This document shows positions 1 to 64,000 of a stretch of 64,000 bases of DNA, piece after piece. Source of the DNA: Pohlia nutans (taxonomy: Eukaryota; Streptophyta; Bryopsida; Bryales; Mniaceae); NCBI GenBank assembly GCA_022496805.1, contig CM040101.1:8992501-9056500 (forward strand). Direction: 5' to 3'. A program made the position numbers and the translations under genes. The first letter of the stretch is position 1. Each line of letters opens with the position of its first letter. Under the pieces are notes generated by a model. That model was not told where the DNA came from. It was given only the letters and a program-made list of their open reading frames with translations, and made no database searches.

Positions 1-1944
1 GCTTCCCTGTTCAGCTTTACATTCGAAAGAGGAGGAAGAAAAGTGGCAATGGTAGGAGGCTGTCTCTTCCTCACGTACATTTCTGTGATTGTCTTCATGT
101 TCTCACAGATCAGAGGCTTAACATATTTCGACACCCCATTGTATCCCATTGTCGGAGCCATGAACGTGGCTACCTACAGTTATTTGTTTGCAGGCTATCA
201 GTATGGCATTGGTCCTCTCTATGAGCTTACATCTGCATCTGCTGTAGTATTCACCATGTTTCCCATTTGGACTCTCCTCACAGTAAATGTCAACAACCTC
301 ATGCGCATCCATCTTTCCAAATCTTCCATTGAACCCGCCTTGGAATCAGCCAGATTGGTGTTGGCGATGCTCGTATTGTCTGTTCTTTGGATCATCCATT
401 CAAGCTTGCATCGAATGATTGGCTACAGAGCTGCTTGGATTGCAGTGCTCAATAAACAAACCGAGGAAGGTTGCAGAAACTTCCTGAGCAACTTGTGGGT
501 ATTGGCTGCTGCTCAAGGGCACTCGACATGGCGGACTCCTGCGGGTCGAAGCATTGCACTCTATCTAGCTTCTTTGTCATGGGCTGGTTCAGTAAAGGCT
601 TATATGTACTTGCAAGATGAGTGCAAAGATGACTTGATTCTGTTTCATATCATGTTGTGGTCACCACCGGTTATTCTCACCATGGCTGTACTTGCCATCC
701 AAGTGAAAATGTTCCTTACAGTTCCTTGCGATGTTCAAGGTAACTATAGCTAAATCAAATATAAACCACTTGCTCTGATAGTTATTACAAAATTGGACTG
801 CTTGAATTCATGTCTGTGTTATGGAATACAATTTGTTATATTTACTAGATCATAATGCCAAAAATCACATTGCTCAAGCCAAAGACCACCTAGCCGAAGT
901 CAAAGATCACGTTGCAGAAGCCGAAGACCATGTTGCCGAAGCCGAAGACTACTTTGCCGAAAGTTATGGTCATTGATTATGGCACTATGATCTTTGGTCA
1001 CGGCAACGTGGTCTTCAGCTTCTGCAACGTGATCTTTCGTTTTGACTACATGGTCTTTGGCTTCGACAATGTGATCTTTGGCATTATGATCTAGTAAATG
1101 TACCAACTTGTATTCTATACTATGATTAGAACAACAACAGAACGATGTGGTTCGACCATTTTCGTTCTAAATTGCTCTCCCCACTTGCGTTTATTTTCCC
1201 AAATTCTAAATTGAACTTCGGAAAAAAAAAGTATAGGAGTGGTAACACTAATCTCTGTGCCCATGCTATGTAGGAACGGACAACTCACTGTTGCAATGGC
1301 TGAAAGTGGAGTTTCAGTCAGTATGGGCGAGTCACAAGGACAATCAAGAAGCGGTGATAAGCTACAGGTTGGGAAGAGAGACCATGGAGGTGGAGAGTGA
1401 TATCAATCAATTTAAGGTTCCCATTGTGGATGACTTGCTTGCGATACTGGTGCGCTTGATTGAGTTTTTAATCTTTCTGGTTTGTGTTCCGGGCGCCCTT
1501 GGATTTCAAATTGCACACTGGCTCGGAAGATGTGGACTAAAGTGGACTGCAACGTTCTCTCGGTTTGGGAAGTGGCAGAGGTTACCGCCAAGTCGAAAGG
1601 TGAAAGTCCGCGCCTACAAAACGTTGTGCGAGAATTGCGTCAGTGAAGAGATAAGTCCCTATTACATGCAGAAGGTGCATGCGGTGACCGAGGAACAGAT
1701 AGATGCGGAAGTTTGCAGGATTTTGAAAGAGCACCGCAGAGTTATCAGGTTGCCTCTCCTGTTAGACAACATCGACCCATCTGGCCTTGTGTACTTGCTT
1801 CAGCAGCTCGTCATTGCCTTGAATGTGGCGAGAAAGCCAGAAGAAGAATCTGCAAGCTCTGTCTCTGTAATTGTGGATCGAGAGGATGAGACCGATCCTA
1901 CGAAAGCCAAGCTTGGCTCTGTGGTAAATGAACCTCGTTCTTAA
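1..1944 (+). CDS. Unrecognised multi-pass membrane protein, 3' part (2 exons visible)
   Basis: The frame is open from base 1, so the gene starts upstream. The exon to 739 ends at a GTAACT donor, and the next begins at 1274 after CTATGTAG. The junction is phase 1 and restores a Gly codon, giving about 469 residues to the TAA at 1942-1944. The first exon has several hydrophobic segments (near residues 17-35, 45-65, 75-95, 120-140, about 190-205 and 222-240). The second has one strong membrane segment (VRLIEFLIFLVCVPGALGF) followed by a basic stretch, a short CxxC (LCENC) and an acidic, Ser-rich tail. I recognise no family, so no function is offered. The spliced frame and coherent hydrophobic pattern make it a real gene. 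The intron holds a foldback element, described separately. It could be a lineage-specific integral membrane protein. Confidence 0.7.
822..1119. mobile_element. Intronic foldback element with 21 bp internal repeats
   Basis: The two halves are near-perfect inverted copies. The left end reads GAATACAATTTGTTATATTT then ACTAGATCATAATGCC, and the right end is its reverse complement with few changes. Inside, each arm is built of degenerate 21 bp units of the form GACCATGTTGCCGAAGCCAA. It lies wholly inside the intron (740-1273) of the membrane-protein gene. No target duplication was clear. It would fold into one long hairpin in the pre-mRNA. Confidence 0.75.
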
Positions 1945-1949
1945 AGAAA

Positions 1950-2592
1950 CGAACCTAAACCCTAAACACCCTAAACTTTAAAACTTTAAAAACTTTAACC
2001 CTTAAGCGTGCAAGGAGCCTTGTGGGGCCATGCTTGATTGTTTTTCACTCAAACGCTGATTTTCACCTAGTCCTTAATTTCAAACGAAAATGGTCCTAAC
2101 TAAGAAAGTGTTGGAGGTACCTTCTTCTTTCTAGTCCAATTTATCGTTCTTCAAAATTGTGAAAACTGCAATTTTTATAGCACTTTAATGCTCAAAACCC
2201 TAAAATTTCAACATACACTGCAGAAAATGTTTTTTTACCGAATTTCTTTTTTATGTAAGCTCAAGAAGCATGCCACCTACACTTTGTTGTTCATCACTAT
2301 TATTTACATTTTTCCCAGAAAGTTCATACTATTCTAAGATTTTTGTAATTACTATGATTTTTACAAGAAAAATACTTTGAAAAATCTTATAAAACTTTTT
2401 TTTATTAAAATAATTATGGAAAAAATCTAGGTAAAATTGGTTTAACAATACCTTATATGAGAAAAATACCAAAAAATATAATATATTTAAAAATGTGAGG
2501 AATTGATGAGGTTTGACCGGGTAATTGTAGTGTGGACGCTTAAGGGTTAAACCCTAAACCCTAAAAACCTTAAAGCCTAAACCCTAAACTGG
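1950..2592. repeat. Telomere-like CCCTAAA tract split by a transposon
   Basis: Degenerate CCCTAAA/CTTTAAA units run from about 1950 to 1994 and resume from 2547 to 2592 (ACCCTAAACCCTAAAAACC and similar). The TTAA-ended element at 1995-2550 sits between them, so it seems to have inserted into a short interstitial telomere-like tract just downstream of a gene's stop codon. Confidence 0.55.
1995..2550. mobile_element. TTAA-flanked inverted-repeat element, piggyBac-like MITE (copy 1)
   Basis: It begins TTAA CCCTTAAGCGTGCAAGG and ends with the inverse, GTGGACGCTTAAGGGTTAA, with TTAA on both sides. The inner right end (ACTACAATTACCCGGTCAAA when reversed) is shared with the copy at 16074-16646. There is no ORF of note. 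The exact TTAA plus CCC terminus is the piggyBac superfamily signature; that assignment is inference. Confidence 0.7.
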
Positions 2593-2801
2593 CTCCAGTT
2601 ATTGCTCTCCCTTCTTATGATGGAACTAATGCAGTGAAACCATTTTGACGGTGAGTTTGGTGGTGAATGAGGAGATTCAGTTGTGTAGAATCAGTAAAAA
2701 AAATTGCAAATGTATTATTACTGTGGACCTCGACAAAATTTACGATGCACAATGTACCTAGGGTTGTCAATATGAAGCAGGTTTGGATCATTGGGTGTAG
2801 A

Positions 2802-2921
2802 CACTAGTACAATAGGTGGCACTGTTGAGGGAGGTGCCCAGGCAAGTGATGTGGCCCTGCGTGAAACTCGGCAACACTTGCTTGGGCACCTCCCTAGGTA
2901 GTGTCACCTTTTTTACTAGTG
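2802..2921. mobile_element. CACTA-type micro-MITE (120 bp)
   Basis: Ends are CACTAGTACAATAGGTGGCA and the inverse (GTGTCACCTTTTTTACTAGTG). The flanks are AGA and AAA, an imperfect 3 bp duplication. It is a sister of the 11672-11790 and 30982-31101 elements. The whole sequence is close to palindromic. Confidence 0.75.
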
Positions 2922-3048
2922 AAACAACATACAAGGCCTTTGTCATGTTAAGGTTGGAAAAATTAAAATTTTGACAGGAATGTCTTGCAAATATGGTCAA
3001 ATATTTTAAGAACATGCTCGAATATTTTGATATCGGGTGGGCGGGAGG

Positions 3049-3286
3049 TTAACCCCAGAAGGGCCAAGGATTCATGGTTTTGAAATGACAAATTCAATTG
3101 ACCATATTGTGAAAATCATAATTTATATGGGACCAAATTTTATATCATTGGAATCATTGAAGAATATTGTATATGTTGGTGAAAAACCAGTAAATTTAAA
3201 CAAAAAGGACTCCACATAGAACTTACTCAAAAATGATAAAACAAACATGAGACCCAATTTGGTCTTCTTGGTCCCTCAGGGGTTAA
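3049..3286. mobile_element. TTAA-flanked piggyBac-like MITE (copy 2)
   Basis: TTAA CCCCAGAAGGGCCAAGG at the left and TTGGTCCCTCAGGGGTTAA at the right. It is an inverted relative of the copies at 37623-37848 and 63452-63552, sharing the 'GAGACCCAATTTGG' block and the 'CATAGAACTTACTCAAAA' block. It is non-coding. Confidence 0.7.
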
Positions 3287-3522
3287 TTGGACGAACAAAT
3301 TGAATCAGATGCCGTTGAGCAGCTTGTTGGGCGCCGTGACAGTACCTTATTAGTGTTAAATCTTCTTTAAGTGTAAATTTTCAATGTAATAAAGCTCTTG
3401 TGAAACCGATTGAAACTGTAATATATACGAGACGAATTATTCTGTCACCATTGTCACAAGAAGTGCATACAAATGTGATAATAAGGAGTTTGGACAAGTG
3501 TAGGAGGGGTGTAAACGTCTAA

Positions 3523-4679
3523 GGGCCGCTTCACACTATGGCTGAAGGTCGAGAGGCCGTCGATTTCTACCAATTGAATTGCAAGAAAGGGTAGTTGCAC
3601 ACTATGGTGTTCCTCTTTTTCGGTCACGTTTGTAGTTTTTGGCCTTTTTCTAACCTTCCAAGCTCAATATAAGATTATTGAATGGAAATTAACTTATAGG
3701 ACTATGAAAATTAATTGATATTCATACCTTAAAATACAAATGTGATGTTCAATTTTAAAAAATAAGTTGCTAGATTAGAGAACCGTGTGCATTTATAATA
3801 TTTTTAATGCAGTCACAATGCACTATTTTTGACAAATGCACTCTCTTTGTAATGCAATTTTTGGAATTTAACCTTCAAACTCTTTGTGCACATAGAATTT
3901 ACTTATTGTACTCCTTTTCGAAGAAAATTATTTAAAATTATTTTATATATTGCAATTTTACTTAATATAGACATCTTTTAGAATTTAAGCGTGTAAAAGA
4001 AGATTTGAAGAAATTCAAAATCATTATAGTAATCTATATAAGACATTACACATTGGCTTTGAGTCGAATCCGCAAAAAGATCAGAAATCATGCACAATAT
4101 TCATTGTTGAACTTTCATCATGTTCATCGTGTTTTTTGTTCAAAAAGATACTTTCAAATATTCATATTTCTTAATGTAAAGCCTTTAGACAAATAAAGAA
4201 TGTATTTTTAGATTTCATATATATCAATCTCACCATTTGTTAAGAAAAATTAGTTCAAAACATCACCAATGAGTTTTAATATGTTTTGAAAAAGAGTGAT
4301 TTTGACAAAATGCTAAATATGCATTGCATGCACGTTCTTTTGGTCATCGAATAGGTACACTGTACCATGCAACTACCCGAAACCAAGAATTTAACCTCTC
4401 GGCCCTTCACACTAGAGGCCAAAGTCCAAAGGCCGTCGCCCTCCAAAATGCCTACATGGCAACACTTTTTGACCAAGGCGACGGACTCTCGAAAGGAAGT
4501 TTGGGTCGGACGGGAATGGAAACCCAAACTATGGTCGAGAGGCTGTCAATTTCTTTTCATAAAAAATCAAAATTATATTTGATTGCCTATTTTCAGCCCA
4601 TTTCTTTGGACTCTCAACAAAGTTTGGCCACTCAATCCCACAGCCTCTCGACTTGGACGGCCATAGTGTGAAGCGGCCC
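3523..4679. mobile_element. PIF/Harbinger (Tourist-like) non-autonomous element
   Basis: Ends are GGGCCGCTTCACACTATGGC and the inverse (GCCATAGTGTGAAGCGGCCC), flanked on both sides by TAA, the 3 bp target duplication typical of PIF/Harbinger. Sub-terminal blocks are also inverted (GTCGAGAGGCCGTCGATTTC against AGCCTCTCGACTTGGACGG). The AT-rich interior has no transposase. A smaller relative is at 17045-17395. Confidence 0.75.
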
Positions 4680-4841
4680 TAAACCACATTCTTCACTTCT
4701 GCAACACCAAAGATTTCTTTGATGTCACTGTTATGAATAACAGAACTGCACATTGTAACACTGTTACAAAACTCCAGATAATGGTGTGGAATTATGGTGT
4801 GGAGTTCGGGTGCCTAGACTGTGACAATAAAGAGGTTGGAT

Positions 4842-5438
4842 TGTACAGTCGGGTACTACCCGTTAACGAATTCCTTCTTGTAGGGAGTTTTTCTAAAAAC
4901 TTTGAAAATTCATTGTGAACTCAAAAATTATCAGAATTGAAAACCGTAAAGTGTGTTGGAACCGTATCAAAGTATACTACAATATTATGATAAAATATCA
5001 GTTTCTTTTTGTAATATCATTCAACACAATACAATTACCTTATACACTATCTACCATTGACTACTCCTATCTTTTGCTTCAATTACAAAGTAAATTTCAA
5101 TTGCAAATTTGGAATGAGCTTCCAAAGTTGTTCTTGGGATACTTGAGCACATATTTGTGGTATCATTGATATATAGCTTGTTTGGTTTTTGGCTTGAAGG
5201 AAGTAGTTTTTGGCTTAGGAGTAGTCAATGGTAAATGGTATATAAAATACTTGTTATATGTTATATGATAGCACAAAAAGGAATTGATGTTTTATCATAA
5301 TATTATAGTACACTCTAATGTGATTCCAACACACTTTACGGTTCTCAAATCCGATCATTTTTGAGTTCACGATGAATTTTCAAAGTTTTCAGAAAAAATC
5401 CCTCTGTAATTCGTTAACGGCCAGTACCTGACTGTACA
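4842..5438. repeat. Long foldback repeat
   Basis: The left arm starts TGTACAGTCGGGTACTACCC and the right arm ends CCAGTACCTGACTGTACA. The arms stay alignable across roughly 250 bp (for example AAAGTGTGTTGGAACC against its inverse GATTCCAACACACTTTACGG). The arms are diverged by point changes. No target duplication was found and there is no ORF. Confidence 0.7.
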
Positions 5439-5839
5439 TAGAAGAGGTCTGCCGCATTGGCTGTGAAGAGGAGAAGACAATGAGAGGGTGGCAATGAAGA
5501 AAAATTTATGATGGAATATCATAACATTCTTGAAAGAACCTTGGATATCATAGCAGTGGTTATTTTTTTGGGAGATTCATAGAGTGAAATCAACATAATA
5601 AAGGTGTTCAGAGCAAAGCACATTGCAAGGGTTGTTCATCGTGTCGTGCCGGACAGAAATCCCGGCACAATGTCGTGTCATGCTGGCATTATGCCAGATC
5701 ATGTCGAGATCATGCCGGCTCTGTTTTTTACTAGGTAACTTTTTTTTTGCTTTTACCTTGCATATCGACACGTCAATATCTGACGTGGACTACTTGATGA
5801 TGTGGACTTCTGGTGAAATTAGGGTCCTTCAGTAAGTTT

Positions 5840-6095
5840 AGATGGTTTTACCCCCCCCATCCCACCCCCGACTACCCCCTTCATTTTCTCCCTCCGTCTG
5901 CCCCCCCTATGCCCTCTCCGTCTGCCCTCACCATTTGCCTCCTCCGTCTGCCCTCACCATCTGCCTCCTCCGTCGGCCCCCTCCGTCTGCCTGTTCCCAC
6001 CTACCCCACCCGACTGCCCTATCCCGACTGTCCCAGCCCAACTGCCTCCACCCGTTTGCCCATCCCCGCCCAAATTTCCCCCCCTCCAAACGTAC
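5840..6095. repeat. CCGTCTGCCC / CCGACTGCCC degenerate array (left sub-terminal)
   Basis: Irregular 10-17 bp units of the form CCGTCTGCCCTCACCATCTG then CCGACTGTCCCAGCCC fill the stretch. The strand bias is extreme (C-rich, few G). Apparent proline-rich ORFs here are by-products. The mirror-image array lies at 11040-11400 near the other end of the element. Confidence 0.7.
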
Positions 6096-6101
6096 CCACT
6101 C

Positions 6102-6478
6102 TCATGTTGCCTCTTGAGAGTCCCTGCATTCTTCAATCTCATGATTGCATGACACCTCTGAACTACAATTGCATTTCAAGCTTACTTCAATTTTCAAGGA
6201 TTTTTTGTTGGGTGGTAATGTTGTCCTCATGAAAACAGGTCGCTTCAGCAATGACTTGTACGTACTACTGCTGGTGAAATTTTCACCATACGCCTTCATT
6301 GGAAAAGGAACCAGTTTGAATTGGTGTGGCTTGGGTCCAAACCTCCCATGTTGTAGTTTAACAGATGGCTGCCATGGTTTCCGGTATGAAACCTTAGACT
6401 CGATATTCATCACGTTCCTCACTGGGGATAGGAGCCCTCCCTCTCGCTCGTCTTCTTCTAACTCCCTATGACACTCCA
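6102..6478 (-). pseudogene. Captured gene fragment of unknown function
   Basis: On the minus strand, a Met at about 6478 opens about 125 codons beginning MECHRELEEDEREGGLLSP and later KPWQPSVKLQHGRFGPKPHQ, ending with CSSEVSCNHEIEECRDSQ. The composition is ordinary protein-like and unlike the C-rich arrays on either side (5840-6095 and 6536-6745). I recognise no family. The isolated position between arrays inside a transposon suggests a transduplicated host fragment. It could be chance. Confidence 0.35.
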
Positions 6479-6535
6479 TTGCAAAAATAAAAATAAAACT
6501 CTGTTGAAACGTATATATTAGCGGTTCACTGTCCC

Positions 6536-6745
6536 CCTCCCCCCCCCCCCCCCCCCCCCCGACTGCCATCCCAACGCAGTCCCCCGACTGTCTTCGCCAA
6601 CTGCCCTTTAAGCCCCCCGCCTGCCCCAACTGCCCTGACTGCCTGCCCCGTCTGCCCCTCGACTCCCGACTGCCCGACTGCACCGCTTTCGACCGACTGT
6701 CCCTCCCGACTACTCTAGCCTCTTGCTGTCTGCTAGGCCGGGACT
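6536..6745. repeat. Poly-C run plus CCGACTGCCC array (internal)
   Basis: A run of about 22 C (to 6560) is followed by repeated CGACTGCC units (GACTGTCTTCGCCAACTGCC, TGCCCCGTCTGCCCCTCGAC). It separates two cargo segments of the element. Confidence 0.65.
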
Positions 6746-6919
6746 GCCCTCCCACCAGCTCATTCGTGTGAAATGCATAAATGTCATAAATTTTGCACCA
6801 TTCATTGTCCAACTTATCATAGTGTTGTCTTGAGACTATGGTTCAACTTGAACCATTGCATGAGACCCGTTCATTGAGTTGGGCCTAATTTGCGTTGCAG
6901 GTGGAGGCGATTTAATTTA

Positions 6920-7820
6920 ATGATGCCGAGGCGTACAGAGGAATGGGATAAGTGGTTCAAAGATTTGGGTGTGCCTCCGGGTTTAAAGACTAGGAGAGTG
7001 GAATGTATGTATTGTCTGAAGAAGTTCCAATACCGAGCTGATAGGATGCTTTTCCATTTGGACTACAGAGATGGACAAAACTCAGCGGATGTTGGAGCAT
7101 GCCCCAAAGTTTCACCAAATATCAGGGCACTTTTTGCTTCTTGTGGAGGATTACTTCCCGACCCTTTCGAAATTATTGATAATGTCGGTAATCAGGAGCC
7201 TCAAATTGGAGAACTAGTACTCCCTAAGCTTGATCATGTTATGGCAGAGGGTACTGAAGTAGCGAATGCTAACCCTCCATTGTTTTCGTCGCAAAATTCT
7301 ACTCCTGGTGGAATTTTCCCTCCGAGCGTACATGTTCGAGCTAGTTCTATAGGAAGGGGTCTTCGTCAATTATCTATGCAAGAGGGACTACAGTCATTTG
7401 TAAAGTTGACTTTGGATAGAATTTGGTCAACGGCGTTCTATGAAGCCAACATCCCTTTTAACTTGGTGAAACATCCGTCTTTCGTCAACGCTGTTAAACA
7501 AACTGCAGCAGTGAAATTGACGTACAAACCTCCTTCATACTACACTATGCAAACGTCTTTGTTGAAGGCTAGACGGGTACAACTAGAAGTTGAGGTCAAT
7601 GCTAAAACAAAAGACTCCATACGCAAGTACGGTGTAACGGTTTGTTCAGATGGATGGGACAATGTTCAGAATCGGCCCCTTTTGAATGTACTTATGTGTT
7701 GCCCTGCCGGTGATACATTTTTCGGATCTATTGATACGACGGGCAATAAAAAGGATGCAGCGTATATTGTTGAACAAATGTCCGTATATATCAATAGAGT
7801 AGGTCCCACCAATGTTGTGC
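6920..7820 (+). pseudogene. DUF659 / hAT-transposase-like fragment with N-terminal zinc-finger-like region
   Basis: The frame opens at Met-Met-Pro (about 6920) as MMPRRTEEWDKWFKDLGVPP, then a CMYC pair and downstream H/C residues resembling a degenerate BED finger (about residues 30-60). At about residues 230-300 it has VTVCSDGWDNVQNRPLLNVL and TTGNKKDAAYIVEQM, the characteristic DUF659 block of plant hAT-derived proteins. It stops being protein-like after VVQVCTE (about 7830), where the CCGACTGCCC array begins, so it lacks the catalytic remainder and the hAT dimerisation region. It is a fragment captured in the 5628-11648 element. Confidence 0.7.
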
Positions 7821-7829
7821 AAGTCTGCA

Positions 7830-8040
7830 CCGAATGCCTATTCCGACTGTCCCAATCCGATGGCCTGGATTCGTCTGCCCCACCCGACGGCCTGGATCCG
7901 TCTGCCGTGTTCCGACTGCCCTAATCTCGTTTGCCATGATCCGACGGCCCTGCGAGGACTGCCCTAAACCCGACTGTCGCAATCCGACGACCTGTGCCGA
8001 CTGCCGCAGGCCGACTACCCAAATCCTAATCCGCGAGCCG
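7830..8040. repeat. CCGACTGCCC-type array (between cargo segments)
   Basis: Units such as CCGACTGTCCCAATCCGATG, CCGTCTGCCGTGTTCCGACT and GCCGACTGCCGCAGGCCGAC. It directly truncates the DUF659-like fragment and precedes the kinase-like pseudogene. Confidence 0.65.
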
Positions 8041-8988
8041 CCTCTATATATTGACGGTCGCCTCTCATTTAAACTTGCCAGTCTCAACCACTCCTGCAAG
8101 TAACCCTTAACCAATCATGCGTGAGCAGTTTTTGTTTGGGTTTCCGAGGTGGTAAGATTTTGGGTTTTTCAAGAGGGGAGATTTTTGAATTTTAAATTAA
8201 AATATGGAAAGGAGCAGTGGATTCAAGCAACCTCCTAAGAGGCAACGGAGCAGTGGACATAGCTCAATGTCTACACCATCTGTTGGGGACTAAAGCCAGG
8301 GAATGCACCACATGGCAGGTATATTGGTAGGCGTGCAGGACCTAGACTTTTCTTCCCCCGCGAGTGCTTCCATTGGTACTGGGCACATGGGCCCACCCCA
8401 AAGCATAGAAGTATTAGAGGGAGTAGCTCTCAAGCGCAGAGTGCCTCGCTGTCAGGTTCTACTTTTGGACACTCGGGAAAGAAAAGGAGGCACATGACAA
8501 CGGAGGAGAGGTCTAACCGGCCCGAAACCCCTTCAAAGGAGTGCCTCAAATATGTTCAAGACTGTGGCTTGTAGTTCTATAGGAAGAAATCCAAGGAGTT
8601 TTTGGAGACCAAGTACTTGCACCACGGAGTGCATGGCCTCGCGCAAGTAGTTGAGGACATGAAGGTGCATTTAGGAGAGGCCGTCATACACGATCCAATT
8701 CATTCCGATGCAACCCATCTTAAGGGTTATGGATCGTGGTTGAGTAGTCAGGTGCAGCAAGTTGTGTACAACACAACGCAGTGGTATGATGCATTAAACC
8801 GAGACGCATCAGGGTTATCGGATCCCACTGGAGAGCCATGCGAGGAGTTAGGCAAGCTTATTTGGTTGAAGAATTACGCGAAGCGGCTAAAAGAGAGTTC
8901 GGAACGTCTACCTCCATGGGCCGACAAGTTGCTAGTGGGCCATCTTTCTTCGCAGGGTCGGATCGGAATCATGTGGATCCCGAGGTCA

Positions 8989-9129
8989 CACTAGTAGGAT
9001 TTTGGTCCTTTATAACTAGTCCTTTGTGACTTACATGGTCCTTTGTGACTCAATTCTTTAGAAAAGAAGTCGTTTTGGACCATTTAAGTCACAAAAGACC
9101 AGTTTTAAAGGATCAAAATCCTATTAGTG
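8989..9129. mobile_element. CACTA-type micro-MITE inside the kinase-like pseudogene
   Basis: CACTAGTAGGATTTTGGTCC at the left, inverse ending CAAAATCCTATTAGTG at the right, with a perfect 3 bp duplication TCA (8986-8988 and 9130-9132). Almost the whole 141 bp folds on itself. It interrupts coding sequence, so it postdates the gene capture. Confidence 0.85.
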
Positions 9130-9660
9130 TCATCAGAAATTGTGAGCAAAGGCTATCAACAATTCGAGGGGGCGTATGGTAAGGTGCGGCAGGTATCAAT
9201 TCATAATTTTGCACCGATTCTGAAGCATATGCTTTTCGCTGAGAAGACGAGCAAGATTGCCAAGAAAGACAAAACACGGGCAAGAAAAGAACTTTCTATT
9301 GAGGCCCTAGTCAATCCCGTGGACCACCCGAGAATGATAAAATTCTTTGCGTTATCAACGGAGAACATGTCAGCATTCACCATATGGTAGAATGGAAATT
9401 CATTGGAGTCCGTGACTCGGATTGAATCGAGCTATGACAACAATACACATCTGAAAGTATTGTTTGGGTTGTGTGGGATGGATATAGAGATCCGTTAGAA
9501 GATTGTAGCATACCGTGGGAAGCAGGCTTACCTAGCTTGGGCCTTGCTAAACATCATAGATGTGTTACACAAGAGCGGTGTGCAGCACAACGATTTGAGC
9601 AAACCCAACATCCTTCTACATTTTCCACCGGAGTTACATGAAGATGTGTACATTGGAGTG

Positions 9661-9964
9661 TGTGACTGGGGCATGGCGTCTTGGACCGGTGAAGAGCCTA
9701 CTTCACTATATTGGGCGAGAAATGAGGAGGACCTAAATGAGTATCGATGGTGGGTTGCACCAGAATTGTGGTATCTTCTTCCCAAGGAAGTTGATGGGAA
9801 AGTTGTTTTCCCTGTGACTGGGGCATGGCGTCTTGGACCGGTGAAGAGCCTACTTCACTATATTGGGCGAGAAATGAGGAGGACCTAAATGAGTATCGAT
9901 GGTGGGTTGCACCAGAATTGTGGTATCTTCTTCCCAAGGAAGTTGATGGGAAAGTTGTTTTCCC
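9661..9964 (+). repeat. 152 bp direct tandem duplication in the kinase-like segment
   Basis: The unit starting TGTGACTGGGGCATGGCGTC at 9661 recurs without visible differences at 9813 and ends with AAAGTTGTTTTCCCTG. 152 is not a multiple of three, so it shifts the frame after the DWG/APE block. The identity of the two copies implies a recent event or an assembly artefact. Confidence 0.85.
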
Positions 9965-10395
9965 TGGTACTACCCCCCAAAAGCATACTATGAAATCAGA
10001 GGCATATGCAGCGGGGAAGCTCGCAAAATGCATATATCGGCGTGACTGCGCCTCACCGATGTTTAAAGGAATTTCCCATAACCTCTCCAAGTGGGAATCA
10101 TGTTTAGAAGGCCTTACGCAGGAAAATCCAAAAGACCGTTGGACCGTGGTCCATGCTGTGAACACATTGAAAGGGCAGCCATACAATTTTGAAATCCCAA
10201 CCCAGTGTTACTATTACAATATATAGTTCATAGTTTTTTCCCATAGTCCAATCTTGGATCATAGAAGTTTGCATTATTTCGAATTTTACAGTGTAAGGCA
10301 ATTTCAACTATAGTTTTTCCATATGTAAATAAAGAATGTTTCTAGAATTTGCGTCTTGTGCATGTTGCATCCATGTTTGGAATCTTCATTTGTAG

Positions 10396-10892
10396 TTAAT
10401 CCATAAATGCTTAGAGCCCACTCCAAATTCGCCAGTTTTGCAAAGATGCATTATAAAATGCAACTAAGAGGGATATTTTGAACTTGATGTATGAATAAAA
10501 GTTGTACATTATGAATTTCTGATTCTATGCATACGGTTAGATCTATGATTGCTATAATCAATATTTTTGAATAAAATTTGAAACTAAAATTCAAAATTCT
10601 TTTGTAGTTTGATTACAAATAAGATATTGACAATTTGTAGATGAAATTTGTTGTGATTGGTTTAAATGTAATACTCTAAGTGTAGTGATTTTTGGAGGTC
10701 TTTTTGTTTCTTAAAAGTTTCACAAATCATCCCCTTTCTAATCGAATCACACATTCATGAAGCTAACTTTCCTTAGAACCTAGAGGAAAAAAATCCAAAC
10801 TACAAAATTGCATGACGAATGAGATAACATGGATGACATCTGTACATTGTCTAAAAACATGACGCCCAAGGCCCCTAGCAGTTAGGGGTTAA
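10396..10892. mobile_element. TTAA-flanked piggyBac-like MITE (copy 3, reverse orientation)
   Basis: It is bounded by TTAA at 10396-10399 and 10889-10892 (TAGGGGTTAA). Its body is the reverse complement of the family at 12922, 16074, 24454 and 63549, sharing TTTGCAAAGATGCATTATAA and GTAATACTCTAAGTGTAGTG blocks. The left terminus is degraded. Confidence 0.7.
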
Positions 10893-11039
10893 GGGCACGT
10901 GTTTCAGTGTGTTGTTCGCGATCTGTTGTTGTGCAATGGAAATTAAAAATTCATTTGTTTGAAAAAGAGAAATAATTTGTAGTTACGACAGTCATGTGCC
11001 ACAACATAGTGGAGGGATGAGAGGGAGGGGAGAAGTCAT

Positions 11040-11400
11040 TCAGAACATGACAGACGGCAAAGAGGGCAGACGGGGAGGGGGAGACGAGATGGGGCAGACG
11101 GGGAGGGGCAGACGAGATGGGGCAGACGGGAGGGGCAGACGGGATGGGGTAGTCGGGATGGGACAGTTGGGTTGAGGCAGTCAGAATGGGGCAGTTGGAT
11201 TGGGGCCATTGGATTGGGACAGATGGCAGGAGATTGGGCAGTCGAGATGATGCAGATGGATCGGGAATTCGGGACCGTTGGATTGGAGTAGTCGGCAAGA
11301 GCGGGGGGGCAGTCAGGACGGGACAGACGGGAGGGAAGGGGCAGTCGGGAGACAAGGCAGTCGGAGGCCAGGGGCAGTCAGGAGTGGGGCAAACGGACTG
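11040..11400. repeat. GGGGCAGACGGG array (right sub-terminal, inverted)
   Basis: Units such as GGGGCAGACGGGGAGGGGCA and GATTGGGACAGATGGCAGG. It is the opposite-strand counterpart of the arrays at 5840-6095, giving the element mirror symmetry. Confidence 0.7.
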
Positions 11401-11671
11401 AGGGTAAAATATTTACCCTAGACCACATATCCACGTAGGACACGACTTGCGAGGGGTCCTACGTGGACATGCCACATCTGCTGCCTAAGCCACATATAGC
11501 TTGCAAGGTGGCACGAAGGTAACTGTTTTAACCCTACCTGGTGAAAAGACTAGACTGCAGTCTAGGTTGACCCTATAGTGTCGTGCCGGAGGGGTCCGTC
11601 ACGACATGATCGGCACGACACGGCATGACCCGCATGATGAACAACCCTGCACATTGCATGTGGTGAAGAAA

Positions 11672-11790
11672 CACTAGTAGAAAAGGTGCATGTATCGAGG
11701 CAGATGCCTATGCAAATGGGCAGCACTTGCTTAGAACTGGACAACATTGGCTCGACTTCCACCTCGGCATAGGCACCTTTTCTACTAGTG
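11672..11790. mobile_element. CACTA-type micro-MITE (119 bp)
   Basis: CACTAGTAGAAAAGGTGCAT at the left and the inverse GGCACCTTTTCTACTAGTG at the right. Perfect 3 bp duplication AAA on both sides. Close relative of 2802-2921 and 30982-31101, lying just outside the composite element. Confidence 0.85.
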
Positions 11791-12040
11791 AAAACTGCAA
11801 GAAAAAGGTATTTGCCAGATTTTGCTGAGTTTGTACTACCACATGGATGGGGGCGGTGCTTGTAACTGGAGAAATGCTAGTAGAGATTTTCACTAGGTTG
11901 AGTTTAGAAAACATTTAGATTCATCAACTAGGCTCAAATGTCAAGGCCCATTCTACCGTTCTTGACTAAATTGGTCATTCATCTCTGCAATTGATTGTTT
12001 TCCTTGTGTTCTTGTGAACATGGATTTACTAACAAGCAGT

Positions 12041-12488
12041 AGGGGTTGTCACACTTCTTCCGAGAATCAAACTTCTCTGAAGATTGAGAAGCTCTAAAGA
12101 GAATAGCGGAGTCAATAAGGCCTTTCTTCATGAAGAAGGTAGGACTTCCCTTCTCTGTCCTGTGGAAAATAAGAATGGGACTTACCTACGATTCAAGATC
12201 TGGTAAAAAATCAGCCTTTGTTCACACTCAAATCACTCTCCCCAAATCACTCTCTGCAACCCTCTTCAGCGACGACCAAGGTAAAAGCGGTAGCCAAGGT
12301 AAAAAGGAGAAGCTCTCTGGTGAAAACTTCGCACACGTTCTCATTCTTCACTTCCATTCTTCACCCCTGGAGGAGAAGGATGGAACTTCTCAATCTTCAA
12401 AGAATGGGCCACCTCCGCAATTCAAGAAGAGAGTGCCACGTCCTCATTCTCTGATGATTGAGAATGGGTAGAAGGTGTGACAACCCCT
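12041..12488. mobile_element. TA-flanked inverted-repeat MITE
   Basis: AGGGGTTGTCACACTTCT at the left and AGAAGGTGTGACAACCCCT at the right, with TA on both sides if the terminus is GGGG. The inner part also repeats in inverse (TTCTCTGAAGATTGAGAAGC against CTCTGATGATTGAGAATGGG). A TA duplication fits Tc1/mariner-type elements. ORFs inside are incidental. Confidence 0.6.
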
Positions 12489-12921
12489 AATATATATTGT
12501 ACACTTTCGGCAAAGATTCCGGGACACATGTAAAATTGAGGACTGATTTCACCTCGACAAATGTCTCTCTTGGCAACATTGTGCAGATGAGAATGTCGTC
12601 GTGAGGGACATTTGCCAAGATGAGGTCTCCAATTCTACATTCTAGCAAAGATTGCCAACAAAGCTTTGGATAGTTAGTACAGTGAATTAAGTCTCATCAA
12701 ATTTAGGAAATTGGACCATGGCGAGCATCCCGCTTCGACTAGACTCCCAAAATGTGACTTCTTAATCAAATTCAAGGACATCATCATAACCTCCGAAATC
12801 AATCAGCTGGACATCAGCAATACCATATTCAACAACCTCCAAAGACCAAAGACCAAAAAAAAAAAACAAAAACAAAAAAAAATCGTGTGTTGAACCTTGT
12901 CCACCAAAAGAATGCATCACA

Positions 12922-13495
12922 TTAACTCCTAAACGTCCAACCGTCCAGATTTTGGACGATGAACAGATTTGAACTCCATTTTTTCATTCATTATGCACTT
13001 TTTGCACTGTGAATTTTTTACTAAAATTTTTATAGGAAGTTAATTTCATGCATGTGTGATCCGATTAGAAAGGGGATGATTTGTGAAAAAATTATGCCTC
13101 CTTTCATGCCACATTGTTCCACCAATTTTTTTGAAGATTTTAGTGTAAAAGTGTTTTTGAAAAAGTCAACTCATAAAATCAAGCAACAAAAAATCTTCAA
13201 AAATCACTACACTTAGAGTATTACATTTCAACCCATCACAACAAATTTCATCCATAGATTGTCAATATCTTGTTTGTAATTGAATTACAAAATATTTTTG
13301 AAATTCAAGTTTCAGATTTTATACAAAAATATTGGTGATAGCAATCCTAGATCTAACTGTATAGATAGAATTTCAAATTTATGATGTAGAACTTTAATTC
13401 ATACATCAAGTTCAAAAATATCCCTCTTAGTTGCATTTTAGAATGCATCTTTGCAAAACTGCCAAATCTAGAAGGGGTGAGGATGTTTAGGGGTA
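12922..13495. mobile_element. TTAA-flanked piggyBac-like MITE (copy 4)
   Basis: Left end TTAA CTCCTAAACGTCCAACCG. The right end is GGATGTTTAGGGGTAAA, where the terminal TTAA is mutated. The body shares CACTACACTTAGAGTATTAC, TTTCAACCCATCACAACAAA and AAACTGCCAAAT blocks with copies at 16074, 24454 and 63549. Confidence 0.7.
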
Positions 13496-13705
13496 AATAT
13501 CCCGCATTGAACTTTGTGGGGGAGAAAACTAATTAAGCAATCCGTCTGATTTCTTTTGTCTTGAGAATGGACTTGTCCTACAACAAAAATGCTGATCCTG
13601 CATACTCCAGGTTTGATAAGGACCTCATGCACATGAAGATTTTCCACTGTGCATGACCACTCAAGCCTTCCTTCGAAATGATGTTTGGCTAGTTGCAGAG
13701 ATCTA

Positions 13706-14287
13706 TTAACCCTTAAAGGACCACGAGGCCACCTCGCGGCTTTTGGAACTAGAAAGTGAGGAAATTCGAGTTGTTGGGCCATGAATTGTAAGGTGAGCAA
13801 CAAAGAGACCCTAGTTCTTTTCGAGAGCTGAATCCGTGGGTACTTCTTGATCAAAATTTCATGAAGTGTGCGATTTTTGATGATTTTTTGAGCTGCAAGG
13901 AGGCTATTTGGGAGTCACTTGAGACCCTCATATCTTTCTCCTCACACCTCCAAATTATGTGAAATTTTTTGCACATGTTCAAAATGATGATCATTATGCA
14001 TGGTAGAAATTTCAGAATTTTTGGAGCACTTTTGATCAATCCGATTTCAGCATATGTACAAAATACCCCGTACGAGTTCCATCAATCTTCTCAACGGTGG
14101 CATTTTCTCAAAAATTGTGCGATTTTGTTGATCTTTTTTTCATACAAAAGCTATGTAAGTCTTCTTTAATTTCAACGGTGCTGATCGTCAAAATTAACCC
14201 ACACCAATGAGGAATTGAGCTTGTTATAAGAGTTAGTCAAGAAAACAAGAGCTAAGCTAAAAACCACCCCGGTCCTTTAGGGGTTAA
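13706..14287. mobile_element. TTAA-flanked piggyBac-like MITE (copy 5)
   Basis: TTAA CCCTTAAAGGACCACGAGG at the left and CCCCGGTCCTTTAGGGGTTAA at the right. The interior differs from the 12922-type copies, so only the termini are shared. No transposase. Confidence 0.7.
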
Positions 14288-14552
14288 AGCTATGTGCAAA
14301 AAGTGATTCAATATTGAGAGGAACAATTTTCACACGGAAGGCTCTTCAACGCAACAAAATTATTTAGTTCCATTTCTTATCTTGATGCAATTTTGAGTAG
14401 AAAACTTGTATGTCACTTACAATAGGTGAAGTTCAAGCTTACACACTTTGGAAACTCGTATGAGAATAGCAATGGCAAACACTCCATTAGAGTTTGTTGA
14501 TTTGGAGGAGGTTTGAGCAACGCTAATATGCAAAAAGAGGTCCAAGATTAAT

Positions 14553-15721
14553 TTAACCCCTAAACTACCAAGTGTCCTAACTCGGACATTTAGAGAACTG
14601 GGTAGGTTTCGATGAACACATTTTTAATCAAATTTTGGAAGAAATTTAATAGTGAATTTCTCAATGTGCCATGGAACTGGGGATTCTTCGAATTCCGACA
14701 CCGTATGTGGAAGTTATGAGGGGAAATGTGTTTTTTTCGGGAGAAAAGGTAGTGCGGCAGTAGAAAAATGGTTGAATTTTGGGGTGGGGTGGCGTTGGGT
14801 GGGGTGGGGTGGGGTGGGGTGGGGGGGAGGGGACAACAAGAAGGGCGGAGTGTGGAAAATGGGGTGGATTGTGGGAGGCACAGCAAATTGCCCCCATTAA
14901 AAATTTAAAAAATATTATTTTTAATTTTTTTAAATATTATTTCTAATTGAAAATTATTATTTTCAATTAATAATTAATAATTAATAATTATAATTTATTA
15001 ATTATAATTATAATTAAAAAAAACTTTTTTAAAAAATCGTCCAATAAAGGATTGCCACGTGGCAGTCCACTTTGAGAGTTAGTGGGGTCATGAACATTGG
15101 AATGGGTTGGGTGAGGTGGCACTTCGATTCCCTTCCCCCACCCTTTATTTCCCCCCTAACCCCAAAAATTCTTAGAAAATATGTTATATGTCTTTTAAAA
15201 CTTGGAGATTTAATTGTTTTTCAATTTTCTTTTTGCCATTCTATAGAGGGTGGAATCGGTACTTAATGCTTCACCACTTGGATTCGTATTCTAAATAATG
15301 AAAGTCTAGAAACAAAAAGTCTTTTCTAAACTTTTAAACCCCCAACAAGTGCAGGGTGTTCTTCAACATCCTAAACATCTCCAAACGCAACGAAAATTGG
15401 TACACAACTAAGTAACATCATATAGAATGTAAAAGTGAAGTGCGACAGGTTTTGGTAATGAAGTTTTTTTGATGTACCCACGGTCAAACGCATTTGAAAT
15501 TTTCGGGCAGGTGTTTTTTTCCATCAAACGCAGTTATCTTGCAATCCATTTGGTCAAATTCAATGAAATTTGTTGTAGACGTTTTTTAAGTAGTTTAAGA
15601 CAAGATCTTACAATTAGAAGGTTAAAAAATAACATTTTTTGGGAATTTTTGCATGGGGGAGTAAAAATGGCAACATTGGAGTGTTTTTGGAGGAAAAACG
15701 CTCCGGTCCTTTAGAGGTTAA
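14553..15721. mobile_element. TTAA-flanked piggyBac-like element (copy 6, 1.17 kb)
   Basis: TTAA CCCCTAAACTACCAAGTG at the left and ACGCTCCGGTCCTTTAGAGGTTAA at the right. It is the inverted twin of 27616-28830 over most of its length (CCACGTGGCAGTCC, TTCCATCAAACGCAGTTATC and GGTGGGGTGG tract). A 100 bp AATT-rich core lies at 14905-15025. Gly/Pro-rich ORFs here come from GGTGGG repeats and are not genes. Confidence 0.75.
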
Positions 15722-16073
15722 AAGTTCTATGATTTTATTTGAGGTGGTTAGGTTTTTTTTTAGAGTTTATGTATTATTGTGACCATTGAATGAATATTCA
15801 AATGACATGTTTAACTTAGCAATGAACATTCCAACATTTTATGAATACATGAAAGTTGAACACAAGATACACTTCCTTGAGCTTTTCCTTGTGATTTATA
15901 AACTTTGAGAATCTTGTCAAAGGATTTATTTTTTTAAATAAGAGTTATTTTTGAAAATTTATGCAGAGTGTAAGAGCATCCACACTCATACATTGGAAGG
16001 GTTCTGACACACTACCAAATTGGATGAAAAATGATGTGTGCCCTTTCAAATAGCCTCTAGGCCCTCAATCATG
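15722..16073. other. AT-rich spacer, no gene seen
   Basis: No coding signal. From about 15971 (AGAGCATCCACACTCATAC) another inverted-repeat element appears to start, with the TTAA element at 16074 nested in it. Its right end near 16690 is only weakly matched. Confidence 0.4.
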
Positions 16074-16646
16074 TTAGCCCTTAAACATCTACACTACAAT
16101 TACCTGGTCAAACCTCATCCATTCCTCACATTTTAAAGATTTTTACTAAAGATTTTTTACTAAAGATTTTATAGTAAGTTAGCTTCATGCATGTGGGAAC
16201 CAATTTGAAAGAGGGTGATTTGTGAAATTTGTATGCCTCATTTCATATTGCAGTGATTCACCAAAAAATTCTAAGATCTTACTTCAAAATAGTTCAAAAG
16301 TGCTTTTGAAAAAGTCAACTCATAAAATGAAGCAACCAAACAAATCTCCAAAAATCACAACATTTAGAGTACTACATTTCAACCCATCACAACAAATTTC
16401 ATCCACAAGTTGTCAATATCTTATTCATAATCGAATTACAAAATATTTTTAAATTTTGAGTTTCAAAATTTATATATAATATTGGTGATAGCAATCATAG
16501 ATCTAACCATATGGATAGAATCTAAAATTTGTAACGTACAACTTTTATTTATACATCAAGTTCAAAATATTTCTATTGGTTGCATTTTATAATGCATCTT
16601 TGTAATTCTCCAAGTCTGGAGAAGGTTGTAGGCATTTAGGGGTTAA
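16074..16646. mobile_element. TTAA-flanked piggyBac-like MITE (copy 7)
   Basis: The left terminus is TTAG CCCTTAAACATC (one change from TTAA) and the right is GGCATTTAGGGGTTAA. The body matches copies 12922 and 24454. The leftmost inner block (CACTACAATTACCTGGTCAA) matches the inverse right end of the copy at 1995. Confidence 0.7.
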
Positions 16647-16692
16647 TTGCTTGTTTTTCATCTCATTTTGAAGGATTGGTAGCAATGCTTTT

Positions 16693-17435
16693 AGAGCATC
16701 CACACCCTACCACTAAATTCTTGGTTGACTTTGAAAGTGAATGAAAAGTGTTTATATTTAATGTTGTTTTTTCAAGGCGGGTGAGAAAACCACGAAATAT
16801 GAGCACAATATAGTGATACCTCAATACATCCCTCTATAGCTAATTTAATGAAAGCTCGGTATCCTAGATTGATGGACAGTAATGATTACGTACCCATGTA
16901 TAATGATATCGATTGGTTCACCAACTATATAGAAGGACATATAGCGGTTAAGGGGTGTAAAAATGATAGCTTGTGACACCAAATTTTGAATGTAATGATA
17001 ATAGTCAAGGGGTGAATTGAAGGAGAAGGGTGGAAATGTTCTTAGGACCTTTTTACACTTGATGTGTAAAAGGGTTGAAATCCTTGCTTTTCATTGGCCT
17101 AAAGCCTGAAATTGGGCCCAACCCCTTTACACTAGGAGTCGAGCACAATGCAACCAAAAAAAATTTACATTAAAGCTGATAAACTCTTACATAGGCCCAA
17201 CTCCATTCATTGGATCTACCAAATATAGAGGCCCAAACTTTGGGCTTGAGCCTGAGTTCACATTTTATTAAAAAAAAAACTTTTGATCTTATTATATTGA
17301 GTGCTTGAGGTTGGGCCTAAATCCAATATGGGTTGATTTTTTTGGTTGAATTGGGCCCAAGAACGATGGCCCGACTCCTAAGCGTAAAGCGGCCCTTAGC
17401 ATGTGAATTTTAACGTGGAAGGGTGTAGATGCTCA
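16693..17435. mobile_element. GAGCATCCACACCCT inverted-repeat MITE with nested Harbinger-like element
   Basis: GAGCATCCACACCCTACCAC at the left is matched by the inverse GGAAGGGTGTAGATGCTC at the right. The nested element 17045-17395 accounts for much of its length. The termini belong to the same GAGCAT-type group seen at 19638-20831 and 27151-27479. Confidence 0.55.
17045..17395. mobile_element. PIF/Harbinger-like MITE
   Basis: Left end GGACCTTTTTACACTTGATG, right end CCTAAGCGTAAAGCGGCCC, flanked by TTA on both sides. The terminus matches the 3523-4679 element (GGGCCGCTT..ACAC). Inner inverted blocks such as TTGGGCCCAACCCC also recur. Confidence 0.65.
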
Positions 17436-18445
17436 AATGGGAACATTGTTGTACTACTGTAGGCAACTAGCAGGTTCATCACCTTACCGCCAAATATTTA
17501 TTTAAAGCAGGAAAACAGTGTTCGGTGGGAAAAATATAATTACTGAAAATTTCAACTTTTTTTACAAAAATTAAAATTAAATTCAGCCATAATTATGTGG
17601 TTTGTCAAAGTTGAATGAAAATGAATTACACTTCTCAAATGTGGGTTATAAAGGAGGTAGAGCCTCGTGCTTTATACAAAATTCATTGCACTAGTGCTAA
17701 CAATGAATGTGGCATATCTAGAACTCCTTTCACTTCTTGCTCTCTTAATCACCGGTTTAAATCCTCTACAAAAATGTGCGTGACTTAAGCACAATTCTTT
17801 CAAATCACAAAATTATTTTTGGAGGTGAAAGTTTACTTGATTGCGCAAGTATTCTTAGTCGAACAATATTAAAAAAAAGTTACTCTACTATGCACAATTG
17901 CACCTCAAAAGTCTAATCACAACACATTTTCTTCTCATTCAACTCATGCACATTCTTCACAACCTTACTAAATGTTGTCCATATTTCATGCATAAAAACT
18001 TCAATCACAAAATTCTTTTCGGAGGTGGAAGATGAATTGGCCTTCTAAATTTCTTCAATTTGAAAACATTTCAAAATAAAAACCATTTTCTATGCTCAAT
18101 TGTGCACCAAAATCTACTGAAAAATATGGTGTAGTGAGAATTCACATGGGCTTGCAAGTTCTTATCCCATATCATTTGGGAGTGATTTGGATTGAATTTG
18201 ATTACAAGACAAGCTCTTTCTTCTCCCACGACACACAATATTGATTAATTACCCTAATAACATTAATTTTTTTTTAAAAACACTAACTTTTCAACATTTT
18301 GACAATTTCAAAAAATAATTTTCATGAAATTCGGCAAAAGTTGCGTGTAATTTCAAAAAAAATCAGCATGTTATTTTGATATATATATTGACATTTATTT
18401 GGAAAGTGGACAGGGAGTTTCATTAGCACATGACACGGTCTGGAT
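17436..18445. other. AT-rich intergenic stretch, no gene seen
   Basis: No ORF with protein-like composition and no clear inverted ends. Repeated blocks such as TCACAAAATTATTTTTGGAGG and TCACAAAATTCTTTTCGGAGG suggest a diverged internal duplication at about 17800-18060. Confidence 0.4.
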
Positions 18446-19482
18446 GTACAGTGGGGTCCAACATGGAATGGCGTTTTTGGTTTCGCAGTGAGAAATGTTT
18501 TAGTACTGCCAACTTTGGAAGCCTCCCGAGAGCTCAAAAATTGGTATCTTACCACGAAATTTTTACCAGAGACTCATCTTTAAGTTAATTATATGAATGC
18601 CAAATTTCAAGGCCGAAATATTCAGCCAAAAAAAGTTATTCAGAATCTACCAACATTGGTAGCTGTGGAATTTTTTTCACTGCTGCCAACTTTGACAGCC
18701 TCCCGAGAATGGAAAAAAAATTTCTTACTTTGGTTTTTTTTTGGTAGAAACCAATTTGTGTTAGTAATATATGGTAAAAATCTCAAGTCTAAAAGATTAG
18801 TAAAAAAAAAGATATTCCCAATCTACCAACATGTGTAGTTGTGGGAAACAATGGGGGAAACCATTTCATTGCTACCAACTTTGACTACTATGTTGGTAGA
18901 TTAGGAATAATTTCTTTTTGGTGAATCTTTTGGCCTTGAAATTTGGCATACATATAATTCACTTAAAGATATTTCTTTGGTAAAACTTTCGTGGTAAAAT
19001 ACCAATTTCTGAGCTCTCGGGAGGCTTTCAAAGTTGGCAGTATTCAAAGTTGGTAGGAATGAAATGGTTTCCCCATTGTATCCCACAACTACACATGTTG
19101 GTAGATTGGGAATATCTTTTTTTTTACTAATATTTTAGACTTGAGATTTTTACCATATATTAATAACACAAATTGGTTTCTACCAAAAAAAAACCAAAGT
19201 AAGGAAAAAAAATTTCCATTCTCGAGAGGCTGTCAAAGTTGGCAGCAGTGAAACAATTACCACAGCTACCAATGTTGGTAGATTCTGAATAACTTTTTTT
19301 GGGTGAATCTTTCGGCCTTGAAATTTGGCATTCATATAATTAACTTAAAGATGAGTCTCTGGTAAAAATTTCGTGGTAAGATACCAATTTTTGAGCTCTC
19401 GGGAGGCTTCCAAAGTTGGCAGTACTAAAACATTTCTCACTGCGAAACCAAAAACGCCATTCCATGTTGGACCCCACTGTAC
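18446..19482. repeat. ~1.04 kb near-perfect hairpin (giant inverted repeat)
   Basis: The left arm starts GTACAGTGGGGTCCAACATG and the right arm ends CATGTTGGACCCCACTGTAC. Arms of about 430 bp remain highly similar throughout, around a loop of roughly 150 bp centred near 18960. The loop contains a third, partial copy of the arm unit (GAGCTCTCGGGAGGCTTTCA). Each arm is itself an internal duplication around CCAACTTTGnnAGCCTCCCGAGA. ORFs inside are shadows. It could be a foldback transposon or a small-RNA-generating locus. Confidence 0.85.
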
Positions 19483-19637
19483 TTTCTCAGGTATAACAAA
19501 GTAATGTTTTCATTGGATTAGAGCACACCATTATTTAATCGTTGGAATAGTACACCAGATGCACTTCCCTGCTGCAACGACAAATGAAGCAACCTGGAGG
19601 TCGGTTGTATGCAGCAGGGTTTTCCTGTCGTGAGTTA

Positions 19638-19953
19638 GAGCATCTCCACTAGCACTCTGGATACTGCTCTAACTATGGAAAAATGGATGAGACTTGGTTG
19701 GTGAACAATTTATTTGGTCCGTGACACTGGATAATCCACTAAAAATTAGGGCCCTCAAAATCACTCTTGCTAGTGTATCTCCTCTTTTTAATTGCAGATC
19801 ATAATTGCACAATCCATGCGTGGTGACCTGTGAGTAGCTCACTTACTATTTTCAAGAGTCTAATTCAGTGATGTTGGTAGGGGAACTACATAGTGAGGTC
19901 TGAATTTTTGGATGACCTTCAGAGTGCAATCCAAAGTGCTAGTGGAGATGCTC
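19638..19953. mobile_element. TTA-flanked GAGCATCTCC MITE (train member 1)
   Basis: GAGCATCTCCACTAGCACTC at the left and GTGCTAGTGGAGATGCTC at the right, TTA on both sides. No ORF. The right TTA (19954-19956) is also the left TTA of the next element. Confidence 0.75.
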
Positions 19954-19956
19954 TTA

Positions 19957-20328
19957 GAGCATTTGCACTCGTGCATGCTAAAACTCACTTGTTAAAATTA
20001 TTCATCTAGTTTTCGGTGTTTGTGACCTTCATTAATTCAATGTGTTTTCATCCTCATGTTTCAAAAAATAAAATAAAATAATTCATCTAACTTATATTTG
20101 ACAAGCCCTTCAGCTTACACTTTCTCCTTCACATACCAAATGTGTACATTAAATAGTTAATGAACCAATCACAAGTAGAATGTGGGATATATATTCAACA
20201 AAACTTAGATTTGAAAGGTCATTGCTTATCATGATATGATTGATTGAGGCTATTTGAAAGGGACCACAACATTTTTCATTTGGTTTTTCAATGTGGCAAA
20301 CCTTTCCAAGGCATGGGTACGGATGCTC
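19957..20328. mobile_element. TTA-flanked GAGCATTTGC MITE (train member 2)
   Basis: GAGCATTTGCACTCGTGCAT at the left and GCATGGGTACGGATGCTC at the right. It shares the TTA at 19954-19956 with the previous element and the TTA at 20329-20331 with the next. Confidence 0.7.
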
Positions 20329-20331
20329 TTA

Positions 20332-20624
20332 GAGCTCCGACTCTAAATGCCCCCTTCGATGTTAATGCAAGCACTATTCACCCATAGGGCCCATTTTCAA
20401 AATTTTCCATTTTGGGCACCCTAGGGTCTTTTTTTTGGCAATTTGTTTTGCAATTTCAGAACCTACGACCCCAAAGAGTTTTAAGAGGACCCTCTCAAGA
20501 ATTTAACCCTTGAAAGAGAGGGTTGTTTTCTACAGTAGGCCTCAATATGCACAAAATAGGGGGCATGTTTTGTCCTCTTGCATTAACGTTGAGGGGGGGG
20601 GGGGGGGGGTTTAGAGTTGGGCTC
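20332..20624. mobile_element. TTA-flanked GAGCTCCGACTC MITE with poly-G run (train member 3)
   Basis: GAGCTCCGACTCTAAATGCC at the left and TTTAGAGTTGGGCTC at the right, with a further inverted block GATGTTAATGCAAG against CTTGCATTAACGTT. A run of 17 or more G (about 20593-20609) sits in the right terminus opposite the CCCCC of the left. The right TTA is 20625-20627. Confidence 0.75.
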
Positions 20625-20627
20625 TTA

Positions 20628-20831
20628 CGGCTCCTTACCTGCTCTATCAATAAACAAATATAGCGCAAGAAGACAACAGTCCTTGCACCGATCATCGGTG
20701 AGAGTGAAAACTAGACAAAACTCTTTGTCGATATCATTATGGAATACAACATTGAGAGGCACAAGAAAGTGTTTTGGAGATTTTGACATCGAGAAATAAG
20801 GACCCACCCACCCATGCATGTAAGGAGGCTC
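20628..20831. mobile_element. TTA-flanked CGGCTCCTTAC MITE (train member 4)
   Basis: CGGCTCCTTACCTGCTCT at the left and GCATGTAAGGAGGCTC at the right. TTA at 20625-20627 (shared) and 20832-20834. Another GAGCATCC terminus follows immediately (about 20838), so the train may continue. Confidence 0.65.
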
Positions 20832-21147
20832 TTAGAGAGAGCATCCTCAATCCAACTTGCAAAAAATGGAAGTTAATCGAAAAGAGTGTCTCAAGTGAAA
20901 ACTCACTTTAAACTCACCTTAAACTTGTTTCGAATTCAAAAAGACTGAAAAACTAATCTATGGTGAGTTGAAGAATACACGGTTGTGGAGTATAAAACTC
21001 GTGGCCTTCCCAATGTTGGCAGAACTTGGCAAGACTCACCTTGTTTGTTGTGAGTGACATCATGTTAGGGTTGGGTGGCTTGAACCTGCAAATGGAACTT
21101 AGAAATTGAGGGCGTTGTATTGGACGCTATGTTTTGGCTTTACAATA

Positions 21148-21446
21148 GAGTTAACCGAAAAGTCAGCTCAAAGAGGAAAGTTTTAGCAAACTCCTCTTGA
21201 ACTCATATTGAAATATAAATAGACCGAAAACTAGTTCATGATGAGTTGGGAGACAATCTAAAGCAAGCCATTGTCATTATTCTCCACACCTCGCAATGAC
21301 TTCCACACCTCCTACCAAAGCTCCAAGCCCATGGCCCACAAGGGGACAAGTTATGACACGACACTATTCAACTCAAGTATAGCTCAAAAGAGAGGTTAGA
21401 AGGAGGGCAAAAAGGGAGGTTAGATGGGCTTCTTTTCGGTTAACTC
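21148..21446. mobile_element. TA-flanked GAGTTAACCGAAAAG MITE
   Basis: GAGTTAACCGAAAAGTCAGC at the left and CTTTTCGGTTAACTC at the right, TA on both sides (21146-21147, 21447-21448). Copies at 32633-32944 and, diverged, 32947-33278. A TA target suggests a Tc1/mariner or Stowaway type. Confidence 0.75.
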
Positions 21447-22115
21447 TAATGTCAAAGTGTATTGATTGAATGGATAAGTTACTTCAATTATTGCACACTA
21501 CTAGATTAATTTTGAAGACCACACCTACACAGCCATTGAATTTGCTGATGAGTTACGGTCACAACCTATTCCTTAGGCAACAGTACCCGGCCGTCATTGT
21601 CAACATCTCATTCCGAACAATTTTTATTTATTTTTTAAATCCCATTTCAACAAAATAACAAACTCTGTGAATATTTTCCAAGATTATCTTACAAAATAGA
21701 ACTTTCTTTAAAAAACTAATTTTTTTGGGATTTGGGCTTCTGTTTTTTTAATTATTTTTTTTGCCGATCCTGACAACCGACTACAGTGTTTAATCTTGTA
21801 AATATTGGATAGTCATACCGTCACTAGTCAACAGAACATGACGATTTTGCTCCCTTAAAAGTTCTGGTAAGTAAACATCTGCACATGTTTGTCTACAATA
21901 TTAAAACATGGAAATAATTCAAAAAAATATTTTAAAAAACAAGCAGACACTGTTCTCAATGGAACTAAAGTTGACAACATCAAAATGCTTATATGATAGT
22001 GTGGTATCGTGGAATTGATCAACTGATCAAAGCTTCCTTCAGTTCGGAAGTACTTCGTGCATTCACCCTTAAAAGCATTTGGACAGAACTATAAGATGTG
22101 GCATCTGAAACTTTT

Positions 22116-22969
22116 TTAACCCCTAAAAGCTTGAGGGGTATTGGACAAAACATAGATGTGTTATAATAGAGTTATACATAAAGTCAAGCAAAAAAAATTT
22201 ACAAGAGGAAAGACAAGGCAGAACTGGTATTTTAGCTTGAAAGGCGGCCAAAACAATTTTTGGATTCTTTTTTTTTGACCAATCAAAACGCACTGCGTTG
22301 TCGGAGAGATTTGAATATGGCACTTTTTCAAAGCTAGAAAAGCTCCCCCACTGCACACTCAACTTCCCACCACAGAATCTGCACTGCCTCCGTACCAACC
22401 CACATGCTTGCCCAAAGCAAGCCTTTAGCTCTTTGTGACTAGCGATCTCTGCGATTTCTGTTTGAAGCTTGAAAACTCAGTGTTGCAGAGGGGCTACCCC
22501 ACCTTGACTTTATGGATAACTCTAATATGTACCTTTCATATGTTTGATGAAGTTTGGTTCAATAGAAAAAATGTAGGGCATCATCTATACAAATTATCCA
22601 TACAATCAAACTTCCAAAAATAAATTATGATTTTCACTTTTAGAGTTTAAAATTTAGCATGATTAGTTAAAATTGGTTTATCTATTGTAACTTCAAAACA
22701 AAAAAAGAAATGATGGAGGGAACATCATTACTTTCCCCAAATAGCAAATTTTATAACACTAAGACAATGTTGAGGCGATCAACTTTGAAAATTTCTCCCA
22801 GGTGGAGTTTAACTCGGATTGACATAATTAAAATTGCATTGTAAAGTAAACTTGACGTAGTATTTTAAAATATTTTTTATTTTTTCAAAAACATAAATTT
22901 TAAATTTTGGGCAGTCCATTAGATTCGGGTAGCGATCAGAAAATGGTTGTTTGAGAGTTTAAGGGTTAA
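22116..22969. mobile_element. TTAA-flanked piggyBac-like element (copy 8) with nested MITE
   Basis: TTAA CCCCTAAAAGCTTGAGGGG at the left and GAGAGTTTAAGGGTTAA at the right. A TA-flanked element (22169-22522) is nested near its left end. Short ORFs are not supported. Confidence 0.6.
22169..22522. mobile_element. TA-flanked GAGTTATACATAAAGTCAAG MITE, nested
   Basis: GAGTTATACATAAAGTCAAG at the left and CTTGACTTTATGGATAACTC at the right, TA at 22167-22168 and 22523-22524. The terminus is related to 40024-40377 (GAGTTATCCGTAAA). Confidence 0.65.
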
Positions 22970-23068
22970 GGACCTCAAATGTACAACTGCAGTACATGAC
23001 ATAGTGTTGGTCTTGGGTATAAGTGGATGGCCCATAAACCAACTCTTTAAGTTTTTCACACAAATCTA

Positions 23069-23989
23069 GTACACTAAATAGTATATTTAGTGTGAGGTGA
23101 TGAATAATGTGCTTACCCCTACTACTTGTCTAACACTAATTGTCAATTTGTGGGTAATTAGTGTTGGTGGCTGCATGCGTCGCCACCTCTCTTCACAGCT
23201 GCCATTTGCACTTGAATCTCTTCACAGCTGCCTTTCACCCTAGCCGCCAATTGCACGTATCACCTTCTAGTCGCTTTGTATCACCTTCGAATTGCTCCTA
23301 AACCGTCTCTCACAGCTGTCGTCGATACAGCCGCCGACTGGTCGTTGAATTGTTGTTGAATAGTCGTTGCCTCGTCGTTTGTATTGAGTTGCCAATTCGC
23401 CGCCTGGTTGTCGCCGGTGTTACCATGTTGGTCGTGTTTGGTTGCCTGATCGTGTTGATCGTGTTGTTGGTCGTGTTTGCTTGCCTGATCGTGTTGCTGC
23501 TCATTGCCAAATCGTCTATACAAGTGCTGCCTTCCCCAAATTTGTGTTGAGTGTAGGGTTTGGGAGGATTGTTGTGAGGGTCTGGGAGGATTACAGGTGA
23601 GGGTTTACTGTGAGGATTGCTGCCGCGATGGCCGCCGCCGCACTTCTCGAATCTCCGCTCTCACATCTCGATAGATCTCGTCGTTGCTGCATTCTGTCTG
23701 ACTGTCGCTGACCTCGCTCGTTTTTGGATTCGCCCTCGTCGTTGTTATCCAATTTGATTCATTCCATTTCTAAAATTTCAGTTTTTCCATCTAAACTTTC
23801 ATCTCAAGTTTCATTCCTTACTCACACTAAATATCCATATCTCAAAAGATCACAATGTCAAAACGTTACTATTCTTCATAAATAGTGTGAGAATTCACAT
23901 TTAGTGTTCTTACAAAAGTAGGTTTTTTGATATTTAGAGTGATGTTCGCAATTACAGTGCCTCACACTAAATATACTATTCAGTGTACT
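23069..23989. mobile_element. Inverted-repeat element ending in (A)GTACACTAAATAG
   Basis: GTACACTAAATAGTATATTT then AGTGTGAGG at the left. The right end is the inverse (CCTCACACTAAATATACTAT then TCAGTGTAC). Within it, 23280-23520 is a GTCGTTG/GTCGTGTTG simple-sequence stretch giving spurious His/Gln-rich or Leu/Val-rich ORFs. CGTCGTTG-rich sequence continues to 23750. No transposase. Confidence 0.65.
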
Positions 23990-24174
23990 GATATAGAATA
24001 AACGCATGTTGGAAATATTGTTGGTTTATAGTACACATCGGTTATCAACAACTTCAGTTGTCATGGCAACAGATGAAGTCACGAGAACTTGAGAAAGATG
24101 TATTGTGGACTTTGGGTGCAGAAATCAGTCATTGGCCCGTATGGCTTTGTTGTCTACCAACAACACCACCTACG

Positions 24175-24423
24175 TTAACCCTTAAGTGGGATGGTGACCC
24201 CTAGAGGTCCATACGCATTCTAGTGTACAAATCTCTTAAGAGCCCACCTTTTTTGTCTAAAAATCACGTGATTTTGCAAACACATCTCTAGACCCTCTAC
24301 AAGGTTCCACAAAAAATCTCACATTTTTTCAACAATTTCTACCGCTCCGATCATGGATTATTACCAAAAACCGACTCATGTACAATATCCGTATTCTTGT
24401 ATCCAGGCCCACTTAGGGGTTAA
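24175..24423. mobile_element. TTAA-flanked piggyBac-like MITE (copy 9)
   Basis: TTAA CCCTTAAGTGGGATGGTGA at the left and CAGGCCCACTTAGGGGTTAA at the right. The interior is unlike the other copies. It is separated from the next copy by only about 30 bp. Confidence 0.65.
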
Positions 24424-24453
24424 TACTGCAGTTCTATTTAAAGTGCACAACAT

Positions 24454-25030
24454 TTAACCCCCTAAACGTCCAACCGTTTAGAAAGTGGACGATGTACAAA
24501 ATCAAACACAGTTGTCTCATCCGTCATTGACTTTTTGCAGAGTGAATATTTTACGGGAAGTTAGCTTCATGCATATGTGGTCCAATTAGAAAGGGGACGA
24601 TTTGTGAAATTTCTATGCCTCACTTCATGTTGTAGTCGGATTCACCCAAAATTTCAAAGATTTCAGTGTAAAAGTGCTTTTAAAAAAGTCAACTCATCAA
24701 ATTAAGCAACCAAAAAATCTCCAAAAATCACTATATTTAGAGTATTACATTTCAACCCATGACAACAAATTTCATGTACAAATTTCATGTACAAAATCTT
24801 ATTCATAATCAAATTACAAAAGAATTTTCAATTTCAAATTTCAAATTTTATACAAAATATTGGTGATAGAAATCGTAGATCTAACCGTATGGGTAAAATC
24901 TAAAATTTATAATGTACAACTTTTATTCATACATGAAGTTCCAAAATATCCTTCTAGGTTGCATTTTATGATGCATCTTTGCAAAATTGCCGAATTGATT
25001 TGGAGAGGGGTGAGGACGTTTAGAGGTTAA
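24454..25030. mobile_element. TTAA-flanked piggyBac-like MITE (copy 10)
   Basis: TTAA CCCCCTAAACGTCCAACCG at the left and GAGGACGTTTAGAGGTTAA at the right. Best-preserved full-length member of the 12922/16074/63549 subfamily. Its right TTAA is the left TTAA of copy 11. Confidence 0.8.
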
Positions 25031-26255
25031 CCTTTTAGTGCCAGGTAACCACTAAGTGGTCACTAGATCATTAGAAAATCAAATGCTATAAAATCTATGA
25101 ACCATCTCAGTCCGGTGTTTGAAGTTCAAAAGTGTAACTTTTGATTATGAAGATGATGCAAAAAGAAAATTTGGAATCTGACTCTCTTAGATATCCAAAT
25201 ACCTATGTACAAATCACCAAAATACTACAAATACTTGAAAATACAGCAAATACATACAAATACAACACATGTACTATGCGGTATTTTTGTGTTTGGAAGT
25301 TTGTTATCTTGTATTTTTTTTGGATTGTGATCTCTTGTTCATGTTCCATTCCCGGGGAGTGCACATAAAGTTAAGATTAGGAATACACGTGAGTGCATTT
25401 TAATAGCATACCCCCTACAATACTTGGCCTTAAAATAGTTTTTAAATAAAGATTTTTTAGGTGCTAAATCATTACGTATATATCAATCATTTGGTATAAA
25501 TTTCAAGACCAAAAGTTTTTTAAATCTTGTAAAAAAAAAATGGTATAAGTTTGAACTAAAATGTTTTGTTTTTCGCTTCAAAAATCAATTTAAAAATATT
25601 TACAAGTGATTATTTTTTGAAATTCATACAACATGAACTTTAGATTGTGTTGAATAACTTCATATTTTTTTTACAATTTTTAGATGATTTTTTAATACAT
25701 ACACAGGGGGGTCAAAAGTACGCACTCACGTGATTCCTAGTCTTAACTTTAAGTGCACTCCCCGAGGTTCCATTAGTGTATGTATTCCGATCTTGATCAA
25801 TGTACCAACTCCTTTCTTATTTTAACGTATAAATTTTGCTCTAAACCGTACATGGATAAGTCACTCTCACTTATAAAATTCACAATAATTATGTATGAGT
25901 CACTTCTTGACATGAAAGATTGCAATGAAGAGGTGTTGGCATGGGTCATTGCTAAACATCTTCACTTTCATTTTTGAAAATTTAATCCAAATTCTATTGA
26001 ACCTTGAAGTCACACACCCTCCAAAATCTCATTTTTGAGTGTCCATTATAAAGTTCGAAAACATACTATAATCTTCCAGTCCAACGGTCCGATCTTACCA
26101 AGATTTAACCGACACTTGTTTCATTAAGCTATGCTTACATTTATACGGTTGAATACTATTAATAGTATCCCTAATTTCAACACATAAAGTTGTAAAAAAA
26201 CATCACCCAAAAAACTGCGGTTCCTCCGGAACCACCCTGGGCACTAAAGGGTTAA
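25027..26255. mobile_element. TTAA-flanked piggyBac-like element (copy 11, 1.2 kb)
   Basis: TTAA CCTTTTAGTGCCAGGTAACC at the left and CCCTGGGCACTAAAGGGTTAA at the right. It contains its own internal inverted pair around CCGGGGAGTGCACATAAAG (25350) and CTTTAAGTGCACTCCCCG (25748), a further nested element of about 400 bp. No transposase ORF. Confidence 0.65.
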
Positions 26256-26799
26256 CCCTTTAACGCGCCTGCGTCCATATAATGGACGACGAACAAATTG
26301 AAATCCTTCTCTTTACTACATCCTGTACATTTTTTCATCCATCCAATTGTTCCTTGGTTCTTGTGCTAGTTGACTACCATTTGTATGGTATGGATCTTCA
26401 AAATAAGATATTGTGATTTTTTGAAAAATAACAATAGTGGTTGATGTCAAGTTTCATTCTTAGTTCAAAAAGTGAGACCTTCAGCATGATTTTCCAAAAT
26501 AAGTAGAATCAAATAATGGAAAGCATACCATCTCGTAGTGCATGTTATTTCAAATTCATTACAACAATTTTTAATTTTTTTGTGTTACTTTGGGATTTTT
26601 AATTGAATTTCAAAAGAAAACCTTGAAAAATTAATTTAAAAAAATTACTAAAAAAAAAGATAAATCCAACCATACAAATGTGATCTAAACATTGACATTT
26701 ACAACTTTGCTTTGTACATCAACTCCATTTTTGGTATTCATCAAACATTTTATAACGGATCTTTGAAATCAGTGATGAATCGGGACGTTAAAGGGTTAA
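26252..26799. mobile_element. TTAA-flanked piggyBac-like MITE (copy 12)
   Basis: TTAA CCCTTTAACGCGCCTGCGTC at the left and CGGGACGTTAAAGGGTTAA at the right. Shares TTAA 26252-26255 with copy 11. The overall layout of its body (GGACGACGAAC, then TTTTTGCA-like blocks) resembles copy 10 at a distance. Confidence 0.7.
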
Positions 26800-27150
26800 T
26801 AAAATTTGTTTGCATTCAGTGATATGGCACGAATCCACATTTTGGTTTTTAATATTTTCATGCAAATCGAACACGAATCCAAATGAACACCTCTGGTTCA
26901 GTTCAAGTGCACAAAGTTTCATAAAAATTTAATAACAATTGGTGGAAAAATCATTTCAGCGCAGTCATTGAGTTTCAACTTTCAACCGAGATTAATTATA
27001 AAAATTCACTAGTATGGGGGAAAGTGAAAATAATAGCGTACACAAAAATAGATTCGCTTGAATGCCATCAAATTCCACGTCTCTGATTGCTATGTCTTGT
27101 GCAAAGAAATCAAAGCATGAACTTCATGGGCCGGGTGCATTTCACCACGA

Positions 27151-27479
27151 GAGCATCTTCAATAGTAGGGGAGAATTTCATCATGTTAAAATTTAATCAA
27201 GTTCGAACTTCAGCACTAGCGGAGGGCACTTGCTATATTAACTTCCAATCAATCACTTGTCTCTAAGTGTTCAAAAGCAAAACAAAAAATTCATCATTTA
27301 CTATTCAATTTAGTAGTTGTAGAAGAAAAAGTAGTATATTCTAGGATTCCACAACCATGGAATTTTTTGGCTATTTGTCAAAAAAGAAAAATATTTTGAC
27401 AAGTCCATGCATTAATAACTTTCTTTTTCATTCAAAAAATGTCATCCTCATCTATTTTGAAGAACTGATGGTGATGCTC
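27151..27479. mobile_element. GAGCATCTTCAATAG MITE
   Basis: GAGCATCTTCAATAGTAGGG at the left, AACTGATGGTGATGCTC at the right. TTA follows the right end but the left flank is ACGA, so the target duplication is not preserved. Confidence 0.55.
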
Positions 27480-27615
27480 TTATATTTGACGCTATGTTTT
27501 TTCTTTACAACGCCAGAGTGGTAAATGAAAATAATAGTGATAAAAATCAGGTATAGTTGATGTACTTTTTAACTCATATAAAAATAAATTCAATAAAATA
27601 ATCATGTACAATGTA

Positions 27616-28830
27616 TTAACCCCTAAAGGACCGGAGTGTTTTTCCTCCAAAAACACTCCAATGCTGCCATTTTTACTCCCCCATGCAAAAAATCCACAAG
27701 AATGTTATTTTTTACCTTCTAACCGTAAGATCTTGTCCTAAACTATTTGAAAAACATACACAACAAATTTCGTTGATTTTGACCGCACGGATTGCAAGAT
27801 AATTGCGTTTGATGGAAAAAAACACCCCAAAAAAACACATGCCCGAAAATTTCAGATGTGTTTGACCACAGCTACATCAAAAAAACCTCACTACCGAAAC
27901 TTGTCGCACTTCACTTTCACATTCTATATGATGTTACTTAGTTGTGTACCAATTTTCGTTGCGTTTGGAGATGTTTAGGATGTTGAATAACACCTTGCAC
28001 TTGTTGGGGGTTTAAAAGTTCAGAAAAGACTATATGTTTTTGGAATTGCAATATTTTCCACTTTCTTTATTTAAAATACAAATCCGAGCGGTGAAACACA
28101 AGTACATTCCACCCTCTACAAAATGGCGAAAAAAAATTTGAAAAAAAAATAAATCTCCAAGTTTTAGAAGACATGTAGCACATTTTCTAAGAATTTTGGG
28201 GGTTAGGGGGGAAATAAAGGGTGGAGGAAGGGAATTGGAGTGCCAACCCATTCCAATGTTCATGACCCCACTAACTCTCAAGGTACACTGCCACGTGGCA
28301 GTCCCTCATTGGACGATTTTTATTTTTTATTTTTTATTTTTAAAAATGATTTTATTTTTCAATTTTAAAAATAATATTTTTAATTATGAAATTGAACTTT
28401 TAGTTTAAAATAATATTTTTAATTTAAAATAATACTTTTCAGATTAAAATAATAATTTTTATTTATAAAAAATTAATTACTTTTAAAAAAAAAATTATTT
28501 ATAAAAAAGATTATGAGTTTGGGAAACGGGGAGGTCTTCTGCCCCCCATAGTCCACCCCATTTTCCACACACCGCCCATCTTGTTGCCCCTACCTAAAAT
28601 TCAACTATTTCTCTACTGCCCCGTTGCCCTTTCTCCCGAAAAAAACACATTTCCCCTCATAACTTTCACATACGGTGTCGGAATTCAAAAAAAAAAGAAT
28701 CCCCATTTTCGTGGCACATTGGGGAATCTACTATTAAATTTCCTTCAAAATTCGATTAAAAATGTGTTCACCGGAACCTACCCGATTCTCTAAATGTCCT
28801 AGTTAGGACACTTGGTCCTTTAGGGGTTAA
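27616..28830. mobile_element. TTAA-flanked piggyBac-like element (copy 13), inverted twin of 14553-15721
   Basis: TTAA CCCCTAAAGGACCGGAGTG at the left and GACACTTGGTCCTTTAGGGGTTAA at the right. It is the reverse complement of the copy at 14553-15721 over most of its length (ATTCCAATGTTCATGACCCC, TGCCACGTGGCAGTCC), with an A/T-only core at 28318-28510. Confidence 0.8.
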
Positions 28831-30981
28831 GAGCTTTCAAAATGTTGCCTTCAAAATCTTGACCGAATGGTTCGAAATGACCTTAAACTACCTAGGTGAT
28901 AGCTGGAAGTGGGTTCCTTTTAGATGTGCTCTTTAGCACCAATGAGGACAGCGGTTTGATTCCAATCGGATGCAGGTCGTGTGAAGACTAATACCTCTTT
29001 GCTTAATAGGAATCCCGAGCGTGATGGGGATTACTCCCGAACCTCATGTTTACAGTGGGGGCATCACTTTTAGTTGGAAATGACTAGGAACATATGGTCT
29101 AATCTATATATTGCAGGAAGAAAAACCCAAAAAAATTACTTTCGGGGAAGCACTAGAAATGTATTCTTTTCGTTCCCGGTGTGATGTTTGTAATCTGTTG
29201 TTTATAAAAGGGAAGTTTTTATGCCTCCCTTTTTGTGTTTAAAACTTAGTAACTGCCCTATAAGTCCTCATAAAACACTGTTGTTTCTGGACCCTCCAGA
29301 TTACAGCTCTTGAACCCCTGAACTTAACCACTTAGATCTACAATCAACCCCACTCTATTTTTTTAGATCTAACACACAAACTTACACCAAATGAGCTGAT
29401 TTACAACATCCACACTTCCAAACAACTGATCTATTACTTCTACATGCCAAAATGAGCCTCGACAACACAACCAAGACTAGAACAACACCAGACAAGTTTA
29501 TCTTTGTCTCTTGAACACTAGGGAACAAAGTCTTTTTCTAAAAGCCTCAAAATCCATGTACAATGGCCTCCTTTGACCTCCTCATCCTCTTAGATCGTAA
29601 AAAATGGAGGCATATAAAAACTATTCCTTTCTCCTCCTTCTACAAGCTCTAAGGACACATACCCTACACACACAAAACTTCACAATACACAATGAGAGAG
29701 TGAGAGCTCCCAAACTCCCACTACCCCCCTTCCACAAACCCTGAGGCAAACGACTCTCATCCGCGGCTGCCTTCATCTATACGCTGCCTATGGCCCTGTC
29801 CATCTAGGCCCTCCGTTCGGACCCAAGTTCATCCTGGAGCTATTCATCCCGGCCCTACTCATCCAAACACTAGCCGTGTCATCCGTGTGCTGCCCCTTCA
29901 TCCGGGCCTACTGTCCCTACAAGTCCAGTTACTGGCCCTATTGTTGGCCCTATGACTGGTCTTCCACCTGCTCCTACCACTACCCCTTTAACTTAGAGGT
30001 CTATTTTAGCCGTTTAACTAGGATTTTTCTCTAGTTAACATTGTTGTGCAATAGAAATAATCAAATAAAGCATCCATGTGTTTCCAAATAAATAAAAAAT
30101 CTTGACCAAAAAATTGTAATATCAACATTTTTTGAAGAACTTAAAAATGAAATAATACATGTATCATTGGAACAATATTTTCTTGATTGAGCGACTAGTT
30201 GAACTTAATATGCATTCAAAATAAATAAAAAGTAAGTGAGATTTAGTGTTTGATTTTGAAAATGTCATTTACTCTAGTAATCGTGATTTAAGGTTTTTTA
30301 GGTTTTGTATTACCAAAATATAGATTATAAGTTCTATCTATATAATAAAAAGGGTTTTTCTGTGTGCTTGTAGAGCCATGACAATTTATACATGGAATAA
30401 GTGATTATTTGATAAAATTTCGGATTAGAACTTGCAAGGAGGATTTCTTTATATGACCCTTGAGACCCTTGAGATTCATAAATTTGAGATTTGCAAGTAA
30501 CATTGAGACCCTTGAGATCATATATGACCCTTGAGGACATTGAGAATTATTTTGTGATGGTGGTAAAAGGAAATGGGCTCAATGTTGTTCTTTGGGAAAA
30601 AATAATTACAAGTATAAATACATTGTGTTTCTTTTGAAACATTGATATTTATTTTGAAATGTTTTATGTGCCAGTGGTCGGCACGGGTCAAACTAATAAC
30701 TAACATACATTCAAGGTGTATTTTTTAAAAATAAAAATTGATGTGTATTTGTCCAAGACTTTTAACATAACATTTCAATGAATATTAGAGGGAATATTAT
30801 TTGGTATATCGGTCAATATATAGCAATGATATTGAGATTTTTTTACCTTATTCAATCAATTTTTTTTAGTGGGACGCTTCTACTATTCAGATCAAGGTTT
30901 ATTCATGCATAGAATGGGACATAGCTATTGGGGCTTGAACGAGGAGATTTGAACTATAGTCTTCTATGAAGAAAAAAGTTT
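28831..30981. other. No gene seen; C-rich degenerate repeat at 29750-29990
   Basis: No conserved ORF. About 29750-29990 is C-rich with loose 15-18 bp CATCCnGGCCCTac units (for example CCATCTAGGCCCTCCG, TTCATCCCGGCCCTAC), reminiscent of the CCGACTGCCC arrays of the 5628 element. I looked for LTR ends and a primer-binding site and found none I could defend. The rest is AT-rich. Confidence 0.4.
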
Positions 30982-31101
30982 CACTAGTAGAAAAGGTGGC
31001 GCTCCCCATGGAGATGCCCAGACAAAATCATTGTGCATGCTTGGAATTGGGCACCACATGCATGGGCAACTCTCTCGGTGATACCACCTTTTCTACTAGT
31101 G
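30982..31101. mobile_element. CACTA-type micro-MITE (120 bp)
   Basis: CACTAGTAGAAAAGGTGGCG at the left and GGTGATACCACCTTTTCTACTAGTG (inverse) at the right. Perfect TTT duplication on both sides. Sister of 11672-11790. Confidence 0.85.
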
Positions 31102-32632
31102 TTTTCACATCTTCTACGAACTTCCTTCGTTTATTTCATGTGTCCAAACACCTCATATGTTGCTATTCACACTCTAAATTGAATCACTGCATGCACACTC
31201 CTCAGGAGCCATTTTCATGGCATAAGAATTTTTTAATTTTAATTTTACATTTTCATTGTAGTTTTCCTCTTCTATAGTAGGGGTGAACACTTTGATCAAG
31301 TTATATGTCCAAATGGTTGTGGGGATTTGTGCATTTAACCACACATGGCTTTTATACAAGAAAACATACAAGGCCATATTTAAAGAGTACAAAAATGACA
31401 AGGAAAATTAAGTTTTGATAACATATAGGAAATAATATTGAAGGTAGTTACTAAAGACAAGTCACAATGGACGTTTAGTTGTTAAAAACATGTCACATTG
31501 GACAAGATTTCTACTAGTGATAGAGTAGTATACGAGCAATGTAAAAATGCCATTCTAGGCTCAAGTACCATAGAGCGAGATATGAAGATGAAAAACAAGG
31601 CACTCCATCCACACCCTTTATTGCACCTAATTCAACACAAGTCCTTTCTTCAGCCCAATCACTACAAGACAAAAGAAGATGTATTAAAAAAATGAATGGT
31701 CTACTTACAAAGTTAATAACTAATTCAATCCCTTTCAATTCTGCGCTTTAATTATTTGTTGAAAAACATGGAGACGTATTTTTTTGCCTTCTTAAAATTA
31801 AAAAAGCTTTTCTTTGAGAGAATCTACATTAATATTAGAATAGGCTATAGAACTATGTGCATAAAGTTTGGCATTCCAAAAGCTTTGGCATCATAGTACC
31901 TTCATATAGTAAATGTGTGGCACTCATTTAAAAATAGAAATAGCATCGTTTTTCATCAAACACTTCATTACTTCCAAAATTGTTCATTTATTTAGTTTTG
32001 TACTTCACTTCTTTTATTGCAACTCTTCTCTCACGTTATTATTGTCCATACCTTGAATTGCCACGATCTTTTATTTTTTGGCTTTATGTTTTTCTACCTC
32101 ATCAATCTATGTTACTTCAAAATTACCTTTTAGTATGATGCACATATTGTGCAACACAAGTACAAACAATATACGAGATCATTTTTAGACAAACATCTAT
32201 GCACTTTTTTTTTTATGAATCTCCATCTCCCATCCAATATGTCAAAAGCTCATTCAACAAACATTTAAGTTGTAGATCGAACAACGTTTAAATTTCCATA
32301 GAGTTCGGACAATCCACATTTATGTCTTTTAAATTGGCAATACATTGGTAATACATCATAAGCAAAATCTTCAATGAAACTATATGGCATACATCTCCCT
32401 TGTTCAATCTTTGTTACATGGAAATACACTTTAATCATCAAAGCTACCAATCCATTTAAACTCAAAATTCCAAAATTTGTAATTAAAATATATAATACCT
32501 AAGATTCTCTTTTGATTCAATTTTCAAAAGGGTGTTCAATTGCTATGCTCTATTATGCTATGGATTGCTCAATTCAAGAATGTTATGTTAAAAAATCCAA
32601 GCCAAAAGATGAACCACTTTTTAACTCAATTA
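31102..32632. other. AT-rich intergenic stretch, no gene seen
   Basis: No protein-like ORF. An isolated CACTA-like end (TTTCTACTAGTG) occurs at about 31508-31519 without a matching partner. Confidence 0.4.
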
Positions 32633-32944
32633 GAGTTAACTGAAAAGTCAGTTCAAAGAGGAAAGTTTTGGCAAACTCGTGTTGAATTCCTCTTGAATTC
32701 ATATTGAAATATAAAAATACACCAAAAACTACTCTATGACGAGTTGGGAGACAATCTAAAACAAGGCACTATCATTATTCTCCATACCTCGCTATGGCTC
32801 CCACACCTTCTACCAATGCTCCAAGCCCATGGCCTACAAGGGGACATTCTATGACACGACACTATTCAACTCAAATATACTTCAATAGAGAAGTTAGAAG
32901 TAGAGCAAAAAGGGAGGTTGGATGCACTTCTTTTTGATTAACTC
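32633..32944. mobile_element. TA-flanked GAGTTAACTGAAAAG MITE
   Basis: GAGTTAACTGAAAAGTCAGT at the left and CTTTTTGATTAACTC at the right, TA at 32631-32632 and 32945-32946. High similarity to 21148-21446 (CCATGGCCTACAAGGGGACA block). Confidence 0.75.
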
Positions 32945-32946
32945 TA

Positions 32947-33278
32947 TTTGAATTAACTGAAAACAAGGAGGGCTCTGTACATAGTTTATGCAGAGTCAAC
33001 AATCTTATATAAGCGATTTTTAACACGACTTACACATGAATAGTCCCTTGGTCCCTTTGTGAATAGAATCAATGAATCATAGGTGGGGGAACTTGTGGGA
33101 ACTCTCCTTTAGCATTGGGGAAGTCACGAGTTCCACTCTTATGGGCAGTGCAAGGTCTTGCTTTAGATTATTCTTCAACTCAACATAGACTAGTTTTGCC
33201 AGTGTTTTTGAACTGAAAACGAGTTGAAGGTGAATATGAGGTGAGTTTCCACTTTGAGACACGCTTTTTGGTTAACTC
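32947..33278. mobile_element. TA-flanked MITE adjacent to the previous one
   Basis: The right end GCTTTTTGGTTAACTC with TA at 33279-33280 is intact. The left end (TTTGAATTAACTGAAAAC) is diverged but abuts the TA of the previous copy. The region 20868-21145 resembles its inverse (AACTCACTTTAAACTCACCT). Confidence 0.5.
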
Positions 33279-34236
33279 TATTGTTTCTACCATATTGAAA
33301 CGTCCATGCCTCAACACCAGTATGATTGATTGTACCGTATTAGTGAGAGCTGCTGGTATTGCCCAAAGCAGTCAAACACGAAGTGTGAGTGCAGGGAAAG
33401 GAAAAAAAGTTGACGATCTAGCCCATCCACCCACTCACCAGTGCCGAGGCTGCTGCTCCCTAAAAGCTATCGTCGTTGTCTCGTTGACACTTCAGGCTTG
33501 TAATAATGCAAGGCAAAAAGTGGGAGTTTGGGCTCTAAGCAAAAAGAAATTCAAGAAAAAAGGGAGAAAGGGAAATGTACATTAATCACAGGCTGACGGA
33601 ATGGGCGGCAAAAGAATTCCGCAAGCAAACAAATTGCTGGTGTGAAAAGGTGGGGCAGGCAATGGCCAGGCAAAACTCATTTTTGCAGAATCCCCGGACC
33701 AAAAGCCGAGCAAAAGTAGGGGCAGAATCACTCACTCACCCGGGCTTATTAAAACTGCCCTCACGCCATTCCCCTGGCTCCCTTGCAAAGATAAGCAACT
33801 TTGGACGTCGCTCCTCAACCTACAGCCCCTGTTCAATTCTTTCCTGCACGATTCATGAGGCCCACAGCCGCCCCGGTTGAGTGAGACACGTTTAGCTCCC
33901 CACCCAGACAGTACTTATGCAGGGCCCTGATTTACCCCCCACCTCAGTCTCATTTCTAGGCATTTTCCCTGCTGGCCACGGCGAGAGTGCTACACGACAT
34001 ACCGTATGTGAGGGTCAGATTCGGACAGTATTGTGTCGAAATCTAAATTCCACGTCATATTTTGAGAGGTCCACGTCACCATAAACCAATCACAAGATGA
34101 CATGTGGTGCTTTTGGACAAAAAATAATTAATTAATGTCGAAACTGACCACGACGTAGGGTACATGCAATGCTAATTAATTACCCTCAGATTCTTTTTAA
34201 CATGAATATTTACTCAAACATGAAGCACCACAATAT
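33279..34236. other. Intergenic stretch, no gene recognised
   Basis: Overlapping short ORFs at 33241-33880 have no recognisable family and no supporting context. From 34000 the sequence is AT-rich again. Confidence 0.35.
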
Positions 34237-34467
34237 ACACTACTCTAAATAGTGCAATTAGGTTGCCTTACCCCAAGAAAGTTACTTCACAAGTCATCAA
34301 AGTCTAACAAATATTTCCATTGGTACACATGGAGGTTCATGAGTCTCAATTACAACAATATCTAATTCAAAAGTAGTGCATTTAGGATGTACAATAACAA
34401 TAAATATTTATATAGTGTCAAATGCTGAAAAATTAGGGGGAGCAACCTAATTGCACTATTTGGTGTC
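34237..34467. mobile_element. Inverted-repeat MITE upstream of the COBRA-like gene
   Basis: ACACTACTCTAAATAGTGCA then ATTAGGTTGC at the left. The inverse GCAACCTAATTGCACTATTT at the right. The terminus is related to the 23069-23989 element (ACTnnnTAAATAG). It lies about 1 kb upstream of the COBRA-like start codon. Confidence 0.65.
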
Positions 34468-35436
34468 GTAGAAAAAATGGTCTTTGGGCACCAAGGAATA
34501 GAGTCAGAGCACGCTGCCCATATAAGTAAAATAAAATGGCTAAGAGTAAAGGATCTGCTAAGAAGAAAAGAGCTCTTGTGAGTGTAGAGCGTGGGTGATA
34601 TACAAGGCTCGGACCATAAACTGAAACTGTTGGGTTGCTAGTGGAGATTCTGTATCAAACAGGTCCATGATCTTCAAAATCGCTAAATTATGAAACTACA
34701 GTAGAATGGTTTTTAAAAACGTGAATATACCGGTTTATTCAGTTGCATCTTTTTAAAATATAAAGTGGAAGCACCCCGTTTTTACCGCCGGCCCGGAAAT
34801 CAGTTACTGGAACAATTAGCGGAGCGGGCGTGAGCAATCGGCTGTAATTCAGGACGAGGATTTACAGGAAACGTGAGGTCTATGGAAGATACTGTACCTG
34901 GAGTCTACATGGACAACTACCATTCAGACTCTTTCAATTCAGATTTACTGTACCCGCCAAACAGATTCTTCAGCAATCAGGCATCCTCGTCGACTCTAGA
35001 TGTGAGTCCTGATCACCCGATGGTTTTGGAAGTTAGGGCCAGCCAGCAGCAACCGTGTTGCCTGAATGAGGCCTCGGGGCTCCCCTCGTACCATCTCATT
35101 TCCACTCGTATTCATGGATTGACGGAGCTCCGCAGCGGATCGATCGACCGGCTCAAATGATTGTCAGACTGGGCTGGTGAGATCTCCTCTGGAGGTCAAT
35201 GCAGCTCATCAAGAGTCCCGGCCTTTACCTCGTACTGCATTTTCCTCTCCTGCTAAGTTAGAGTTCTTTGGATCCCGTACGTACCGACTGTTGCTAGTTG
35301 AAATCCGGCTGTTTCTAGATCTGAATGAAATTGGTGGTGTGGTGAGGGGGATCTTCAGCGTTTCGATTTCGAGCTGGGAGTGGATTCGTGTGCACAGTAC
35401 TTCTCGGGAAGGTTTTTTTGAGGTGATTGGCCTCAT

Positions 35437-38400
35437 ATGGTAGCAATGGGAGGCCTCAAGGTAGGAGGCGTAATGCTTCTCGTTGCTTGCGTTTTCTGTG
35501 TGTCTGTTGATGCACAGCCGGTGAAGGCGCCAGTGAAGGCACCAGTGAAGGCACCAGTGAAGGCGCCAGTGAAGGCACCAGTGAAGGCGCCTGTCGCGGC
35601 GCCAGTGCTCCCGCCCATGTCATTTGTGCCAGCTCCGGAGCCAGCCCCGCTGTGGCCGCCTTGCGATGGTATAGATCTAGTCTACATCACCACGTTCACG
35701 GAGAAGATATATCCGTACCTGAACGACACGCCGTGGTTGCAGCCTTACAAGTTCACGGCCGACGTGACCATCACCAACATGGGTTACTCCACTGTGGAAG
35801 CCTGGGCGATGGGCATCAATTTCACCAATCATGAGGTGAGCGACAGACACTGAATCGGTTCTGTTACCAGTACTCGAATTCTGTTACCAGTACTCGGATC
35901 TGACCGTGCTGGTGAATTTGCCGCAGATTCTTGTCAGTGCAGATGATATGTTTCTGGAGAGTGGGCAGCTGATGCCGGTGGACGTCTCCAATGGCACTAT
36001 CCTGACGCAAATCCCCAGCGGCATTCTGAAGAACGCCATTGAAACGGCCGGCGATTTGACTCAGATTCAGAAGACGTTCACCATCACAGGCACTGAGTTC
36101 GGCGTTAAGCTGGACCCCATGCCGTTGAATATCAACATTACTCAAAAGGGTTACAACTGCAGTGTAGCCGAGATTTTCAACAGTAAGCTCGGCTTCCATA
36201 TCACATTCTTCTCTAGCTTTCGTGGATTTGTGAAGCTTTACTAGTCTTCCTGCAAGGGTTAGGGGTTGTGGAAGTGTATATAAGTCTCTTTTTGGCACTG
36301 ATAGAAGATGTGCGGTGCAGACAACACGATGCACACTTGCTGTGTGGAGCCCAATAGAAATGTTACCTTGACAGACGAGGAGTTGTTGTTGCCTTCTGAG
36401 ACGGGAAATTTCACCATCACGTATGACGTCACACAGGCGTATCCGGGCAGCTACGTGGCAAAGGTGGGTGTTGTTGGTGAAATCACAATAATATTGAGCT
36501 CGTGGAATCGTTTTTGGTATGTTGGTGTCTGAAATATTATGTGACTGTGAGCTTTGGCAGGTGACAATAGAGAATGACAGTCCGATGACGAAAATTGATT
36601 ACTGGAACCTGTCCTGGACGTGGCAAGAGAACGAGTTTATTACCAAGATGATGGGCGCCACCACGAAAGAAGCCGACATAGACGTGTGCTTGAATGGAAT
36701 TGCAGGGAAAACGTACACAAATCCAGATCTGAACACGGTGTTCAGCTGTTCAGTGAGCCCTGAGATCATCGATCTTCCGCTACAAAGCTACAACGACACG
36801 CAAATCGGGGGCATCCAGTATTGCTGCAGGAATGGCACCATTTGGCCGGCGGTTCTGGACCCTTCCAAATCGAAATCGGCCTTCCTGCTGAACGTCTTCA
36901 AAGTGCCGCCTCAGAACAACCAGCTGAACCACATCACTCCCCCCGGGAATTGGCGGTTCGGAGATGGCAGATTTAAATGTGGCCTGCCCAGGAGGATCAA
37001 GAACACGGTGTACCCCGATCCCTACTTGCTCCACGAAACCTCTGCTTTCAAGACTTGGCAGGTACTGTAACAATTAAACACCATATCCCTCCTCCTTCCA
37101 AATGTAATTCTTTTCACAATTACTATACGTTGATCTCACATACTCCACGCTTGTTGGCCATACATGCATACTACGGTAGTTGGTAACAAGCTGTCATTTG
37201 TTGCGAAAGTCAATATTGTGAATAGGCGCATGTACCTTTTGCTGTGCTCTTTAGAAGTCCAATCAACAGACTGTCTTGATCCTTTAACGTCCTTGATGTG
37301 ACAGACCTTTGTCTAAAAGCATCCGATTTCATACTTCCAAGCACTCAAACGGTTAACCCTTCAATTATTCGGATTTGCACTAAAGGTCTAAAAGTATAAG
37401 AGATTCAATGCCAATCAAACAAGATGCATTTAATTTGTAAAAGAGGTCTAGTTTTTGCATTGAATCAAGACTCCTACGTTTGTGTACCCCTATGGAAATT
37501 GCATTGGTACTGTATAAACTTATTTAAACATGATTATATATTCTTTTTCTAAACTACAACTTATTTGATTTTGCATTGAACCTTTTAAAGTTTTAAGAAC
37601 ACTTGGCTTAACTATGATTGGCTTAACCCTAATGGGCCAAAAAGCCCGAATTGGGTCTCATGTTTTTCTAAGTTGTTTTGAGTAGATCCTATGTGGACTT
37701 TCCTTTGTTCAATTTATTATATTTACAATCAACACATACAATGTTCTTCATTGATATAAAATTTGGTCTCATATGAAATATTTTTCACAATATGATCGAT
37801 TGAATTTGTCACTATAAAACCATGAATCCTTGGTCCTCTAGGGGTTAATAGGGTTTGGTGTTACTGATTTCTGTGTTGATTGCCATTCTAGGTGACTTGC
37901 AATGAGACAGTGAAGCCGACGCCGAAGTGCTGCGTGTCATTTTCGAAATACACGAACGACTCGATCGTCCCGTGCCGCACCTGCGCGTGCGGCTGCCCTG
38001 CACCGGAGCTCATCAGCCCCGCCTGCAACGCGAACGCATCGTCGATGCTGCTCCCTTACGGCGCGCTCACGCTGAACCCAGAGAATAGAACAGCCCAGAT
38101 CCTGGCCTGGGCCAGCATTAACCACCAGATTGCGCCGAACCCGCTCCCGTGCCAGGTATGAATGCATACACAATGCATAAAATATGTAAAGAATATATAT
38201 ATTTGTGTTATATTAATAACGAAGGGAAGATGAAGAGAGTGTCTTAAGAACATCTCAAAGTTTATGACCTTTGGTGTAATTAAATAACTTGACATTGACA
38301 TAATAGTAACTATTGTCCTGACACCAGGACTACTGCGGCGTGGCCATCAACTGGCACGTCGTGTCCAACTTCACGGGCGGGTGGAGCTCCCGCATGACGC

Positions 38401-38825
38401 TCTTCGACTGGTCCAACACGACCTACCCGGACTGGTTCACAGTTCTAGAAATGCAGAAAACCTTCCAAGGATTCGAAAAAGCCTACTCCTTCAACGCCAC
38501 CAAGATGCCGCTCCTGAACGACACCACGGCGAACTCCAGCATCCTAGTACAAGGCCTCGAGGGCTTGAATTATCTCATGGCGCAAACCAATCGATCCGCC
38601 GGGAAGCTCCAGTCGGTGTTCAGTTTCTCAAAGAAAACCACTCCCGGGATCCTGGAGCAAGACTACTTCCCCACCCGCGTCTGGTTCAACGGTGAAGAGT
38701 GTGCAATGCCGGAGGGGTACCCGATGAACGCCGCGTTTCAGAGCACGAGACCCAGTTTTCTTATGGGTCTTGTGCTTACACTCTGCGTTTTGCTCGTCGC
38801 CGGACCTGTCGGGGTGCTCGTGTAA
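35437..38825 (+). CDS. COBRA-like GPI-anchored protein (long, COBL7/10-type), six exons
   Basis: COBRA family proteins are extracellular, GPI-anchored and needed for oriented cellulose deposition. Exons by frame and GT-AG sites: 35437-35835, 35927 to about 36163, 36305-36463, 36561-37061, 37892-38155, 38328-38825, about 685 residues. It has an N-terminal signal peptide (MLLVACVFCVSVDA), a PVKA repeat, an N-terminal domain typical of the long subgroup, then the COBRA domain with IDYWNLSWTW, QIGGIQYCCRNGT, PPGNWRFGDGRFKCG and the Cys-rich block CCVSFSKYTNDSIVPC / CRTCACGC (about residues 445-465). Many NxS/T sites and a hydrophobic C-terminal tail (SFLMGLVLTLCVLLVAG) act as GPI signal. The exon 2 donor is uncertain: the strong GTAAGC at 36183 breaks the frame and GTAGCC at 36164 keeps it. 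Intron 4 contains a TTAA element. Confidence 0.92.
35517..35600 (+). repeat. 12 bp coding minisatellite (PVKA)n in COBRA-like exon 1
   Basis: About seven tandem copies of CCGGTGAAGGCG-type units encode Pro-Val-Lys-Ala just after the signal peptide. Units differ mostly at third positions, which suggests selection on the peptide or a fairly old expansion. It gives a basic, extended linker at the mature N-terminus. Confidence 0.85.
37623..37848. mobile_element. TTAA-flanked piggyBac-like MITE (copy 14) in the COBRA-like intron
   Basis: TTAA CCCTAATGGGCCAAAAAG at the left and CTTGGTCCTCTAGGGGTTAA at the right. It is the inverse of the copy at 3049-3286. It lies entirely in intron 37062-37891, about 45 bp upstream of the acceptor. 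Confidence 0.75.
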
Positions 38826-41407
38826 ATTGTTATGGTGCCAATCATTCTTTGGGCGGGATTGATTTTTCTTCCCATGGCCCTCGAGTTGTATAGTACATAA
38901 GACGGAACCTCAGACACAGATTTTGGCCCACTAGCTGGGTGGGCTTCGTTGTGACTGAGTTGCCAGGACTGGAAGTTACTAGTAGTTAATGGAACGATTC
39001 CATCTCTTTATTATCACCATGACGGACACAAACTGTTGGTTACTCATGATAATAACACCTTTTGTAACTTGACTAATTCTTGCTTTCAATCATAGAGCCA
39101 TAGCTTTCTAGAGACGCCACACACATTATTTCACTGTTGGGATCGATGGTACAGTCTTCGAGAATTCTACTGTAGAAAACGCGCATCATTCTGTTTATTT
39201 GAAGGTAAACAACAAAGAACACATCTTCTTTGTGGTCCAGAAAGTAAACACGCTTATCGAGTGCTACTGTTCCCATATTAGCTGTGCACAGTTGGTGAGA
39301 AAAAACGAGTGATCAGTCCACGGTGACAAGCTAGAGTACCACAGAACTTATATGGTTACCGCACGCCGAGGACTTTTATTTGTGGTTAGTAATTTGAATT
39401 ACCATGAGAACATGTGGTAACAGTGTTATTACTGTAATAACTAGTGCTATAAATATATATGTTTAATTTCTATCAACTGTCACTTTTTCATTTCATCGAT
39501 ATAATAGAAAAAGGAGCTTTGATGTCATGTGCTGGTTCCAAACTGAGCATGACGACGAACAGAATCTGAATATTCCCTGAAGCTTCACCCTGAGTTTTGT
39601 AAACTTGCACTACTATTGTTATCAAGGGCGGAAGGGCCTGATTATTTTTAGATAGCTGTTAAATTCCAATCCCCAAATGTTGGATGGTTGTTGAAGGGCT
39701 GACATTTCAGGTTTACTGTAACAGTCTTCGTTTTGATCATGTGGCACAAAATTCGAAGCTAATTCTGATTAGGTATGTTTATGTTTTATTCTTTAACCGG
39801 AAAAATGGATGGATTTTATTCTTAGTGAAATAATGTACACACGACACATGTGATTAGTTTCTGCAAAGAGCACGTGTGGCAAGTTGCTCCGTCTGAGACG
39901 CGGCATTCATGTTTTGGCTTGAATTAGTAAATGATTTGGTTCTTCAAAAATGATTTTTCAAAAGATTAGAGTATTTCAAAAGAAAAAGTACCGCAGTTGA
40001 TAAACATGTTTGCAACTATAATAGAGTTATCCGTAAACTAAAGGGTTGAGTGGGTCTTAGTTTGACTAAAATTTGGAGAAACGAAAACTATTGAGAGAAG
40101 TTTTAGGAAATCAAAAGAATGGGTGAGTGGGGACGGTCTAGGTATATATAGCGAGAATCTATTGTCAGAAAAGGGGCTAGCAAAAGACCTTCATGTGTGA
40201 AGGTGAATAATAGAAACTTGGGTGAGAAGTTTCTTAGCACCGATTTTGGTGCTTTCAAAGTTTGCATCTACAGTTTTTTTTTAGTGCCCGACACATGCTC
40301 TTTTTTGGGGATTAATGTCACTATTCACTCAAACTACAGTCCACTCACCCACTTTTGAGGGACTTTACGGATAACTCTAATAAAGAAATAAAATCAATAG
40401 GTAACATGGATTATCAAACATTTTTTTGTAGGAATGGTCGGCTATGCTATAATGAAAACTTGAAGAGAAATAAAATTTAGAAGTAATACAATGGAGATTT
40501 ATTTAATACATTAATTACGAAATGTGGAAATGTGAATACCATAAGGTTTTTTTAGCAGTTAGTGGAGTCCACCCTATTGATCTCACCACTCAACTTTTTT
40601 TAGCTAAAAATGATGTGGACTTGCCATAATTCGGGCTACTACAATGATTCAGGAATACTAACATTTATTTTTTTAAATATTTTTAAATATTTAAAAAAAC
40701 AGGTGATCGAAAATCATGATCCCACGAGGTCTACATAACATACATTGAGTGACCTACCCAAAGAATAGTGTCATTGTCGTTCAATTTTCATTTGGATTTT
40801 ATCCAACTCAGATAATTTCATCCAAATTTCACACTAATTGGACCACATTCATCCACAATTCTTCAAAGTTCAGGTTTCGAGGTCCCCCATTTTTAAAATT
40901 CTTTCGCAAGTTAAATTAATTTGTGTTGTAGTAAATTTTTATTTTTTGGTAAAATAATTAGACTGCATTAAAAGAAATTTAGTGAACATTGTAAGAAGAT
41001 TGGCTATGAGGCATAATTCATGAAAATACTTCCCCCTAATTGAAAAATTACCTCCCTACCATCATCTACTCTTACAACAGCCTTTCCAACAGTTCATATG
41101 CAGCATGCTCTCCGAAGGGGTCAAGACGAAGTTGACGAACCAGTATCAGTCAATGACAACTCTTCTCAAAAGAAGTTCAAAGACGGGATATGACATTATA
41201 ACCAGTTTTCACTACCTGTGGTATCAACACCAGGTGTTCATAATTGACTGTTGAGCTACAATAATGATATTGACACGCCAGGTAAAACAAACTTGGTGTG
41301 AAGTCTGTATAGACAAGGAATATACAAGAAGGCAGGGTACCACCATACCCAATGTAAGGTTGTGTAAACATTGATTTCAGGGAAGGTATCTTCCGAACTA
41401 GAACTAG
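38826..41407. other. 3' region of COBRA-like gene and intergenic sequence
   Basis: Apart from the MITE at 40024-40377 I see no gene. It includes the likely 3' untranslated parts of the COBRA-like gene (from 38826) and of the ING gene (below 41408). A short direct repeat TTTTTAAATATTTTTAAAT occurs near 40670. Confidence 0.5.
40024..40377. mobile_element. TA-flanked GAGTTATCCGTAAA MITE
   Basis: GAGTTATCCGTAAACTAAAG at the left and GACTTTACGGATAACTC at the right. TA at 40022-40023 and 40378-40379. The inner inverted pair GGGTTGAGTGGG against CCACTCACCCAC extends the stem. Confidence 0.75.
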
Positions 41408-43981
41408 CTATGAAAATTGAGGGTCGCTGTGGGTTTTCTTAGTACTAGGATGGCCAACTTTGTCTCCCATTGGTACTTTGGGGCGTCGCCGTTTCATGAC
41501 AACTGCACAATCGCTGCAGTACCACTTGCCTTTCGGCCGCTCCTTAATCCCCACACAGTCGAAGTGGAACCACTCGATTTTGCACTGCCAAATTTCAATT
41601 CCAGATGAGCACAAGCACTCAACAAAACAAAGCCATCTCGCTAAAAATCCTAGTATGCTACTCGAAGCTCATGGATATCAAATATATCATTGGCATAAAA
41701 TGGTAGTTTTTGATGCTTAAGATTCTAAAAAACAAGGGCTACGCGATGCTACGCACTAACGTCGACGAAATGAAAGTCATAATATATCATGCCCTTTGGA
41801 ATTTACTTTCACTTGTAAGCAATTCAGACAAGGCTTCATTTTGTTCATTTTGTTCATTGTTGTACCTATTTATTGTTCCTTTTCATAACACAATAATATC
41901 CTTTCAATAATATCTTTTCAATAGTATAATATTATTACTGAAAGGATATTATTGAAAGGTTGAGACCACGACGCCAACAGTTTTCCTTTACAATTTTTCT
42001 TGGGTAAAACCATCTCCAAGTACTCGTTGAAGGAACTACAGGTATTAGGCTGTGATACGCCAGAAGTAAGCTGACCTCACAACAAGAGTCATATTTGGTC
42101 AAAGAAAGAGCCTGTGTCGCGCTAAGAAATAACAATTTCAGCTTCCTACCAGTCTATAAAATGGAGAGGGATATAAAGCTCTTACCTCAGAATTATCACA
42201 AGCAATCATCTCTCCGTAAGAAACCTGCCCGCAGTAACAATATGTTGGTTCGTTCGGATCAACAGGAAGATCCAGCTCTACGTTTGCAACATTTGTTGGT
42301 ATATTCTGCCCTCTGTACATCAGCCAACACATCACAGCAATTGAGGCGCAATGAACTTCAAACTTGCATGTAATAATAACTGAATGGTTTGGAATGAGCT
42401 TAATACGCTGCACACCAAAACCTCAGGTAAAATGAAAATCTGGTTCCTGAGGACCTTGAAGCAAAAATCCCTATCCCAATAAAATGAATGGTTTGACTGA
42501 CCCGTAAGAAATGAGAGGAATAAGATACATGCAGTACTCCATGAGAGCAGTACACTACATAACCAGAGGCCTTAAACAGATCAAATCAGCAGGTACACAG
42601 GTAATAAATAGCACATACTTTCTGCGACCAAATCTAGTTCCGTCTCCACCATCTCTTCCAAGCATCCCACCCGCACCCTCTGACCGTGGCTCTGCTGAAA
42701 GCAGAGTTCCTCCAGCAGCCTCTCTATCTGCATGTTCGGAACACATCCAGGTAAGCATTGAGAGAGGAAATAATCAGACACCTTAGGAAAAGAAATCCTG
42801 TAGGTTGTGTAAAATACAATGAATGAACCTGGAAGGTCGACATTCGGTAAGTGAAGAAGAATAAATCTTAAACATAAGGTAAGCTTGACTATTTAACAAA
42901 AGCACTTCCTGCTTGCTCAAAAGGTCTAAACCTAAACAAAATACTTTAATGGTAGACACCTTTGAATTGATGACTCGTTCCAATGGAGAATATCACTCAC
43001 CTCTTCTGAGTTCTTCTTCAAACTTTTTCAGGTCTTTATCTAGCCGTTGAATATGCCCGTCAATCTGCAAGACGAATGCTCATCCGTTAGTATGATTATA
43101 ATCGATTGGCGCTTCAGTGGCATTCCAGTGAAGAGTTTTCAGAAGTCGAATTGTTAAAGTGCACTCAAGGTCAGCACATATGAATGACATCAACACCACG
43201 ATGACTAATAAAAGGTGAACATCCCAAAGAAACATCCAAGAAAATATGTGTACCAGATCGTAAGTCTGTACAGCTAAAAATACTTTTTCCTCCGCAATTG
43301 CAAGGCATGACTTGTGAATGTCAAGAACTCCGTTGGTATGCTGGATAGCAACAGCCTCAGGAGTAGTAGTACCAGATTCTCTCACTTTTCCCACCTCATC
43401 TAGCCCCTTTGCACATTGCACCTGCATGCCTTTCTGTAGATCTGCATCATAGAAACCTCAAACTGTAAGGATCGCCTGATTCTACATCTCTGTCTCAACA
43501 CCTTCAGTAACTCGGAAAAATCTTAGCAGGTATGTAACGCAGCCCCGCTTAACCCTTAAAGGACATGGCTTTCCTGATTCCACACCCAAAATCTCTTTTA
43601 AACTTCACTTTAAGCATGATTCTCTTTTTGATTTACTTTGGTTCTATTCTAAAGAAGTATAGATGTCTTAAATATGTTTGTTTTGGGATTTAAAAAACCT
43701 CATTTGGTTCAACAGAGTAGAAGTTGTGAGCAAGATTCTCCCGGAAAAAAAAGAAAGGGTTAAGACTCAAACAACTATCATGTTCTACACGGAAATAGTT
43801 CATCAAAGAGCTTAAGCGTGTAAAGTTAAACCAAGATTACAAAGGTAACTCAGTAAATTGTCAGTCCGCAACATGATGCTTTGAATAAATAATATGCGAG
43901 AATTGCTAAATCCCCACCTTGAAGTTTTTTATCCAACTCTCCAAGCTGCTGATAGTTTTTTGTCAGCTCAGTTGGAAGTGT
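41408..43981 (-). CDS. ING-family PHD finger protein (histone H3K4me3 reader); first exon not found
   Basis: ING proteins are nuclear subunits of histone acetyltransferase or deacetylase complexes and bind H3K4me3. Minus-strand exons: 43918-43981, 43254-43441, 43001-43064, 42619-42727, 42186-42312, 41408-41584; together 729 nt, all in phase, 242 residues plus stop. The N-terminal ING coiled coil is shown by [44 protein letters not shown] and [21 protein letters not shown] Gly-rich basic linker ([15 protein letters not shown]) follows. The PHD finger is [20 protein letters not shown] then [23 protein letters not shown] and [10 protein letters not shown], a complete Cys4-His-Cys3 set, then a basic tail. 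The translation start should lie in 43985-45480 but I could not place it. A MULE is inserted just upstream. Two repeats and a TTAA element sit in its introns. Confidence 0.9.
41735..42028. repeat. Dispersed repeat, copy A, in the last ING intron
   Basis: It begins GGGCTACGCGATGCTACGCA and includes CATGCCCTTTGGAATTTACT, ACCTATTTATTGTTCCTTTT and a CTTTCAATAATAT tract, ending at GTAAAACCATCTCCAAGTAC. It is the reverse complement of copy B at 44139-44517. Confidence 0.75.
43549..43763. mobile_element. TTAA-flanked piggyBac-like MITE (copy 15) in an ING intron
   Basis: TTAA CCCTTAAAGGACATGGC at the left and GAAAGGGTTAA at the right. It lies within the intron between the exons at 43254-43441 and 43918-43981. 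The right terminus is shortened to AAAGGG. Confidence 0.55.
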
Positions 43982-45493
43982 CTGTACACCTGTCCAGTTC
44001 ACCACAGAAACATCATGTCATTATTCAAATGAAATGTCCTGTAAACAGATAGGGCTTATGATCGCCTATTCAAACATCTTAAAATCGTTGCAGGTAGAAG
44101 TATTTATGATCCCAACTTTTACGACAAGGTTAACTCCGTCTCGGAGTACTCCGAGAGGGTTTTACCCAAGAAAACTTAAAAGGAATATGGTCGCCGTGGC
44201 CATGGTTATCGGCCTTTCAATAATATCCTTTCAATAGTATTAATATCCTTTCAATAGTATTAATATTCTTTCAATAATATTTCGTTGTGATACTACTGAA
44301 AGGATATTATTAAGGATATTATTGTGTTATGAAAAAGAACAATAAATAGGTACAATAAATAGATATGTACAATAAATAGGTACAATAATGAATAAAATGA
44401 GCAAAATGAAACCTTATTTGAATTGCTTACAAGTAGAAGTAAATTCCAAAGGGCATGATAGGTTATGAGTTATGACTTTCATTTTGTCGACTTTGTGAGT
44501 AGCATTGCGTAGCCCTAGTAAATAAACTATACTGAACGTTTTTCTTTTTCTCGATTATCAAGCTCATGCATAACGGTCCAGATTACTTAACTCTCTATTC
44601 GTCTGGTGTAAAATCAACACTCCGACAAGACTGTACGTCTGATCACATGTACGTCTAACAATCAACAACAAAAAAACATTCTTGGTGTATTTATATTTCT
44701 TGAACAAGTCTACTGCCTCTAAACAACTTGATCAATAGTCACACCGAGTAAGTACACAAAAAGTAGTATAGGTTAGAGATTATACTCGAAACGAAATCTT
44801 CTAAGTAAGTCATATTGGAGTCGAATCCACAAAGTTCAGCACCTCGATTTGCTGCTCAAACGCCGACTGATCCGTCCCCACCAGGTCCAATTCGGCCTTG
44901 TGAACTAGCTTCCAACATACAAAAAATGAAAAAAACACGGGCGTTTCAGCGCACCGAAGGAGCATCAACTAAGCTTCTCTGTACTGCTTTTTCCATTGCA
45001 AAAAGCAAGAACCACGCATCGCCCATGAAACCCTAAAACGGCAAGAAAGGCTCCACCAGAAGCTCAGCACCGCCTGCTACAATTACATCGAGGAGAACTG
45101 CAGAAACAACTAAAATTCGCTCCAGTTACTCGAATTAGATTACAAAAAAAGCTACAGCTCACACAAGAGGTGCTGAAACCCTAACTCTCAAGTCGCAACT
45201 CACTCCATATCCAATAGAAATTTCACGCAAGAGCGCATGAGCCAATATTACAATTCATTCACTGACCCTAATCGTACCGAAAATGGCTCAAAAAGTGTTC
45301 TGAAAGATCATCGTCAAGAGTGAAAAAGTACGCCGAGAACTCCTTGAAAATGGCGCCTGACGAACAAGAGGGAGAGGAGGAAGGTACCCGGTGACCTGAG
45401 TGTGTTTGGTAGGTTGGAAATGGGAAGGTCGGTGGGGAAAAAGGCGCTAGATTTGAAAATTTGAATAGGGTTGTTTCCCCTTTTTCCTCAGCA
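43982..45493. other. 5' intron/leader region of the ING gene
   Basis: An in-phase exon joining the TLPTELTK exon should lie here. I see no open ATG-containing stretch with a phase-0 donor that I can defend. The AAACCCTA (telo-box-like) words near 45025 and 45175 would suit a promoter or leader. Repeat copy B occupies 44139-44517. Confidence 0.35.
44139..44517. repeat. Dispersed repeat, copy B, upstream part of the ING locus
   Basis: It is the reverse complement of 41735-42028: starts CGGAGTACTCCGAGAGGGTT, passes through several CTTTCAATAATATC units and ends GTAGCATTGCGTAGCCC. CTTTCAATA and TACAATAAATAG units are tandemly amplified here relative to copy A. Confidence 0.75.
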
Positions 45494-45502
45494 ATTGATT
45501 AA

Positions 45503-45790
45503 GCAGGACGTTAAAGTGGTCATTCGAACTTCGCGGCCAATGACGTGGCTGCGACGTGGCCATGGCCCGGCTCTACCCCCGCGCCCGCCCCCGCGCCCGT
45601 GCGGCCTCAACCCCGCGCCCGGCCGGCCTCGTCCTGCAGGACCCCACGCCCCGAAACGGCTAGGATAGGACGCGCACGCCCGGCGCCACCTTCGCCGCCC
45701 GACAACGACGATTTCGTCCACGCCACCTCCGTCGCCCGACGACGACCATTTCGTCCGCCACTAATTAGGGCACGGCGCTGCTGTTGTACG
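45503..45790 (+). repeat. Left terminal inverted repeat of the MULE
   Basis: It runs from GCAGGACGTTAAAG to about GCACGGCGCTGCTGTTGTAC. Compared with the right arm it carries an extra CCGCGCCCGT-rich segment near 45585-45615. It probably also holds the promoter of the + strand gene. Confidence 0.85.
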
Positions 45791-46495
45791 GTTCATCATT
45801 CCCAATTCAACTTCGTCCGCCACGACGGCGCTTCATGATTCGCAAATCAAACTGGAGGGTACAGGGTTTAATGCGAGGAGTTACTTGATTTGACGTGCTG
45901 CATCGGTTTAGGGTGCTGCAGCGTTTTAGGGTCATTACTCCACGTAATGAGTGTTCTTCTTCTTCACTTTTTCTTGCGGTTTTAGCCCCTAGTTTCTTTC
46001 ACTCGTCGCCCCTAGTTTCTTGCGCTCCCCGCCCTGCTTTTCTTGCGCTCTTCGCCCTCTATTTGTCGCGCGTCCTCCGCTCGTCCTCCGGTTTAGGGTT
46101 GCATGTCCTGACTGCGGCTTTTCAGCTGCCGCACCTTCTGTGTGTGTGCGGATGATTTGCTGTCTATGCGCGCTTGTTTGCGTGTTTAGGGTTGGCGGTT
46201 TTAGTTCGCTCTTCTTTGTGTTTGCCCCTTCTCTGTAGGGTTCTTGCGGTTCTTGCGGTTCTTGCTGTTTTGGAGTTCAAGGCTCGCCCCCACGCCCAGG
46301 TATTTTTCCCATTGCTTTGTCTGCTGTAGTTTTAGGTTTAGGGTGTTTGGGGTTGAATATGGGGGTATTTGTGCTGATTTTTGGTAGCAGGGGGTTTAGA
46401 TTTCCTTTTTTTGCTGTTTTGAGTTTTTGGTTCTCTGTTCTACTCATTTCTGGTTTTTGGGTTTTTTCTTGGCGATTTTAGGGTGTGTATTCTTC

Positions 46496-49400
46496 ATGTT
46501 GTCCACTGAAGATTCAACTAGCAGTGCTTTAGGCGACGAGGAAGAGTGCGAAATCCTCCAAGAGCCGCTTGATGTCCAGCCACTCCAAACGATACCACTC
46601 CCATGCGATTTTAGTGAGCAACATCCTGCGCGTCCACCGACTGAGGGGCGGCCCGTCCCAGCCCACGTGCGTCACTCACATGGGAAACTCCAGTACGAAA
46701 ACACCATGGAGCTGGAGGACAGCGAAGGAGAGAAATTTTTGGCGCAAATCGACCATGACATGATACCCTGGCTCGGGAAGGACCTCTTTATTAAAATCCT
46801 CTGCACATACCCGGTCGGCTAGGTCTCTAAGGTCAGTCTCAACGCTTCCGTCCCTCTATCTTTTCCTTCCTTGTTCTGCTCGTCCAGTATTGCTATGTCG
46901 TGTCGTCGTGTGTCCTGCATTCTTTGTTATTTTCCTCCTTCATGCTCTCCTTCTAACAATGTTGCTACTTTGTGTCATAGTTCAAGGGTGGAGATGACAG
47001 GACACTACGCTTGTACAAATGTACAATGCGGTACACAAGATACCTGTGTGCTTGTTTGTACACGGAGCCGGAGTACGAGGAACTGGTAATAGAGGCTCAT
47101 CACCATTGCAAACGGCCATGGACGAGCATAGACTTCAACCACGGAACAAGACCACCGTTCTTCTGCAAATTCTGTGATGACAACTTTAAAGACAAGAATA
47201 CCCTGTCCTGGCACCGGATCAGGAGCGTGTGCACTGCCTACAGAGGGCCCAAGCCACTGAAGATGTATCCAACTTGGGAGAGGAGCGACGCTTCTGAGCT
47301 CAAGCGAATTTGAACTAAGAACGGCATAGTCGAGGCGCCTCTGGCAACACAGGACAAGCGGGCCAATGCGACAGTGGCACAAGAAGACATCGCTCGGGAG
47401 AAGAAACCTAAGCTGAACCCCACTGAAGGACAACAGCAGCCACTTGTCCCTCGTCCAAAAGGGAAGCCCAAGCCGGCAGAGCGCGAGCCAAGTCCTGTGG
47501 CACGTGTGCAGGAATCGGTGAAGGACACGAGGTCAGCACCCAAATGCACAACGTCCCATGCCGATCGTGGCCATGCAGAACTGCAGGACGCGATGAAGGA
47601 CAAGAGGGCATCAAACAGAGGTACCTCAACCCGCCCAGAGGTAAAGGTTGTGGTTGGTGGCCCCATTGATCGGCCGCCGAAGGACAAACATCCCGCCAGG
47701 TCCGGTGTTCTTCAGCAGAAGAAGATAAATCTGGTTCCGAGGACGCGTGTTTCTGTGGAGGCTGCAGCGAATGCCAAAGCCAACGCCTTCACCTTAGAAA
47801 AGGAAGGCGGCCTGCGTTCACAGCCGGTCCCCGTGCCTTGGACGGGGTTGTATGTTCTACTTAACGAGACTGGGCAGATTTTGGACCGTTCTGTACTTCA
47901 GGATCCGGAGGCCACTAAATCTTTGCTTCTCGCCAAAGTGAGTGACGGCACCCTGCTGCAGGTTTTAAAGAATGCATTCGGCCATTGGTACATTGCAGAC
48001 ACACCACAGGTACTCCATGTTGTGTTCATTCAGTTCTGCATGTATTGTTGTCCGATTACTCTCTGTTGTGTTCTGGGTGTACTCTAGACTGTGTTTTGGG
48101 TTTAGATTTTGTACTCCATGAAACAGCTACATCGTGTACTAACAACTGTATCCTCCCATTGCTCCGCGTTGATTAGTACATAGGAATTCTCGCCATTAGA
48201 AAGAACACAACTTTTAATCGAAGAAATCACACGAGCCACAAAGGTGTTCGAAAGGCAAGGGAAGGAAGAATTGTTGGTCCCCTTGTTAGAGGAGATTAAG
48301 AAGGTGGGTGCATACCTCGCGTATCGCAAGGACTTGGCAGCGTGGCTCATTGAGGAGGGTAAGGCGAAGAAGAAGCTGGAGACAATGCGCAAGAAGCTTG
48401 TAGCTACGGAACTCCGTGAGTTCGACAAGGGTGCGCTCCTTGTCGAAGAACAGCGGACTTGGGGTTGGTCGCCGCTGTATTGTCAGTGATGAAGAACTGC
48501 CCACCGACGGACTGGCCAGCGGGCCCTTGGGAGCACACGGAGTACGAGCTGGAGTGCATTCTAGCAGCATTGGCTGCAGAGGAGAAGGACAACCGGTTTT
48601 CCCTGGAGAGGGAATGCCCTCACATTCTTCGAGCATTCAAGATGTTTCTCCGCCAAAGTCACGGATCTAATCGGCCTCTGGGTCATCCAAGTGAAGGACT
48701 AACGTCCGCAGCCACTATGGGGTTTGCGAGGAGCACACCAGACTCTGTCAGGCTCACTGTTGCGGTGGAGGACCTTATTCATCATGGTTGGTTGTTTTTT
48801 CCTTCCATTTTCAGTAACGATGAGCCGCTGGAGCAGTGCAGGATAGATCTTCTGGGCTTGCTGGGATACACCGAAGGGCACCAGGTGCCGGTTCTTCAGA
48901 AGATTGACGCATTCGTGCATAGGCTGGCACAACGGGCTGTAGTGGACATTCAGAAGTTTGGCTTACGTGGCCATCTGCCTAGGATGTGGCATGGAGATAT
49001 TCCGACTGAAGCGGAGAAGAAATCGTGTCACCAGGTATGACAGTGTTTGACGATACATCGTGCCATTATTTTGCGGTGTTCAATTGTGGAGTTGGTGACA
49101 ATGGCATTGTGTTTCTGCAAAGCAAGTCTTCTCAGATACGTTGGCTTTACGTGAGGACATAGATCTGGGATGGGCGTTTGTGGGAGAGAGGACTCCCAAT
49201 CTAGCATATGACCCCGGAGAGTGCGTTCTGAAGGTTGCAGTGGAGGGGCTCATTTAGCTGCGCATATCCATGCTCAACGCCCTGCAGTCTATGACAGGCG
49301 GTCAAGGTGCCTGCGATACACATCCTGAGGTAGACACAGGAAATGAAGCAGAGCCGCACACTACGAACCTTGCAAATCTAGAGGACACTGAGGCACCAAA

Positions 49401-51068
49401 AGGGCTAGTGTCGGTGAAGGACACATTACCGCTTTCACAACATAACTTCCTGGAGGAATTGGAGTATTATTCTACTCAGGACATCATGTTGTCCTCCCAA
49501 TTACCTACACCAGCAACAGACCCCGAGGCCAACAAGGCGAAAGAGTTGTGCGAGCTCCACGTACTGAGGCCAATAGAGGCTACCTCGTTGCCGGATGGGA
49601 AGAATTTTTGTAGGGACCCAAAGTTGTCATTAGGTCTTTTGCCCCCATGGAAGGGTGCAGCGATGAGTCCCATCCGGAAGCTTGATCTAAACCTCACGGC
49701 TAAGAAAACAGCCCCTCCCCCCCCCCCCCCCCCCCCGGATCAGGTCCTGGACCCAAGGCTTTTGTCCCTCTAACGCCAGGCTCGCAACCTTCCAACAAGG
49801 CTTCTGTCCTCCTGACGCCAGGATCAGGTCCTTCTACAGCGCGCGTGGATTCTTGTGGAGAAAGAGACATGGAGTTGGACACTCGGACTCCTTTCCAGGA
49901 ACAGGTCCGTGTTGGCAATGAGCCCGAGGAGCAACTTTCTAGTGCTGACCGGTGAGCATAGTCAAACGTCTGCCATAACGATTTCCACATTATTTTTCTT
50001 CTATGCAATTCATCGTAGAATGCGACATGTGTTCATACACTGTAATTGACATTTCCATAGTGGTGTTTCAGGTTGAAACAAGAGCTGGACACGGTCGTGG
50101 ACATTGTAGGTGGGTTTAGGCCGTACATCCTGGAGTTCATGTATAGAGGTGATCAGTGTAGTCTTGAGTACAATCGTGATATTCAGCCTTTGTATGAGAA
50201 GGACGGCTGGTGCAGTACAGGTTTGATGAACTGGTTTAGGATGTGGTGGTCCGGTCAAGTGCCATCACCAGATTTTCTGTTCTGCAGTCCATTTCTTTTT
50301 ACTGCGCTGAAGAATCACGTAAAGAATGGCAAAAAGACTTATGATAGTATTGGGACATTTGTTCACAAAAAGTTTAAGTTGCGGTCAGTAGGACACACCC
50401 TGCTCGTACCGGTTTGTGATGCGTCCCACCGGAATCTAGCGGTTTTAACGCGGGATACTCTTTACCGCTTTGACTCCATGCATCACAATGACATACACGG
50501 GCGGACCTTGTTCTACCGCTTGCTTGGGAAGCTGTGGTGTGTGAGGTCTGGTTTTGACAAGGATTCTAGGGAGTGGAAGAGGGCCACGGATAGACGTACA
50601 TGGCGGGTTGTACGTGTTCCGCAACAGCGCGGGAATTGAGAGTGCGCGTACTTCACCATAAAGTACACAATGACTTACGTGGAAGGCGTCCTCAAGCTGG
50701 GGTATAGTGTAGATGAGGTGAGGGATTTGTAATCAACCTCATCCTTGCAAGTTGAACCATATGCATTCTAACTGAATTTCATGGGTGGTTGTTTGGTGTA
50801 GGTGCGGGACTGGATATCTGATGATGACGCTATCCACACTAGGCGACTGCTGCAGGACGCTATGGCCCATGTCTTCCGTGCTCTGGATACTCCAAAAAGT
50901 GGTTGGGTTTTGACAGTGCATCCACATACAAAGGAGCGTAGCTCAAATGCTGAGGGCGATGACGATTGCATCCTCCTTACCGCAGGACATGGCTGTAGGC
51001 CGGATGCTCAGGTTCAGCCGGGGGTTCGCAGAGTCGCAACGCGGTCGTCTAGCCAGTCCCAGCATTAG
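46496..51068 (+). pseudogene. Ulp1-like (C48) cysteine protease gene of the MULE, six exons, degraded
   Basis: Exons by frame: 46496-46831, 46981-48009, 48184-49034, 49123-49951, 50072-50717, 50802-51068, with consistent phase. The N-terminal part has a finger-like FFCKFCDDNF..WHRIRSVC, a long Pro/Lys-rich middle, a coiled Lys/Glu stretch, and a repeated SVRLTVAVEDLI / CVLKVAVEGLI motif. The C-terminal region resembles the Ulp1 fold: LLVPVCDASHRNLAVLTRDT then YRFDSM (His and Asp equivalents), later VPQQRG and ECAYFTIKY (Gln and catalytic Cys equivalents). Ulp1 enzymes cleave SUMO-type conjugates; the role in MULEs is unknown. Breaks: TAG 46820, TGA 47311, frameshift near 48460-48490, TAG 49255, frameshift at the poly-C run 49717-49736, TGA 50637 two codons before the Cys. 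Protease assignment is moderate: the usual HW is HR here. Confidence 0.65.
49717..49736 (+). repeat. Run of 20 C in the Ulp1-like gene
   Basis: The frame before the run (LDLNLTAKKTAPPP) and after it (SGPGPKAFVPLTPGSQPS) differ, and each is open on its own side. The homopolymer therefore looks like the site of a length change, either real slippage or a sequencing miscount. Confidence 0.7.
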
Positions 51069-51711
51069 AGCATAATGAATTGAGTAACTCTGTACATCAC
51101 TGTTAATAGAGTTTTGATTGACAAGCCTAGACACTACAGAACATGATATCTACAGCAGGACAGCCTGTACGGTATGTGTTGCCTCAGGGCATCCGGCAGT
51201 TCACTATGCACCACTATTTCACAGTACTCCTATGTAAATCTGTGTATTTTGCGGCATATATATGCAGGACATTTTGTATGAAGTAAGGACGTGGAAAAAA
51301 GTGTAAGTGACATAAGGTAACTAAATCTATAAGTGACCATTTCCTTAAAGCGTTCAAACACAGAATATACACCACAAGACATACCACGACCATAAGGACA
51401 CATAAAACGGAGGACAACACACAAAAGGTCAATAAACGCATAGCATTATGAAATAAAATCATGATACACGTAGAACGTAGCACACAAGCGGCAGAACTTA
51501 TAACACGCTGAAGAGATTACATATAGAGTAATAAAATAACTTCTAGAACTCATTGTTTGAGGTATTTAGTTGTTTCTTAATAAATCTAAACCCTAAAACC
51601 GAACCCTAAAATCGCGAGTAAAAATTGTTCTGTATACAACAGTAAGGCAGGAGATTATCATTATCCTTGAACGAGGCACGGGGTATAATGTCCTTCACGA
51701 CAGGCTACATT
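51069..51711. other. Spacer between the two convergent MULE genes
   Basis: It is AT-rich with no protein-like ORF. It probably contains both 3' ends. AAACCCTAAAACC words occur at 51588-51612. Confidence 0.5.
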
Positions 51712-54700
51712 TCATTTCACTGGTGTGCGAGTTCGAGATGTCTTCCTTGACTTTGGCTCAAGGAAACTACGGTACCGCTTGAGAGACTTGTCACCTTCGA
51801 CCTCCGTGAACACAGATTTAGAAGTTGGATGTTCAACCTCTGCCACTCCACGCGCTAGGAGTGTGTGTTGTTTCCCTCGAGAAGTTTTGAGGTCCGAAAT
51901 AAGGAAGTCAAACAATCGTGGATGGTCTTGCGCTGTCTGGACTAGGTCTTTGTAGACTGCATCAACGATCATCTTCGGGTCTTGCTCGGAAATGATGTTC
52001 TTCCCCTGCGCGCTGCACTGTTCAGGAGACACCTGGGATTCTTCCTGAGTGAGCTGGATAAAAGCATCTTGCTACAAACCTGGGAACAGTTGTGACTGGT
52101 TCAATATTTCGGAGAATGATTGGGACAACGGCAACGTCTTGTTCACGCCATGTGAAGAACCAGCCTCTCGAACGATGAGGCCCTCGATTAGTTCTGGATG
52201 CAGTATGCGGAACACCTTCATGTGGTGCTTGCAGATCATGCCCTGCAATTCCACACGGTAGTCACATTGGGCCCATTCAGAATCCGGTCCATGAACTGTC
52301 CACACTTTGGGACGGTAGTTCACTGATGCAACCAGAGCAATGTCCTCGTTGTTTGGAAAGATGCGGACAGCGCAATCCGGAATTCCACGAGCACGAACAA
52401 CTGCTGTAGCAACAATGCGCTCTTGTTTCTTGATCCTCACGAAACCGAAGAGCTTACACTGTACTGCATACCAGTAGTGGGTGACGACGTCCCCAACGAG
52501 ATGGTAGATTAGCCAATCGAGTCTATGTCCGTCAAATCGTTCCCGAGACGATTTGAGAATGTTTTTCAAGTTTCCGTGGTATGACTCAATTGCCGCATTC
52601 GTATTCTGTCCCGCATGTGGAATAGTACGATTGCTAATGCACCACATGCTAGCCTTGTCCCACCAGTGTTTCTTGACGTACTTCATGAACCTCGCTGCAT
52701 TAGGACGTTCTTCAGTCAGTGCATCGATTCGGTCCTATGCCCACATAATTGGATCCTCATCCACGCTGAGGTTTTTCTCATACATTATGTTCCCCATGGC
52801 AGTGAAGACATGGGCACGTTCTCCAATGGTGGAAATTCTTTTAACCGTATTCTCTCTCCAAGACTTGCGAACATGCCATAAACACAAAAAAATGCTGTTG
52901 TCGGGCCAGATTCCTCTGGGCACAATTCAAAAACATTGCTCGGACATCAAAACCAGCAGTTCGTGCATCGACATCCATCAGATACAATGAAGTGGAACAT
53001 AGGACAGATAATGACAATGATTTAGAGATGTGGAGTGGACAGATGGCGCGGAGTACCCTAATACATCAAGTAATTGCATAAAGTAGAGAAAGAAATCCCT
53101 AAACAGGGGTAGATCAATATATAGAGTTAACATGAACATGTGGGAAACAAACATTGAGAAAGTTGCTAAACCTCAGAACATTGATTTCGGCTTGAGCGTT
53201 GTCTACTATGATGGCAGACGGTGCCCAATCCAGGCGGACCTCTTGCACTCGCTTCTGCAACTGCTGTAATACGTGGCGCAAGTTCTTTTCCCGAGCTTGC
53301 GAAATGACAAAAAAGGCCACGGGAATCCCGTTCCTCCAGTCATCAAATACCATAACGGTGTATAACGGGTACTGCAATGCGAATACGGTGTTAGTACAGG
53401 TGCAGGACAAACCTATAACCGTGGAGGACATATTTTATCAATAGACACAATAATAAACAGAAAGATAGATCTTTCATACCCTTGTTTCGGAAGTTTCGAA
53501 AGTGGCGTCGAAAGACAGCGCACTATTGTGGCCAAACTTCAGGAGCATGTTAAGCTGCCATGGCATTTGTATTCCCAATGTGAATGGGGTATCGTCTTGT
53601 TTCTTCCTATTGAGGTCAAGAAGGCCGTGTTCTTGGTAGCAGAACACTGTTTCTGGGTTCTCATCAACCCACATCTTCACACTTACCGGATCACTTGAGT
53701 GTTTCTGCCACAATGCTTCATGTCGGACCTTTGCAAGGTTCCTTACGTCGTGGGCCATTACAAACATGTCCCTTGTGACAAATCCGTTCTTCATGGCCAG
53801 GTCCTTCACGAATGCTTTGTGTTGCGCCATCACTTGCGAAGGCGAAAGTTCAACCCAAAGAAAGTTGGACAAGTGCTGCTTCATGCCATCGGAAATTGTG
53901 GACCCTAAACTGTCCTTAAACCTGGTGACTGAAACACCGTGCACAACTATCCCATCTTTGTTTGAATGGTCTGAATGCCGATATATCAGCTGACAAATCG
54001 TATTGTCTGAGTATGGTTGTTTTGCATAGAAGGCGCATAGGCAACCACGTTTGATGGACTTACCTGTTTGGGTTTTACCAATCCGCTTTTTCTTCCCTTC
54101 TGTTGTGATGGTAGTCGGGAAGACATCGTACTCTGGAATCATTTTCTTGCCTCTGCGCTTCTTTCCCTGTGGATTGTAGGTCTTCCTTCTCTTTTTTAAC
54201 GTTGAGTCCAGCAGGGCCTCCATGTCCTCGGGGACTAAGTTGGATTTGTCCTGGGGCCCAAAACAGCAGTGATACCTGAGCAGAGGTGCAGATCAGCGTC
54301 ATGACGTGGAGAGTATGTGTTCTTCATAAACCGAAAAGTATATTATGGAACAATATAAGTCATGAGAGCAGTCGATAGCAAGAGGGACCATGAGTTCAGT
54401 GAATTGGATAGAGGAAAGTTCTGCATGTGATAATTATGTATAGATATGTTCTGCATATTATCAGAAATGCTGGATCAACGAAAAGTACAATGAGAGCAAC
54501 CGAAATGCACTAAAGATCTGGGTGGACAAATGGTCTTCATACTTACAGTATAATTTGACTTGGAGAACAAGCCCGCGGGAAGGCCAGAGAACCAGGAGCG
54601 TTCTTCCGTTGCACTCGTCTATTAAACTTGCAAGGGAAGTTTGGATTTTCTTGTTCTCCTTGCACAAAGTCTTCCAATCTATCCCATGGGATAACTGCAA

Positions 54701-54908
54701 TCTGGGAGTCGACGTACAACCCCTTTCCCGTGGTTCTATGAGGTAGCCAATTTAGATTGCCATGGCGGAATAACCCAGGTTTTGGGCGCTGCACCGTGTC
54801 CTTCAGTGCTTGCAGGAGTTCTGCTTCGATTTCTGGATCATAGGGTCTGTCAAGGTTGGATTTGTCTTCTTCAAAAGGAGATGTTTCTGCAGCGTCAGGA
54901 AGCTCCAT
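51712..54908 (-). pseudogene. MULE transposase, four exons, two in-frame stops
   Basis: Catalyses excision and integration of the element. Minus-strand exons: 54547-54908, 53480-54276, 53172-53371, 51712-52915. Recognised blocks: N-terminal CAFYAKQPYSDNTICQLIYR (FAR1/WRKY-GCM1-like region), then FGHNSALSFDATFETSETR (first catalytic Asp), TVMVFDDWRNGIPVAFFV, APSAIIVDNAQAEINVLR (second Asp), FLCLWHVRKSWRENT, and AGQNTNAAIESYHGNLKNIL (likely catalytic Glu). A SWIM-like CDYRVELQGMICKHHMKVF follows, lacking one usual Cys, then a basic tail. TAG stops at 52735 (before DRIDALTEERP) and 52072 interrupt an otherwise continuous frame. The exon 1/2 junction does not keep phase with the obvious GTAAGT donor, so either a frameshift or another donor exists. 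Confidence 0.85.
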
Positions 54909-55329
54909 GATGCTAGTAACAAAGGCAAAGTGTACAAGAGATACCCTAAACTATGAGGAAGGCAATAATCACGTAGTACTTGAAGAATCTTAGTGAAGCA
55001 TCATGTACGCGATCTTCTCAAGAAGTTTGAGCTCGGTTCTAAAACGCGTCCTACAACGACACAATCAGTTCAACACCCTGAACTCTAAAAACGATGGATA
55101 TGAACAATGCATACATCTGGAAAACGCTGTAAGTCACGTTCTACATCGTAAAGCTGCGGCTACAATCCTAAACCTCCTAAGCATGTACAGCATTTTGGAA
55201 ATAAGTGGAATAGGGACTCTAAACCAACAAATAGAGTACAGAACCTGCTAAACCGCCACCCTAAACCCTAAACCCTAAACCCGAGGACAATTTAAATTTG
55301 CAGCACACGCAGAACGTATGTGTTGATTT

Positions 55330-55621
55330 CAAAGTGGTTAGCGGCGGCGGATCTGGATTTAAATCGCGTACAACGGCAGCGCCGTGCCCTAATTAGTGGC
55401 GGACAAAATGGTCGTCGTCGGGCGACGGAGGTGGCGCGGACGAAATGGTCGTCGTCGGGCGGCGGAGGTGGCGCCGGGCGCGCGCGCGTCCTGCCTTGGC
55501 CGTTTCGGGGCGCGGGGTCCTGCAGGACGAGGCCGGCCGGGCGCGGGGGCAGAGCCGGGCATGGCCACGTCGCAATCACGTCATCGGCCGCGAAGTTCGA
55601 ATGACCACTTTAACGTCTTGC
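55330..55621 (-). repeat. Right terminal inverted repeat of the MULE
   Basis: Inverse of the left arm. The GACGACGACCATTTCGTCCG block (on the minus strand) occurs in tandem. CCTAAACCCTAAACCCTAAA lies immediately inside (55257-55280), upstream of the transposase start, and may act as a telo-box promoter element. Confidence 0.85.
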
Positions 55622-55630
55622 ATTGATTAA

Positions 55631-56490
55631 TTTCAATTTGTTTCAATGAATTTAAGAGGGTTTGAATTCGATGCTGACGTCACCGTACGTCTGGATTGTT
55701 CCAAACAGAGGATGTGATATTAAAGAAAGTGATATTAGAGAGATTTGGCATACTAGAGAAGATCCTTCATAACGCTTTCAAGTTCCAAAGTAGAATCTCC
55801 AAATGCACCCACTTCGACCCTTGCTCCCTTGCACCTAACTTATTTCACCTAACTTATTTCAAGGAAATGTATTTCTAGTAATAAAAAACTAGGCAAAATA
55901 CATGGTAGTTTGCGTTCATTTTCCGAATAACTTTAAAGTTTGTTTTTTAAGAGCATTTCACTAGTGGTTCTTATTCTTAAAATTCTTGTTAAAACTTGAA
56001 TTGTAAATTTGACTTCTTGCTAGCCAAACCATTCATGGTAAGTAGTTTTCTATTGAATATTGACAACGAGGCTTTTCTTGGTTGGCAAAATTTGAATTTG
56101 GGTTGGTATACAAAATTCAAAATTAGAAATACCAGCCTCATCGGTGAGATTGCTCTTAGTAGAAGTAATATTGTTGGATTTAGAATGCTAAAACAAAAAG
56201 ACTGTACTTTGGTAGCAACTTCCAAAATTATTTTGAAAATAAAATTTTAAATTTAGAACCAACACCTTTACTCAATCTATATTTTTCAGGTTTGTTTCGA
56301 AGCATACAAAAGGACTTCAAACAATTAGATAGCCGATTGCCATCATAAATGAAGTTGTAAACAAGGTTTTATAAATATGTATACTCTTTGTTTACATCTA
56401 CGATGTGAAAAACATTGAAATGAACAATTTTAAAATAAAAAATTCAAAACACTTGAATACAAGCCAAATCAAACAAAATTGTAGTCTACG
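55631..56490. other. AT-rich intergenic stretch, no gene seen
   Basis: A weak inverted pair (TTTTGAAAATAAAATTT region against AATTGTAAATTTGACTTC) occurs, but no clear transposon ends and no protein-like ORF. Confidence 0.4.
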
Positions 56491-56500
56491 GATAGAAAAG

Positions 56501-59500
56501 TATCGGCGACCTGCCAATACATTTGCTAACCAGTAATGGTTTTTTGTATTACAATAAATTTGCAAATTATTATGTGGAATTAGTACATTTATTGAACATG
56601 GCATATTATAATAATTAATTTCAAACATAGTCGGGAAAAAACAAAAGTATCGGCGGCCTGCTAACACAAATACAACCATAAAAAGAAAATAAACAATATC
56701 CATCAACTAAAACAATCATTCATAGTCTAATAAAACAAAAGTATTGGTGGGCCACTAACACAATTACAACCAAAAAGAGAAAATGAAAAAAATTATGGAT
56801 TATAACGGTTATGCATAGTCATAAACGCCTTAAACACAGTACAAACTAATTGAAGTCATAACAACCCTAAACCCTAAAAGCCATAACAGCCGTAACAATC
56901 CTAAATTCCAAATGGAAGACCCAGATCATAGTGACAAGGACGAAAGTTGGATCGGTATCGGCTAGTAGCCAATATGTGGATTTAACACAGTTGGAAAATG
57001 GATACAGAAGCCGGAAAGGTCTTCAACATGACCATAATCTAAACAAAAACTGGAGTATTTGAATCGGTTGTACCATAGTAAGATTCTACGTGGAGAATGA
57101 GTTGAGTAACGACTGACAAAGGGACTTGGACCTTAACAAACGACATTTCGTACGAAAGTAGTGAATGTATATGACTAACGAAGATAGCACGTGAAATGTA
57201 CAAAGCATCTTAAGAACGACAATAGTACAAGCTGCACGAACTAACATGCAGCAAAGTAGTTTTAATCACATTGTGAAAATTGGAATGTTGGCCACCATGG
57301 ATCATATAAAATTCAAATCGTATGAAACAATCAATCTTGCCTCTAAGAATGCAAGAGTATTATATATCGGTTGGCTACTGATAGCTGGTAAACTTGGCAA
57401 TCAGCTTAGCACATGCCACAATTAAGAGGCATTATTATTGACACTGTAAATCCCTTAGTTTGAACTCTGAAACCTTAGAGAATACGTCATTACAACTTTG
57501 AGAATCAACAATGACCTTGAACATGCACCCTTACTCAGTCAGTCTTCATACAATCTTACAATCCTCTAAGGTACACATAAAATCCTCACACTATCACATA
57601 CATACAATCCACACTCTCACAACATAGACACATGTAGGCAAAAAGTCTCAAACTAAACCTAACACACACATGTCCAAGAAGTGAGAGCGGAAACGAGGGA
57701 GGGAAGCAAAAGCAAATGAGTGAATGGATTCCCAATTTGCGCCCGATTCATGAAAATTACAAATCATTTGCAAACTGTCTTGGCATCAAATTTTTGAATC
57801 AAAAATTTGTTGGTACTTCTTGGACTGTAATTTTGATAGTTCCGCACCATACATGCATTTCTTGACGGATGGAATTCTCATGGATGGATGAAGAATTGTG
57901 CATGGATAGTGACAATGGGAACGAATAGATGAAAATATGAGATATAGGCAAATGGGACAGATGCGATGGATGGGAGGTTTTTAATTTGGCGGTGGGTGAT
58001 GGGACGGATGGAAGGTACATCTCCCAATATCATTGTAACTCATGATCGTTGAAGGGGGATATACTCTCTCTCCCCTCCCTCCCTTCTCTCTGTCTCCCTC
58101 TCTCCACACTTGCACTAAACTCTCTCTACATATATCTGTTGTTAACAAAGTTGTTGTATTCTTGATTTCTTGAATGCTCTTTAGTTTACCAGCCGATATG
58201 TTTTCTTGGCCAGCAGAGCGCAATGCAAGCGAAAAAAGCGAAGGGCAGCTGATAGAAAATTCATAGCAATTGATAAGGTGTCGGCTGGTGACTTCAGCGG
58301 CATCATCAATGGCGACCACTGTCTTTGAATCCTAGAGGTATGATATCTCTTAGCCATTGTGTTCTATCGGCTGGCAGCCGATATATACATATTATATTGG
58401 AGGCCATGCGAGACATGCTAGGGAAATGTATTGGCTAGCAGGTGACAGATAATGCCCTTGCAAATTTGTTAAAGAGAAATTTTTTGGGCTCTAGAACAAA
58501 GGGTTGTAGTGTATGAGATAGAGTTGTGTGGTTTTTAAACACGTTTGTATGTGTGAATCCTGATTTTTAACCTAACAATCTAATAACTGAACAGATGCAG
58601 CAATAGTTTAGTGGCGGCCGATAGCTGTTCTAAGAATTGTATAGGCTCACAACCAATAGGGTACTATTGCAAATGTATTCTATCGGCCGACAACCAACAT
58701 ATTCTGATGTTGTTCATGATATTACACGAAGCCAACTATTCTAGCAAAATTACTTGGAGAGCGGATCTCGGGTTCGCTAGTGATATGTGATGAGTTTGTT
58801 GGTGATGCTAAATTAAAGGCCAATCCTAATATTCAGGAATTGAGACTCTCTTGGAGGAAGGGCATAGACAAATAAGTTGCACTATAAGAAATCTTGGTAA
58901 AAAAAATTTAGCCGAAATTGGTTGCGGCTATTTTTACCAAGTTTTCTTGTAGTGTTGAGATTGTTTGCTCGATCAAACTAAAGGCAACATGATGCCAAGT
59001 CATGGAAATGAAATGAATGTTGAGGCAATAGGAGATGAAGTTCATGTCATGATTTGCATCTAGCCTCTGAGTGACGACAAGGCTATAGAAGACTACGTTG
59101 CCGTAGCATTGCCATGGAAGAAGTGCACTAAAGAGGCATGTGGGGATATGTCTCAGCAGCTAGAAATGACGTTTGTTAACAACACACTTGATAATGCTGA
59201 GGAATTGATAGATTCATGGGAAATGTTGCATGACAAACATGCCATGAAAAATAGGTTGTTGGATCAGGATGAGGTGAAAGTAAAAAAAGAAAGTGGCCAA
59301 GCTCAAAAGAAGAAAGACGATGCTGGAGGTGCAGATACGATTGTGGTTATTGTGGATTCACCAAGCAAGCCAAAGACGAAGGGCAAAACAAACAAGGATC
59401 CAAATTGCGTCTTAGTATTCTCCTTGGATGACGCTTTGGTTTGTAGAAACCACCTGATGACAAAGACCAAGGATAATGAAGTGGGTGTGATCTACCATGC

Positions 59501-60375
59501 GCTAGAGCAAGATCTATTTCATGCCTTCCCTTATCAGAAGAGACGTCTCCATGGTGTCATCCATAAATAAACTGCATATTGTACTTAACAAGCTCAAGTA
59601 TCACAGACTTGCAAAGGACCAACTTTGGCAGAATAGTATTGGGATTTCGTTTTTAATCCGTTATGTGCGTAGTCTGGACTATTCGTTTGTATCAACTGCG
59701 AGTCAATATGTATAGGTCAAGATCCTAACATTGTTTTGGCATTGGTTTGCAGGTGAAGACTATCTACAAAGGATATAAGTCAATCTGGAAGAAGCAAGAG
59801 ATTCATGGTATTCCGTTGAGGCATAAACCTTTGCTGAAAGACAAAGGTTTGGATGTCGTCATAGATGAATGTCTTGCGGAGGGTACCATAGTGACCGTCG
59901 ATAGAGTTCAGGTTCCATGGTAGCAGTCTCCAAATGTACATTGGTATATCATCGGAGAGCAACATATCGTCATTGCATGTCAAGAGCTTGTAGATCTGTA
60001 CTTGAAGGGCTCGAAGACGCGGAAGGACCTCTTGGAGTTCGAGGTAATTTTGGTCTTCATTAGGGATTGACGAATCCTCGTCTGAGTCTCTAATGCTTTG
60101 AATTTGAACATTGCGGAGAAGGTGGCAAATGAGAATTTTCGTTCCTACGTTGAGAGCTCTTCGAAAGGCAGCCTAGAAAAACGTGAAGAGCCTAGAGCCG
60201 TATGAAGGTGGCGATGCCCAAATCTACACTCTGAAGTCCTATTTTGTCCTTCTCAGCTTTCACTTTTGTGTGTCGACTGCTTGTTTAGGGCTCTGTCATG
60301 TTGGTCATATGGTGTCGGTTTAGGGTTGATAGATATTATTTGACTATTCTCTATCGGTTGTGGGCCGATATGCAC
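56501..60375. repeat. Dispersed TATCGGC..GCCGATA motif cluster
   Basis: At least a dozen imperfect ~20 bp palindromes of form TATCGGCTGGCAGCCGATAT are scattered here: 56501, 56648, 56742, 56956, 57364, 58192, 58278, 58365, 58428, 58612, 58681 and 60352 (approximate). Spacing is irregular (about 65-800 bp, with a larger gap to the last copy). I did not find the motif elsewhere in the window. It may be the sub-terminal binding-site array of an unidentified transposon surrounding the 58990-60595 pseudogene. No terminal repeats identified. Confidence 0.6.
58880..58954. mobile_element. CACTA-type micro-MITE (75 bp)
   Basis: CACTATAAGAAATCTTGGTA at the left and TACCAAGTTTTCTTGTAGTG at the right, with a perfect TTG duplication on both sides. 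CACTACAAGAAA is the classic CACTA terminus. Only a few bases of loop remain (GCCGAAATTGGTTGCGGC stem). Confidence 0.85.
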
Positions 60376-60595
60376 ATTTGTGTGTATATTCTAATTGTTT
60401 CATGCGTTCATGGAGATAGCAAAAGCAAATGTCATGGCCTCCATTGTGGAAAAGAAAGTATCCAACAAGCTTCCCTTCATCTTTGTCAAAGAGACGACCT
60501 GGGACTACTCGTTTGAGGTGTCACTAGTAGAAAATTATGCCAAAGAGAACCATAGCCAAAATCTACTGCGAATCAGCCTGATCTGCACTTGCTAA
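58990..60595 (+). pseudogene. Unrecognised protein gene, several exons, degraded
   Basis: Coding trace: MMPSHGNEMNVEAIGDEVHV then a TAG at 59061, PLSDDKAIEDYVAVALPWKK to RLHGVIHK (stop 59568-59570). A further exon after an AG near 59754 reads VKTIYKGYKSIWKKQEIHG to KTRKDLLEFE with a TAG after RVQVPW (about 59920). Later pieces read AEKVANENFRSYVESSSKG (about 60117) and MEIAKANVMASIVEKKVSNK to ETTWDYSFEVS, cut by a CACTA-like end at 60519. A Lys-rich stretch (KVKKESGQAQKKKDD) lies in the first part. I recognise no domain. The two TAGs replacing likely CAG codons and the motif cluster around it suggest a transposon-borne gene. Confidence 0.4.
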
Positions 60596-60946
60596 ACAGC
60601 TCTTATTTTTTTATTTTTTTATTTTTAAACTAAAATTTTGAGAATTTCGAGGTGTGTAATATATCGTTGAAAAGGTATTTTAAACTCAAATTCTTCAACA
60701 CTTTTGAGATCTAACTACTCAAGTAGATTTATTTATTTGTTTATTACTTTATGTCAATGAATCTTTAGTAATATTCCGATTTATATGTATTAAGTATTAT
60801 CATTTGTATAGGCCATTTCGTTTATATTGATATTGTGTAAAAATCAAAGATTGTTTAGCATTGGACGAAATTAGATGTTATCTCCAAAAACAATTGAGCA
60901 CATACAAACCAAATCAATGACCAACTAAAGGTGTAATCCCTATTAA

Positions 60947-61360
60947 GGTAGAAGCACCTATAAGCGATAATTTAAGTTTTCTAGCCTACATGAAACAAGA
61001 GCAGAAGGTGGATAGTATTTTTCCTTCATAGGAAAATAGAAATTGTGATGAATGCAATACTTTCTATAATTTTAGTCTAAAAAATGAAATTTCTACAAAT
61101 TTTCAAAGTGAAAAGTTAATCATCACCCAAAACCGATAACTAGACTAAACCATAATTTAAGACCAAATTTGAGAACATATGATTTGACAAACTAGTTCAA
61201 GTTGCTTCTTGGAATTGACTAATATAAGTGCAAGAAGTTGATTGGTTGATAGAAACTCCTTCACAAGTGGCATTGAATTTGGATGAGTTTGGATGTTAAC
61301 CATTATGGATCAGTCTACATGTAGGTTTTGGGTGCATTGTTGGTTATGGGTGCTTCTACC
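60947..61360. mobile_element. GGTAGAAGCACC inverted-repeat MITE
   Basis: AAGGTAGAAGCACCTATAA at the left and TTATGGGTGCTTCTACCTT at the right. Flanks are TTA-like but do not give an unambiguous duplication. The interior is AT-rich without ORFs. Confidence 0.55.
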
Positions 61361-62913
61361 TTAGACCAACATTATTATGTTACATTATGTTTAGAGAAAA
61401 AAAGAAACTAAAATGATTACAACATTTTCATGCAACCACTCTCATTATTACTAATAGGTTCCTAAGACAATCAATGAGTTTCCATACCTTTGATTCTTTT
61501 AAGAATCTTCAATTGCCATTTATACCAATATTATGCGTACAACTGTATTTATTTTTAAAATATATGAATGTCAACTTTTTACAATATTCTTCAACTGTGA
61601 TTACATTGTACATCAATTTTTTTTTATAGAATTGTACTACATCTTTCATGTTTGCACTTTTACACTTTGTTCAATTGTGCTCAAGGTACAACTTTTTGTG
61701 TGAAAATCTAAACTCAAATATTGGCACTCAGTGTGTCGTACTCAAATCAAATAATTTCACTTGGTCTCTATTCCCATTGAATTTCCCTATGTTCCGTTGA
61801 AATTCTCTAATTCCAGTAAAAATTTCAACCACACATTGGCAAGACGCTCCCAAAGGATAGAAAGTATACTTGTGATACATAAACAAGAAACTGAATGGAC
61901 AGGTTGGCAGTAGGTGGTTACTGTATAGTACAGTACGATACGAGCCATGATCCTCTTATCTAAGGTGACAATAGTCACTTCAGCATTTCAGCACATGATT
62001 GGTGGAGGCTGTAAGTTTGGTTTCCCATCACTTGTCGAAAAAATCTTACTCATTTCCAAGGGAAGGACTCACAAAAAAGTGATGGAAACTGAACGATTTT
62101 TTCCACCTTATGCATATTATAAATATTCTGGAACCAACTCATTCAATCTCATCCTGCTTCATTTGTTGGCTATAGGGAAGGGAAGCAGTATATCAACACA
62201 AGCTACCTCTATAGTGAAGTGATATGCACAGTGTTTGTTGCTACACAAAAACTGATAATAAAAGGAACCCACTCAACTAACTTATGAAATATTGACCGAC
62301 TGAAGGTAGTTGACACAGGACGCACTCTGTAGAAGTAAAACGTTCAATGTGATAGAAGGAATATGATTCATTTAGAGCAAGCCTAGCAGTTGCAAAGAAA
62401 ATATGTCCGTCAAGCATTAATTTGAGGGCCATTTTTAACTTAGAGGAATGTTATACAAGAAGTACCCCAACAACATTCATGGAGCGAACACCAAGGCAAC
62501 TTATAAATCGAAGATTTTATGAAAATAACTTGATGACCTTGAAGCACGGTCCAGTGAATAGTCTTCAAGCTCGTTATTTAATTGTTGATTGAGCATCTTT
62601 GCTTGCTTGGTGTGAGAAATTTGCTTGTGCCAAAGCTTCTGTAGATGGCGGGGAAACCTCAAGTTTTGACTCCAAAAACTATATTTTAGCATTAGTGGGT
62701 AGTTGCTGGGCCAAACTTCGAAGCAAATGGAGATAACTACACCAAATCTTGGCGTTGGTCCCTCCAAAACACATGCTGCTGGGCATGCTCTTATACTGCA
62801 ATACCAAAGGCTACTCTATACCTGCGCTATACTAGTGAACTACACAAGGAAGCTTCCTAACTGAAGTCAAACAGACCTGTAGCTGAGAGTATCTCGTCCA
62901 ACATGAAATCCCC
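61361..62913. other. Intergenic stretch downstream of the CAD-like gene, no gene seen
   Basis: Only short ORFs without recognisable family. The region just below 62914 is presumably the 3' untranslated part of the CAD-like gene. Confidence 0.45.
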
Positions 62914-63113
62914 TCACTCCGGCTTCAAGGAGTTCTCAACGTCGATGACAAAACGGTATCGAACATCACTCTTCATCATTCGCTCTATCGCCTTGTTGAC
63001 GTAATCGATGTTGATAGTCTCGATCATTGGCGTCACTCCCTTTTCTCCACAAAACTCCAACATCTTCTGAATCTCCTGAATCCCTCCCGCTGCACTTCCC
63101 GTAATAACCTTCC
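62914..63113 (-). CDS. Cinnamyl-alcohol-dehydrogenase-like (zinc MDR) protein, last exon only
   Basis: The exon opens after a TTTGCAG acceptor (minus strand) and encodes [53 protein letters not shown] then [12 protein letters not shown] and TGA. This is the C-terminal end of plant CAD-type NADPH-dependent alcohol dehydrogenases: G-S-x-x-G-G closing the cofactor domain, then [22 protein letters not shown]. CADs reduce hydroxycinnamaldehydes to monolignols or related alcohols, in the cytosol. The exon starts in phase, needing one base from the previous exon. Upstream exons lie beyond base 64000, because 63114-64000 shows only intron with two TTAA elements. Whether it is a true lignin CAD or a broader paralogue cannot be told from this piece. 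Confidence 0.9.
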
Positions 63114-63451
63114 CTGCAAAATGAATAAAAGAATCATCACATCATCATCTGCACCTTGCATAAATCACTGGAATATTGTCTCCACCAGTGTCACCGGAAA
63201 ACGAAATATTAGGGGTGTCCGAGTGCAAGCTTGTGAAGCAACCCCTACATGTTGGTATGCTACGAACAATGCACACTCACAATCGCCAGCCTCTCACCAA
63301 AACAGCTTCACAAGAATTGAAATCACGGGGACTTCAAGAAGATAGGGACCACGTCCTCACTCCGGCGAAAGCTGGAGCAAATACCCTTACTCTGACAACC
63401 CCTATTCTTGTTTTCACATTCTTTCAATTGCGTTTTTTTTCTTTTCTGCTT

Positions 63452-63552
63452 TTAACCCCTGAAGAACCAAGGAGTCCAAATTGGGCCTCATGTTTTTTTA
63501 GCAGTTTCGAGTAGGTCCTATGTAGTCTTCTCCTTGGTCCTTTAGGGGTTAA
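63452..63552. mobile_element. TTAA-flanked piggyBac-like MITE (copy 16, 101 bp deletion form)
   Basis: TTAA CCCCTGAAGAACCAAGGAG at the left and CTCCTTGGTCCTTTAGGGGTTAA at the right. It keeps only the termini of the 3049/37623 subfamily (TTGGGCCTCATGTTTTTT, GAGTAGGTCCTATGTAG). It lies in the CAD-like intron. Confidence 0.75.
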
Positions 63553-63850
63553 CCTCCAAAGGACCAAGCGTCCATATTTAGGACGGTGTACAGAAACAAT
63601 CACATCACTACACTTAGAGTATTACATTTCAACCAATTGCAACAAATTTTATCCACAGATTGTCAATATCTTATGCGTAATCCAATTACAAAAGAATTTT
63701 GAATTTTAAGTTTCAAATTTTATACAGAAATATTGGTGATACCAATCATAATGTACAACTTTTATTTATAAGTTCCCTCTTAGTTGCATTTTACAAGACA
63801 ATTTTGAAACTCTCCAGATCTGGAGAGGGGTGAGGACGTTTAAGGGTTAA
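63549..63850. mobile_element. TTAA-flanked piggyBac-like MITE (copy 17, internal deletion)
   Basis: TTAA CCTCCAAAGGACCAAGCGTC at the left and GGACGTTTAAGGGTTAA at the right. It shares TTAA 63549-63552 with copy 16. The body matches the right half of copies 12922 and 24454 (CACTACACTTAGAGTATTAC). Confidence 0.75.
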
Positions 63851-64000
63851 AGACTCTGTTCTTAACTTGTGAGTACACAGACAAAGATTGAAAAGCATTC
63901 AAATATGTTCAAATTATGACCGAGCTAGAAACCGGAGAACAAGAATACTGTATTCTCATTACAGAGGTGATGGACACTCACTCATGAACACATTGTGGGG

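Follow-up and report, generated by a model that had tools for sequence, protein, structure and literature searches.

TTAA-flanked, CCC-tipped elements in a moss genome are most likely non-autonomous piggyBac-type transposons with family-specific internal palindromes

Introduction

The closest described system is the piggyBac element of Trichoplusia ni, in which a dimer of the transposase C-terminal cysteine-rich domain (CRD) binds left-end bp 17–33 (PMC7351741), a position established for T. ni piggyBac rather than for the superfamily as a whole. Animal piggyBac elements more generally have CCC tips, the best-conserved start being CCCTT, and short repeats, and their duplications are in rare cases TTAG or TAAA (PMC10813416); piggyBac-related miniature elements (MITEs) have been described in corals (PMC2872659).

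The original prediction for the DNA studied here held that piggyBac is not among the standard components of land-plant genomes, which is too strong: PiggyBac has been named among the MITE superfamilies of angiosperms (PMC10004981), among the superfamilies in all groups studied, including land plants (PMC4438587), for plants generally (PMC10794571) and in a fern repeat table (PMC6890710). The entries in three of these sources (PMC10004981, PMC10794571, PMC6890710) are, in the sections cited, list names only, unlike the present data in that they describe neither ends nor empty sites nor an internal site.

Here we describe 17 TTAA-flanked, CCC-tipped elements (lengths 101–1229 bp) in a moss window, meaning the whole 64,000-nt stretch of DNA that was analysed. 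Judged from sequence, they are most likely piggyBac-type transposons of the non-autonomous kind; the piggyBac-type transposase that would have moved them was not found.

Results

The 17 elements sum to 9,695 bp, or 15.1% of the window. They and two of their internal palindromes are as follows (coordinates of the first element take in both TTAA).

1995..2550, no strand assigned: element, family E; both ends recognised by the end matrix; TTAA on both sides, the right side adjoining a telomere-like CCCTAAA tract
3049..3286, + strand: element, family B; 76% identical to 37623–37848; TTAA on both sides
10396..10892, − strand: element, family A, a deleted and more mutated copy; 70–89% to other A copies
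12922..13497, + strand: element, family A, by self-comparison; left side TTAA, right side TAAA
12942..12958, + strand: internal palindrome CGTCC-N7-GGACG at element bp 17–33; 6/6 pairs
13706..14287, no strand assigned: element; exact end motif at both sides; TTAA on both sides
14553..15721, − strand: element, family D, 1.17 kb; 78% to 27616–28830, in opposite orientation
16074..16646, + strand: element, family A body with a left end like 1995–2550; 70–83% to other A copies; left side TTAG
22116..22969, no strand assigned: element, by end scores; end types seen again in sampled pieces L022 and L023
24175..24423, no strand assigned: element, by end scores and flanks
24454..25030, + strand: element, family A, its left tip with one additional C; first of a tandem trio; 69–82% to other A copies
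25027..26255, no strand assigned: element, family C, with TTAACCYTTTAGTGCC ends; TTAA common with each neighbour; similar ends in L011, L012 and L018
26252..26799, + strand: element, distant member of family A, last of the tandem trio; 59–64% to A copies
26272..26288, + strand: internal palindrome CGTCCATATAATGGACG at element bp 17–33; 6/6 pairs
27616..28830, + strand: element, family D, 1.2 kb; palindrome at each end; 78% to 14553–15721
37623..37848, − strand: element, family B; 76% to 3049–3286; flanked by COBRA-like coding stretches
43549..43763, no strand assigned: probable element; left end score 23.8, right end weak; GGGTTAA at 43757
63452..63552, − strand: element, deleted family B copy of 101 bp, by self-comparison; TTAA common with the next element
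63549..63850, + strand: element, body of family A but left tip of B type, by end comparison

Self-comparison recovered the three subfamilies first proposed for this stretch: family A (10396/12922/16074/24454/63549, 69–89%, with 26252–26799 as a distant member at 59–64%), family B (3049/37623/63452, 75–77%) and family D (14553/27616, 78%). The longest frame without a stop was 121 codons among 16 elements examined, and one of the two COBRA-like coding stretches around 37623–37848 matched the COBRA C-terminal domain. A scan against Rfam at gathering scores returned 0 matches.

The TTAA-CCC termini, which the original prediction had described, are confirmed. The exact end motif TTAACCCYTAAAGG occurred six times in the window (both strands) and not once across ten dinucleotide shuffles; with up to two mismatches there were 28 occurrences, compared with a shuffle mean of 1.3 and a maximum of 3. 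In the end columns of 16 elements (32 ends, omitting the extra C of the 24454 end), the first two flanking bases were TT in 32/32 ends and the third and fourth were A in 31/32 each, while C stood at element bases 1, 2 and 3 in 31/32, 31/32 and 28/32. Over all 17 elements, TTAA was present on 32 of 34 sides, the two exceptions being TTAG to the left of 16074 and TAAA to the right of 12922–13497. When ends in 200 kb of contig C1 were scored without TTAA, using only the 16 bases inside it, 26 of the 38 ends scoring at least 14 had TTAA directly before them and 7/38 had a one-base variant, compared with 0/16 ends in five shuffles; at looser cut-offs the TTAA share dropped to 29/55 and 31/90, with one shuffled TTAA site each. 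The same ends were present in sampled pieces from all five chromosome-sized contigs sampled. A search for the exact motif in viral contigs gave one match, unpaired in the stretch read (L001, 1500–2483), which we take as coincidence.

These columns bear on two other classes of element. Kolobok elements likewise duplicate TTAA but start 5'-RR (PMC9587614, in the part cited), unlike the CCC tips found here, with C at positions 1 and 2 in nearly every end; we therefore give a Kolobok origin practically no credence. An origin from Tc1/mariner or PIF/Harbinger, with a TA or TWA target that merely happens to sit within TTAA, is also very improbable. Mariner-like elements are reportedly transcribed in the moss Physcomitrium patens (PMC7466625), but a TA or three-base target needs no outer T, which was invariant in the window and part of the TTAA preceding most independently scored ends on contig C1; a 3-bp TWA duplication would free one outer base at one end, yet the outer T stood in 32/32 ends and the inner A in 31/32.

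Left and right ends of the same element, compared without gaps, shared 6–13 of their first 13 bases in 16 elements, with at least 10/13 in 10 of these and the lowest value in 24454–25030, which carries the extra C. At element positions 5–12, an element's own two ends agreed far better than ends of different elements did (0/2000 shuffles as high). Some elements cross these boundaries: 63549–63850 joins a B-type tip to an A-type body, and the left 70 bp of the family A element 16074 are 87% identical over 71 positions to the right end of 1995–2550 (2480–2550).

Elements also abut: the window has three junctions at which two elements are joined by one common TTAA, and L022 has two. Special tandem targeting was considered and set aside: since a simulated window is expected to hold 0.93 junctions of this kind, and three or more have a probability of 0.058, chance suffices.

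An internal palindrome was sought in 97 ends (52 of them non-redundant, two low-scoring ends having been added by hand) by comparing 260 centres. In the non-redundant set, the centre at element bp 25 ranked first of 260, with 104/260 pairs against a permutation mean of 67.2 and 0/2000 permutations as high. The 43 non-redundant ends from outside the window gave the same rank (93/215 pairs against 55.4, 0/2000 as high), whereas flanking control DNA ranked 49 and 86. The signal was weak in window ends only (43/120 pairs, 25/2000 shuffles as high, rank 8; in a stricter window set, 40/105 pairs, 36/2000 shuffles as high, rank 3). A perfect bp 17–33 palindrome was found in 18 of 74 ends examined, and in at least one end of 15/37 elements. 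Its arms covary between families, such that the internal palindrome sequence is family-specific. A deeper second palindrome on the other end was perfect in 9/74 ends, from about three families, compared with 3.7% elsewhere.

Empty sites were sought by joining element flanks with a single TTAA and matching them to paralogous repeats across the junction. Twelve junction-spanning matches (65–89% identity) were obtained, all of them paralogous and all for elements outside the window (five in number), the cleanest being L018:742–1557 against L004:1070–871 (82%) and against L023:9025–9228 (82%). The single four-base site at these places fits the prediction of TTAA duplication. The expectation of exactly one TTAA held in part: the junction read TTAA in 6/12 matches and carried a changed four-base site in the other six (TTAG, ATAA, TCAA, TCAA, ACAA and CCAA). 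A 2-bp TA duplication within a TTAA target, as for a Tc1/mariner element, would give identical sequence, filled and empty. The count leaves out three matches, from queries 24175, 24455 and 63452, in which a neighbouring element or the flank of the query itself was realigned, every one of the seven L006:8397–9245 matches (this element lies within a copy of family A and is mutated on both sides, with TAAA at the empty copies), L009:4468–5049 (junction gap in an A/T run), L025:5736–6938 (60%, misaligned) and 1995–2550 (telomere-like flank). A candidate empty site for window element 16074, at 20227–20331, was too weak to retain.

The original prediction saw no DDE_Tnp_1_7 transposase in the window, and our searches by tblastn and protein profile agree, extending this result to 304 kb. 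With the T. ni piggyBac and piggyBat proteins as tblastn queries, the best E value was 0.77 when 264 kb were searched and 0.89 over 304 kb. The best match to a profile built from piggyBac proteins (E 0.25; 9.1 bits, where none of five shuffles exceeded 7.5) lay inside 63549–63850; this "PYLGR...EYY" match was rejected because it is partly encoded by the palindrome and lies near shuffled scores. A protein search with piggyBac and piggyBat passed 1371 of 7988 scored candidates but is uninformative on plants, since the named organisms among the 120 matches listed were insects.

Discussion

Since no transposase was found in 304 kb, membership in the superfamily rests on DNA anatomy. The piggyBac reading that had been proposed is favoured by the TTAA target, the CCC tips, the single-site empty places and the bp 17–33 palindrome, and stays short of proof with the transposase not found. 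Like T. ni piggyBac (LE35, RE63), the moss elements combine a TTAA target and its duplication, a CCC tip and a one-end palindrome at bp 17–33; families A and C and one more also have a second palindrome centred about 52–55 bp into the other end, near its place in RE63. Unlike T. ni piggyBac, they occur in another host kingdom and have several end families, varied palindrome arms and no internal gene. Full-length animal piggyBac elements share TTAA and CCC tips (PMC10813416, a study that set MITEs aside), and the present elements differ from animal elements and MITEs in their moss host and their large share of the window.

Some Sola elements use TTAA, and a Sola lineage is the most plausible of the other TTAA-using superfamilies that might merely resemble piggyBac. 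Sola stands beside PiggyBac in the fern repeat table (PMC6890710), and Sola1–3 are MITE superfamilies in insects (PMC5199201). We consider this origin decidedly unlikely, given that CCC tips and the bp 17–33 palindrome agree with piggyBac, and that among enzymes with piggyBac's reaction pathway precise TTAA targeting is, according to the section cited, made only by piggyBac (PMC7351741).

It is quite unlikely that the elements belong to a TTAA-specific plant superfamily not yet described, with its own enzyme, converged on target, tips and internal palindrome. Elements on all five sampled contigs without a transposase in 304 kb would fit such a superfamily, but the elements agree with one known system in three features, one of them at the same base pairs, and 304 kb is a small sample because miniature elements commonly far outnumber their autonomous source. 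In its fuller form, this explanation would have a plant enzyme of non-DDE_Tnp_1_7 type converge on the target, CCC tip and dimer site and its elements radiate in mosses into palindrome-distinguished lineages, which we regard as unlikely.

Our best reading is that this moss harbours non-autonomous piggyBac-type elements of several lineages, each lineage having a putative internal binding site of its own. The proposal of one terminal recognition system needs revision: because own ends match at positions 5–12 and the palindrome is family-specific, several end-recognition lineages probably exist, with some crossing between them. By analogy with the T. ni structure, a dimeric DDD transposase would grip both ends over their first 16 bp, its cysteine-rich C-terminal domain would occupy the bp 17–33 palindrome of one end as a dimer, the ends would be cut via TTAA hairpins, and the element would be joined into a new TTAA, which would then become duplicated. 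Several autonomous lineages, differing in palindrome specificity, may each mobilise a separate set of families.

As a transposon tool that leaves no footprint, piggyBac is in wide use; the solved piggyBac structures that we found come from one insect transposase and one bat transposase. Moss end families in which the dimer site stays in place but varies in sequence would offer a natural series for DNA reading by the C-terminal domain and for the evolution of end specificity, and they make it plausible that a footprint-free transposase could come from a plant. Our data suggest that plant DNA can consist in sizeable part, about 15% of this window, of a superfamily known chiefly from animals.

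Element ends in and beyond the window

The end motif is genuine and well over chance expectation: exact TTAACCCYTAAAGG occurs 6 times in the window and 0 times in ten dinucleotide shuffles, and 28 copies with at most two mismatches compare with a shuffle mean of 1.3. Together with these shuffles, a matrix of 32 ends (flanking TT in 32/32, then A in 31/32 and A in 31/32; C at the first three element bases in 31/32, 31/32 and 28/32) bears out the original prediction of TTAA-flanked, CCC-tipped ends. TTAG and TAAA are the two exceptions to TTAA in the window. The 17 elements occupy 9,695 bp (15.1% of the window) and fall into the subfamilies first proposed, with one distant member added.

Element families (window coordinates, both TTAA included)
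Family A: 10396, 12922, 16074, 24454, 63549; distant member 26252-26799
Family B: 3049, 37623, 63452
Family C: represented by 25027-26255
Family D: 14553, 27616
Family E: represented by 1995-2550

A telomere-like interstitial CCCTAAA tract (2548-2589) adjoins the right TTAA of 1995-2550, and this element seems to have inserted into or beside it.

Similar ends occur in sampled pieces of five chromosome-sized contigs of the assembly (C1-C5, 41-52 Mb each). Ends scoring at least 15 number 43 in a 200-kb sample at one end of C1 and, in 10 kb each, 5 (C2), 7 (C3), 3 (C4) and 6 (C5); the sampled places are a non-random draw, and these counts are no basis for copy number. In one sampled piece (L022, 2270-3144) lies a second genomic array whose adjacent elements have a single TTAA between them, like window 24454-26799.

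Target site and empty sites

To keep the test from being circular, only the 16 bases inside TTAA were used to score ends in the C1 pieces. At a score of at least 14, TTAA preceded 26/38 sites (7 more had a one-base variant, 1 CGAA and 4 another sequence), as against 0 of the 16 sites passing in five shuffles. TTAA preceded 29/55 sites at a score of at least 12 (shuffles 1/51) and 31/90 at a score of at least 10 (shuffles 1/173). Since independent ends are often preceded by TTAA and shuffled ones hardly ever, the outer bases of the four-base target belong to the target and do not reflect chance.

The original prediction proposed comparing empty with occupied sites, which we did on paralogous rather than orthologous repeats. 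For 50 candidate end pairs, some of which were mispaired, we joined the flanks with one TTAA where these were long enough and compared them with all 304 kb of DNA. Paralogous repeats spanning the empty junction exist for five elements, none of which lies in the window.

Empty-site matches (location, match, four-base site; L handles are DNA pieces sampled outside the window)
L018:742-1557: L023, 82%, TTAA; L004, 82%, TTAA; L018:1680-1877, 89%, TTAG; window 20295-20126, 73%, ATAA
L006:4059-4635: five places in L006, 79% TTAA, 72% TTAA, 69% TCAA, 68% TCAA, 65% ACAA
L021:2244-3253: window 19723-19897, 71%, TTAA
L004:3572-4118: L004:3229-3311, 77%, TTAA
L012:4630-5444: L022:2293-2489, 75%, CCAA

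A single TTAA was thus present in 6/12 matches and an altered four-base site in 6/12. Such sequences would be compatible with a four-base duplication or, equally, with a two-base duplication inside TTAA, and cannot separate the two.

Matching of the two ends

In 30 elements, the left and right ends agreed beyond shuffled expectation at positions 5-8 (107/120 letters, mean 89.6, 0/2000 shuffles) and 9-12 (93/120, mean 61.0, 0/2000), with no clear difference at positions 1-4 (103/120, mean 98.3, 123/2000) or 13-16 (59/120, mean 50.8, 99/2000). The tip is therefore common and followed by family-specific bases, which points to several recognition lineages and not to the single system proposed for many payloads. 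Two mixed elements, 63549-63850 (B-type tip on an A-type body) and 16074 (A body carrying an end similar to that of 1995-2550), argue for some exchange between lineages.

A palindrome at a fixed internal position

We scanned 52 non-redundant ends of 97 for dyads with 5-bp arms and a 7-bp spacer at every centre from 20 to 149.5. The top dyad was centred on element bp 25 (bp 17-33).

Dyad at bp 25 (matching pairs; permutation mean; permutations as high; rank)
All ends: 104/260; 67.2; 0/2000; top
All ends, stricter redundancy cut: 85/220; 56.6; 0/2000; 1
Ends outside the window: 93/215; 55.4; 0/2000; 1
Window ends: 43/120; 31.3; 25/2000; 8
Window ends, stricter cut: 40/105; 36/2000 as high; 3

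Flanking DNA scanned as a control gave no signal at this centre (ranks 49 and 86). The arms vary by family (for example CGTCC/GGACG, GCATCC/GGATG, AAGCCC/GGGCTT and TTGGCC/GGCCAA), so the symmetry is retained while the sequence changes. In a cryo-EM study of Trichoplusia ni piggyBac, a C-terminal-domain dimer sits on bp 17-33 of the left end (PMC7351741). That paper partly prompted our search for an internal palindrome; the position was set by the scan, ahead of comparison with the published bp 17-33, though the layout of the T. ni ends is background knowledge.

Perfect palindromes with 6-bp arms lie in a band around bp 25 on 18/74 ends of 37 elements (at least one end in 15/37, both ends in 3/37, all of which are 1.2 kb long and come from families C and D), against 2.4% of cases elsewhere at equal band width. 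Another perfect palindrome, with its centre some 52-55 bp inside the element, is present on 9/74 ends (3.7% elsewhere), which belong to family A, family C and a further family; none of these ends carries the first palindrome. Going by the names LE35 and RE63, the T. ni right-end repeat would be expected 28 bp deeper than the left, near bp 53; a resemblance of our second palindrome to it is suggestive only.

Neighbouring gene and other repeats

Element 37623-37848 is flanked on each side by COBRA-like coding stretch. The COBRA-like gene (35442-38825, + strand) has moss relatives and, close to its start, a repeat in which proline, valine, lysine and alanine are abundant. The named protein nearest to its spliced product is from Ceratodon purpureus (59% identical across 71% of the query), followed by more Ceratodon proteins and Sphagnum; assembly proteins match at 76-81% over about one third of the query. 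These relatives make a moss the most likely host.

Other repeats (window coordinates)
6878-10226, +: transposase remains of hAT-type appearance; the DUF659 match at 6878-7924 is presumably hAT-type, through the DUF659-hAT link
9661-9966: perfect 152-bp tandem duplication, downstream of the DUF659 match
2802-2921, 11672-11790, 30982-31101: three related elements with inverted repeats, each about 120 bp long, which start CACTAGTA, end TACTAGTG and by motif resemble CACTA-type mini-elements
41732-44519: 2.8 kb that enclose 43549-43763 and are bounded by long inverted ends, now diverged (68% across about 390 positions); this may be a foldback element or another long-TIR type
18446-19482: foldback-like nest of inverted repeats that reach 297 bp (94%) and include several internal copies
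45493-45790 and 55367-55632: two inverted copies (81%) separated by about 10 kb, both containing a similar 37-bp tandem repeat

Relationship to piggyBac

No DDE_Tnp_1_7 transposase was found in 304 kb, a small genome sample, by tblastn or profile. Queries of T. ni piggyBac and piggyBat gave a best E of 0.77 in the initial 264 kb and of 0.89 across the full 304 kb; a set of piggyBac proteins (550-670 aa) gave no tblastn match at E 0.01, and a profile of this set plus the two queries gave a best E of 0.25. As a control, the set without the two queries recovered piggyBat from a two-sequence file (4.8e-47).

PMC10813416 describes animal piggyBac as having short repeats and CCC tips, with CCCTT the best-conserved start, and TTAA with rare variants such as TTAG and TAAA, the same as the two window exceptions. 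Kolobok, as described in PMC9587614, has TTAA in common but starts with purines, versus C here. The view that piggyBac is outside standard land-plant genomes is too strong: lists name PiggyBac in land plants (PMC10004981, PMC4438587, PMC10794571) and in a fern (PMC6890710). No titles on moss piggyBac elements were among the matches listed in a partial literature collection; one moss genome paper matched only via the word "piggybacking".

These elements very likely work like piggyBac, and they likely are piggyBac, but with the defining enzyme not found, membership is unproven. What is surprising is their abundance in a likely moss and the way in which the internal dimer site holds its position yet differs from one family to the next.
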